Below are positions 1 to 64,000 of a stretch of DNA of 64,000 bases, in pieces. The first letter of the stretch is position 1. Each line of letters opens with the position of its first letter. A program made the translations under genes and the position numbers. The stretch is from Brachionus manjavacas (Eukaryota > Rotifera > Eurotatoria > Ploima > Brachionidae): contig JAHQIY010000013.1 in NCBI GenBank assembly GCA_019054805.1, forward strand, positions 1,612,001 to 1,676,000, given 5' to 3'. The notes under the pieces were generated by a model. That model ran no database searches and had not been told where the DNA came from. It saw nothing but the letters and a program-made list of their open reading frames with translations.

Positions 1-2418
1 TATTTAAAAGTTTAATTCAATTAAGTAATTTTCTTCTTTGTTTTTTCATATTTTCATCTTCATAACGTAAAGATATCTATAAATTTTCAAAAATTTACTT
101 TTGTTATCTTATTTTTAAATGAATCTCTTTCAATAGAAACATATATAATCCAATTTTCAAAGCATTTATTAAATTCCCTTTAAAATAACATTTATCACAT
201 ATTAAACATTTTTTTTTCAGCAATATTTATTCTTTTTAAAAAAAAAAGATAAAAGAGACAAAACAGCTTGATCATTAACTAAAATGCAATTATTTTAATT
301 AAACACTTAAAGACATAGAGAAATATTTTTATTTATAATTACTCAAGGTTTGGAATTAATTTTATGCAAACAAGCTCAATTGTTTCACTTTTTCAATTAT
401 TTATCAATAAAATTTCGGCAGCTCTACCTTTAAATAGCAGTCAATATTAATAAAAGTTAAATTTTTTTACATTAGTTTTAAATTAAAATTAGTTATTATT
501 CCAAGATTTACATTAATTCATTTTGATTCGATGACTGATTTTAAAATTGCTAGATTTTTCATTGGCATGAAAAATTGTCAAACAAATAAGTCTTATAATG
601 ATTTTAGAGGATTAGTTATTATTTATGAAAAATTTATCAAGACATTTTGATTAATATTTTATTTAACGTCTGTAATTAAATAAAGATTATGGAACAACGG
701 CTTAAGTCAGGGAAGAAAAATTATATGACATATAGCTTTCATAATTAAAATGACACTATCATGCTTTATATTTACATTGAATAAATTGTTTAATTCAGAA
801 ACGGAAAGCCTTCTTGGGAAGAAAAAGTTTCAAAGGAAGAAAATACCAATTAATCATTTTACTTTCACGTTACACCCATGGCTGAATCAATTTAATATTT
901 AATCTAATATTTAAAACAATTAACAATGGTACACAAATTTGGAAGATTTTGAACTGAACTACCATAAAGAATTGGAGAATAGACTAAACGGGATTCCGCT
1001 GATTAATAAAAGACTACTATCTACTACTCCGATTGGTACAAGAAAAATTTTACCATTCAACTTGAACTGATGCAACTTGTCATGAAATATTATCAATTAT
1101 TTATCCTTAAATATGATAAAAAGGATTTACATCTTTTTATGAAAAATTTTTAAAGAATGCGTTATTAATATTCAAATGAACGTCTGTTTTAAAAAAACTA
1201 CGTAAGATAGGCTTAAGTGAGGGAAGAAAATTTTAGAAGTTTTAGAAATTATTTGACGATGTTATTAATTTTTTTTTCAGTGAATACTTTGCATTATTCT
1301 TAAAGGTAAGTCTTTATTGGATGAAACCGTTTCAAAGATCTCTAAACACAAATAAATTTATATACTAACCACTTAAACACATGGCAAAATCAAGTTAATA
1401 TTTTATCTAAAATTTAAGTATAATCAATTTTATATGAAATCTAAATAAAATTCTGTTTATTAAACATAGATTTTTTATTTGAATGTCCGAAATGTAAGCA
1501 AAGTTAGAATAGGAAAATTTCCTTAACGACTTCTTGATATTTAAACTATTATTTCTTAAAATTTTAGATATTAGAAAGTCTTCATATCAATATGAATTAA
1601 TGTAAATCTTGGAAATATAACTAAAATTAGTTTAAGGGAAATCAAGTAAATATAACTGATAATTAATATTAACTGATAATTAAAGTTATAGCTGCTAAGT
1701 TAATAATTATATAAACCAAAATTTTTGGATATTTAATTGAGTAAGTGATATGTTTGGGCTAGTTTGCCTGTTTGAATCTAATCAACCAAAATAAATAATA
1801 AAATTTAAGATTTTTGCGTTATAATAAAATAATGGCATTCGATTGATTTATTTTGAAACGCTTTTTTGTCTCGTTAATCTTTTTTTTCCTTAAGAAGATG
1901 AAAATATGAAAAAAACAAAGAAGAAAATTACTTAATTGAATTAAACTTTTAAATATTTAATAAATATTATTTAAATTAATGATTGAATAAAAGCATTCTT
2001 TATAAAATTTGAATCATTAAATCATCAAATTTTCTGCGTAAATTAAATAAAATTGAAATCAAATGATTTTAAAATCGTATTTGCCTTCAAAACTGATAAT
2101 GGAATATTTGATAACGAAATAACAATAATAATTGGACTTTCAATTATTTAATAATGAAAACGGACTTGATTGATAAACATTTTAATTAAATTAAAATTAT
2201 AAGTTATTTTTTAATCATTTTATGGAAAATAATTTTGGATCGATCTTATTTGTTTCCGTTTGGGAAAAATTCATATTAAATTGCCGACAATATTTAGATA
2301 TTCTTAAGTAATGTTTATTTAAATTTTTCAAATCTTTTTCTACTCCGATTTGAATATAATCTGATCTATTAGTTCCCGAAATGATGGTATATCATTTTCT
2401 CGCATCAACAACAGCATA
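1..2418 (+). repeat. Left arm of a 7.4-kb inverted repeat (IR1)
   Basis: This arm reads as the near-perfect reverse complement of 4937-7363; base 1 pairs with about 7363 and base 2400 with about 4970, so the axis is near 3683. I compared long blocks around 900-1080, 1500-1620 and 1860-2300 and found only scattered differences. The arm may extend left beyond the window. It contains modules seen all over the window: the block ending in the inner Rep tail (about 2080-2418), a block with a T-rich CAG/GTAAGT pair (about 1262-1311), and a block with a decayed open stretch (about 750-1075). No intact gene is seen in it. Confidence 0.85.
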
Positions 2419-3101
2419 TGATCATGTGGAAGTCCTCTCTTTTGATATTACTTCACTCCAACAAAAGCCTCTAACACTACCATATTGTGTTCGGGGTTCA
2501 GATCCTTCCAGAACTCACAGAACTTCAAATTGTACATTCTGGAACACATGTTAGGCCGAGATAAATATGGCTGACCTGCAGCCAAAGTTTGTTGATGTTC
2601 AGGCCGGCTGGGATTTGACGTAAATGCTATAAAGTAATCGGCTTTACCAAATCTTCCAAATAGTTACAATGCATCGTAATTTGTTTCATGGCTCTATCAC
2701 TGTCTTCAAACGTAGATGGTGGAATCTAAAACCTGTCAATTATCTCTTCAAGATTTTAATTACTATTAACACAATCCATTACGCCCCGATAGTCCATTAT
2801 TCTTAAACAAGATTGATTAATACGAAGAAATTTAAATTTGTTCTTTTATAATCCGTGAACAAACCACATATTCTTGAAATAGTTTGCTCATTTTAAAAAT
2901 AGAATTGTGACAATTCAATCGAATGTGGAAACGATGCTTGTAATAATAAATGTTATATTCTATCAAAGTTACTCTTGAATTTGTAGTCAAATGAACTTGA
3001 TTATGTTGATAACGCTCATCATAGCCAGATTCACCATATAGAAAAAGCAATGGAAAACACATAGGATCACAATTTGGGTTCCTCAATTCAATGCTTTGCA
3101 T
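2340..3101 (-). pseudogene. Decayed Helitron Rep (helitron helicase-like N-terminal domain), copy 1
   Basis: This is the remnant of the HUH-endonuclease (Rep) part of a Helitron rolling-circle transposase, the protein that would nick and join element ends. Reading leftward from the ATG at 3101, an 89-codon frame carries a DPMCFPLLF...GESGYDE block, the family's usual 'DPL-YPLLFP-GE-GY' motif, and ends in a run of KEQI. After a frame shift the message continues with an R-I-N-Q-S-x-L-R block (about 2760-2820), then the block ending PYLSRPNMC (about 2570) and GLPHDHMLL (about 2425-2460), the HUH site. A stop lies directly before YQKRGLPH. The helicase half of a Helitron protein, normally more than 1000 residues in all, is absent. 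It lies in the loop of IR1. Family assignment is strong; a functional product is excluded by the breaks. Confidence 0.88.
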
Positions 3102-3900
3102 ATTATTATTTTGACCTTGATTTTGAACATATCCTAGATATATTATGAGTAATTTATAAAATCAGTTAATACCTTAAATCAACATTAAATGATGGAAATT
3201 TTGTAATAATAACTTATTTTTATTTAAAGCATTTAAAGACAATATTTCTGATATAAATTATAATTTTACTTCCATATAATGATAAATAAATTTTGGCAAG
3301 TGAGTTTGTGATACCTTTGGGCTATTTTACTAAAATAAAACCATTACATAACCAAAAAAATTAAATTCAAAAATCTAAAAACTAATTTTTACTCAGAAGT
3401 TTTTCGATTCTTGGAGGATTAAAGGATCTTTAAATTGTGGATTTAAAAAAAAACTCAGAATTAATTTCCCAGTCAAGAGTATTAATAAACAGTAATTATT
3501 ATTTATTCAATGTAATAATAATGCAAAAAAGTGTCATATTAAAAGACTATTAAAATTACTTCCTCACTTAAGGAAGTAATTAATATAATCAGAAGTTAAA
3601 TAATATTTTGATGATGCTTTCTAGATTAATTGTTCAATAAAACAATCTCTTACAATCATTGTATGACTTATTTATTTGAAAATATTTCGTGCTTGTGTGA
3701 AAACTGGCAATTTATTAAATCAGCATGAATTAATGTAAATTTTGGAATTTAACAAATATTAAGTTAAAAGAAATAAAAAAATATAACTTTATTATTAACA
3801 TTAACTTCTGTTTAAAGATAAAGCTGCCCAAATTTTATTGTTTAATGATTAAAAAAATTAAAATTTTTTGCATATTAATTATTGTTTTAAATAAAAGTGT
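3102..3900 (-). repeat. Rep-upstream module, antisense copy
   Basis: This 0.8-kb A+T-rich stretch lies 5' of the Rep pseudogene on its coding strand. It recurs beside Rep at 8179-8975 (same orientation) and as the reverse complement at about 21840-22608 and 55930-56470. It therefore travels with the Rep fragment and may be the 5' part of the old element. The frame just upstream of the Rep ATG stays open for about 12 codons in the 22.6-kb copy, with the residues PQRPNNN, so the real start may have lain further out. No other coding signal is seen. Confidence 0.7.
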
Positions 3901-4936
3901 TTCAGAGACGTTTGTCTGACATAAAGAACCTTAAATAGTGCATTTCCAACTAACAAATGTGCTTCTAATTGGTTTTACTATGTTAGTTCAAGAAACATGG
4001 TTGAAACGAAACAGTTAAAATTGCTAAGTAAACCAGGAAAGAATCTAGACGAGACATTGATTTGAATATATATTCATTAATTAGCAACATCATCGAAATT
4101 AGAAAGGGTATGTGAAGGCTTAGTGGTAAAAAAAAATTCATGGCTTAAAATAAAATGATTTTGATAAGATCAAATGGTACGAATTTATTATGAGATTATA
4201 TACTTGTCTTTCTGTAAATCATGAAAAATTCAAGTTGAAACAACGCTTCCAATTTTATATGAATAACGTACCACTTATTTAGTTATTAAATCTTTTTCTA
4301 ATATTGAAAAAAGTAATTTTATTTTCTTTAAACTCAAAAAATAGATCTTTTTTTTTTGGGTTGGAAATTTAATTCCCAGCCAAGAGTAATCTGTAATTTT
4401 CATTTTAATATTAGAGATATTACTTAAATTTTTATTACAGATTAGAAATACTCTTGAATGTAATTTAGATTTAATTTAATTTAATTTTAAATTAATCACT
4501 TAACGCTACGTAATTTTTATAACAGAGGAAAAATAAAATATCGACCATGCTCTCTAGATAAATAGTTCGATAATACAAACTAATCATCTACAATCATTAT
4601 AAGACTTTTAAATTTGATATTTTTTCATGTTAATGTAAAAAATGGAAAATTATAAAATCAGCTTAGTCTTCATATCAACATGTATTAATGAAAATCTTTG
4701 AATTTAAACAAAAATTTGTTTAAGGGAAATGAAAAAAATATAACTTAAAATTAACATAGACTGCTATTTAAAGGTAAAAATGCCGAAATTTTATTAATTA
4801 ATAATTAAATAAACCAAAAATTTTGCAAATTAGTTGAGTAAGTGATACGTTTAGGCTAGTTTTCCTTTTTGATATTACTCAAATAAGATAAATAATATTT
4901 TTTAATCCATTTTTCGTTAAAATATATAAATAATAG
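3900..4936 (-). repeat. Diverged module block in the IR1 loop
   Basis: The block begins at a CAGAGACGTTTGTCTG motif (3903-3918). It then holds the small-ORF module and a further module related to 13220-13860. The whole of 3900-4936 is matched as a reverse complement at about 13220-14290, and the outer part at 55060-55920. There are no other gene signals. Confidence 0.65.
3983..4141 (-). other. Candidate small ORF, 52 codons, diverged copy
   Basis: An ATG-started frame of 52 residues reads leftward and ends in TAA. The N-terminus is strongly hydrophobic (M-N-F-F-L-P-L-S-L...), like a signal peptide or membrane anchor. A more hydrophilic stretch (N-E-Y-I-F-K-S-M-S-R-L-D) and a second hydrophobic stretch ending in PCFLN follow. 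The same frame is open at 9063-9221, in six array units and at 61030-61209. Against it: T-rich DNA encodes Phe/Leu runs by chance, ORFs this long are expected by chance in DNA of this composition, and changes between copies are mostly amino-acid-changing. I do not recognise the product and treat it as unproven. Confidence 0.2.
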
Positions 4937-7363
4937 CATGTTGTTGTGGATGCGAGAAAATGATATACCATTATTTCAGGAACTAATAGATCAGATTAAA
5001 TGCAAATCGGAGTAGAAAAACATTTGAAAAAATTCAAATAAACACTACTTAAGAATATTTAAATATTGTCGGCAATTTAATATGAATTTTTCCCAAATGG
5101 AAACAAATAATATCAATCTTGTCAAAATTATTTTATATTAAACGATTAAAAAATAACTAACAATTTTAATTTAATTAAAATGTTTATCAATCAAGTCCGT
5201 TTTCATTATTAAATAATTGAAAGTCTAATTATTATTGTTATTTCGTTATCAAATATTCCATTATTCGATTTTGAAGGCAAATACGATTTTAAAATCATTT
5301 GATTTCAATTTTATTTAATTTACGCAGAAAATTAAATGAATCAATGATTCAAATTTTGTAAAGAATTGTTTTATTCCATCATTAATTTAAATGGTATTTA
5401 ATAAATATTTAAAAATTCAATTCAATTAAGTAATTTTCTTCTTTGTTTTTTTCATATTTTCATCTTCTTAAGGAAAAAAAAGATTAACGAGACAAAAAAG
5501 CTTTTCAAAATAAATCAATCGAATGCCATTATTTTATTTTAACGCAAAAATCTTAAATTTTATTATTTATTTTGGTTGATTAGATTCAAACAGGCAAACT
5601 AGCCCAAACATATCACTTACTCAATTAAATATCCAAAAATTTTGGTTTATATAATTATTAACTTAGCAGCTATAACTTTAATTATCAGTTAATATTAATT
5701 ATCAGTTATATTTACTTGATTTCCCTTAAACTAATGTTAGTTATATTTCCAAGAATTACATTAATTCATATTGATATGAAGACTTTCTAATATCTAAAAT
5801 TTTAATAAATAATAGTTTAAATATCAAGAAGTCGTTAAGGAAATTTTCCTATTCTAACTTTGCTTACATTTCGGACATTCAAATAAAAAATCTATGTTTA
5901 ATAAACAGAATTTTATTTAGATTTCATATAAAATTGATTATACTTAAATTTTAGATAAAATATTAACCTGATTTTTCCATGTGTTTAAGTGGTGAGTATA
6001 TAAATTTATTTGTGTTTAGAGATCTTTGAAACGGATTCATCCAATAAAGACTTACCTTTAAGAATAATGCAATGTATTCACTGAAAAAAAAATTAATAAC
6101 ATTGTCAAATAATTTCTAAAACTTCTAAAATTTTCTTCCCTCACTTAAGCCTATCTTACGTAGTTTTTTTAAAACAGACGTTCATTTGAATATTAATAAC
6201 GCATTCTTTAAAAATTTTTCATAAAAAGATGTAAATCCTTTTTATCATATTTAAGGATAAATAATTGATAATATTTCATGACAAGTTGCATCAGTTCAAG
6301 TTGAATGGTAAAATTTTTCTTGTACCAATCGGAGTAGTAGATAGTAGTCTTTTATTAATCAGCGGAATCCCGTTTAGTCTATTCTCCAATTCTTTATGGT
6401 AGTTCAGTTCAAAATCTTCCAAATTTGTGTACCATTGTTAATTGTTTTAAATATTAGATTAAATATTAAATTGATTCAGCCATGGGTGTAACGTGAAAGT
6501 AAAATGATTAATTGGTATTTTCTTCCTTTGAAACTTTTTCTTCCCAAGAAGGCTTTCCGTTTCTGAATTAAACAATTTATTCAATGTAAATTTAAAGCAT
6601 GATAGTGTCATTTTAATTATGAAAGCTATATGTCATATAATTTTTCTTCCCTGACTTAAGCCGTTGTTCCATAATCTTTATTTAATTACAGACGTTAAAT
6701 AAAATATTAATCAAAATGTCTTGATAAATTTTTCATAAATAATAGCTAATCCTCTAAAATCATTATAAGACTTATTTGTTTGACAATTTTTCATGCCAAT
6801 GAAAAATCTAGCATTTTTAAAATCAGTCATCGAATCAAAATGAATTAATGTAAATCTTGGAATAATAACTAATTTTAATTTAAAACTAATGTAAAAAAAT
6901 TTAACTTTTTATTAATATTGACTGCTATTTAAAGGTAGAGCTGCCGAAATTTTATTGATAAATAATTGAAAAAGTGAAACAATTGAGCTTGTTTGCATAA
7001 AATTAATTCCAAACCTTGAGTAATTATAAATAAAAATATTTCTCTATGTCTTTAAGTGTTTAATTAAAATAATTGCATTTTAGTTAATGATCAAGCTGTT
7101 TTGTCTCTTTTATCTTTTTTTTTTAAAAAGAATAAATATTGCTGAAAAAAAAATGTTTAATATGTGATAAATGTTATTTTAAAGGGAATTTAATAAATTC
7201 TTTGAATATTGGATTATATATGTTTCTATTGAAAGAGATTCATTTAAAAATAAGATAACAAAAGTAAATTTTTGAAAATTTATAGATATCTTTACGTTAT
7301 GAAGATGAAAATATGAAAAAAACAAAGAAGAAAATTACTTAATTGAATTAAACTTTTAAATAT
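4937..7363 (-). repeat. Right arm of inverted repeat IR1
   Basis: Reverse complement of 1-2418, in the same module order read backwards. Blocks at 5755-5990, 6290-6480 and 6600-6990 match the left arm with only scattered substitutions and homopolymer changes. The outer end (about 7300-7363) runs straight into a direct copy of the block starting near 1897, so the arm end is also a direct-repeat junction. The uninterrupted GATATCTATAAATTTTC string near 7265-7290 (antisense) is an empty version of the pogo-like insertion site at 10990. Confidence 0.85.
4938..5015 (+). pseudogene. Orphan Helitron Rep tail fragment (26 codons)
   Basis: A short frame from ATG to TAG encodes MLLWMREND followed by I-P-x-F-Q-E-L-I-D-Q-I and ends KSE. 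This is the stretch immediately after the HUH histidines in the longer Rep copies at 2340-3101 and 22609-23372. It sits exactly at the inner end of the right arm of IR1, so the arm carries the Rep tail with it. It is a fragment with no independent function. Confidence 0.75.
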
Positions 7364-7767
7364 TTAATAAATATTATTTAAATTAATGATTGAATAAAAG
7401 CATTCTTTATAAAATTTGAATCATTAAATCATCAAATTTTCTGCGTAAATTAAATAAAATTGAAATCAAATGATTTTAAAATCGTATTTGCCTTCAAAAC
7501 TGAATAATGGAATATTTGATAACGAAATAACAATAATAATTGGAGTTTCAATTATTTAATAATGAAAACGGACTTGATTGATAAACATTTTAATTAAATT
7601 AAAATTATAAGTTATTTTTTAATCGTTTTATGGAAAATAATTTTGGATCGATCTTATTTGTTTCCGTTTGGGAAAAATTCATATTAAATTAAGCAAAAAA
7701 ATAGTGAATTGCCGACAATTTTTAGATATTCTTAAGTAATGTTTATTTGAATTTTTCAAATGTTTTT

Positions 7768-7845
7768 CTACTCCGATTGGTATATAATCTGATCTATTAG
7801 TTCCTGAAAGGATGGTATATCTTTTTCTCGCATCCACAACAACAT
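7768..7845 (-). pseudogene. Orphan Helitron Rep tail fragment
   Basis: The same 26-codon piece as at 4938-5015, reading leftward: MLLWMREKD, then the I-P-S-F-Q-E-L-I-D-Q-I-I block and a TAG stop. It is separated from the Rep N-terminal fragment that follows at 7918 by a 65-base A+T-rich spacer, so the HUH region between them is gone. Confidence 0.72.
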
Positions 7846-7917
7846 GCTATTATTTATATATTTTAACGAAAAATGGATTAAAAAATATTATTTATCTTAT
7901 TTGAGTGATATCAAATA

Positions 7918-8178
7918 GGTGGTTATAATCCGTGAACAAACCACATATTCTTGAAATAATATGCTCATTTTAAAAATAGAATTGTGACAATTCAATCGAA
8001 TGTGGAAACGATGCTTGTAATAATAAATGTTATATTCTTTTAAAGTTACTCTTGAATTTGTAGTCAAATGAACTTGATTTAGTTGATAACGCTCATCATA
8101 GCCAGATTCACCAAATGGAAAAAGCAATGGAAAACACATAGGATCACAATTTGGGTTCCTCAATTCAATGCTTTGCAT
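7918..8178 (-). pseudogene. Helitron Rep N-terminal fragment, copy 2
   Basis: Reading leftward from the ATG at 8178, a frame of about 87 Rep codons carries MQSIELRNPNC, then DPMCFPLLFPFGESGY, and ends near EYVVCSRII, where the copy breaks off. A few unrelated codons follow to a stop at about 7897. The match to the Helitron-like N-terminal domain is as clear as in the other copies. The remainder of Rep, including the HUH site, is deleted here apart from the orphan tail at 7768-7845. Flanks match the Rep-upstream module at 3102-3900. Confidence 0.85.
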
Positions 8179-9062
8179 ATTATTATTTGGACGTTGTGGT
8201 ACATGTCCTAGATATATTATGAGTAATTTATAAAATAAGTTAATACCTTAAATAAACATTAAATGATGGAAATTTTGTAATAATAACTTATTTTTATTTA
8301 AAGCATTTAAAGACAATATTTCTGATATAAATTATAATTTTACTTCCATATAATGATAAATAAATTTTGGCAAGTGAGTTTGTGATACCTTTGGGCTATT
8401 TTACTAAAATAAAACCATTACATTAGGATTTAATTAAAAAATTAAATCCTAAAATCTAAAACTAATTGTTACTCAGAAGTTTTTCGATTCTTGGAGGATT
8501 AAAGGATCTTTAAATTGTGGATTTAAAAAAAACTCAGAATTAATTTCCCAGTCAAGAGTATTAATAATCAGTAATTATTATTTATTAAATGTAATAATAA
8601 TGGAAAAAAGTGTCATATTAAAAGACTATTAAAATTACTTCCTCACTTAAGGAAGTAATTAATATAATCAGAAGTTAAATAATATTTTGATGATGCTCTC
8701 TAGATTAATTGTTCAATAAAACAATCTCTTACAATCATTGTATGACTTATTTATTTGAAAATATTTCGTGCTTATGTGAAAACTGGCTATTTATAAAATC
8801 AGCATGAATTAATGTAAATTTTGGAATTTAACAAATATTAAGTTAAAAGAAATAAAAAAATATAACTTTATTATTAACATTAACTGCTGTTTAAAGATAA
8901 AGCTGCCCAAATTTTATTGTTTAATGATTAAAAAAATTTAAATTTTTTTGCATATTAATTATTGTCTTAAATAAAAGTGTTTCAGAGACGTTTGTCTGAC
9001 ATAAAGAACCTTAAATAGTGCATTTCCAACTAACAAATGTGCTTCTAATTGGTTTTACAATG

Positions 9063-9221
9063 TTAGTACAAGAAACATGGTTGAAACGAAACAGTTAAAA
9101 TTGCTAAGTAAACCAGGAAAGAATCTAGACGAGACATTGATTTGAATATATATTCATTAATTAGCAACATCATCGAAAACAGAAAGAGTATGTTAAGGCT
9201 TAGCGTTAAAAAAAATTTCAT
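9063..9221 (-). other. Candidate small ORF, 52 codons, diverged copy
   Basis: ATG to TAA, 52 residues, colinear with the ORF at 3983-4141: M-K-F-F-L-T-L-S-L start, then N-E-Y-I-F-K-S-M-S-R-L-D and PCFLY. Aligned codon by codon with the array version (33756-33932), I count about 5 silent and about 15 replacement codon differences and no indel. That pattern fits neutral drift rather than protein-level selection. Unproven as a gene. Confidence 0.2.
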
Positions 9222-9341
9222 GGCTTAAAATAAAATGATTTTGATAAGATCAAATGGTCCGAATTTATTATGAGATTATATACTTGTCTTACTGTAAATC
9301 ATGAAAAATTAAAGTTGAAACAACGCTTCCAATTTTTATGA

Positions 9342-9419
9342 ATGCTGTTGTGGTTGCGAGAAAATGATATACCATCATTTCAGGAACTAATAGATCAGAT
9401 TATATTCAAATCGGAGTAG
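9342..9419 (+). pseudogene. Orphan Helitron Rep tail fragment
   Basis: ATG-to-TAG frame of 26 codons with MLLWLREND, then the I-P-S-F-Q-E-L-I-D-Q-I-I block and ending in QSE. It marks the junction where the direct duplicate (7300-9335) meets an arm-type module running to about 9960. Same origin as the fragment at 4938-5015. Confidence 0.72.
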
Positions 9420-10300
9420 AAAAAGATTTGAAAAATTGAAATAAACATTACTTAAGAATATCTAAATATTTTCGGCAATTCACTATTTTTTTGCTTAATT
9501 TAATATTAATTTTTCCCAAATGGAAACAAATAAAATCAATCTTTCCAAAATTATTTTCCATAAAACGATTAAAAAATAACTAATAATTTTAATTTAATTA
9601 AAATGTTTATCAATCAAGTCCGTTTACATTAAAAAATAATTGAAAGTCTAATTATTATTGTTATTTCGTTATCAAATAATCTATTTTTCGATTTTGAATG
9701 CAAATACGATTTTTAAATCATTTGATTTCAATTGTATTAAATTTACGCAGAAAAATCAAATGATTCAATGATTCTAATTTAATAAAGAATGCTTTTATTC
9801 AATCATTAATTTAAATGGTATTTATTAAATATTTAAAAATTCAATTCAATTAAGTCATTTTCTTCTTTGTTTTATTTCCTTTTTTCATCATCATAAGGAA
9901 TAAAAGATTAACGAGACAAAAAAGTTTTTCAAAATCAATCAAAGGCAAACTAGCCCAAACATATCACTTACTCAATTAATTATCGAAAAATTTTAGTTTA
10001 CTTAATAATTAACTTAGCAGCTTTAACTCTAAATAGCAGTTAATAGTAATTATCAGTTAAATTTACTTGATTTCCTTTAAACTAATGTTAGTTATATTTC
10101 CAAGATCTACATTAAATCATATTGATATGAAGACTTTCTAATATCTAAAATTTTAAGAAATAATTGTTTAAATATAAAAAAGTCGTTAAGGAAATTTTCC
10201 TATTCTAACTTTGTTACCGTTTGAGACAATCAAATATAAAATCTATGTTTAAGAAACAGAATTTTATTTAGATTTTACACAAAATCGATTATACTATTTT
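9420..10300 (-). repeat. Arm-type module (antisense)
   Basis: The block follows the orphan Rep tail with AATAAACATTACTTAAGAAT, AAGTCCGTTTACATT and AAATACGAT, then a TTTACGCAGAAAA block. It ends with the AACTTAGCAGCTTTAACTC and CTATTCTAACTTTG blocks. It is a direct copy of much of 14390-15300 and 57230-58160. No gene is seen. Confidence 0.7.
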
Positions 10301-10989
10301 TCTAATATTCTAAAGATTTCATTTTAGGAAATATAATGAATTATTTATTGCTAAACAGTTTATTAGTATTTAACACAAATGGAGATCATCCGACGAGTTA
10401 TTATCTTGACAAATATTCATCAGCTCTATTAAAGTTTTAATCATCTAATCACAACTAACTTAAATTATTCACTATTGCTATTTCTCAATGCTTTATGAAA
10501 CAAGTTTAGTAAACATAATCGATTTTGACATTAGTTACTTACTGATATGTGTTTTGAAGAAAAATTTTAGTGAAGGGAATGCAAACGAAATAGTTGCAAT
10601 GTGTCGGTAAAATAGGAAAAAATCATGTGAAAATATCACTTTTAATTTATATTCATGTATGTACTTAAAATCAAAAACGAATTTTGATTTATTCAGTAAA
10701 AAGATAAAAGAACACAAATAATTAATGTTTAAGAAATAAAATCAAATGATTAGTATTGATTCAGATTTAAAAATAAGTATATTTGTATTAATAAAATTAT
10801 CTTTGGTTAAGTAAAATAAAATATTGGATCAAATATTTTCTTTCTAACTCTAAACAAAAGTTTTTATCTAGTTATTTACCAAAATACTCTTCGAATATAG
10901 GAAATAAACTTAATTTTATTAAAATTACTTTAAATATTTATAGATACATATCTATTAATTCAGAAGATCATTACGTAAAGATATCTATA
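10300..10989 (-). repeat. Module block later found in every array unit, antisense
   Basis: The order is: GACGAGTTATT block (10390-10460), ATGCAAACGAAATAGTTGC block (10550-10620), TAACTCTAAACAAAAG block (10840-10900), ATTACGTAAAGATATC (10970-10985). All recur antisense at 18050-18720 and 61740-62400, and sense in every array unit. The only long frame here (10535-10717, antisense) is rejected below. The right end is interrupted by the pogo-like insertion. Confidence 0.7.
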
Positions 10990-11013
10990 CAGTGAATTCT
11001 CGATTATCGAGAC
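10990..11013 (+). repeat. Left terminal inverted repeat of the pogo-like element
   Basis: 24 bases, exact reverse complement of 11708-11731; begins with CAG after the TA duplication. A second partial copy of its inner half (CGATTATCGAGAC) follows at 11017-11029. Confidence 0.95.
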
Positions 11014-11312
11014 CCACGATTATCGAGACTCGAGACTTTTTATATAAATTTTTGTTTCCCGAATTTTTTAAATCCTTTTACACGTAAAAAAAAATTGATT
11101 ATCGAGACTCGAGTCTCGATTATTTTTTTTTTATCGACACTCTATTTTATAATAAAACTGAGACTTTTAATGTAAAGTTTACTTAATTTTCGAGACCTAA
11201 ATTATGTCTTATTGAATATTTTTTCAAATGTAAATTTTCCATGCTATATAGAAAAATTGATAATTAAAAGCACCATTTTTATTTCTTTTATTCTTTGGTA
11301 TTAATTTTCAAA

Positions 11313-11551
11313 ATGAATCATGAAAAGAAACGTTTAAACATTTCGCAAAAAATTGAAATAGTTCAATATGCTAAAGCCAATCCAAAAGAGACTCATGTTT
11401 TTATTGCTGCAAAGTTTGCCAAAAATTTGGTTTCAAACATGAAAGTGATTTAGATCACCTTGCTGCGATAAAAATCAGATTGGATAGCTTGAAAGAAACA
11501 AACAAATCTCAAAAATTGATGACTTCATTTTTTGATTTTGAATCTAAATGA
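11313..11551 (+). pseudogene. Internally deleted pogo/Tigger-type transposase
   Basis: From the ATG at 11313, 46 codons encode a basic start (KKRLNISQKIEIVQYAKAN) and a helix with AAKFAKN. This fits the first helix-turn-helix of pogo/CENP-B-like transposases, which binds the element ends. The frame stops at 11451. In the next frame, from about 11432 to the TGA at 11549-11551, it continues H-E-S-D-L-D-H-L and ends LMTSFFDFESK; a C-terminal phenylalanine-rich tail of this kind is common in Tigger proteins. The second DNA-binding helix and the whole DDE catalytic domain (about 400 residues of a usual 450-500) are missing. The join therefore lies at about 11425-11435, and the product would be inactive. 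Assignment rests on these motifs plus the TIR and TA duplication. Confidence 0.8.
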
Positions 11552-11707
11552 TATTAATTTGTATAATATACTTTAAATTTTTTATTTTTTTTTAAATAAT
11601 ATTTTTATATAAAAAATTTTCGAGACTTTAATTTTAAATTGAAAAAGTCTCGAATATCGAATAACGAGACAAAATTATCGAGACTCATATTTTTGTTTCA
11701 CAAACGA

Positions 11708-11731
11708 GTCTCGATAATCGAGAATTCACTG
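11708..11731 (-). repeat. Right terminal inverted repeat of the pogo-like element
   Basis: Exact 24-base reverse complement of the left end, ending CACTG immediately before the TA duplication at 11732-11733. Confidence 0.95.
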
Positions 11732-12520
11732 TAAATTTTCAAAAATTTAATTTTGATTTCTTATTTTAAATGAATCTCTTTCAATTGAAACAAATTCAAT
11801 CCAATATTCAAAGAATTTATTTAATTCCCTTTAAAATATCATTTATAACATATATAAACATTTTTTTTTCAGCAATATTTATTTTTCTTAAAAAAAAAGA
11901 TAAACTCTAAACAAGAGACAAAACAGCTTGATCATTAAATAAAATGCAATTATTTTAATTAAACACATGAAGAAATAGAGAAATATTTTAAAAGCAGTCA
12001 ATATTAATATAATATTAAATTTTTTTCAATAGTTTTAAATTAATATTAGTTATTATTCCAAGATTTACATTAATTCATTTTGATTCGATGACTGATTTTA
12101 AAATTGCTAGATTTTACATTGGCATGAAATATTATCAAATAAACAAGTCTTATAATGATTTTAGAGGATTTGTTAGTATTTATGAAAAATTTATCAAAAC
12201 ATCTTGATTAATATTTTATTTAACGTCAGTAATGAAATTAAGATTATGGAACAACGGCTTCAGTCAGGGAAGAAAAATTATGTGAGCTTTCATATTTAAA
12301 ATGACATTATCATGCAATAAATTTACATTGAATAAATTGTTTAATTCAGAAACGGAAAGCCTTTTAAAAGCCTTTTAAGTTGGAAAGTCAATTATTTATT
12401 TTTTAATATGATTTAAAAGTATTTACATCCTTTAATGAACAATTTTTTAAGAATGCGTTATTAATATTCAAATAAACGTCTGTTTTAAAAAAACTACGTA
12501 ACAAAGGCTTAAGTGAGGGA
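11732..12520. repeat. Continuation of the interrupted repeat, then scrambled modules
   Basis: Resumes the module broken by the pogo-like element (AAATTTTCAAAAATTTAA), then a T-run-CAG block, AACAGCTTGATCATTAA block and a shortened ATGGAACAACGGCTT / TTCAGAAACGGAAAGCC block. The order matches 75-830 but with internal deletions (for example near 11980-12000 and 12370-12400). No gene is seen. Confidence 0.65.
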
Positions 12521-13215
12521 ATATGTTTGGGCTAGTTTGCCTGTTTGAATTTACTCAACCGAAATAAATAATAAAAATTAAGATATTTGCGTAAAATAAA
12601 ATAATGGCATTCGATTGATTTATTTTGAAAAACTTTTTTGTCTCGTTAATCTTTTTTTTCCATATGAAGATGAAAATATGAAAAAAACAAAGAAGAAAAT
12701 GACTTAATTGAATTGAATTTTTTAATATTTAATAAAAACATTTAAATTAATGATTGAATTAAAGCATTCTTTATAAAGTTAGAATCATTAAATCATTTAA
12801 TTTTCTGCGTAAATTAAATAAAATTGAAATCAAATGATTTTAAAATCGTATTTGCCTTTAAAATCGAATAATGGAATATTTGATAACGAAATAACAATAA
12901 TAATTAGAATTTCAGTTATTTAATAATGAAAACGGACTTGATTGATAAACATTTTAATTAAATTAAAATTATTAGTTATTTTTTAATCGTTTTATGGAAA
13001 ATAATTTTGGAAAAATTGATTTTATTTGTTTCCATTTGGGAAAAATTCATATTAAATTAAGCAAAAAAATATTGAATTGCCGACAATATTTAAATATTCT
13101 TAAGTAATGTTTATTTGAATTTTTTCAAATGTTTTTCTACTCCGATTTGCATTTAATCTGATCTATTAGTTCCTGAAAGGATGGTATATCATTTTCTGGC
13201 ATCCACAACAGCATG
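12521..13215 (+). repeat. Arm-type module (sense), inverted relative to 9340-9960
   Basis: Reverse complement of 9340-9960, placing the pogo-like element between two inverted copies. The block runs from TTTGGGCTAGTTTGCCTG through TGGCATTCGATTGATTTA and GAAAACGGACTTGATTGAT to an orphan Rep tail at 13137-13214. Confidence 0.7.
13137..13214 (-). pseudogene. Orphan Helitron Rep tail fragment
   Basis: 26 codons reading leftward from ATG to TAG: MLLWMPEND-like start, then the I-P-S-F-Q-E-L-I-D-Q-I block and CKSE end. Same piece and same place at the module's edge as the other orphan tails. Confidence 0.7.
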
Positions 13216-14330
13216 CTATTATTTATATATTTTAACGAAAAATGGATTAAAAAATATTATTTATCTTATTTGAGTAATATCAAATAGGCAAACTAGCCCG
13301 AACGTATCATTTACTCAAATAAATAGCAAAATTTTTGGTTTATTTAATTATTAAACAATAAAATTTCGGCATTTTTACCTTGAAATAGCACTCAATGTAA
13401 ATAATAAGTTATATTTTTTTTCATTTCCTTTAAACAAATTTTAGTTTTAATTCAAAGATTTACATTAATACATGTTGATTTGAAGACTAAGCTGATTTTA
13501 TAATTTTCCATTTTTTACATTAACATGAAATAATATCAAATATAAAAGTCTTATAATGATTGTAGATGATTAGTTTGAATTATTGAACAATTTATCTAGA
13601 GAGCATGGTCGATATTATATTTAACCTCTGTGATAAAAATTCCGTAGCGTTAAGTGATTAAATAAAATTTAATTACATTAAATCTAAATTATATTCAAGA
13701 GTATTTCTAATCTGTAATAAAAATTTAAGTAATATCTGTAATATTAAAATGAAAATTACAGATTACTCTTGGCTGGGAATTAAATTTCCAACCTAAAAAA
13801 AAAAGGTCTATTTTTTGAGTTTAAAAAAAAATAAAATTACTTTTTTCAATATTAGAAAAAAATTTAATTACTTAATAAGTGGTACGTTATTCATATAAAA
13901 TTGGAATCGTTGTTTCAACTTGAATTTTTCTTGATTTATAGTAAGACAAGTAAATAATTTCATAATAAATTCGTACCATTTGATCTTATCAAAATCATTT
14001 TATTTTAAGCCATGAAATTTTTTTACCGCTAAGCCTTAACATACTCTTTCTATTGTCGATGATGTTGCTAATTAATGAATATATATTCAAATCAATGTCT
14101 CGTCTAGATTCTTTCCCGGTTTACTTAGCACTTTTAACTGTTTCGTTTCGTTTCTGTGTTCAACCATGTTTCTTGAACTAACGTTGTAAAACCAATTAGA
14201 AGCACATTTGTTAGTAAGAAATGCACTATTTAAGGTTCTTTATGTCAGACAAACGTCTCTGAAACACTTTTACATTTACTTGATTTTGCCATGTGTTTAT
14301 GTTGTGAGGCTTTAGTCAGGGAAGAAAAAT
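13216..14330 (+). repeat. Module block with broken small-ORF copy
   Basis: Reverse complement of about 3900-4936 and direct relative of 55060-55920. The small-ORF module lies at about 13980-14180. Here its T run after ATGAAA has seven rather than eight T (about 14020), which shifts the frame into an early stop, so this copy of the small ORF is dead. A CAGACAAACGTCTCTG motif lies near 14247-14262. Confidence 0.6.
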
Positions 14331-15689
14331 TATATGAGCTTTCATAAGATTAAATGATCAGATTATATGCCAATAGGAGTAGAAAAACATTTGAAAAAAT
14401 TCAAATAAACATTACTTAAGAATATCTAAAAATTGTCGGCAATTCACAATTTTTTTTGAATTTTTCCGAAATGGAAACAATAAAATCAATCCTTCCAAAA
14501 TTATTTTATATTAGACGATTAAAAAATAACTAATAATTTTAATTTAATCAAAAAGTTTATCATTTAAGTCCGTTTTCATTATTAAATAACTGAAAGTCTA
14601 ATTATTATTGTTATTTCGTTATCAAATATTTCATTATTCAGTTTTGAAGGCAAATACGATTTTAAAATCATTTGATTTCAATTTTATTAAATTTACGCAG
14701 AAAAATCAAATGATTCAATGATTCTAATTTAATAAAGAATGCTTTTATTCAATCATTAATTTAAATGGTATTTATTAAATATTTAAAAATTCAATTCAAT
14801 TAAGTCATTTTCTTCTTTTTTTTTTCATATTTTCATCTTTATAAGGAAAAAAAAGATTAACAAGACAAAAAAGTTTTTCAAAATAAATCAATCGAATGCC
14901 ATTATTTTATTTTAACGAAAAAAGGTTAAATTTTATTTTATATTTTGGTTGAGTAAATTCAAACAGGCAAACTAGCCCAAACACATCACTAGCTCAATTA
15001 ATTATCGAAAAATTTTAGTTTACTTAATAATTAACTTAGCAGCTTTAACTTTTAATAGCAGTTAATATTAATTATCAGTTAAATTTACTTGATTTTCTTT
15101 TAAACTAATGTAAGTTATATTTGCAGGATTTACATTAATTCATATTGATATGAAAACTGTCTAATATATAAAATTTTAAGAAATAATAGTTTAAATATAA
15201 ATAAGTCGTTAAGGAAATTTTCCTATTCTAACTTAGTAACCGTTTCAGACAATCAAATATAAAATCTATGAATAAACAGAATTTTATTTAGATTTTACAT
15301 AATATTGATTTTACTTAAATTTTAAATAAAATATTTACTTGATTTTGCCATGTGTTTAAGTTGTGAGTTTATTGATTTATTTGTATTTAGAGATCTTTGA
15401 AACGGATTCATCCAATAGGACTTACTTTTAAGAATAATGCAATGTATTCACTGAAAAAAATTAATAACATTCTCAAATAATTTCTAAAACTTCTAAAATT
15501 TTCTTCCCTCACTTTAGCCTTTGTTACGGAGTTTTTTTAAAACGAACGATCATTTGAATATTAATAACGCATGCTTAAAAAATTGTTCATAAAAAGATGT
15601 AAATTTTGATGTAAATGTAAAAATCATATTAAAAAATTAATAATTAATTTTTTGACAAGTTCCATCTGTTCAAGTTGAATGGTTAAATT
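14331..15689 (-). repeat. Arm-type module and following block, antisense
   Basis: 14390-15300 is a direct relative of 9430-10270. 15350-15540 is nearly identical to 19985-20175 in the same orientation (same TTTGAAACGGATTCATCC and TCCAATAGGACTTAC strings). It ends at about 15689, where the left arm of the second large inverted repeat begins. No gene is seen. Confidence 0.65.
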
Positions 15690-18600
15690 AATTTTAGAAG
15701 TTTTAGAAATTATTTGACAATGTTATTAATTTTTTTTTCAGTGAATACATTGCATTATTCTTAAAGGTGAGTCTTTATTGGATGAATCCGTTTCAAAGAT
15801 CTCTAAACACAAATAAATCTATATTATCACCACTTAAACACATGGCAAAATCAAGTGAATATTTTATCTTAAATTTAAGTTTAATCAATTTTATATGAAA
15901 TCTAAATAAAATTCTGTTTATTAAACATAGATATTTTATTTGAATGTCCGAAATGGAAGCAAAGTTAGAATAGGAAAATTTCCTTAACGACTTCTTTATA
16001 CTGAAACAATTATTTCTTAAAATTTTAGATATTAGAAAGTCTTCATATCAATATGAATTAATGTAAATCTTGGAAATATAACTAACATTAGTTTAAAAGA
16101 AAATCAAGTAAATTTAATTGCTAATTAATATTAATTGCTATTTAAAGTTAAAGCTGCTAAGTTAATAATTAAATAAACCAAAATTTTTGGTTATTTAATT
16201 GAGTAAGTGATATGTTTGAGCTAGTTTGCCTGTTTGAATTTACTCAACCAAAATAAATAATATAATTTAACCTTTTTCGTTAAAATAAAATAATGGCATT
16301 CGAATGATTTATTTTGAAAAACTTTTTTGTCTCGTTAATCTTTTTTTTCCTCAAGAAGATGAAAATATGAAAAAAAACAAAGAAGAAAATGACTTAATTG
16401 AATTGAATTTTTAAATATTTATTAAATACCATTTAAATAAATGATGGAATGAGACCATTCTCTACAAAATTTGAATCATTGAAACATTTAATTTTCTGCG
16501 TAAATTAAAAAAATTGAAATCAAATGATTTTAAAATCGTATTTGCCTTCAAAATCGAATAATGGAATATTTGATAACGAAATAACAATAATAATTAGACT
16601 TTCAATTATTTAATAATGAAAACGGACTTGATTGATAAACATTTTAATTAAATTAAAATTGTTAGTTATTTTTTAATCGTTTAATTTAAAATAATTTTGG
16701 AAAGATTGATTTTATTTGTTTCCATTAGGGAAAAATTCATATTAAATTGCCGACTTAAGTAAGGAATTTTTTCAAATGTTTTTCTACGTTTAATAAACAG
16801 AATTTTATTTAGATTTTACGTAAAATTGATTATACTTAAATTTTAGACAATTTATTTACCTTGATTTTGACATTTGTTTAAGTTGTGAGTATATTGATAT
16901 ATTTGTAGTTAGAGATCTTTGTTACGGATTCATCCAATAAAGACTTACCTTTAAGAATAATGCAATGTTTTCACTGAAAAAAAAATTAATAACATTCTCA
17001 AATAATTTCTAATACTTCTAGAAATTTCTTCCTTCACTTGAGCCTTTGTTTCGTTTTTTTAAAAAAGACGTTCATTTGAATATTAATAACGCATTCTTAA
17101 AAAATTGTTCATTAAAAAATGAAAATCCTTTTAAATCATATTAAAAAAAAAATAGTTGACTTTTCAGCTTAAAAGGCTTTCCGTTTCTGAATTAAACAAT
17201 TTATTCAATGTAAATATATTGCATGATAGTGTCATTTTAAATATGAAAGCTCATATAATTTTTCTTCCCTGACTAAAGCCGTTGTTCCATTATCTTTATT
17301 TCATTACAGACGTTAAATAAATTATTAATCAATTATTAATAAATAAATTATTAATGTCTAGTTTAATTTTTCATAAATACTAACTAGTCCTTCAAAATTA
17401 TTATAAGACTTATTTATTTGATAAATTATCATGGCAATGTAAAATCTAGCAATTTTAAAATCAGTCATCGAATCAAAATGAATTAATGTAAATCTTGGAA
17501 TTATAACTAATTTTAATTTAAAACTAATGAAAATATTTAACTTTTAATGTTTCATGTGTTTAATTAAAATAATTGCATTTTAATAAATGATCAAGCTGTT
17601 TTGTCTCTTGTTTAGAGTTTATCTTTTTAGAGTTTAGAGTTTATGTATTAAGTTTTTTTCCTATATTTGAAGAGTATTTTGGTAAATAACTAGATAAAAA
17701 CTTTTGTTTAGAGTTAGATAGAAAATATTTGATCGAATTTTTTTTTAAATTAACCAAAGATAATTTTATAATACAAATTTTATTTAAAAATTTTTCTTAA
17801 TTTATATATCAGAATCAATACAAATCATTTAAGTTTATTTCTTAATGCATTAATTTAATGTGTTCTTCTATCTTTTACTAAATAAATAAAATTTCGTTTT
17901 TGATTTTAAGTACATTCATGAATATAAATTAATATTGTTATTTTCAAATGATTTTTTCCTATTTTAACGACACATTGCAACTTTTTCGTTTGCATTCCCT
18001 TCACTAAAATTTTTCTTCAAAACACATACTTTCTTCAATTCACTTTAGGAAATAAAAACAATTTTTTATTGCTAAACAGTTTATTTGCATTTAACACAAA
18101 CGGAGATCTTTCGACGAGTTATTAACTTGACAAATATTAATCAGCTCTATTAAAGTTTTAATCATCTAATCACAACCAACTTAAATTATTCACAATTGAT
18201 ATTTCTCGATGCTTTATGAAACAAGTTTAGTAAACATAATCGATTTTGACATTAGTTACTTACTAGTATGTGTTTTGAAGAAAAATTTTAGTGAAGGGAA
18301 TGCAAACGAAATAGTTGCAATGTGTCGGTAATATAGGAAAAAATTTTGTGAAAATAACAATATTAATTTATATTCAAGTATGTCATTAATATATTGATTA
18401 AAACGAATATTGATTTATTTAGTAAAAAGAAAGAAGAAAACAAATAATTAATGTTTTAAGAAATTTAATCAAATGATTTGTATTGATTGTGAGCTTATTA
18501 ATAAGTATATTAGTATTAATAAAATTATCTTTTGTTAAGTAAGAATAAATATTCGATCTATCTAACTCTAAACAAAAGTTTTTATCTAGTTATTTACCAA

Positions 18601-19900
18601 AATACTCTTCATACATAGGAAATAAAATTAATTTTATTAAAATTACTTTAAATATTTATAAATACATATGTATTAATTCAGAAGATTAGTACGTAAAGAT
18701 ATATATAAATTTTCAAAAATTTACTTTTGATTTCTATTTTTAAAATGAATCTCTTTCAATTGAAACAAATACAATCCAATATTTAAAGAATTTATTTAAT
18801 TCCCTTTAAAATATCATTTATCACATATATAAACATTTTTTTTTCAGCAATATTTATTCTTTTTAAAAAAAAAAATAAACTCTAAACAATGACAAAACAG
18901 CTTGATCATTAACTAAAATGCAATTATTTTAATTAAACACATGAAGAAAAAGAGAAATATTTTTATTTATAATTACTCAAGTATAATCAATATTATGAAA
19001 AATCTAAATAAAATTCTGTTTATTAAACATAGATTTTATATTTGATTGTCTGAAACGGTTACTAAGTTAGAATAGGAAAATTTCCTTAACGACTTCTTTA
19101 TATTTAAACTATTATTTCTTAAAATTTTATAAATTAGACAGTTTTCATATCAATATGAATTAATGTAAATCCTGAAAATATAACTAACATTAGTTTAAAA
19201 GAAAATCAAGAAAATTTAACTGATAATTAATATTAACTGCTATTTAAAGTTAAAGCTGCTAAGTTAATTATTAAGTAAACTAAAATTTTTCGATAATTAA
19301 TTGAGTTAGTGATGTGTTTGGGCTAGTTTGCCTGTTTGAATTTACTCAACCAAAATATAAAATAAAATTTAACCTTTTTGCGTTAAAATAAAATAATGGC
19401 ATTCTATTGATTTATTTTGAAAAATTTTTTTGTCTTGTTAATCTTTTTTTTCCTTATAAAGATGAAAATATGAAAAAAAAAGAAGAAAATGACTTCATTG
19501 AATTGAATTTTTAAATATTTAATAAATACCATTTAAATTAATGATTGAATAAAACCATTCTTTATAAAATTTGAATCATTGAATCATTTAATTTTCTGCC
19601 AAAATTAAATTAAATTGTAATCAAATGATTTTAAAATCGTATTTGCCTTCAAAATCGAATAATGGAATATTTGATAACGAAATAACAATAATAATTAGAC
19701 TTTCAGTTATTTAATAATGAAAACGGACTTAATTGATAAACTTTTTGATTAAATTAAAATTATTAGTTATTTTTTAATCGTCTAACATAAAATAATTTTG
19801 GAAGGATTGATTTTATTGTTTCCATTTCGGAAAAATTCAAAAAAAATAGTGAATTGCCGACAATTTTTAGATATTCTTAAGTAATGTTTATTTGAATTTT
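15690..19900 (+). repeat. Left arm of large inverted repeat IR2
   Basis: Matches 23400-27553 as the reverse complement, with paired positions summing to about 43250 (16103 with 27145, 16795 with 26455, 18970 with 24280), so the axis is near 21625. The outer 3.4 kb (15690 to about 19140) is near-identical to its partner; for example 17880-18060 matches 25190-25390 with almost no difference. The inner part (19140-19900) is clearly more diverged. It carries the same modules that later make up the tandem array. No intact gene is seen. Confidence 0.82.
17611..17650 (+). repeat. Short TTTAGAG-type heptamer cluster
   Basis: TTTAGAG units occur four times within 40 bases, with TTTATC and TTTATG interruptions. 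The mirror copy is at about 25614-25665, and similar clusters lie at each array-unit end (about 35238-35282, 39925-39960, 49010-49045, 53690-53730) and, in part, at 11900-11925. It resembles a degenerate telomere-like heptamer, but the unit is not a canonical telomere repeat and the cluster is tiny. Confidence 0.5.
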
Positions 19901-21690
19901 TTAAAATGTTTTTCGCCGTTTAATAAACAGTATTTTATTTAGATTTTACGTAAAATTGATTATACTTAAATTTTAGATAAATATTTTCTTGATTTTGCCA
20001 TGTGTTTAAGTTGTGAGTTTATTGATTTATTTGTATTTAGAGATCTTTGAAACGGATTCATCCAATAGGACTTACTTTTAAGAATAATGCAATGTATTCA
20101 CTGAAAAAAATTAATAACATTCTCAAATAATTTCTAAAACTTCTAAAATTTTCTTCCCTCACTTTAGCCTTTGTTACTTGTTAAAAAATTAATAATTAAT
20201 TTTTTGACAAGTTCCATCTGTTCAAGTTGAATGGTTAAATTTCTTCTTGTACCAATCGGAGTAGTAGCTAGAAGTCTTTTATTAATCAGCGGAATCCCGT
20301 TTAGTCTGTTCTCCAATTATATATGGTAGTTCAGCTCAACAAATATCTTCCAAATTTGTGTACCATTGTTGATTGTTTTAAATATTAGATAAAATATTAA
20401 ATTGATTCAGCCATGGGTGTATCGTGAAAGTAAAATGATAAATTGGTATTTTCAGCCATTTAAACTTTTTCATTCCCGGAAGGCTTTTCGTTTCTGAATA
20501 AAACAATTTATTCAATGTAAATATATTGCATGATAGTGTCATTTTAATCATGAAAACTCAAATAATTTTTCTTCCCTGACATAAGCCGTTGTTCCATAAT
20601 CTTTATTTAATTACAGACGTTAAATAAAATATTAATCAAGAGCTTTAGATAAATTTTTCATAAATAATAACTAATCCTCTAAAATCATTATAAAACTTAT
20701 TTGTTTTTTAATTTTTCATGCCAATGAAAAATCTAGCAATTTTAAAATCAGTCATCGAATCAAAATGAATTAATGTAAATCTTGGAATAATAACTAATTT
20801 TAATTTAAAACTAATGAAAAAAATTTTACTTTTTATAAATATTGACTGCTATTTAAAGGTAGAGCTACCGAAATTTTATTGATAAATAATTGAGAAAGTG
20901 AAACAATTGAGCTTGTTTGTATAATATTAATCCCAAACCTTGAGTAATTATAAATAAAAATATTTCTCTATGTCTTTAAGTGTTTAATTAAAATAATTGC
21001 ATTTTAGTTAATTATCAAGCTGTTTTGTCTTTTATATCTTTTTTTTTTAAAAAGAATAAATATTGCTGAAAAAAAATGTTTAATATGTGATAAATGTTAT
21101 TTAAAAGGGAATTCAATAAATTCTTTGAATATTGGATTATATTTGTTTCTATTGAAAGAGATTCATTTTAAAATAAGATAACAAAAGTAAATTTTTGAAA
21201 ATTTATAGATATCTTTACGTTAAGAAGATGAAAATATGAAAAAAACAAAGAAGAAAATTACTTAATTGAATTGAATTTTTAAATATTTATTAAATACCAT
21301 TTAAATTAATGATTGAATAAAACCATTCTTTATAAAATTTGATTCATTGAATCATTTAATTTTCTGCCTAAATTAAATTAAATTGTAATCAAATGATTTT
21401 AAAATCGTATTTGCCTTCAAAACTGAATAATGGAATATTTGCTGACGAAATAACAATAATAATTAAACTTTCAGTTATTTAATAATGAAAACGGACTTGA
21501 TTGATGAACATTTTAATTAAATTAAAATTATTAGTTATTATTTAATCGTTTTATATTAAATAATTCTGGATCGATTTTTTTTGTTTCCATTTGGGAAAAA
21601 TTCATATTAAATTAAGTAAAAAAAATAGTGAATTGCCGACAATTTTTAGATATTCTTAAGTAATGTTTATTTGAATTTTTTCAAATGTTT
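19901..21690. repeat. IR2 central region, left half: module mosaic
   Basis: Contains a direct copy of 15350-15540 (19985-20175), then antisense forms of the blocks seen at 6290-7300 (20220-21230), then a sense arm-type module (21240-21690). It holds a decayed open frame at 20167-20406 described separately. Confidence 0.6.
20167..20406 (-). other. Decayed open frame of about 80 codons, unknown product
   Basis: Between a TGA (20407-20409) and a TAA (20164-20166) on the minus strand lies an 80-codon open frame with no early ATG. It includes W-K-I-F-V-E-L-N-Y-H-I-E-L-E-N-R-L-N-G-I and then T-P-I-G-T-R-R-N-L-T-I-Q, in locally less A+T-rich sequence. The same frame is open for 94 codons at 58418-58699, despite small indels that cancel out. 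In the IR1 and 27.8-kb copies a 4-base deletion breaks it. I do not recognise the family. A chance origin cannot be excluded, as several frames of this length are expected by chance in DNA of this composition. Confidence 0.3.
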
Positions 21691-21693
21691 TTC

Positions 21694-21737
21694 TTCTGAA
21701 AGGATGGTATATCATTTTCTTGCATCCACAACAGCAT
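21694..21737 (-). pseudogene. Truncated orphan Rep tail
   Basis: Reading leftward: MLLWMQEND, then I-P-S-F before the copy breaks into unrelated sequence (a deletion of about 30 bases relative to the other tails). Marks the inner end of the sense arm-type module in the centre of IR2. Confidence 0.6.
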
Positions 21738-22608
21738 GCTATTATTTATATATTTTAACGAAAAATGGATTAAAAAATATTATTTATCTTATTTGAGTTG
21801 TATCAAAAAGGCAAAATAGCCTAAACGTATCACTTACTCAATTAATTTGCAAAATTTTTATTTTTTTTAATCATTAAACAATAAAATTTGGGCAGCTTTC
21901 TCTTTAAACAGCAGTTAATGTTAATAATAAAGTTATATTTTTTTCATTTCTTTTAACTTAATATTTGTTAAATTCCAAAATTTACATTAATTCATGCTGA
22001 TTTTATAAATTGCCAGTTTTCACATTGGCACGAAATATTTTCAAATAAATAAGTCATACAATGATTGTGAGAGATTGTTTTATTGAACAATTAATCTAGA
22101 AAGCATCATCAAAATATTAATTAACATCTAATTATATTAATTACTTCCTTAAGTGAGGAAGTAATTTTAATAGTCTTTTAATTTGACACTTTTTTGCATT
22201 ATTATTACATTGAATAAATAATAATTACTGATTATTAATACTGTGAAATTAATTCTAAGTTTTTTTTTAAATCCACAATTTAAAGATCCTTTAATCCTCC
22301 AAGAATCGAAAAACTTCTGAGTAAAAATTAGTTTTTAGATTTTTGAATTTAATTTTTTTGGTTATGTAATGGTTTCATTTAAGTAAAATAGCCCAAAGGT
22401 ATCACAAACTCACTTGCCAAAATTTTTTTATCATTATATGAAAGTAAAATTATAATTTATATCAGAAATATTGTCTTTAAATGCTTTAAATAAAAATAAG
22501 TTATTATTACAAAATTTCCATCATTTAATGTTTATTTAAGGTATTATCTGATTTTATAAATTACTCATAATATATCTAGGACATGTACCACAACGTCCAA
22601 ATAATAAT
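21738..22608 (+). repeat. Rep-upstream module, sense copy
   Basis: Reverse complement of 3102-3900 and 8179-8960. The order is a TAAACAGCAGTTAATGTTAA block, an AAGTGAGGAAGTAATTTTAA block and an AAAGATCCTTTAATCCTCCA block, then the short open lead-in to Rep at about 22570-22608. No other gene signal. Confidence 0.7.
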
Positions 22609-23372
22609 ATGCAAAGCATTGAATTGAGGAACCCAAATTGTGATCCTATGTGTTTTCCATTGCTTTTTCCATTTGGTGAATCTGGCTATGATGAGCGTTA
22701 TCAACTAAATCAAGTTCATTTGACTACAAATTCAAGAGTAACTTTAAAAGAATATAACATTTATTATTACAAGCATCGTTTACACATTCGATTGAATTGT
22801 CACAATTCTATTTTTAAAATGAGCAAATTATTTCAAGAATATGTGGTTTGTTCACGGATTATAAAAGAACAAATTATAATTTCTTCGTATTAATCAATCT
22901 TTTTTAAGAATAATGGACTATCGGGGCGTAATGGATCGTGTTAATAGTAATTATAATCTTAAAGAGAATTGACAGGGCTTATATTCCACCATCTACGTTT
23001 GATGGCAGTGATTGAGCCATGAAACAACATTATTCCGATGCATTGTAATTATTTGGAAGATTTGGTAAAGCCGATTACTTTAAAACATTTACATCAAATC
23101 CCAGCTGGCCTGAATTTCAACAAACTTTGGCTGCAGGTCAGCCATATTTATCTCGGCCTAACATGTGTTCAAGAATGTACAATTTGAAGTTCTGTGAGTT
23201 CTGGAAGGATCTGAACCCCGAACACAATATGGTAGCGGTAGAGGCTTTTGTTGGAGTGAATTAATATCAAAAGAGAGGACTTCCACATGATCATATGCTG
23301 TTGTGGATGCGAGAAAATGATAAACCGTCATTTCAGAAACTAATAGATCAGATTATAATCAAATCGGAGTAG
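22609..23372 (+). pseudogene. Decayed Helitron Rep, longest copy
   Basis: The clearest copy of the Helitron HUH-endonuclease domain. From the ATG at 22609 a 94-codon frame carries MQSIELRNPNC, DPMCFPLLFPFGESGY and EYVVCSRIIKEQ. A frame change follows (about 22868), then R-I-N-Q-S-F-L-R-I-M-D-Y-R-G-V-M-D (22885-22935). From 22986, one frame with three in-frame stops reads LFGRFGKADYF, FKTFTSNPSWPEF, PYLSRPNMCSRMYNLKF and FWKDLNPEHN. After a TAA it resumes YQKRGLPHDHMLLWMREND, where H-D-H is the HUH metal-binding pair. It ends at TAG 23370-23372 just after L-I-D-Q-I-I. The catalytic tyrosines and the helicase half are not present. It is near the centre of IR2, flanked by the arm-type module from 23400. 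Confidence 0.9.
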
Positions 23373-23399
23373 AAAAAGATTTGAAAAATTGAAATAAAC

Positions 23400-26300
23400 A
23401 TTACTTAAGTCGGCAATTTAATATGAATTTTTCCCTAATGGAAACAAATAAAATCAATCTTTCAAAAATTATTTTAAATTAAACGATTAAAAAATAACTA
23501 ACAATTTTAATTTAATTAAAATGTTTATCAATCAAGTCCGTTTTCATTATTAAATCATTGAAAGTCTAATTATTATTGTTATTTCGTTATCAAATATTCC
23601 ATTATTCGATTTTGAAGGCAAATACGATTTTAAAATCATTTGATTTCAATTTTTTAATTTACGCAGAAAATTAAATGATTCAATGATTCAAATTTTGTAG
23701 AGAATGGTCTCATTCCATCATTTATTTAAATGGTATTTAATAAATATTTAAAAATTCAATTCAATTAAGTCATTTTCTTCTTTGTTTTTTTTCATATTTT
23801 CATCTTCTTAAGGAAAAAAAAGATTAACGAGACAAAAAAGTTTTTCAAAATAAATCAATCGAATGCCATTATTTTATTTTAACGAAAAAGGTTAAATTAT
23901 ATTATTTATTTTGGTTGAGTAAATTCAAACAGGCAAACTAGCTCAAACATATCACTTACTCAATTAAATAACCAAAAATTTTGGTTTATTTAATTATTAA
24001 CTTAGCAGCTTTAACTTTAAATAGCAATTAATATTAATTAGCAATTAAATTTACTTGATTTTCTTTTAAACTAATGTTAGTTATATTTTCAGGATTTACG
24101 TTAATTCATATTGATATGAAAACTGTCTAATATATAAAATTTTAAGAAATAATAGTTTAAATATAAAGAAGTCGTTAAGGAAATTTTCCTATTCTAACAT
24201 AGTAACCGTTTCAGACAATCAAATATAAAATCTATGTTTAATAAACAGAATTTTATTTAGATTTTTCATAATATTGATTATACTTGAGTAATTATAAATA
24301 AAAATATTTCTCTTTTTCTTCATGTGTTTAATTAAAATAATTGCATTTTAGTTAATGATCAAGCTGTTTTGTCATTGTTTAGAGTTTTTTTTTTTTTTTA
24401 AAAAGAATAAATATTGCTGAAAAAAAATGTTTATATATGTGATAAATGATATTTTAAAGGGAATTAAATAAATTCTTTAAATATTGGATTGTATTTGTTT
24501 CAATTGAAAGAGATTCATTTTAAAAATAGAAATCAAAAGTAAATTTTTGAAAATTTATATATATCTTTACGTACTAATCTTCTGAATTAATAAATATGTA
24601 TTTATAAATATTTAAAGTAATTTTAATAAAATTAATTTTATTTCCTATGTATGAAGAGTATTTTGGTAAATAACTAGATAAAAACTTTTGTTTAGAGTTA
24701 GATAGATCGAATATTTATTCTTACTTTACAAAAGATAATTTTATTAATACCAATATACTTATTAATAAGCTCACAATCAATACAAATCATTTGATTAAAT
24801 TTCTTAAAACATTAATTATTTGTTTTCTTCTTTCTTTTTACTACATAAATCAATATTCGTTTTAATCAATATATTAATGACATACTTGAATATAAATTAA
24901 TATTGTTATTTTTCCAAAATTTTTTCCTATATTACCGACACATTGCAACTATTTCGTTTGCATTCCCTTCACTAAAATTTTTCTTCAAAACACATACTAG
25001 TAAGTAACTAATGTCAAAATCGATTATGTTTACTAAACTTGTTTCATAAAGCATCGAGAAATATCAATTGTGAATAATTTAAGTTGGTTGTGATTAGATG
25101 ATTAAAACTTTAATAGAGCTGATTAATATTTGTCAAGTTAATAACTCGTCGAAAGATCTCCGTTTGTGTTAAATGCAAATAAACTGTTTAGCAATAAAAA
25201 ATTGTTTTTATTTCCTAAAGTGAATTGAAGAAAGTATGTGTTTTGAAGAAAAATTTTAGTGAAGGGAATGCAAACGAAAAAGTTGCAATGTGTCGTTAAA
25301 ATAGGAAAAAATCATTTGAAAATAACAATATTAATTTATATTCATGAATGTACTTAAAATCAAAAACGAAATTTTATTTATTTAGTAAAAGATAGAAGAA
25401 CACATTAAATTAAAGCATTAAGAAATAAACTTAAATGATTTGTATTGATTCTGATATATAAATTAAGAAAAATTTTTAAATAAAATTTGTATTATAAAAT
25501 TATCTTTGGTTAATTTAAAAAAAAATTCGATCAAATATTTTCTATCTAACTCTAAACAAAAGTTTTTATCTAGTTATTTACCAAAATACTCTTCAAATAT
25601 AGGAAAAAAACTTAATACATAAACTCTAAACTCTAAAAAGATAAACTCTAAAGAAGAGACAAAACAGCTTGATCATTTATTAAAATGCAATTATTTTAAT
25701 TAAACACATGAAACATTAAAAGTTAAATTTTTTCATTAGTTTTAAATTAAAATTAGTTATAATTCCAAGATTTACATTAATTCATTTTGATTCGATGACT
25801 GATTTTAAAATTGCTAGATTGTACATTGCCATGATAATTTATCAAATAAATAAGTCTTATAATAATTTTGAAGGACTAGTTAGTATTTATGAAAAATTAA
25901 ACTAGACATCTTGATTAATAATTTATTTAACGTCTGTAATGAAATAAAGATAATGGAACAACGGCTTAAGTCAGGGAAGAAAAATTATATGAGCTTTCAT
26001 AATTAAAATGACACTATCATGCAACATATTTACATTGAATAAATTGTTTAATTCAGAAACGGAAAGCCTTTTAAGCTGAAAAGTCAACTATTTATTTTTT
26101 AATATGATTTAAAAGGATTTTCATTTTTTAAGATCAATTTTTTAAGCATGCGTTATTAATATTCAAATGAACGTCTTTTTTAAAAAAACGAAACAAAGGC
26201 TTAAGTGAAGGAAGAAATTTCTAGAAGTATTAGAAATTATTTGAGAATGTTATTAATTTTTTTTTCAGTGAAAACATTGCATTATTCTTAAAGGTAAGTC

Positions 26301-27553
26301 TTTATTGGATGAATCCGTATCAAAGATCTCTAACTACAAATATATCAATATACTCACAACTTAAACAAATGTAAAAATCAAGGTAAATAAATTATCTAAA
26401 ATTTAAGTATAATCAATTTTACGTAAAATCTAAATAAAATTCTGTTTATTAAACGTAGAAAAACATTTGAAAAAATTCCTTACTTAAGTCGGCAATTTAA
26501 TATGAATTTTTCCCTAATGGAAACAAATAAAATCAATCTTTCCAAAATTATTTTATATTAAACGATTAAAAAATAACTAACAATTTTAATTTAATTAAAA
26601 TGTTTATCAATCAAGTCCGTTTTCATTATTAAATAACTGAAAGTCTAATTATTATTGTTATTTCGTTATCAAATATTCCATTATTCGATTTTGAAGGCAA
26701 ATACGATTTTAAAATCATTTGATTTCAATTTTTTTTAATTTACGCAGAAAATTAAATGATTCAATGATTCAAATTTTGTAGAGAATGGTCTCATTCCATC
26801 ATTTATTTAAATGGTATTTAATAAATATTTAAAAATTCAATTCAATTAAGTCATTTTCTTCTTTGTTTTTTTTCATATTTTCATCTTCTTAAGGAAAAAA
26901 AAGATTAACGAGACAAAAAGTTTTTCAAAATAAATCAATCGAATGCCATTATTTTATTTTAACGAAAAAGGTTAAATTATATTATTTATTTTGGTTGAGT
27001 AAATTCAAACAGGCAAACTAGCTCAAACATATCACTTACTCAATTAAATAACCAAAAATTTTGGTTTATTTAATTATTAACTTAGCAGCTTTAACTTTAA
27101 ATAGCAATTAATATTAATTAGCAATTAAATTTACTTGATTTTCTTTTAAACTAATGTTAGTTATATTTTCAGGATTTACGTTAATTCATATTGATATGAA
27201 AACTGTCTAATATATAAAATTTTAAGAAATAATAGTTTAAATATAAAGAAGTCGTTAAGGAAATTTTCCTATTCTAACTTAGTAACCGTTTCAGACAATC
27301 AAATATAAAATCTATGTTTAATAAAAAGAATTTTATTTAGATTTCATATAAAATTGATTAAACTTAAATTTTAGATAAAATATTAACTTGATTTTGCCAT
27401 GTGTTTAAGTGGTGATAATATAGATTTATTTGTGTTTAGAGATCTTTGTAACGGATTCATCCAATAAAGACTTACCTATAAGAATTATGCAATGTATTCA
27501 CTGAATAAAAATTTAATAACATTGTCAAATAATTTCAAAAACTTCTAAAATTT
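23400..27553 (-). repeat. Right arm of large inverted repeat IR2
   Basis: Reverse complement of 15690-19900. Shared private details, such as the TGAATTGAAGAAAGTATGTG string at 25222-25241 and the TTTAGAG cluster at 25614-25665, show the outer parts are recent copies. Within the arm, 23410-24070 and 26480-27160 are themselves close direct repeats. The P/Q/S modules at 24665-25200 are the same as those that start each array unit. No intact gene is seen. Confidence 0.82.
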
Positions 27554-28534
27554 TCTTCCCTCACTTAAGCCTATGTTACGTAGTTTTTTTAAAATAGACG
27601 TTCATTTGAATGTAAATAACGCATTCTTTAAAAATTGTTCATAAAAAGATGTAAATCCTTTTTATCAAATTTAAGGATAAATAATTGATAATAATTCATG
27701 ACAAGTTCCATCAGTTCAAGTTGAATGGTTAAATTTTTCTTGAACCAATCGGATTAGTAGATAGTAGTCTTTTATTAATCAGCGGAATCCCGTTTAGTCT
27801 ATTCTCCAATTCTTTATGGTAGTTGAGTTCAAAATCTTCCAAATTTGTGTACCATTGTTAATTGTTTTAAATATTAGATAAAATATTAAATTGATTCAGC
27901 CATGGGTTTAACGTGAAAGTAAAATGATTAATTGGTATTTTCATCCTTTGAAACTTTTTCTTCCCAGGAAGGCTTTCCGTTTCTGAATTAAACAATTTAT
28001 TCAATGTAAATTTATTGCATGATAATGTCATTTTAGATATGAAAGCTCATATAATTTTTCTTCCCTGACTAAAGCCGTTGTTCCATAATCTTTATTTCAT
28101 TACTGACGTTAAACAAAATATTAATCAAGATGTCTTGATAAATTATTCATAAATACTAACTAATCCTTTAAAATCATTATAAGACTTGTTTATTTGATAA
28201 TATTTCATGCCAATGTAAAATCTAGCAATTTTAAAATCAGTCATCGAATCAAAATGAATTAATGTAAATTTTGGAATTATAACTAATTTTAATTTAAAAC
28301 TAATGAAATAAATTTAACTTTTTATTAATATTAACTGCTATTTTAAGGTAGGGCTGCCGAAATTTTATTGATTAATAATTGAGAAAGTGAAGCAATTGAG
28401 CTTGTTTGTATAAAATTAATTCCAAAACCTTGTAATTTTAAATAAAAATATTTCTCTATTTCTTCATCTGTTTAATTAAAATAATTGCATTTTAGTTAAT
28501 GATCAAGCTGTTTTGTCTTTTATATCTTTTATAT
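27554..28534 (-). repeat. Module block between IR2 and the array
   Basis: Antisense copy of the order seen at 75-1250 (CGTTTAGTCTATTCTCC near 27790, GGAAGGCTTTCCGTTTCTG near 27968, GACTAAAGCCGTTGTTCC near 28068, AAGCTGTTTTGTC near 28505), and a direct relative of 58880-59640. A break at about 28520-28545 joins it to array-unit sequence. No gene is seen. Confidence 0.6.
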
Positions 28535-30060
28535 CTTTTTATTTATTTTTTTTTCAGTGAAAACATTGCATTATTCTTAAAAAGTCTTTATTGGATGAAT
28601 CCGTATCAAAGATCTCTAACTACAAATATATCAATATACTCACAACTTAAACAAATGTCAAAATCAAGGTAAATAAATTGTCTAAAATTTAAGTATAATC
28701 AATTTTACGTAAAATCTAGATAAAATTCTGTTTATTAAACGTAGAAAAACATTTGAAAAAATTCAAATAAACATTACTTAAGAATATCTAAAAATTGTCG
28801 GCAATTCACTATTTTTTTTGAATTTTTCCGAAATGGAAACAATAAAATCAATCCTTCCAAAATTATTTTATGTTAGACGATTAAAAAATAACTAATAATT
28901 TTAATTTAATCAAAAAGTTTATCAATTTAGTCCGTTTTCATTATTAAATAACTGAAAGTCTAATTATTATTGTTATTTCGTTATCAAATATTCCATTATT
29001 CGATTTTGAAGGCAAATACGATTTTAAAATCATTTGATTTCAATTTTTTTTAATTTACGCAGAAAATTAAATGATTCAATGATTCAAATTTTGTAGAGAA
29101 TGGTCTCATTCCATCATTTATTTAAATGGTATTTAATAAATATTTAAAAATTCAATTCAATTAAGTCATTTTCTTCTTTGTTTTTTTTCATATTTTCATC
29201 TTCTTAAGGAAAAAAAAGATTAACGAGACAAAAAAGTTTTTCAAAATAAATCAATCGAATGCCATTATTTTATTTTAACGAAAAAGGTTAAATTATATTA
29301 TTTATTTTGGTTGAGTAAATTCAAACAGGCAAACTAGCTCAAACATATCACTTACTCAATTAAATAACCAAAAATTTTGGTTTATTTAATTATTAAATTA
29401 GCAACTTTAACTTTAAATAGCAGTTAATATTAATTATCAGTTAAATTTACTTGATTTCCTTTAAACTAATGTAAGTTATATTTGCAGGATTTACATTAAT
29501 TCATATTGATATGAAAACTGTCTAATATATAAAATTTTAAGAAATAATAGTTTAAACATAAAGAAGTCGTTAAGGAAATTTTCCTATTCTAACTTAGTAA
29601 CCGTTTCAGACAATCAAATATAAAATCTATGTTTAATAAACAGAATTTTATTTAGATTTTTCATAATATTGATTATACTTGAGTAATTATAAATAAAAAT
29701 ATTTCTCTTTTTCTTCATGTGTTTAATTAAAATAATTGCATTTTAGTTAATGAATAATCTGTTTTGTCTCTTGTTTAGAGTTTACCTTTTTTTTTTAAGA
29801 AGAATAAATATTGACGAAATAAATGTTTATATATGTGATAAATGATATTTTAAAGGGAATTAAATAAATTCTTTAAATATTGGATTGTATTTGTTTCAAT
29901 TGAAAGAGATTCATTTTAAAAATAGAAATCAAAAGTAAATTTTTGAAAATTTATATATATCTTTACGTACTAATCTTCTGAATTAATACATATGTATTTA
30001 TAAATATTTAAAGTAATTTTAATAAAATTAATTTTATTTCCTATGTATGAAGAGTATTTT
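28535..30060 (+). repeat. Array, partial unit (last third)
   Basis: Corresponds to 35880-37395 of the full unit (28545 aligns with 35883, 30061 with 37396). It starts at the T-run-CAG block and ends just before the conserved unit start GGTAAATAACTAG. Some small differences (for example AAAAGTC in place of AAAGGTAAGTC near 28580) mark it as the array edge. Confidence 0.75.
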
Positions 30061-30804
30061 GGTAAATAACTAGATAAAAACTTTTGTTTAGAGTTAGATA
30101 GATCGAATATTTATTCTTACTTAACAAAAGATAATTTTATTAATACCAATATACTTATTAATAAGCTCACAATCAATACAAATCATTTGATTAAATTTCT
30201 TAAAACATTAATTATTTGTTTTCTTCTTTCTTTTTACTAAATAAATCAATATTCGTTTTAATCAATATATTAATGACATACTTGAATATAAATTAATATT
30301 GTTATTTTCACAAAATTTTTTCCTATATTACCGACACATTGCAACTATTTCGTTTGCATTCCCTTCACTAAAATTTTTCTTCAAAACACATACTAGTAAG
30401 TAACTAATGTCAAAATCGATTATGTTTTCTAAACTTGTTTCATAAAGCATCGAGAAATATCAATTGTGAATAATTTAAGTTGGTTGTGATTAGATGATTA
30501 AAACTTTAATAGAGCTGATTAATATTTGTCAAGTTAATAACTCGTCGAAAGATCTCCGTTTGTGTTAAATACAAATAAACTGTTTAGCAATAAAAAATTG
30601 TTTTTATTTCCTAAAGTGAAATCTATAAAATATTAGAAAAATAGTAAGAAAAATGCATTTATCCTCCGAAAAATTTTTTTAATTTTTTTTAATCAAGGAA
30701 AATAACTGTAGATCTTTTTCATTTCATTAATAGGGATTTGGGTAAATGAAAGATTTTTTAATAGACTGATGTATTTGCAAAAGTATGATGAAAGATTTTA
30801 GCTT

Positions 30805-30820
30805 CAGAGACGTTTGTCTG
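30805..30820 (+). repeat. CAGAGACGTTTGTCTG motif, first in unit A
   Basis: A 16-base motif with an internal AGAC/GTCT inverted repeat (antisense form CAGACAAACGTCTCTG). It recurs three times per unit, here sense at 30805-30820 and antisense at 31373-31388 (last base A) and 32090-32105. Similarity continues 80-90 bases inward for both antisense copies and outward for the third. It resembles the ends of a MITE, but no target duplication is visible. Confidence 0.5.
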
Positions 30821-31149
30821 TCAAAAGTAAGCTAAAATAGTGCAATTCCAATTAGAAAGTGTGCTTCTTATTGGTTTTTATTAGTTTTTTTAATTATTCG
30901 ATAGACAAGGCAAGTAAGATTTTAAAATCATTCGATTTGAATTTTATTTAATATACGCAGAAAATTAAATGATTCGATGATTTAAATCACTCAAAGAATG
31001 CATCATTATTCATTAATTTACATATATGGTATTTATTAAATATTTTGAAAATTGCTTTATTTTAAGTCATTTTCTTCTCTGTTTTTTTCATTTCTTCATC
31101 TTACTATGGAAAAAAAAGATTAACTATCAAAATCATTTTATTTTAAGCC

Positions 31150-31326
31150 ATGAAATTTTTTTTACCACTAAGTCTTCCCATTCTCCTACTAATTTCGATG
31201 ATGTTGCTCATTGATGAATATATATTCAAATCATCGCCTCTTCTAGATTCTTTCCTGATTTACTTAACGCTTTTAACTGTTTCGATTAAACCATGTTTTT
31301 TGACCTCACATTGTGAAACCAATTAG
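31150..31326 (+). other. Candidate small ORF, 58 codons, array unit A
   Basis: ATG to TAG, 58 residues. Residues 1-20 are hydrophobic after a lysine (MKFFLPLSLPILLL...), a signal-peptide-like or membrane segment. Residues 21-35 are I-D-E-Y-I-F-K-S-S-P-L-L-D-S-F; a second hydrophobic stretch runs to about residue 45; the C-terminus has two cysteines (P-C-F-L-T-S-H-C-E-T-N). The eight-T run after ATGAAA is kept at eight in all six array units and at 61030-61209, although nearby homopolymers vary. No family is recognised and no promoter or polyadenylation evidence can be judged here. Comparison with the diverged copies shows mostly replacement changes, so selection for a protein is not supported. 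Confidence 0.25.
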
Positions 31327-31860
31327 GAGCAGATTTTCTAGTTGGAAATGCAATATTTAATGTTCTTTAAGACAGACAAACGTCTCTAAAACATTTTTAT
31401 TTAAGACAACAATAAATTAGCAAAAAATTTTGTTTTTTTTAATTATTATACAATAAAATTTTGGCAGCTTTATCTTTAAACAGCAGTTAATGTTAATAAT
31501 AAATTTATATTTTTTTCATTACTTTTAAACTAATATTTGTTAAAATTCCAAAATTTACATTAATTCATGCTGATTTTATAAATTGCCAGTTTTCACATAA
31601 GCACGAAATATTATCAAAAAAAATATGTCATATAATGATTGTAAGAGATGGTTTTATTGAACAATTAATCTAGAAAGCAACATCAAAATTTTATTTTACT
31701 TCTGTGATAAAATAATAATTACGTAAGAACGGCTTAATTGAGAAAGTAATTTTAATAGTCTTTTAATATGACACCTTTATGCATAATTTTTACATTGAAT
31801 GAATAATAATTACTGATTATTAATACTCTTGACTAGGATATTAATTCTGGAGTTTTGGTA

Positions 31861-31889
31861 ATAGTGTCGACAATACTGTAGCACACTAT
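31861..31889. repeat. Short inverted repeat landmark (ATAGTGT...ACACTAT)
   Basis: Seven-base perfect stem (ATAGTGT with ACACTAT) around a 15-base centre that includes GTCGAC. It is found once per unit: 34466-34494, 39146-39174, 43551-43579, 48230-48258, 52915-52943, and antisense at 60471-60499. It is absent from the older related modules (for example 22245 and 56080), which diverge right at this point. It is a useful tag for the array lineage; the role is unknown. Confidence 0.6.
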
Positions 31890-32715
31890 GAAAGAAAAAA
31901 ATGTCAAAGATTAATCGTTAGACATCAACACAGAAATCAATAAATTCATAAATAATAAATATTAAATAATGTTCAAATCAAATGATTTTAAAATCTTACT
32001 TGCCTTCTCTATCGAATAATAATAAAAAACTAAGAAAAACCATAAGAAGCACACTTTTTAGTTGGAAATGCATCATTTAAGCTTCCTTACAGACAAACGT
32101 CTCTGAAGCTAAAATCTTTCATCATACTTTTGTAAATACATCAGTCTATTAAAAAATCTTTCATTTACCCAAATCCCTATTAATGAAATAATTTCTCATT
32201 GCTTAATAAAACAAGTTATTAAATATAATCGATTTAGTCATTAGTTCCTTAGTAGTATGTGTTTTGAAGAAAAATTTTAGTGAAGGAAATGCAAACGAAA
32301 TAGTTGCAATGTGTCGTTAAAATAGGAAAAAATCATGTGAAAAAACCAAATTAATTTATATTCATGAATGTACTTAAAATCAAAAACGAAATTTTATTTA
32401 TTTAGTAAAAAGATAGAAGAACACATTAAATTAATGCATTAAGAAATAAACTCAAATGATTTGTATTGATTCTGATATATAATTAAGTAATATTTTTAAA
32501 TAAAATTTGTATTATAAAATTATCTTTGGTTAATTAAAAAAAAAATTCGATCAAATATTTTCTATCTAACTCTAAACTAAAGTTTTTATCTAGTTATTTA
32601 CCAAAATACTCTTCAAATATAGGAAAAAAACTTAATACATAAACTCTAAACTATAAAAAGATAAACTCTAAACAAGAGACAAAACAGCTTGATCATTTAT
32701 TAAAATGCAATTATT

Positions 32716-35700
32716 TGGTAAATAACTAGATAAAAACTTTTGTTTAGAGTTAGATAGATCGAATATTTATTCTTACTTAACAAAAGATAATTTTATTAAT
32801 ACTAATATACTTATTAATAAGCTCACAATCAATATAAATCATTTGATCAAATTTCTTAAAACATTAATTATTTGTTTTCTTCTTTCTTTTTACTAAATAA
32901 ATCAATATTTGTTTTAATCGATATATTAATGATATACTTGAATATAAATTAATATTGTTATATTCACAAAATTTTTTCCTATATTACCGACACATTGCAA
33001 CTATTTCGTTTGCATTCCCTTCACTAAAATTTTTCTTCAAAACACATACTAGTAAGTAACTAATGTCAAAATCGATTATGTTTTCTAAACTTGTTTCATA
33101 AAGCATCGAGAAATATCAATTGTGAATAATTTAAGTTGGTTGTGATTAGATGATTAAAACTTTAATAGAGCTGATTAATATTTGTCAAGTTAATAACTCG
33201 TCGAAAGATTATTTCCTAAAGTGAAATCTATAAAATATTAGAAAAATAGTAAGAAAAATGCATTTATCCTCCGAAAAATTTTTTTAATTTTTTTTTTAAT
33301 CAAGGAAAATAACTGTAGATCTTTTTTATTTCATTAATAGGGATTTGGGTAAATGAAAGATTTTTTAATAGACTGATGTATTTGCAAAAGTATGATGAAA
33401 GATTTTAGCTTCAGAGACGTTTGTCTGTCAAAAGTAAGCTAAAATAGTGCAATTCCAATTAGAAAGTGTGCTTCTTATTGGTTTTTATTAGTTTTTTTTA
33501 ATTATTCGATAGACAAGGCAAGTAAGATTTTAAAATCATTCGATTTGAATTTTATTTAATATACGCAGAAAATTAAATGATTCGATGATTTAAATCACTC
33601 AAAGAATGCATCATTATTCATTAATTTACATAGATGGTATTTATTAAATATTTTGAAAATTGCCTTATTTTAAGTCATTTTCTTCTCTGTTTTTTTCATT
33701 TCTTCATCTTTCTATGGAAAAAAGATTAACTATCAAAATCATTTTATTTTAAGCCATGAAATTTTTTTTACCACTAAGTCTTCCCATTCTCCTACTAATT
33801 TCGATGATGTTGCTCATTGATGAATATATATTCAAATCATCGCCTCTTCTAGATTCTTTCCTGATTTACTTAACGCTTTTAACTGTTTCGATTAAACCAT
33901 GTTTTTTGACCTCACATTGTGAAACCAATTAGGAGCAGATTTTCTAGTTGGAAATGCAATATTTAATGTTCTTTAAGACAGACAAACGTCTCTAAAACAT
34001 TTTTATTTAAGACAACAATAAATTAGCAAAAAATTTTGTTTTTTTTAATTATTATACAATAAAATTTTGGCAGCTTTATCTTTAAACAGCAGTTAATGTT
34101 AATAATAAATTTATATTTTTTTCATTACTTTTAAACTAATATTTGTTAAAATTCCAAAATTTACATTAATTCATGCTGATTTTATAAATTGCCAGTTTTC
34201 ACATAAGCACGAAATATTATCAAAAAAATATGTCATATAATGATTGTAAGAGATGGTTTTATTGAACAATTAATCTAGAAAGCAACATCAAAATTTTATT
34301 TTACTTCTGTGATAAAATAATAATTACGTAAGAACGGCTTAATTGAGAAAGTAATTTTAATAGTCTTTTAATATGACACCTTTATGCATAATTTTTACAT
34401 TGAATGAATAATAATTACTGATTATTAATACTCTTGACTAGGATATTAATTCTGGAGTTTTGGTAATAGTGTCGACAATACTGTAGCACACTATGAAAGA
34501 AAAAAATGTCAAAGATTAATCGTTAGACATCAACACAGAAATCAATAAATTCATAAATAATAAATATTAAATAATGTTCAAATCAAATGATTTTAAAATC
34601 TTACTTGCCTTCTCTATCGAATAATAATAAAAAACTAAGAAAAACCATAAGAAGCACACTTTTTAGTTGGAAATGCATCATTTAAGCTTCCTTACAGACA
34701 AACGTCTCTGAAGCTAAAATCTTTCATCATACTTTTGTAAATACATCAGTCTATTAAAAAATCTTTCATTTACCCAAATCCCTATTAATGAAATAATTTC
34801 TCAATGCTTAATAAAACAAGTTATTAAATATAATCGATTTAGTCATTAGTTCCTTAGTAGTATGTGTTTTGAAGAAAAATTTTAGTGAAGGAAATGCAAA
34901 CGAAATAGTTGCAATGTGTCGTTAAAATAGGAAAAAATCATGTGAAAAAACCAAATTAATTTATATTCATGAATGTACTTAAAATCAAAAACGAAATTTT
35001 ATTTATTTAGTAAAAAGATAGAAGAACACATTAAATTAATGCATTAAGAAATAAACTCAAATGATTTGTATTGATTCTGATATATAATTAAGTAATATTT
35101 TTAAATAAAATTTGTATTATAAAATTATCTTTGGTTAATTAAAAAAAAAATTCGATCAAATATTTTCTATCTAACTCTAAACTAAAGTTTTTATCTAGTT
35201 ATTTACCAAAATACTCTTCAAATATAGGAAAAAAACTTAATACATAAACTCTAAACTATAAAAAGATAAACTCTAAACAAGAGACAAAACAGCTTGATCA
35301 TTTATTAAAATGCAATTATTTTAATTAAACACATGAAACATTAAAAGTTAAATTTTTTCATTAGTTTTAAATTAAAATTAGTTATAATTCCAATTTTTAC
35401 ATTAATTCATTTTGATTCGATGACTGATTTTAAAATTGCTAGATTTTACATTGCCATGATAATTTATCAAATAAATAAGTCTTATAATAATTTTGAAGGA
35501 CTAGTTAGTATTTATGAAAAATTTAACTAGACATCTTGATTAATATTTTATTTAACGTCTGTAATGAAATAAAGATTATGGAACAACGGCTTTAGTCAGG
35601 GAAGAAAAATTATATGAGCTTTCATAATTAAAATGACACTATCATGCAATATATTTACATTGAATAAATTGTTTGATTCAGAAACGGAAAGCCTTTTAAG

Positions 35701-37395
35701 CTGAAAAGTCAACTATTTATTTTTTAATATGATTTAAAAGGATTTTCATTTTTTAATGAACAATTTTTTAAGAATGCGTTATTAATATTCAAATGAACGT
35801 CTTTTTTAAAAAACGAAACAAAGGCTTAAGTGAAGGAAGAAATTTCTAGAAGTATTAGAAATTATTTGAGAATGTTATTAATTTTTTTTTCAGTGAAAAC
35901 ATTGCATTATTCTTAAAGGTAAGTCTTTATTGGATGAATCCGTATCAAAGATCTCTAACTACAAATATATCAATATACTCACAACTTAAACAAATGTCAA
36001 AATCAAGGTAAATAAATTGTCTAAAATTTAAGTATAATCAATTTTACGTAAAATCTAGATAAAATTCTGTTTATTAAACGTAGAAAAACATTTGAAAAAT
36101 TCAAATAAACATTACTTAAGAATATCTAAAAATTGTCGGCAATTCACTATTTTTTTTGAATTTTTCCCAAATGGAAACAATAAAATCAATCCTTCCAAAA
36201 TTATTTTATATTAGACGATTAAAAAATAACTAATAATTTTAACTTAATCAAAAAGTTTATCAATTAAGTCCGTTTTCATTATTAAATAACTGAAAGTATA
36301 ATTATTATTGTTATTTCGTTATCAAATATTCCATTATTCGATTTTGAAGGCAAAAACGATTTTAAAATCATTTGATTACAATTTAATTTAATTTAGGCAG
36401 AAAATTAAATGATTCAATGATTCAAATTTTATAAAGAATGGTTTTATTCAATCATTAATTTAAATGGTATTTATTAAATATTAAAAAATTCAATTCAATT
36501 AAGTCATTTTCTTCTTTTTTTTTTCATATTTTCATCTTTATAAGGAAAAAAAAGATTAACAAGACAAAAAAGTTTTTCAAAATAAATCAATCGAATGCCA
36601 TTATTTTATTTTAACGCAAAAAGGTTAAATTTTATTTTATATTTTGGTTGAGTAAATTCAAGCAGGCAAACTAGCCCAAACATATCACTGACTCAATTAA
36701 TTATCGAAAAATTTGGTTTATTTAATTATTAAATTAGCAACTTTAACTTTAAATAGCAGTTAATATTAATTATCAATTAAATTTACTTGATTTCCTTTAA
36801 ACTAATGTAAGTTATATTTGCAGGATTTACATTAATTCATATTGATATGAAAACTGTCTAATATATAAAATTTTAAGAAATAATAGTTTAAACATAAAGA
36901 AGTCGTTAAGGAAATTTTCCTATTCTAACTTAGTAACCGTTTCAGACGATCAAATATTAAATCTATGTTTAATAAACAGAATTTTATTTAGATTTTACAT
37001 AATATTGATTATACTTGAGTAATTATAAATAAAATTATTTCTCTTTTTCTTCATGTGTTTAATTAAAATAATTGCATTTTAGTTAATGATCAAGCTGTTT
37101 TGTCATTGTTTAGAGTTTATTTTTTTTTTTAAAAAGAATAAATATTGCTGAAAAAAAATGTTTATATATGTGATAAATGATATTTTAAAGGGAATTAAAT
37201 AAATTCTTTAAATATTGGATTGTATTTGTTTCAATTGAAAGAGATTCATTTTAAAAATAGAAATCAAAAAGTAAATTTTTGAAAATTTATATATATCTTT
37301 ACGTACTAATCTTCTGAATTAATACATATGTATTTATAAATATTTAAAGTAATTTTAATAAAATTAATTTTATTTCCTATGTATGAAGAGTATTT
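32716..37395 (+). repeat. Array unit B (4680 bp, full)
   Basis: Reference unit. Order: GGTAAATAACTAG start; TTCGTTTGCATTCCC block (33006-33030); GACGAGTTATT block antisense of 18110 (33116-33210); CAGAGACG motif (about 33415); small-ORF module; antisense motif (about 33980); hairpin landmark; antisense motif (about 34695); antisense forms of the first blocks (34860-35260); AACAGCTTGATCA block (35288); ACGGCTTTAGTCAGGG block (35586); T-run-CAG/GTAAGT block (35880-35925); arm-type module antisense (36080-36480); and a closing block to 37395. The first half is therefore an internal inverted repeat. Very similar to C-F by eye. Confidence 0.88.
33756..33932 (+). other. Candidate small ORF, array unit B
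   Basis: Same 58-codon frame, ATG to TAG, as at 31150-31326, with an intact eight-T run. Unproven as a gene. Confidence 0.22.
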
Positions 37396-40300
37396 TGGTA
37401 AATAACTAGATAAAAACTTTTGTTTAGAGTTAGATAGATCGAATATTTATTCTTACTTAACAAAAGATAATTTTATTAATACTAATATACTTATTAATAA
37501 GCTCACAATCAATATAAATCATTTGATCAAATTTCTTAAAACATTAATTATTTGTTTTCTTCTTTCTTTTTACTAAATAAATCAATATTTGTTTTAATCG
37601 ATATATTAATGATATACTTGAATATAAATTAATATTGTTATATTCACAAAATTTTTTCCTATATTACCGACACATTGCAACTATTTCGTTTGCATTCCCT
37701 TCACTAAAATTTTTCTTCAAAACACATACTAGTAAGTAACTAATGTCAAAATCGATTATGTTTTCTAAACTTGTTTCATAAAGCATCGAGAAATATCAAT
37801 TGTGAATAATTTAAGTTGGTTGTGATTAGATGATTAAAACTTTAATAGAGCTGATTAATATTTGTCAAGTTAATAACTCGTCGAAAGATTATTTCCTAAA
37901 GTGAAATCTATAAAATATTAGAAAAATAGTAAGAAAAATGCATTTATCCTCCGAAAAATTTTTTTAATTTTTTTTTAATCAAGGAAAATAACTGTAGATC
38001 TTTTTTATTTCATTAATAGGGATTTGGGTAAATGAAAGATTTTTTAATAGACTGATGTATTTGCAAAAGTATGATGAAAGATTTTAGCTTCAGAGACGTT
38101 TGTCTGTCAAAAGTAAGCTAAAATAGTGCAATTCCAATTAGAAAGTGTGCTTCTTATTGGTTTTTATTAGTTTTTTTTTAATTATTCGATAGACAAGGCA
38201 AGTAAGATTTTAAAATCATTCGATTTGAATTTTATTTAATATACGCAGAAAATTAAATGATTCGATGATTTAAATCACTCAAAGAATGCATCATTATTCA
38301 TTAATTTACATAGATGGTATTTATTAAATATTTTGAAAATTGCCTTATTTTAAGTCATTTTCTTCTCTGTTTTTTTCATTTCTTCATCTTTCTATGGAAA
38401 AAAAGATTAACTATCAAAATCATTTTATTTTAAGCCATGAAATTTTTTTTACCACTAAGTCTTCCCATTCTCCTACTAATTTCGATGATGTTGCTCATTG
38501 ATGAATATATATTCAAATCATCGCCTCTTCTAGATTCTTTCCTGATTTACTTAACGCTTTTAACTGTTTCGATTAAACCATGTTTTTTGACCTCACATTG
38601 TGAAACCAATTAGGAGCAGATTTTCTAGTTGGAAATGCAATATTTAATGTTCTTTAAGACAGACAAACGTCTCTAAAACATTTTTATTTAAGACAACAAT
38701 AAATTAGCAAAAAATTTTGTTTTTTTTAATTATTATACAATAAAATTTTGGCAGCTTTATCTTTAAACAGCAGTTAATGTTAATAATAAATTTATATTTT
38801 TTCATTACTTTTAAACTAATATTTGTTAAAATTCCAAAATTTACATTAATTCATGCTGATTTTATAAATTGCCAGTTTTCACATAAGCACGAAATATTAT
38901 CAAAAAAATATGTCATATAATGATTGTAAGAGATGGTTTTATTGAACAATTAATCTAGAAAGCAACATCAAAATTTTATTTTACTTCTGTGATAAAATAA
39001 TAATTACGTAAGAACGGCTTAATTGAGAAAGTAATTTTAATAGTCTTTTAATATGACACCTTTATGCATAATTTTTACATTGAATGAATAATAATTACTG
39101 ATTATTAATACTCTTGACTAGGAAATTAATTCTGGAGTTTTGGTAATAGTGTCGACAATACTGTAGCACACTATGAAAGAAAAATGTCAAAGATTAATCG
39201 TTAGACATCAACACAGAAATCAATAAATTCATAAATAATAAATATTAAATAATGTTCAAATCAAATGATTTTAAAATCTTACTTGCCTTCTCTATCGAAT
39301 AATAATAAAAAACTAAGAAAAACCATAAGAAGCACACTTTTTAGTTGGAAATGCATTATTTAAGCTTCCTTACAGACAAACGTCTCTGAAGCTAAAATCT
39401 TTCATCATACTTTTGTAAATACATCAGTCTATTAAAAAATCTTTGATTCAACCAAATCCCTATTAATGAAATAATTTCTCAATGCTTAATAAAACAAGTT
39501 ATTAAATATAATCGATTTAGTCATTAGTTCCTTAGTAGTATGTGTTTTGAAGAAAAATTTTAGTGAAGGGAATGCAAACGAAATAGTTGCAATGTGTCGT
39601 TAAAATAGGAAAAAATCATGTGAAAAAACCAAATTAATTTATATTCATGAATGTACTTAAAATCAAAAACGAAATTTTATTTATTTAGTAAAAAGATAGA
39701 AGAACACATTAAATTAATGCATTAAGAAATAAACTCAAATGATTTGTATTGATTCTGATATATAATTAAGTAATATTTTTAAATAAAATTTGTATTATAA
39801 AATTATCTTTGGTTAATTAAAAAAAAAATTCGATCAAATATTTTCTATCTAACTCTAAACTAAAGTTTTTATCTAGTTATTTACCAAAATACTCTTCAAA
39901 TATAGGAAAAAAACTTAATTCATAAACTCTAAACTCTAAAAAGATAAACTCTAAACAAGAGACAAAACAGCTTGATCATTTATTAAAATGCAATTATTTT
40001 AATTAAACACATGAAACATTAAAAGTTAAATTTTTTCATTAGTTTTAAATTAAAATTAGTTATAATTCCAAGATTTACTTTAATTCATTTTGATTCGATG
40101 ACTGATTTTAAAATTGCTAGATTTTACATTGCCATGATAATTTATCAAATAAATAAGTCTTATAATAATTTTGAAGGACTAGTTAGTATTTATGAAAAAT
40201 TTAACTAGACATCTTGATTAATATTTTATTTAACGTCTGTAATGAAATAAAGATAATGGAACAACGGCTTTAGTCAGGGAAGAAAAATTATATGAGCTTT

Positions 40301-41749
40301 CATAATTAAAATGACACTATCATGCAATATATTTACATTGAATAAATTGTTTGATTCAGAAACGGAAAGCCTTTTAAGCTGAAAAGTCAACTATTTATTT
40401 TTTAATATGATTTAAAAGGATTTTCATTTTTTAATGAACAATTTTTTAAGAATGCGTTATTAATATTCAAATGAACGTCTTTTTTAAAAAAACGAAACAA
40501 AGGCTTAAGTGAAGGAAGAAATTTCTAGAAGTATTAGAAATTATTTGAGAATGTTATTAATTTTTTTTTCAGTGAAAACATTGCATTATTCTTAAAGGTA
40601 AGTCTTTATTGGATGAATCCGTATCAAAGATCTCTAACTACAAATATATCAATATACTCACAACTTAAACAAATGTCAAAATCAAGGTAAATAAATTGTC
40701 TAAAATCTAAGTATAATCAATTTTACGTAAAATCTAGATAAAATTCTGTTTATTAAACGTAGAAAAACATTTGAAAAAATTCAAATAAACATTACTTAAG
40801 AATATCTAAAAATTGTCGGCAATTCACTATTTTTTTTGAATTTTTCCGAAATGGAAACAATAAAATCAATCCTTCCAAAATTATTTTATATTAGACGATT
40901 AAAAAATAACTAATAATTTTAACTTAATCAAAAAGTTTATCAATTAAGTCCGTTTTCATTATTAAATAACTGAAAGTCTAATTATTATTGTTATTTCGTT
41001 ATCAAATATTCCATTATTCGATTTTGAAGGCAAATACGATTTTAAAATCATTTGATTACAATTTAATTTAATTTAGGCAGAAAATTAAATGATTCAATGA
41101 TTCAAATTTTATAAAGAATGGTTTTATTCAATCATTAATTTAAATGGTATTTATTAAATATTAAAAAATTCAATTCAATTAAGTCATTTTCTTCTTTTTT
41201 TCATATTTTCATCTTTATAAGGAAAAAAAGATTAACAAGACAAAAAAGTTTTTCAAAATAAATCAATCGAATGCCATTATTTTATTTTAACGCAAAAGGT
41301 TAAATTTTATTTTATATTTTGGTTGAGTAAATTCAAGCAGGCAAACTAGCCCAAACATATCACTGACTCAATTAATTATCGAAAAATTTGGTTTATTTAA
41401 TTATTAAATTAGCAACTTTAACTTTAAATAGCAGTTAATATTAATTATCAATTAAATTTACTTGATTTCCTTTAAACTAATGTAAGTTATATTTGCAGGA
41501 TTTACATTAATTCATATTGATATGAAAACTGTCTAATATATAAAATTTTAAGAAATAATAGGATTGTATTGGATTGTATTTGTTTCAATTGAAAGAGATT
41601 CATTTTAAAAATAGAAATCAAAAGTAAATTTTTGAAAATTTATATATATCTTTACGTACTAATCTTCTGAATTAATACATATGTATTTATAAATATTTAA
41701 AGTAATTTTAATAAAATTAATTTTATTTCCTATGTATGAAGAGTATTTT
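37396..41749 (+). repeat. Array unit C (4354 bp, internal deletion)
   Basis: Same order as unit B but about 326 bases shorter. Near 41561 the text jumps from AGAAATAATA to a tandem 10-base repeat (GGATTGTATT twice), removing the TTTAAACATAAAG to TTTAAATATT part of the closing block. It lacks the 51-base segment, as in B, E and F. Confidence 0.86.
38437..38613 (+). other. Candidate small ORF, array unit C
   Basis: Same 58-codon frame, ATG to TAG; identical in layout to unit A. Unproven as a gene. Confidence 0.22.
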
Positions 41750-44700
41750 GGTAAATAACTAGATAAAAACTTTTGTTTAGAGTTAGATAGATCGAATATT
41801 TATTCTTACTTAACAAAAGATAATTTTATTAATACCAATATACTTATTAATAAGCTCACAATCAATACAAATCATTTGATTAAATTTCTTAAAACATTAA
41901 TTATTTGTTTTCTTCTTTCTTTTTACTAAATAAATCAATATTCGTTTTAATCAATATATTAATGACATACTTGAATATAAATTAATATTGTTATTTTCAC
42001 AAAATTTTTTCCTATATTACCGACACATTGCAACTATTTCGTTTGCATTCCCTTCACTAAAATTTTTCTTCAAAACACATACTAGTAAGTAACTAATGTC
42101 AAAATCGATTATGTTTTCTAAACTTGTTTCATAAAGCATCGAGAAATATCAATTGTGAATAATTTAAGTTGGTTGTGATTAGATGATTAAAACTTTAATA
42201 GAGCTGATTAATATTTGTCAAGTTAATAACTCGTCGAAAGATCTCCGTTTGTGTTAAATACAAATAAACTGTTTAGCAATAAAAAATTGTTTTTATTTCC
42301 TAAAGTGAAATCTATAAAATATTAGAAAAATAGTAAGAAAAATGCATTTATCCTCCAAAAAATTTTTTTAATTTTTTTTAATCAAGGAAAATAACTGTAG
42401 ATCTTTTTCATTTCATTAATAGGGATTTGGGTAAATGAAAGTTTTTTTAATAGACTGATGTATTTACAAAAGTATGATGAAAGATTTTAGCTTCAGAGAC
42501 GTTTGTCTGTCAAAAGTAAGCTAAAATAGTGCAATTCCAATTAGAAAGTGTGCTTCTTATTGGTTTTTATTAGTTTTTTTTTAATTATTCGATAGACAAG
42601 GCAAGTAAGATTTTAAAATCATTCGATTTGAATTTTATTTAATATACGCAGAAAATTAAATGATTCGATGATTTAAATCACTCAAAGAATGCATCATTAT
42701 TCATTAATTTACATAGATGGTATTTATTAAATATTTTGAAAATTGCCTTATTTTAAGTCATTTTCTTCTCTGTTTTTTTCATTTCTTCATCTTACTATGG
42801 AAAAAAAAGATTAACTATCAAAATCATTTTATTTTAAGCCATGAAATTTTTTTTACCACTAAGTCTTCCCATTCTCCTACTAATTTCGATGATGTTGCTC
42901 ATTGATGAATATATATTCAAATCATCGCCTCTTCTAGATTCTTTCCTGATTTACTTAACGCTTTTAACTGTTTCGATTAAACCATGTTTTTTGACCTCAC
43001 ATTGTGAAACCAATTAGGAGCAGATTTTCTAGTTGGAAATGCAATATTTAATGTTCTTTAAGACAGACAAACGTCTCTAAAACATTTTTATTTAAGACAA
43101 CAATAAATTAGCAAAAAATTTTGTTTTTTTTAATTATTATACAATAAAATTTTGGCAGCTTTATCTTTAAACAGCAGTTAATGTTAATAATAAATTTATA
43201 TTTTTTTCATTACTTTTAAACTAATATTTGTTAAAATTCCAAAATTTACATTAATTCATGCTGATTTTATAAATTGCCAGTTTTCACATAAGCACGAAAT
43301 ATTATCAAAAAAATATGTCATATAATGATTGTAAGAGATGGTTTTATTGAACAATTAATCTAGAAAGCAACATCAAAATTTTATTTTACTTCTGTGATAA
43401 AATAATAATTACGTAAGAACGGCTTAATTGAGAAAGTAATTTTAATAGTCTTTTAATATGACACCTTTATGCATAATTTTTACATTGAATGAATAATAAT
43501 TACTGATTATTAATACTCTTGACTAGGAAATTAATTCTGGAGTTTTGGTAATAGTGTCGACAATACTGTAGCACACTATGAAAGAAAAAATGTCAAAGAT
43601 TAATCGTTAGACAACAACACAGAAATCAATAAATTCATAAATAATAAATATTAAATAATGTTCAAATCAAATGATTTTAAAATCTTACTTGCCTTCTCTA
43701 TCGAATAATAATAAAAAACTAAGAAAAACCATAAGAAGCACACTTTTTAGTTGGAAATGCATTATTTAAGCTTCCTTACAGACAAACGTCTCTGAAGCTA
43801 AAATCTTTCATCATACTTTTGTAAATACATCAGTCTATTAAAAAATCTTTCATTTACCCAAATCCCTATTAATGAAATAATTTCTCAATGCTTAATAAAA
43901 CAAGTTATTAAATATAATCGATTTAGTCATTAGTTCCTTAGTAGTATGTGTTTTGAAGAAAAATTTTAGTGAAGGAAATGCAAACGAAATAGTTGCAATG
44001 TGTCGTTAAAATAGGAAAAAATCATGTGAAAAAACCAAATTAATTTATATTCTTGAATGTACTTAAAATCAAAAACGAAATTTTATTTATTTAGTAAAAA
44101 GATAGAAGAACACATTAAATTAATGCATTAAGAAATAAACTCAAATGATTTGTATTGATTCTGATATATAATTAAGTAATATTTTTAAATAAAATTTGTA
44201 TTATAAAATTATCTTTGGTTAATTAAAAAAAAAATTCGATCAAATATTTTCTATCTAACTCTAAACTAAAGTTTTTATCTAGTTATTTACCAAAATACTC
44301 TTCAAATATAGGAAAAAAACTTAATACATAAACTCTAAACTCTAAATAGATAAACTCTAAACAAGAGACAAAACAGCTTGATCATTTATTAAAATGCAAT
44401 TATTTTAATTAAACACATGAAACATTAAAAGTTAAATTTTTTCATTAGTTTTAAATTAAAATTAGTTATAATTCCAAGATTTACATTAATTCATTTTGAT
44501 TCGATGACTGATTTTAAAATTGCTAGATTTTACATTGCCATGATAATTTATCAAATAAATAAGTCTTATAATAATTTTGAAGGACTAGTTAGTATTTATG
44601 AAAAATTTAACTAGACATCTTGATTAATATTTTATTTAACGTCTGTAATGAAATAAAGATAATGGAACAACGGCTTTAGTCAGGGAAGAAAAATTATATG

Positions 44701-46480
44701 AGCTTTCATAATTAAAATGACACTATCATGCAATATATTTACATTGAATAAATTGTTTGATTCAGAAACGGAAAGCCTTTTAAGCTGGAAAGTCAATTAT
44801 TTATTTTTTAACATGATTTAAAAGGATTTTCATTTTTTTATGAACTATTTTTTAAGAATGCGTTATTAATATTCAAATGAACGTCTTTTTTTAAAAAAAC
44901 GAAACAAAGGCTTAAGTGAAGGAAGAAATTTTTAGAAGTATTAGAAATTATTTGAGAATGTAATTAATTTTTTTTTCAGTGAAAACATTGCATTATTCTT
45001 AAAGGTAAGTCTTTATTGGATGAATCCGTATCAAAGATCTCTAACTACAAATATATCAATATACTCACAACTTAAACAAATGTCAAAATCAAGGTAAATA
45101 AATTGTCTAAAATTTAAGTATAATCAATTTTACGTAAAATCTAAATAAAATTCTGTTTATTAAACGTAGAAAAACATTTGAAAAAATTCAAATAAACATT
45201 ACTTAAGAATATCTAAAAATTGCCGGCAATTCACTATTTTTTTTGAATTTTTCCGAAATGGAAACAATAAAATCAATCCTTCCAAAATTATTTTATATTA
45301 GACGATTAAAAAATAACTAATAATTTTAACTTAATCAAAAAGTTTATCAATTAAGTCCGTTTTCATTATTAAATAACTGAAAGTCTAATTATTATTGTTA
45401 TTTCGTTATCAAATATTCCATTATTCGATTTTGAAGGCAAAAACGATTTTAAAATCATTTGATTACAATTTAATTTAATTTAGGCAGAAAATTAAATGAT
45501 TCAATGATTCAAATTTTATAAAGAATGGTTTTATTCAATCATTAATTTAAATGGTATTTATTAAATATTAAAAAATTCAATTCAATTAAGTCATTTTCTT
45601 CTTTTTTTTTTCATATTTTCATCTTTATAAGGAAAAAAGATTAACAAGACAAAAAAGTTTTTCAAAATAAATCAATCGAATGCCATTATTTTATTTTAAC
45701 GCAAAAAGGTTAAATTTTATTTTATATTTTGGTTGAGTAAATTCAAGCAGGCAAACTAGCCCAAACATATCACTGACTCAATAAATTATCGAAAATTTTG
45801 GTTTATTTAATTATTAAATTAGCAACTTTAACTTTAAATAGCAGTTAATATTAATTATCAGTTAAATTTACTTGATTTCCTTTAAACTAATGTAAGTTAT
45901 ATTTGCAGGATTTACATTAATTCATATTGATATGAAAACTGTCTAATATATAAAATTTTAAGAAATAATAGTTTAAACATAAAGAAGTCGTTAAGGAAAT
46001 TTTCCTATTCTAAATTAGTAACCGTTTCAGACGATCAAATATTAAATCTATGTTTAATAAACAGAATTTTATTTAGATTTTACATAATATTGATTATACT
46101 TGAGTAATTATAAATAAAATTATTTCTCTTTTTCTTCATGTGTTTAATTAAAATAATTGCATTTTAGTTAATGATCAAGCTGTTTTGTCATTGTTTAGAG
46201 TTTATTTTTTTTTTTAAAAAGAATAAATATTGCTGAAAAAAAATGTTTATATATGTGATAAATGATATTTTAAAGGGAATTAAATAAATTCTTTAAATAT
46301 TGGATTGTATTTGTTTCAATTGAAAGAGATTCATTTTAAAAATAGAAATCAAAAGTAAATTTTTGAAAATTTATATATATCTTTACGTACTAATCTTCTG
46401 AATTAATACATATGTATTTATAAATATTTAAAGTAATTTTAATAAAATTAATTTTATTTCCTATGTATGAAGAGTATTTT
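41750..46480 (+). repeat. Array unit D (4731 bp, full, long subtype)
   Basis: Equals unit B plus the extra segment of about 51 bases (about 42241-42292), the exact size difference of 51. This places D with A for this marker. Yet its second half (for example GGAAAGTCAATTATTT near 44785, ACATGATTTAAAAGG) goes with E, F and the inverted copy at 63.1 kb, so D is a recombinant. Confidence 0.87.
42841..43017 (+). other. Candidate small ORF, array unit D
   Basis: Same 58-codon frame, ATG to TAG. Unproven as a gene. Confidence 0.22.
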
Positions 46481-49400
46481 GGTAAATAACTAGATAAAAA
46501 CTTTTGTTTAGAGTTAGATAGATCGAATATTTATTCTTACTTAACAAAAGATAATTTTATTAATACCAATATACTTATTAATAAGCTCACAATCAATACA
46601 AATCATTTGATTAAATTTCTTAAAACATTAATTATTTGTTTTCTTCTTTCTTTTTACTAAATAAATCAATATTCGTTTTAATCAATATATTAATGACATA
46701 CTTGAATATAAATTAATATTGTTATTTTCACAAAATTTTTTCCTATATTACCGACACATTGCAACTATTTCGTTTGCATTCCCTTCACTAAAATTTTTCT
46801 TCAAAACACATACTAGTAAGTAACTAATGTCAAAATCGATTATGTTTACTAAACTTGTTTCATAAAGCATCGAGAAATATCAATTGTGAATAATTTAAGT
46901 TGGTTGTGATTAGATGATTAAAACTTTAATAGAGCTGATTAATATTTGTCAAGTTAATAACTCGTCGAAAGATTATTTCCTAAAGTGAAATCTATAAAAT
47001 ATTAGAAAAATAGTAAGAAAAATGCATTTATCCTCCGAAAAATTTTTTTAATTTTTTTTAATCAAGGAAAATAACTGTAGATCTTTTTTATTTCATTAAT
47101 AGGGATTTGGGTAAATGAAAGATTTTTTAATAGACTGATGTATTTGCAAAAGTATGATGAAAGATTTTAGCTTCAGAGACGTTTGTCTGTCAAAATTAAG
47201 CTAAAATAGTGCAATTCCAATTAGAAAGTGTGCTTCTTATTGGTTTTTATTAGTTTTTTTTTAATTATTCGATAGACAAGGCAAGTAAGATTTTAAAATC
47301 ATTCGATTTGAATATTATTTAATATACGCAGAAAATTAAATGATTCGATGATTTAAATCACTCAAAGAATGCATCATTATTCATTAATTTACATAGATGG
47401 TATTTATTAAATATTTTGAAAATTGCTTTATTTTAAGTCATTTTCTTCTCTGTTTTTTTCATTTCTTCATCTTACTATAGAAAAAAAGATTAACTATCAA
47501 AATCATTTTATTTTAAGCCATGAAATTTTTTTTACCACTAAGTCTTCCCATTCTCCTACTAATTTCGATGATGTTGCTCATTGATGAATATATATTCAAA
47601 TCATCGCCTCGTCTAGATTCTTTCCTGATTTACTTAACGCTTTTAACTGTTTCGATTAAACCATGTTTTTTGACTTCACATTGTGAAACCAATTAGGAGC
47701 AGATTTTCTAGTTGGAAATGCAATATTTAATGTTCTTTAAGACAGACAAACGTCTCTAAAACATTTTTATTTAAGACAACAATAAATTAGCAAAAAATTT
47801 TGTTTTTTTTAATTATTATACAATAAAATTTTGGCAGCTTTATCTTTAAACAGCAGTTAATGTTAATAATAAATTTATATTTTTTTCATTACTTTTAAAC
47901 TAATATTTGTTAAAACTCCAAAATTTACATTAATTCATGCTGATTTTATAAATTGCCAGTTTTCACATAAGCACGAAATATTATCAAAAAAATATGTCAT
48001 ATAATGATTGTAAGAGATGGTTTTATTGAACAATTAATCTAGAAAGCAACATCAAAATTTTATTTTACTTCTGTGATAAAATAATAATTACGTAAGAACG
48101 GCTTAATTGAGAAAGTAATTTTAATAGTCTTTTAATATGACACCTTTATGCATAATTTTTACATTGAATGAATAATAATTACTGATTATTAATACTCTTG
48201 ACTAGGAAATTAATTCTGGAGTTTTGGTAATAGTGTCGACAATACTGTAGCACACTATGAAAGAAAAAAATGTCAAAGATTAATCGTTAGACATCAACAT
48301 AGAAATCAATAAATTCATAAATAATAAATATTAAATAATGTTCAAATCAAATGATTTTAAAATCTTACTTGCCTTCTCTATCGAATAATAATAAAAAACT
48401 AAGAAAAACCATAAGAAGCACACTTTTTAGTTGGAAATGCATTATTTAAGCTTCCTTACAGACAAACGTCTCTGAAGCTAAAATCTTTCATCATACTTTT
48501 GTAAATACATCAGTCTATTAAAAAATCTTTCATTTACCCAAATCCCTATTAATGAAATAATTTCTCAATGCTTAATAAAACAAGTTATTAAATATAATCG
48601 ATTTAGTCATTAGTTCCTTAGTAGTATGTGTTTTGAAGAAAAATTTTAGTGAAGGGAATGCAAACGAAATAGTTGCAATGTGTCGTTAAAATAGGAAAAA
48701 ATCATGTGAAAAAACCAAATTAATTTATATTCATGAATGTACTTAAAATCAAAAACGAAATTTTATTTATTTAGTAAAAAGATAGAAGAACACATTAAAT
48801 TAATGCATTAAGAAATAAACTCAAATGATTTGTATTGATTCTGATATATAATTAAGTAATATTTTTAAATAAAATTTGTATTATAAAATTATCTTTGGTT
48901 AATTAAAAAAAAAATTCGATCAAATATTTTCTATCTAACTCTAAACTAAAGTTTTTATCTAGTTATTTACCAAAATACTCTACAAATATAGGAAAAAAAC
49001 TTAATACATAAACTCTAAACTCTAAAAAGATAAACTCTAAACAAGAGACAAAACAGCTTGATCATTTATTAAAATGCAATTATTTTAATTAAACACATGA
49101 AACATTAAAAGTTAAATTTTTTCATTAGTTTTAAATTAAAATTAGTTATAATTCCAAGATTTACATTAATTCATTTTGATTCGATGACTGATTTTAAAAT
49201 TGCTAGATTTTACATTGCCATGATAATTTATCAAATAAATAAGTCTTATAATAATTTTGAAGGACTAGTTAGTATTTATGAAAAATTTAACTAGACATCT
49301 TGATTAATATTTTATTTAACGTCTGTAATGAAATAAAGATAATGGAACAACGGCTTTAGTCAGGGAAGAAAAATTATATGAGCTTTCATAATTAAAATGA

Positions 49401-51163
49401 CACTATCATGCAATATATTTACATTGAATAAATTGTTTGATTCAGAAACGGAAAGCCTTTTAAGCTGGAAAGTCAATTATTTATTTTTTAACATGATTTA
49501 AAAGGATTTTCATTTTTTTATGAACTATTTTTTAAGAATGCGTTATTAATATTCAAATGAACGTCTTTTTTTAAAAAAACGAAACAAAGGCTTAAGTGAA
49601 GGAAGAAATTTTTAGAAGTATTAGAAATTATTTGAGAATGTAATTAATTTTTTTTTCAGTGAAAACATTGCATTATTCTTAAAGGTAAGTCTTTATTGGA
49701 TGAATCCGTATCAAAGATCTCTAACTACAAATATATCAATATACTCACAACTTAAACAAATGTCAAAATCAAGGTAAATAAATTGTCTAAAATTTAAGTA
49801 TAATCAATTTTACGTAAAATCTAAATAAAATTCTGTTTATTAAACGTAGAAAAACATTTGAAAAAATTCAAATAAACATTACTTAAGAATATCTAAAAAT
49901 TGTCGGCAATTCACTATTTTTTTTGAATTTTTCCGAAATGGAAACAATAAAATCAATCCTTCCAAAATTATTTTATATTAGACGATTAAAAAATAACTAA
50001 TAATTTTAACTTAATCAAAAAGTTTATCAATTAAGTCCGTTTTCATTATTAAATAACTGAAAGTCTAATTATTATTGTTATTTCGTTATCAAAAATTCCA
50101 TTATTCGATTTTGAAGGCAAAAACGATTTTAAAATCATTTGATTACAATTTAATTTAATTTAGGCAGAAAATTAAATGATTAAATGATTCAAATTTTATA
50201 AAGAATGGTTTTATTCAATCATTAATTTAAATGGTATTTATTAAATATTAAAAAATTCAATTCAATTAAGTCATTTTCTTCTTTTTTTTTTCATATTTTC
50301 ATCTTTATAAGGAAAAAAAAGATTAACAAGACAAAAAAGTTTTTCAGAATAAATCAATCGAATGCCATTATTTTATTTTAACGCAAAAAGGTTAAATTTT
50401 ATTTTATATTTTGGTTGAGTAAATTCAAGCCGGCAAACTAGCCCAAACATATCACTGACTCAATAAATTATCGAAAATTTTGGTTTATTTAATTATTAAA
50501 TTAGCAACTTTAACTTTAAATAGCAGTTAATATTAATTATCAGTTAAATTTACTTGATTTCCTTTAAACTAATGTAAGTTATATTTGCAGGATTTACATT
50601 AATTCATATTGATATGAAAACTGTCTAATATATAAAATTTTAAGAAATAATAGTTTAAACATAAAGAAGTCGTTAAGGAAATTTTCCTATTCTAACTTAG
50701 TAACCGTTTCAGACGATCAAATATTAAATCTATGTTTAATAAACAGAATTTTATTTAGATTTTACATAATATTGATTATACTTGAGTAATTATAAATAAA
50801 ATTATTTCTCTTTTTCTTCATGTGTTTAATTAAAATAATTGCATTTTAGTTAATGATCTAGCTGTTTTGTCATTGTTTAGAGTTTATTTTTTTTTTTAAA
50901 AAGAATAAATATTGCTGAAAAAAAAATGTTTATATATGTGATAAATGATATTTTAAAGGGAATTAAATAAATTCTTTAAATATTGGATTGTATTTGTTTC
51001 AATTGAAAGAGATTCATTTTAAAAATAGAAATCAAAAGTAAATTTTTGAAAATTTATATATATCTTTACGTACTAATCTTCTGAATTAATACATATGTAT
51101 TTATAAATATTTAAAGTAATTTTAATAAAATTAATTTTATTTCCTATGTATGAAGAGTATTTT
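46481..51163 (+). repeat. Array unit E (4683 bp, full)
   Basis: Short subtype without the 51-base segment; differs from B only by scattered substitutions and homopolymer changes. Small private changes include ATTAAGC for AGTAAGC near 47195 and CTACAAATATAGG near 48980, the latter shared with F. Confidence 0.87.
47520..47696 (+). other. Candidate small ORF, array unit E
   Basis: Same 58-codon frame with Arg in place of Leu at about residue 31 (CGTCTAGAT versus CTTCTAGAT), as in F. Unproven as a gene. Confidence 0.22.
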
Positions 51164-54100
51164 GGTAAATAACTAGATAAAAACTTTTGTTTAGAGTTAG
51201 ATAGATCGAATATTTATTCTTACTTAACAAAAGATAATTTTATTAATACTAATATACTTATTAATAAGCTCACAATCAATACAAATCATTTGATCAAATT
51301 TCTTAAAACATTAATTATTTGTTTTCTTCTTTCTTTTTACTAAATAAATCAATATTTGTTTTAATCAATATATTAATGATATACTTGAATATAAATTAAT
51401 ATTGTTATATTCACAAAATTTTTTCCTATATTACCGACACATTGCAACTATTTCGTTTGCATTCCCTTCACTAAAATTTTTCTTCAAAACACATACTAGT
51501 AAGTAACTAATGTCAAAATCGATTATGTTTACTAAACTTGTTTCATAAAGCATCGAGAAATATCAATTGTGAATAATTTAAGTTGGTTGTGATTAGATGA
51601 TTAAAACTTTAATAGAGCTGATTAATATTTGTCAAGTTAATAACTCGTCGAAAGATTATTTCCTAAAGTGAAATCTATAAAATATTAGAAAAATAGTAAG
51701 AAAAATGCATTTATCCTCCGAAAAATTTTTTTAATTTTTTTTTAATCAAGGAAAATAACTGTAGATCTTTTTTATTTCATTAATAGGGATTTGGGTAAAT
51801 GAAAGATTTTTTAATAGACTGATGTATTTGCAAAAGTATGATGAAAGATTTTAGCTTCAGAGACGTTTGTCTGTCAAAAGTAAGCTAAAATAGTGCAATT
51901 CCAATTAGAAAGTGTGCTTCTTATTGGTTTTTATTAGTTTTTTTTTATTATTCGATTGAGAAGGCAAGTTAGATTTTAAAATCATTCGATTTGAATATTA
52001 TTTAATATACGCAGAAAATTAAATGATTCGATGATTTAAATCACTCAAAGAATGCATCATTATTCATTAATTTACATAGATGGTATTTATTAAATATTTT
52101 GAAAATTGCTTTATTTTAAGTCATTTTCTTCTCTGTTTTTTTCATTTCTTCATCTTACTATAGAAAAAAAAGATTAACTATCAAAATCATTTTATTTTAA
52201 GCCATGAAATTTTTTTTACCACTAAGTCTTCCCATTCTCCTACTAATTTCGATGATGTTGCTCATTGATGAATATATATTCAAATCATCGCCTCGTCTAG
52301 ATTCTTTCCTGATTTACTTAACGCTTTTAACTGTTTCGATTAAACCATGTTTTTTGACTTCACATTGTGAAACCAATTAGGAGCAGATTTTCTAGTTGGA
52401 AATGCAATATTTAATGTTCTTTAAGACAGACAAACGTCTCTAAAACATTTTTATTTAAGACAACAATAAATTAGCAAAAAATTTTGTTTTTTTTAATTAT
52501 TATACAATAAAATTTTGGCAGCTTTATCTTTAAACAGCAGTTAATGTTAATAATAAATTTATATTTTTTTCATTACTTTTAAACTAATATTTGTTAAAAT
52601 TCCAAAATTTACATTAATTCATGCTGATTTTATAAATTGCCAGTTTTCACATAAGCACGAAATATTATCAAAAAAAATATGTCATATAATGATTGTAAGA
52701 GATGGTTTTATTGAACAATTAATCTAGAAAGCAACATCAAAATTTTATTTTACTTCTGTGATAAAATAATAATTACGTAAGAACGGCTTAATTGAGAAAG
52801 TAATTTTAATAGTCTTTTAATATGACACCTTTATGCATAATTTTTACATTGAATGAATAATAATTACTGATTATTAATACTCTTGACTAGGAAATTAATT
52901 CTGGAGTTTTGGTAATAGTGTCGACAATACTGTAGCACACTATGAAAGAAAAAAATGTCAAAGATTAATCGTTAGACAACAACACAGAAATCAATAAATT
53001 CATAAATAATAAATATTAAATAATGTTCAAATCAAATGATTTTAAAATCTTACTTGCCTTCTCTATCGAATAATAATAAAAAACTAAGAAAAACCATAAG
53101 AAGCACACTTTTTAGTTGGAAATGCATTATTTAAGCTTCCTTACAGACAAACGTCTCTGAAGCTAAAATCTTTCATCATACTTTTGTAAATACATCAGTC
53201 TATTAAAAAATCTTTCATTTACCCAAATCCCTATTAATGAAATAATTTCTCAATGCTTAATAAAACAAGTTATTAAATATAATCGGTTTAGTCATTAGTT
53301 CCTTAGTAGTATGTGTTTTGAAGAAAAATTTTAGTGAAGGGAATGCAAACGAAATAGTTGCAGTGTGTCGTTAAAATAGGAAAAAATCATGTGAAAATAA
53401 CAATATTAATTTATATTCATGAATGTACTTAAAATCAAAAACGAAATTTTATTTATTTAGTAAAAGATAGAAGAACACATTAAATTAATGCATTAAGAAA
53501 TAAACTCAAATGATTTGTATTGATTCTGATATATAATTAAGTAATATTTTTAAATAAAATTTGTATTATAAAATTATCTTTGGTTAATTAAAAAAAAAAT
53601 TCGATCAAATATTTTCTATCTAACTCTAAACAAAAGTTTTTATCTAGTTATTTACCAAAATACTCTACAAATATAGGAAAAAAACTTAATACATAAACTC
53701 TAAACTCTAAAAAGATAAACTCTAAACAAGAGACAAAACAGCTTGATCATTTATTAAAATGCAATTATTTTAATTAAACACATAAAACATTAAAAGTTAA
53801 ATTTTTTCATTAGTTTTAAATTAAAATTAGTTATAATTCCAAGATTTACATTAATTCATTTTGATTCGATGACTGATTTTAAAATTGCTAGATTTTACAT
53901 TGCCATGATAATTTATCAAATAAATAAGTCTTATAATAATTTTGAAGGACTAGTTAGTATTTATGAAAAATTTAACTAGACATCTTGATTAATATTTTAT
54001 TTAACGTCTGTAATGAAATAAAGATAATGGAACAACGGCTTTAGTCAGGGAAGAAAAATTATATGAGCTTTCATAATTAAAATGACACTATCATGCAATA

Positions 54101-54540
54101 TATTTACATTGAATAAATTGTTTGATTCAGAAACGGAAAGCCTTTTAAGCTGGAAAGTCAATTATTTATTTTTTAACATGATTTAAAAGGATTTTCATTT
54201 TTTTATGAACTATTTTTTAAGAATGCGTTATTAATATTCAAATGAACGTCTTTTTTTAAAAAAACGAAACAAAGGCTTAAGTGAAGGAAGAAATTTTTAG
54301 AAGTATTAGAAATTATTTGAGAATGTAATTAATTTTTTTTTCAGTGAAAACATTGCATTATTCTTAAAGGTAAGTCTTTATTGGATGAATCCGTATCAAA
54401 GATCTCTAACTACAAATATATCAATATACTCACAACTTAAACAAATGTCAAAATCAAGGTAAATAAATTTTCTAAAATTTAAGTATAATCAATTTTACGT
54501 AAAATCTAAATAAAATTCTGTTTATTAAACATAGATTTTT
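51164..54540 (+). repeat. Array unit F (3377 bp, right-truncated)
   Basis: Short subtype. It follows the unit order up to the TTCTGTTTATTAAAC string, where other units continue GTAGAAAAAC and this one continues ATAGATTTTTTATTTG, as in the older copies near 1470. The array ends here. Confidence 0.83.
52204..52380 (+). other. Candidate small ORF, array unit F
   Basis: Same 58-codon frame, ATG to TAG, sharing the Arg change with unit E. Unproven as a gene. Confidence 0.22.
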
Positions 54541-55060
54541 TATTTGATTGTCTGAAACGGTAACAAAGTTAGAATATTAGGAAAATTTCCTTAACGACTT
54601 CTTTATATTTAAACAATTATTTCTTAAAAATTTAGATATTAGAAAGTCTTCATATCAACATGAATTAATAAAAATCTTTGAAATATAACTAACATTAGTT
54701 TAAAGGAAAACAAGTAAATTTAACTGATAATTACTATTAACTGCTATTTATAGATAAAGCTGCTAAGTTAAAATTAAATAAACTAAAATTTTTAATTAAA
54801 TTAAAATTATAAGTTATTTTTTAATCGTTTTATGGAAAATAATTTTGGAAAGATTGATTTTATTTGTTTCCGTCTGGGAAAAATTCATATTAAATTAAGC
54901 AAAAAAAAAGTGAATTGCCAACAATATTTAAATATTCTTAAGTAATATTTTTTTGAATTTTTTCAAATTTTATTTCTACTCCGATTGGCATATAATCTGA
55001 TCGATTAGTTCCGTACAGGATGGTATTTCATTTTCTGGCATCCACAAATGCATGCTATTA
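54541..55060 (+). repeat. Post-array junction and partial arm-type module
   Basis: A block like 1470-1720 (GTTAGAATATTAGG, TTTAACTGATAATTAC) joins directly to the inner third of a sense arm-type module at about 54790 (AATTAAATTAAAATTAT), skipping the outer two thirds. Ends with an orphan Rep tail. Confidence 0.6.
54976..55053 (-). pseudogene. Orphan Helitron Rep tail fragment, diverged
   Basis: 26 codons leftward to TAG, with a changed start (C-I-C-G-C-Q-E-N type reading in place of L-L-W-M-R-E-N in part) but the E-L-I-D-Q-I-I block still readable. More diverged than the tails in the first 14 kb. Confidence 0.55.
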
Positions 55061-56470
55061 TTTATATATTGTAACGAAAAATGGATAAAAAAATATTATA
55101 TATCTTATTTGAGTAATATCAAATAGGCAAACTAGCCCAAACGTATCATTTACTCAAATAAATAGCAAAATTTTTGGTTTATTTAATTATTAAACAATAA
55201 AATTTCGGCATTTTTACCTTGAAATAGCAGTCAATGTTAATAATTAGTTATATTTTTTTTCATTTCCTTTAAACAAATTTTAGTTTTAATTCAAAGATTT
55301 ACATTAATACATGTTGATTTGAAGACTAAGCTGATTTTATAATTTTCCATTTTTTACATTAACATGAAATAATATCAAATATAAAAGTCTTATAATGATT
55401 GTAGATGATTAGTTTGTATTATTGAACAATTTATCTAGAGAACATGGTCGATATTATATTTAACCTCTGTGATAAAAATTACGTAGCGTTAAGTGATTAA
55501 ATTAAAATTAAATTACATTGAATCTAAATTACATTCAAGAGAATTTCTAATCTGTAATAAAAATTTAAGTAATATCTGTAATATTAATATGAAAATTACA
55601 GATTACTCTTGGCTGGTAATTAAATTTCCAACCCAAAAAAAAAAGATCTATTTTTTGAGTTTAAAAAAAATCGACATAATTTTTTCAATATTAGAAAAAC
55701 ATTTAATTACTCAATAAGTAGTGCGTTATTCATAAAAAATTGGAATCGTTGTTTCAACTTGAATTTTTATTGATTTACAGTAAGACAAGTAAATAATCTC
55801 ATAATAAATTCGTACCATTTGATCTTATCAAAATCATTTTATTTTGAACCATGAATTTTTTTTTTCCACTTAGCTTTCACACACTTTTTCTAATTTCGAT
55901 GATTTTGCTAATTAATGAAAATATATTCCCTATTTTACTTCTGAGAAAAAATAATAATTACGTAAGAACGGCTTAAGTGAGGAAGTAATTTTAATAGTCT
56001 TTTAATATGACATTTTTATGCATAATTATTACATTGAATAAATAATAATTACCGATTGTTAATACTCTTGACTAGGAAATTAATTCGGAGTTTTATTTTA
56101 AATCCACAATTAAAAGATCCTTTAATCCTCCAAGAATCGAAAAACTTATGAGTTACAATTAGTTTTTATATTTTAGAATTTAATTTTTTTGGTTAAGTAA
56201 TGGTTTTATTTTAGTAAAATAGCCCAAAGGTATCACAAACTCACTTGTCAAAATGTGTTTGCCAAAATTTATTTAGCATTAAATAGAAGTAAAAATTTTA
56301 ATTTATATCAGAAATATTGTCTTTAAATGCTTTAAATAAAAATGAGTTATTATTACAAAATTTCCATCAATTAATGTTGATTTAAAGTCTCAACTGATTT
56401 TATAAATTACTCATGAAATATAATGAATTTTTTATATCTAGGACATGTACCACAACGTCTAAATAATAAT
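55061..56470 (+). repeat. Older module block leading into Rep copy 4
   Basis: 55060-55920 is a direct relative of 13220-14080. 55930-56470 is the Rep-upstream module, including CTCTTGACTAGGAAATTAAT, AGATCCTTTAATCCTCC and ACATGTACCACAACGTC. The small-ORF module is cut short near 55925. The open frame at 55493-55717 is rejected below. Confidence 0.6.
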
Positions 56471-57212
56471 ATGAAAAGCATTGACTTGAGGAACCCAAAT
56501 TGTGATCCTATGTGTTTTCCATAGCTTTTTCCATATGGTGAATCTGGCTATGATGAGTGTTATCAACATAATCAAGTTCATTTGACTACATATTCAAGAG
56601 TAACTTTGAAAGAATATAACATTTATTATTACTAGAATCGTTTACACATTCGATTGAATTGTCACAATTCTATTTTTAAAATGAGCAAATTATTTCAGGG
56701 TTGTGGTTTGTTCACGGATAAAAATAGAAAAGAACAAATTAAAATTTCTTTGTATTAATCAATCTTGTTTAAGAATAATGGACTATCGGGGCGTAATGGA
56801 TCGTGTTAATAGTAATTAAAATCTTGAATTGACAGGGCTTAAATTCCACCATCTACTTTTGCAGTGATAGAGCCATGAAACAACATTATTCCGATGGAAG
56901 ATATGGTAAAGGCGATTACTTTATAACATTTACGTCAAATCCCAGCTGGACTGAACTTCAACAAACTTGGCTGCAGGTCAGCCATATTTATCTCGGCCTA
57001 ACATGTGTTCCAGAATGTACAATTTGAAATTCTGTGAGTTCTGGAAGGATCTGAACCCCGAACACAATATGGTAGTGGTAGAGGCTTTTGTTGGAGAGAA
57101 GTAATATCAAATGAGAGGACTTCCACATAATCATATGCTGTTGTAGATGCGAGAAAATGTTATACCATCATTTCAGGAACTAATAGATCAGATTATACTC
57201 AAATCGGAGTAG
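56471..57212 (+). pseudogene. Decayed Helitron Rep, copy 4 (most degraded)
   Basis: Colinear with 22609-23372 but more broken. Extra stops replace a Leu codon in the FPLLF motif (about 56522) and interrupt the YYYK stretch (about 56633), and there are several small indels. The PYLSRPNMC block (about 56985-57010) and the FWKDLNPEHN block (57040-57070) are still readable. The HUH pair reads H-N-H (GLPHNHMLL), followed by a stop in place of the Trp. The TAA before YQ-RGLPH is shared with copies 1 and 3. Domain identity is sure; activity is excluded. Confidence 0.85.
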
Positions 57213-59780
57213 AAAAAAAATTTTGAAAAATTCAAATAAACATTACTTAAGAATATTTAAATATTGTCGGCAATTCACTTTTTATTTTGCTTAATTTAAT
57301 ATGAATTTTTCCCAAATGGAAACAAATAAAATCAATCTTTCCAAAATTATTTTATATTAAATGATAACTAAAACGAAAAAATAACTTATAATTTTAATTT
57401 AATAAAAAAGTTTATCAATTAAGTCCGTTTTCATTATAAAATAAATGAAAGTATAATTATTATTGTTATTTCGTTATCAAATGTTCCATTATTCGATTTT
57501 GAAGGCAAATACGATTTTAAATTCATTTGATTTCAATTTTATTTAATTTACGCAGAAAATTAAATGATTCAATGATTCAAATTTTATGAAGAATGCTTTT
57601 AATCATTAATTTAAAAGGTATTTATTAAATATTCAAAAATTCAATTCAATTAAGTCATTTTCTTCTTTGTTTTTTTCATATTTTCATCTTCATTAGAAAA
57701 AAAAAAAATTAAATATACAAAAAAGTTTTTCAAAATAAATCAATCGAATGCCATTATTTTATTTTAACGCAAAAAGGTTAAATTTTATTTTATATTTTAG
57801 TGAGTAAATTCAAACAGGCAAACTAGCCCAAACATATCACTTACTCAATTAATTATCGAAAAATTTTGGCTTATTTAATTATTAACTTAGAAGCTTTGAC
57901 TTTAAATATCAGTTAATATTAACTATCAGTAAAATTTACTTGATTTCTTTTAAACTAATGTTAGTTATATATCCAAGAATTACATTAATTCATGTTGATA
58001 TGAAGCCTTTCTAATATCTAAAATTTTAAGAAATAATTGTTTAAATATAAAGAAGTCCATAAGGAAATTTTCCTATTCTAACTTTTTTACCGTTTCAGAA
58101 AATCAAATAAAAAATCTTTGTTTAATAAACAGATTTTTATTTAGATTTTACGTAAAATTGATTATACTTAATTTTTAGACAAAATATTTACCTTGATTTT
58201 GACATTTGTTTAAGTTGTGAGTACATTGATTTATTTGTATTTAGAGATCTTTGATACGGATTCATCCAATAAAGACTTACCTTTAAGAATAATGCAATGT
58301 ATTCACTGAAAAAAAAATTAATAACATTCTCAAATAATTTCTAAAATTTCTAAAACTTTCTTCCCTCACCAAAGCCTTTATTACGTTTTTTTAAAACAGA
58401 CGATCATTTGAATATTAATAAAGCATTCTTAAAAAATTGTTCATAAAAAAATGTAAATCCTTATAAATCAAAATAAAAAATAAATAATTGATAATATTTA
58501 AGTCAAGTTCCATCCGTTCAATCAGTTGAATGGTTAAATTTCTTCTTGTACCAATGTAATAGCTAGTAGTTTTTTTTAATCCGCGGAATCTTGTCAGCCT
58601 GTTCTCCAATTCTATATGGTAGTTCAGCTCAACAAATATCTTCCAAATTTGTCTACCATTGTTGATTGTTTTAAATATTAGATAAAATATTAAATAGATT
58701 CAGCCATGGGTTTAACGTGAAAGTAAAATGATCAATTGGTTTTTTCAGCTATTGAAACTTTTTCATTCCCGGAAGGCTTTCCGTTTCTGAATTAAACAAT
58801 TTATTCAATGTAAATATATTGCATGATAGTGTCATTTTAATAATGAAAGCTCAAAGTTTAGAGTTAGTCTTTCTTTTTAGTATTCACTGAAAAAAAAATT
58901 ACATTGTCAAATAATTTCTAAAATTTCTAAAATTTTCTTCCCTCACTTAAGCCTATGTTACGTAGTTTTTATAAAACAGACCTTCATTTGAATATTAATA
59001 ACCCATTATTTATATAAAAGATTAATTGGTATTTTCATCCTTTGAAACTTTTTCTTCCCAGGAAGGCTTTCCGTTTCTGAATTAAACAATTTATTCAATG
59101 TAAATTTATTGCATGATAATGTCATTTTAGATATGAAAGCTCATATAATTTTTCTTCCCTGACTAAAGCCGTTGTTCCATAATCTTTATTTCATTACTGA
59201 CGTTAAACAAAATATTAAACAAGATGTCTTGATAAATTATTCATAAATACTAACTAATCCTTTAAAATCATTATAAGACTTGTTTATTTGATAATATTTC
59301 ATGCCAATGTAAAATCTAGCAAATTTAAAATCAGTCATCGAATCAAAATGAATTAATGTAAATTTTGGAATTATAACTAATTTTAATTTAAAACTAATGA
59401 AAAAAATTTAACTTTTTATTAATATTATCTGCTATTTAAAGGTAGGGCTGCCGAAATTTTATTGATTAATAATTGAGAAAGTGAAGCAATTGAGCTTGTT
59501 TGTATAAAATTAATTCCAAACCTTGAGTAATTATAAATAAAAATATTTCTCTATTTCTTCATGTGTTTAATTAAAATAATTACATTTTAGTTAACGATCA
59601 AGCTGTTTTGTCACTGTTTAGAGTTTATTTTCTTTTTTAAAAAGAATAAATATAGCTGAAAAAAAAATGTTTATATATGTGACAAATGATATTTTAAAGG
59701 GAATTAAATAAATTCTTTGAATATTGGATTGTATTTGTTTCAATTGAAAGAGATTCATTTTAAAAATAGAATTTAATAAC
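57213..59780 (-). repeat. Older antisense modules
   Basis: 57230-58160 is an arm-type module and follower, a direct relative of 9430-10270. 58180-58360 is like 16850-17040. 58500-58850 is like 20220-20560. 58880-59640 is like 27490-28540, after a duplicated GGAAGGCTTTCCGTTTCTG block (58772 and 59061). 59640-59780 is like 24400-24530. The open frame at 58418-58699 is described separately. Confidence 0.6.
58418..58699 (-). other. Decayed open frame of 94 codons, unknown product
   Basis: Stop-to-stop open frame on the minus strand between TGA (58700-58702) and TAA (58415-58417), colinear with 20167-20406. It includes WKIFVELNYHIELENRL, then a changed middle, then Y-I-G-T-R-R-N-L-T-I-Q-L-I. Relative to the 20.2-kb copy the middle is six bases shorter, with local frame changes that cancel out. 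No ATG lies upstream in frame except late ones. Such compensation hints at past coding use but can be chance. The family is not recognised. Confidence 0.3.
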
Positions 59781-62700
59781 TAGATAAAAACTTTTGTTTA
59801 GAGTTAGATAGAAAATTTTTGATAGAATTTTTTTTTAATTAACCAAAGATAATTTAATTAATACAAATTTTACTTAATTATATATCAGAATCAATACAAA
59901 TCATTCGATTTTATTTCTTAAAAACTTAATTATTTGTGTTCTTCTATCTTTTTACCAAATATATAAAATTTCGTTTTTGATTTTAAGTACATACATGAAT
60001 ATAAATTAATATTGTTATTTTCACATGATTTTTTCCTATTTTAACGACACATTGCAACTATTTCGTTTGAATTCCCTTCACTAAAATTTTTCTTCAAAAC
60101 ACATACTACTAAGGAACTAATGACTAAATCGTTATATTTAATAACTTGTTTTATAAAGCATTGAGAAATTATTTCATTAATAGGGATTTGGTTGAATGAA
60201 AGATTTTTTAATAGACTGATGTATTTACAAAAGTATGATGAAAGATTTTAGCTTCAGAGACGTTTGTCTGTAAGGAAGCTTAAATAATGCATTTCCAACT
60301 AAAATATGTGCTTCTTATGGCTTTTCTTAGTTCTTTATTATTATTCGATAGAGAAGGCAAGTAAGATTTTAAAATCATTTGATTTGAACTTTATTTAATA
60401 TTTATTATTAAGGAATTTATTGATTTCTGTGTTGTTGTCTAACGATTAATCTTTTGACATTTTTTCTTTCATAGTGTGCTACAGTATTGTCGACACTATT
60501 ACCAAAACTCCAGAATTAATTTCCTAGTCAAGAGTATTAATAATCAGTAATTATTATTCATTCAATGTAAAAATTATGCATAAAGGTGTCATATTAAAAG
60601 ACTATTAAAATTACTTTCTCAATTAAGCCGTTCTTACGTAATTATTATTTTATCACAGAAGTAAAATAAAATTTTGATGTTGCTTTCTAGATTAATTGTT
60701 CAATAAAACCATCTCTTACAATCATTATATGACATATTTTTTTTGATAATATTTCGTGCTTATGTGAAAACTGGCAATTTATAAAATCAGCATGAATTAA
60801 TGTAAATTTTGGAATTTTAACAAATATTAGTTTAAAAGTAATGAAAAAATATAAATTTATTATTAACATTAACTGCTGTTTAAAGATAAAGCTGCCAAAA
60901 TTTTATTGTATAATAATTAAAAAAAACAAAATTTTTTGCTAATTTTTTGTTGTCTTAAATAAAAATGTTTTAGAGACGTTTGTCTGTCTTAAAGAACATT
61001 AAATATTGCATTTCCAACCAAAAAATCTGCTACTTATTGGTTTCACAATGTGAGGTCAAAAAACATGGTTTAATCGAAACAGTTAAAAGCGCTAAGTAAA
61101 TCAGGAAAGAATCTAGACGAGGCGATGATTTGAATATATATTCATCAATGAGCAACATCATCGAAATTAGTAGGAGAATGAGAAGACTTAGTGGTAAAAA
61201 AAATTTCATGGCTTAAAATAAAATGATTTTGATCGTTAGTCTTTTTTTTGCATAGTAAGATGAAGAAATGAAAAAAACAGATAAGAAAATGACTTTAAAT
61301 AAAGCAATTTTCAAAATATTTAATAAATACCATCTATGTATATTAATGAATAATGATGAATTCTTTGAGTGATTTAAATCATCGAATCATTTAATTTTCT
61401 ACGTATAATAATTAAAATTCAAATCGAATGATTTTAAAATCTTACTTGCCTTGTCTATCGAATAATAAAAAAAAACTAAGAAAAACCAATAAGAAGCACA
61501 CTTTCTAATTGGAATTGCACTATTTTAGCTTACTTTTGACAGACAAACGTCTCTGAAGCTAAAATCTTTCATCATACTTTTGTAAATACATCAGTCTATT
61601 AAAAAATCTTTCATTTAACCAAATCCCTATTAATGAAATGAAAAAGATCTACGGTTATTTTCCTTGATTAAAAAAAATTAAAAAAATTTTTCGGAGGATA
61701 AATTCATTTTTCTTACTATTTTTCTAATTTTTTATAGATTTCACTTTAGGAAATAAAATCAATTTTTTATTGCTAAACAGTTTATTTGTATTTAACACAA
61801 ACGGAGATCTTTCGACGAGTTATTAACTTGACAAATATTAATCAGCTCTATTAAAGTTTTAATCATCTAATCACAACCATTTAAATTATTCACAATTGCT
61901 ATTTCTCGATGCTTTATGAAACAAGTTTAGTAAACATAATCGATTTTGACATTAGTTACTTACTAGTATGTGTTTTGAAAAAAAATTTTAGTGAAGGGAA
62001 TGCAAACGTAATAGTTGCAATGTGTCGGTAAAATAGGAAAAAATCTTGTGAAAATAACAATATTAATTTATTTTCAAGTATGTCATTAAAATCAAAAACG
62101 AAAATTGATTTATTTAATAAAAAGAAAGAAGAAAACAAATAACTAATGTTTTAAGAAATTTAATCATATGATTTGTATTGATTGTGAGCTTATTAATAAG
62201 TATATTTGTATTAATAAAATTATCTTTTGTTAAGTAAGAAAAAATATTCGATCTATCTAACTCTAAACATTAGTTTTTATCTAGTAATTTACCAAAATAC
62301 TCTTCATACATAGGAAATAAAATTAATTTTATTAAAATTACTTTAAATATTTATAAATACATATGTATTAATTCAGAAGATTATTACGTAAAGATATATA
62401 TAAATTTTCAAAAATTTACTTTTGATTTCTATTTTTAAAATGAATCTCTTTCAATTGAAACAAATACAATCCAATATTTAAAGAATTTATTTAATTCCCT
62501 TTAAAATATCATTTATCACATATATAAACATTTTTTTTTCAGCAATATTTATTCTTTTTAAAAAAAAAAATAAACTCTAAACAATGACAAAACAGCTTGA
62601 TCATTAACTAAAATGTAATTATTTTAATTAAACACATGAAGAAATAGAGAAATATTTTTATTTATAATTACTCAAGGTTTGGAATTAATTTTATACAAAC

Positions 62701-63496
62701 AAGCTCAATTGCTTCACTTTCTCAATTATTTATCCAAAAAATTTCGGCAGCCCTACCTTTAAATAGCAGATAATATTAATAAAAAGTTAAATTTTTTTAA
62801 TTAGTCTTAAATTAAAATTAGTTATAATTCCAAGATTTACATTAATTCATTTTGATTCGATGACTGATTTTAAAATTGCTCGATTTTCCATTGGCATGAA
62901 ATATTATCAAATAAATAAGTCTTATAATAATTTTAAAGGACTTGTAAGTATTTATGAAAAATTTAACTAGACATCTTGATTAATATTTTATTTAACGTCT
63001 GTAATGAAATAAAGATTATGGAACAACGGCTTTAGTCAGGGAAGAAAAATTATATGAGCTTTCATAATTAAAATGACACTATCATGCAATATATTTACAT
63101 TGAATAAATTGTTTAATTCAGAAACGGAAAGCCTTTTAAGCTGGAAAGTCAATTATTTATTTTTTAACATGATTTAAAAGGATTTTCATTTTTTTATGAA
63201 CTATTTTTTAAGAATGCGTTATTAATATTCAAATGAACGTCTTTTTTTAAAAAAACGAAACAAAGGCTTAAGTGAAGGAAGAAATTTTTAGAAGTATTAG
63301 AAATTATTTGAGAATGTTATTAATTTTTTTTTCAGTGAAAACATTGCATTATTCTTAAAGGTAAGTCTTTATTGGATGAATCCGTATCAAAGATCTCTAA
63401 ATACAAATAAATCAATATACTCACAACTTAAACAAATGTCAAAATCAAGTTAAATAAATTGTCTAAAATTTAAGTATAATCAATTTTACGTAAAAT
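59781..63496 (-). repeat. Inverted copy of array-unit sequence
   Basis: 59781-62400 pairs as the reverse complement with about 32720-35210 of unit B: hairpin landmark at 60471-60499, motif CAGAGACG at about 60255, small-ORF module at 61030-61230, GACGAGTTATT at about 61813. It keeps the 51-base segment (about 61770-61810), so it resembles subtype A/D. 62590-63496 continues with blocks running the same way as 35280-36060. Similarity stops sharply at about 63496. Confidence 0.78.
61030..61209 (-). other. Candidate small ORF, inverted array copy
   Basis: ATG to TAG, 59 residues; same frame as the array ORFs but with Leu for Pro near residue 10, Arg at 31, Ala at 40 and one extra codon at the end (N-K). 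Unproven as a gene. Confidence 0.22.
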
Positions 63497-64000
63497 ATTT
63501 ATGATTTATCTAAAAATTTCTCAAGTACAGATTCAAAACTTGGTGCTAGAACGCATCAAGAGCAAGATTTTGTTTTAAAAAAAAATTAAAATGCCATCTT
63601 AGATACAAAAATGTAAACCTATTGAGTAATTTTAAATTTTACGAGTGCCTAATTGATACATTGCACCTATTCTTAAGAATTAGCGATGTTTTAATTCGGC
63701 TTTTTGTACAGGACTTATGCAGCTACGATAATGTCGGAAATAACACAAAAATAGATCTAAAAAAGCATATCTATTTAGCCAAATATATTAAATTTTTGAA
63801 TGAAAAATGTAAAATAAAAATAGATCATTTTGATTCACCTGTAAAAGGAAATATTACAAGAGATTTTGTTGAAGGTGAAAAATTAAAAATCTTTAATAAC
63901 ATTGATTTTATAAATGATTTTCCAGAAATATCAAAAATTGAATTAATTAATAAAGTATGGCTCGATTTTTTCGAAATATATATACTGATTAAAAAGAACT
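63494..64000 (+). pseudogene. Edge gene fragment, unknown invertebrate-type protein, frameshifted and running off the window
   Basis: This is the only clearly coding, non-repetitive sequence here. From 63494 a frame reads D-L-S-K-N-F-S-S then KLGARTHQEQDF. At a nine-A run (63577-63585) the meaning moves to another frame, which stays open for about 140 codons to the window end: LKCHLRYKN, CLIDTLHLFLRISDVL, KYIKFLNEKCKIKI, GEKLKIFNNIDF and NKVWLDFFEIY. An open stretch of that length is very unlikely by chance at this A+T content. The style resembles large uncharacterised proteins common in invertebrates with many transposons, but I cannot name a family. The reading starts within a few bases of the repeat edge, so the repeats have cut into, or border, this gene. 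The shift could be a real mutation or a homopolymer error. An intron is possible but not needed. Confidence 0.7.

What the first reader, a model, noticed from the sequence alone, without database searches (positions are those of the whole stretch)
28535..54540. A 26-kb head-to-tail macrosatellite with a 4.68-kb unit
Unit starts (GGTAAATAACTAG) lie at 30061, 32716, 37396, 41750, 46481 and 51164, giving spacings of 2655, 4680, 4354, 4731 and 4683. Units are nearly identical outside a few indels, so the array is young and homogenised. Each unit is itself built of inverted sub-blocks, an unusual design for a satellite.
Basis: seen in the sequence. Interest (0 to 1): 0.75.

Follow-up and report, generated by a model that had tools for sequence, protein, structure and literature searches.

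The report
Single-locus palindromic repeat block
The 26-kb tandem array is real, but it is only the youngest head-to-tail stretch of a roughly 100-kb AT-rich repeat block, found at one place in an apparently rotifer genome, that has been copying pieces of itself in both orientations.

Summary
In detail: window 28541-54535 is a head-to-tail array of a ~4.68-kb unit (three complete units, one with a 327-bp deletion, one cut short, a partial unit at each end), with 0.45-1.10% substitutions between units U1-U6. The name "macrosatellite" fits only in part. Every base of the array also aligns to places outside it (median 15 alignments), the unit's sequence accounts for 74% of the other 76.8 kb of the block, and inverted copies are as frequent as direct ones (932 vs 877 pairs). 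The block (C13:1577-1680 kb, about 22% GC) contains kilobase palindromes, including a 6.4-kb module in three alternating orientations. It is private to one locus: a 21-base conserved word has 34 of 34 genome-wide matches within C13:1.530-1.755 Mb. 47-bp-based satellite arrays lie on both sides. The host is very probably a monogonont rotifer. Best reading: non-coding, heterochromatin-like DNA that grows in place by inverted and head-to-tail duplication. A nest of transposons is rejected as the main cause: only a Helitron-containing passenger is found elsewhere. A localized centromere is possible but unproven; the short-dyad test was mixed.

The parts
28541..54535 (+). Head-to-tail array: partial unit 28541-30060; U1 30061-32716 (stops at unit position 2605); U2 32717-37396; U3 37397-41749 (lacks unit positions 4174-4500); U4 41750-46480; U5 46481-51163; U6 51164-54535 (stops at position 3370)
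46447..49005 (.). Fold-back part of the unit (shown for U5): arms 46447-46878 / 48560-49005 (455 bp, 82%) and 47088-47325 / 48328-48560 (238 bp, 92%), inner ~1 kb
   Evidence: same layout listed for U1-U4 and U6
49752..50829 (.). Second inverted pair of the unit (shown for U5): 49752-49850 / 50729-50829, 103 bp, 81%
17647..18632 (.). Stand-alone fold-back of the same arms (384 and 368 bp, 81%), inner 234 bp; inverted twin at 24631-25616
15690..27552 (.). Palindrome: arms 15690-19839 / 23424-27552, 4.15 kb, 96.8%, spacer 3.58 kb
   Evidence: C13:1627690-1631839 | 1635424-1639552
1..2417 (-). End of copy 2 of a 6.4-kb module (strand sign arbitrary); copy 1 lies left of the window (C13:1601365-1607728, inverted to copy 2, 98.65%, 329-bp spacer)
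4938..11312 (+). Copy 3 of the 6.4-kb module, inverted to copy 2 (98.15%, 2.5-kb spacer), so the three copies alternate in orientation
2416..3457 (.). Helitron-containing passenger segment; further full-length copies in the window at 22258-23296 and 56088-57136. Its first ~700 bp are the only part of the block found dispersed on other contigs
59775..62289 (.). Another copy of the unit's fold-back part, outside the array

Best explanation
This is a single-locus, apparently non-coding, AT-rich repeat block of about 103 kb (C13:1577-1680 kb) with outlying pieces from 1.525 to 1.755 Mb, set among satellite arrays and transposon debris on a 3.21-Mb contig of a probable monogonont rotifer. It grows in cis. 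Inverted (fold-back or template-switch) duplications create palindromes, later breaks shuffle and truncate them, and unequal exchange between neighbouring direct copies makes head-to-tail runs, of which the 26-kb array is the youngest seen. Shown: the anatomy, the confinement to one locus, the balance of direct and inverted copies, the spread of ages and the passenger Helitron. Inferred: the exact recombination route, and that the block behaves as constitutive heterochromatin without a coding role.
For: Locus confinement: 34 of 34 matches of a 21-base word (2 mismatches allowed, whole genome) lie in C13:1.530-1.755 Mb (the same 34 recounted in my fetched stretch), and 40 of 40 matches of a 642-bp arm lie in C13:1.5266-1.7552 Mb, 34 of 34 candidates scored. 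Shared material: all of the array's sequence aligns outside it within 1576-1696 kb, median 15 alignments, and the unit covers 74.3% of the other 76,806 bp of the block. Both orientations: 877 direct and 932 inverted piece pairs of 300 bp or more. Spread of ages: 60% of directly and 66% of inversely aligned bases lie at 85-95% identity (computed), while 37 inverted pairs of 800 bp or more reach 96% or higher, up to 99.5%, and array units differ by 0.45-1.10%. Passenger: a Helitron-containing segment has 22 of 35 matches inside the locus and 13 elsewhere, so foreign DNA was carried along by segmental duplication. In the window no closed ORF of 120 aa or more, no tRNA and no Rfam match at gathering score; the longest stop-to-stop frame from C13:1512001 to 1675549 is 124 codons.
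Against: Fold-back microhomology at palindrome centres was not shown; the 10-11 base inverted words in the spacers had no control. Heterochromatin is inferred from composition and repeat content only, and genes split by many introns were not searched for. The arms hold a 21-base invariant run longer than any of 2000 column shuffles (maximum 19), which could mean selection on a binding site rather than neutral drift, although the mean over 20 columns was within the shuffle range (both 1.0). Raw reads were not available.
Confidence: 0.62

Rival explanations
1. It is the core or flank of a localized (peri)centromere of this chromosome: an AT-rich inverted-repeat core between satellite arrays, acting without the usual CenH3.
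For: One private block near the middle (satellites and block at 1.50-1.86 of 3.21 Mb) of the contig, with 47-bp-based satellite arrays on both sides and no open frame above 124 codons from 1512 to 1675 kb. Multi-kilobase macro-dyads are described in putative (peri)centromeres of Tribolium (PMC13081366, passages). Short-dyad coverage in the block (1.66 and 1.73 times Markov) is above two of three non-satellite flanks (0.70, 1.21).
Against: The same dyad coverage is below the third flank (2.13) and the array itself has only 1.15. The contig is not shown to be a whole chromosome: both ends are tandem arrays, and the left-end satellite gave no match even to itself, probably because the search skips words that are very common, so a more abundant satellite may be the centromeric one. 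Gnathifera are reported to have lost CenH3, and Adineta is thought likely holocentric (PMC12460157, passages). No equivalent block on other contigs was looked for directly.
Confidence: 0.17
2. A nest of non-autonomous transposons with long terminal inverted repeats that insert into one another.
For: Long inverted arms, nested layout and stand-alone fold-backs.
Against: No match outside one 230-kb locus. The expected empty site (fold-back 17647-18632) looks like a deletion derivative rather than a clean pre-insertion site (my reading). No constant target-site duplication was apparent in the part of the collinear-gap list that I saw (output cut, no dedicated test). A passenger co-duplicates.
Confidence: 0.08
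3. A functional macrosatellite or chromatin-boundary locus like DXZ4, where repeated protein-binding sites organise the chromosome.
For: Single-locus kilobase units, a 21-base invariant run in 11 distinct arms and 34 copies of that word.
Against: The run is only slightly longer than the shuffle maximum (19), and the 20-column mean was not beyond the shuffles. No binding, expression or population data.
Confidence: 0.07
4. Assembly artefact: collapsed or chimeric joins in a repeat-rich region.
For: Repeats of 4-6 kb at 97-99.5% identity are hard to assemble; no reads were available.
Against: Units carry private substitutions and indels. The conclusion of a locus rich in inverted copies does not hang on the exact order.
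Confidence: 0.06

Closest known systems
Tribolium macro-dyad satellite arrays (T. madens TmSat1/TmSat2; PMC13081366, passages seen)
   Same: Inverted subarrays of kilobases forming palindromes, plus smaller inverted repeats within the unit (about 600-bp palindrome-like monomer there, 1-2.6-kb fold-backs here).
   Different: There, two short-monomer satellites over megabases on all chromosomes; here, one private ~100-kb mosaic with kilobase units and no short-monomer array in the core. The paper says such macro-dyads were documented only in Tribolium.
Human macrosatellites (RS447 4.7 kb, D4Z4: PMC3018141, passages seen; DXZ4: search listing only)
   Same: Units of several kb, head to tail, specific to one or two loci.
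   Different: Only ~5.5 units; the unit's sequence is spread in both orientations around the array.
Copy-number-variable satellite elements of Brachionus asplanchnoidis (PMC8447722, passages seen)
   Same: Gene-poor satellite blocks of hundreds of kb on rotifer contigs; the flanking arrays here have raised GC (32-37%), near their 37% GC peak.
   Different: Monomers there are 154 and 143 bp; here 47-bp multiples (188, 233, ~280). The passages seen describe no AT-rich palindromic core. Copy-number variation untested.
Fold-back inverted duplications (PMC3907307, passages seen)
   Same: Inverted duplicates around a short single-copy spacer, as in the two large palindromes with 329- and 238-bp spacers.
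   Different: The human cases are large chromosome-end rearrangements with spacers of 766 bp or more. The junction microhomology test was not repeated here.

Membership tests
Macrosatellite | Unit of several kb repeated adjacently in the same orientation | tested here: met
Macrosatellite | Specific to one or two loci | tested here: met
   but the same sequence also lies outside the array in both orientations
Macrosatellite | Copy number varies between individuals | not testable with these tools
   one assembly, no reads
TIR transposon nest | Copies dispersed to unrelated loci | tested here: not met
   34 of 34 and 40 of 40 matches in one locus
TIR transposon nest | Target-site duplications and fixed ends | tested here: inconclusive
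   one search scanned junction overlaps only within about -3 to +26 bases and its output was cut; no constant length in the rows seen; no dedicated duplication test was run
Localized centromere | Occupied by kinetochore proteins | not testable with these tools
   needs chromatin data
Localized centromere | One comparable region per chromosome | not tested
Localized centromere | Raised short dyad symmetry (proposed feature, not obligatory) | tested here: inconclusive
   four Markov copies each: core 1.66 and 1.73, array 1.15; non-satellite flanks 2.13, 1.21, 0.70; satellites 0.00 and 0.39
Localized centromere | CenH3 gene in the genome | tested here: inconclusive
   60 histone-fold matches; I read translations from 4 of the 10 fetched loci and saw H3, an H3.3-like exon and an H3 variant without a longer loop 1; the rest were not read
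Macro-dyad satellite | Kilobase-scale inverted subarrays | tested here: met
Macro-dyad satellite | Megabase extent on all chromosomes | tested here: not met
   single locus
B. asplanchnoidis CNV satellite element | Made mainly of rotiSat1/rotiSat2 monomers (154 and 143 bp) | tested here: not met
   by period only: tandem runs in the window have periods up to 27 bp and fewer than 3 copies; flanks are 188/233/~280 bp. rotiSat sequences were not compared

The most novel reading that the evidence does not exclude
The block is (part of) a localized centromere in a lineage reported to have lost CenH3: each rotifer chromosome would carry its own private, AT-rich, palindrome-built core that renews itself by in-place inverted duplication, dyad architecture replacing sequence and CenH3 as the mark.
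Probability: 0.12. Interest if true: 0.85.

Novelty: new variant of a known kind. Interest (0 to 1): 0.45.

Why it matters
Multi-kilobase dyad symmetry in satellites is described as documented only in Tribolium beetles (PMC13081366, passages). A private, palindrome-built block in a rotifer would show that the architecture can arise independently and be assembled from one locus's own sequence. It also offers a concrete, FISH- and Hi-C-testable candidate region in Gnathifera, where CenH3 is reported lost and Adineta is thought likely holocentric (PMC12460157, passages), so how monogonont chromosomes attach to the spindle is a question one could test here.

Tried and rejected
Transposon nest: the inverted arms first looked like terminal inverted repeats with one element inserted in another. 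Rejected as the main cause because no match is found outside one locus, the supposed empty site looks like a deletion derivative, and no constant target duplication was apparent in the rows seen. Three-unit higher-order repeat: U1 and U4 are the closest pair (0.45%) and share a 51-bp insertion, which favours it, but U2-U5 (0.92%) and U3-U6 (1.07%) should then also be closest and are not; U2+U3 share 12 sites, U5+U6 6, U1+U4 alone only 1; mostly rejected. Short dyad symmetry as a centromere sign: mixed. DNA folding of one fold-back gave a long hairpin but has no shuffle control at that length and is not used. Satellites at the contig ends as telomeric evidence: uninformative. Whole-block segmentation (788 segments, 35 families, arbitrary thresholds) was used only for orientation and for one part. 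Species by COX1 failed: the only match looks bacterial. Species by HSP70 did not complete. Nothing describing this locus appeared among the papers listed (top rows only, titles and abstract starts).
Full report
Setting. The window is C13:1612001-1676000 of a 114.17-Mb, 61-contig assembly; C13 is 3.21 Mb long. The H3 histones read are animal-like. An H3 variant from C16 is 78% identical to a Brachionus calyciflorus protein and 86-87% to an unnamed environmental one, against 69-71% to two other H3 proteins aligned with it, with several residues shared only by the first three (one search listed 120 of 6409 matches). B. calyciflorus is a monogonont rotifer (Gnathifera). The host is therefore very probably a monogonont rotifer. 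This is inference from one gene; the assembly carries no name.

Observation. The unit starts lie where stated, two of the six being one base off. U5 aligns in full with two other units at 98.3-98.9% and with shortened or partial ones; U3 lacks unit positions 4174-4500. Substitutions alone among U1-U6 are 0.45-1.10%. Chance is excluded: 0 of 100 shuffles reach the motif count, and three Markov copies of the window give no self-match of 100 bp or more against 2561 observed.

What surrounds it. The array does not stand alone. Repeats cover 98.9% of the window and 98.4% of the 35 kb to its left. All bases of the array align to places outside it, median 15 alignments, and the unit accounts for 74.3% of the remaining 76,806 bp of the C13:1577-1680 kb block. 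Of 13 uncovered stretches longer than 400 bp, 9 overlap copies of the Helitron-containing segment. Within 1576-1696 kb there are 877 direct and 932 inverted pairs of pieces of 300 bp or more. No stop-to-stop frame between 1512001 and 1675549 exceeds 124 codons.

Anatomy. Dyad symmetry is layered. Inside the unit are fold-backs (455 and 238 bp arms over ~2.56 kb; 103 bp over 1.08 kb). Above them are kilobase palindromes: a 6.4-kb module in three alternating orientations at C13:1601365-1607728, 1608058-1614417 and 1616938-1623312 (98.65% and 98.15%); 4.15-kb arms at window 15690-19839 and 23424-27552 (96.8%); and, outside the window, ~6-kb arms at 1707550-1713507 and 1714566-1720528 (99.5%). The array is the head-to-tail phase of the same material.

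Confinement. A 642-bp arm finds 40 matches, all in C13:1.5266-1.7552 Mb, with all 34 candidates scored. A 21-base conserved word with two mismatches allowed has 34 matches in the genome, all in C13:1.530-1.755 Mb; the reversed control pattern has 3, and a recount in my fetched stretch gives the same 34. The exception is the Helitron-containing segment: 22 of 35 matches in the locus and 13 elsewhere, on C13 at 2.77 Mb and on C2, C4, C5, C8, C10 and C20; the dispersed part is its first ~700 bp, and one copy overlaps an ORF with a Helitron_like_N domain. Foreign DNA that landed in the block was thus duplicated with it. That is what segmental duplication predicts and transposition of the block's own elements does not.

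Flanks. To the left lies a 233/~280-bp satellite (about 1532.6-1577.1 kb, with a smaller piece at ~1519-1524 kb). To the right lies a 188-bp satellite (1763.7 to at least 1776 kb, where my fetched stretch ends) and a related stretch in the opposite orientation at 1828-1861 kb. The periods are close to multiples of 47 bp, and TRF also reports a period of 47 on the right; a bare 47-bp minisatellite of the same family sits on C9 at 2332.2-2332.7 kb. A 15-base word of this family has 137 matches in the genome; the 100 listed are 1 on C3, 10 on C9 and 89 on C13, and 120 in all lie in my stretch, so 6 were not located. To the right of the block lie a LINE, a Helitron ORF, a MULE/ZSWIM-type ORF and a SET-domain exon.

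Mechanism. The simplest account is growth in cis. An inverted duplication by fold-back or template switching makes a palindrome; palindromes break and are shuffled; direct neighbours expand by unequal exchange. The ages are spread accordingly: 60% of directly and 66% of inversely aligned bases at 85-95%, 37 inverted pairs at 96-99.5%, array units at 98.9-99.55% by substitutions. The route itself is inferred: microhomology at the centres was not properly tested. The arms contain a 21-base run invariant in 11 distinct copies, longer than the maximum of 2000 column shuffles (19), but the best 20-column mean was not beyond the shuffles. This is at most suggestive of constraint.

Centromere question. 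Position, satellites on both sides and macro-dyads recall putative pericentromeres of Tribolium (PMC13081366, passages). Against it: contig ends that are themselves tandem arrays, a left-end satellite that the search could not find even at its own place, probably because very common words are skipped, and the reported loss of CenH3 in Gnathifera with likely holocentric Adineta (PMC12460157, passages). Short dyads are mixed: block 1.66-1.73 times Markov, array 1.15, flanks 2.13, 1.21 and 0.70. I give a localized-centromere reading 0.17 and keep it as the boldest case; rereading the dyad test as mixed rather than negative did not move these odds.

Verdict. A real, locus-private, palindrome-built repeat block, ordinary in looking like non-coding heterochromatic DNA, unusual in architecture and confinement. 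New variant of a known kind; interest 0.45.

Noticed in passing
L036 (C16:794960-795286, second copy C16:790199-790525): A divergent histone H3 variant shared with Brachionus calyciflorus (78%) and an environmental protein (86-87%); no longer loop 1 as recalled for CenH3.
   Followed up: partly
L039 (C21:120555-121901): The only COX1 match in the assembly reads 661 aa by the bacterial code with two neighbouring ORFs on the same strand; C21 may be a bacterial contig (symbiont or contaminant).
   Followed up: partly
L021-L023 (C13:1705488-1705943 and 1707550-1720528): A SET-domain exon lies beside a young palindrome (6-kb arms, 99.5%) whose two arms each carry the same protein-like ORF (1710722-1711165 and 1716919-1717353), possibly a Set1-type gene piece (recalled resemblance).
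   Followed up: partly
L019-L020 (C13:1681267-1681974 and 1683863-1686613): Two near-identical LINE ORF starts (endonuclease plus reverse transcriptase in the longer one); closest relatives are unnamed jgi/ena proteins at 40-49% identity.
   Followed up: partly
L046 (C9:2332.2-2332.7 kb): A short 47-bp minisatellite of the same family as the C13 flanking satellites, possibly close to their ancestral form.
   Followed up: partly
L044 and L045 (C13:1-600 and C13:3206878-3213355): Both contig ends are tandem arrays: left, a ~340-bp unit that the search could not match, probably because its words are very common; right, a ~123-bp unit array of 6.5 kb.
   Followed up: partly
L021 (C13:1699293-1704680) and L023/L026 (C13:1723159-1724120, 1747966-1748412): Further tandem arrays: one of ~5.4 kb with periods that are multiples of ~134 bp, and an 80-bp array present twice.
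   Followed up: no
window 63550-64000 (C13:1675550-1676041): A 164-codon stop-to-stop frame in the non-repeated stretch at the right edge of the window; no Pfam match for its part inside the window.
   Followed up: partly
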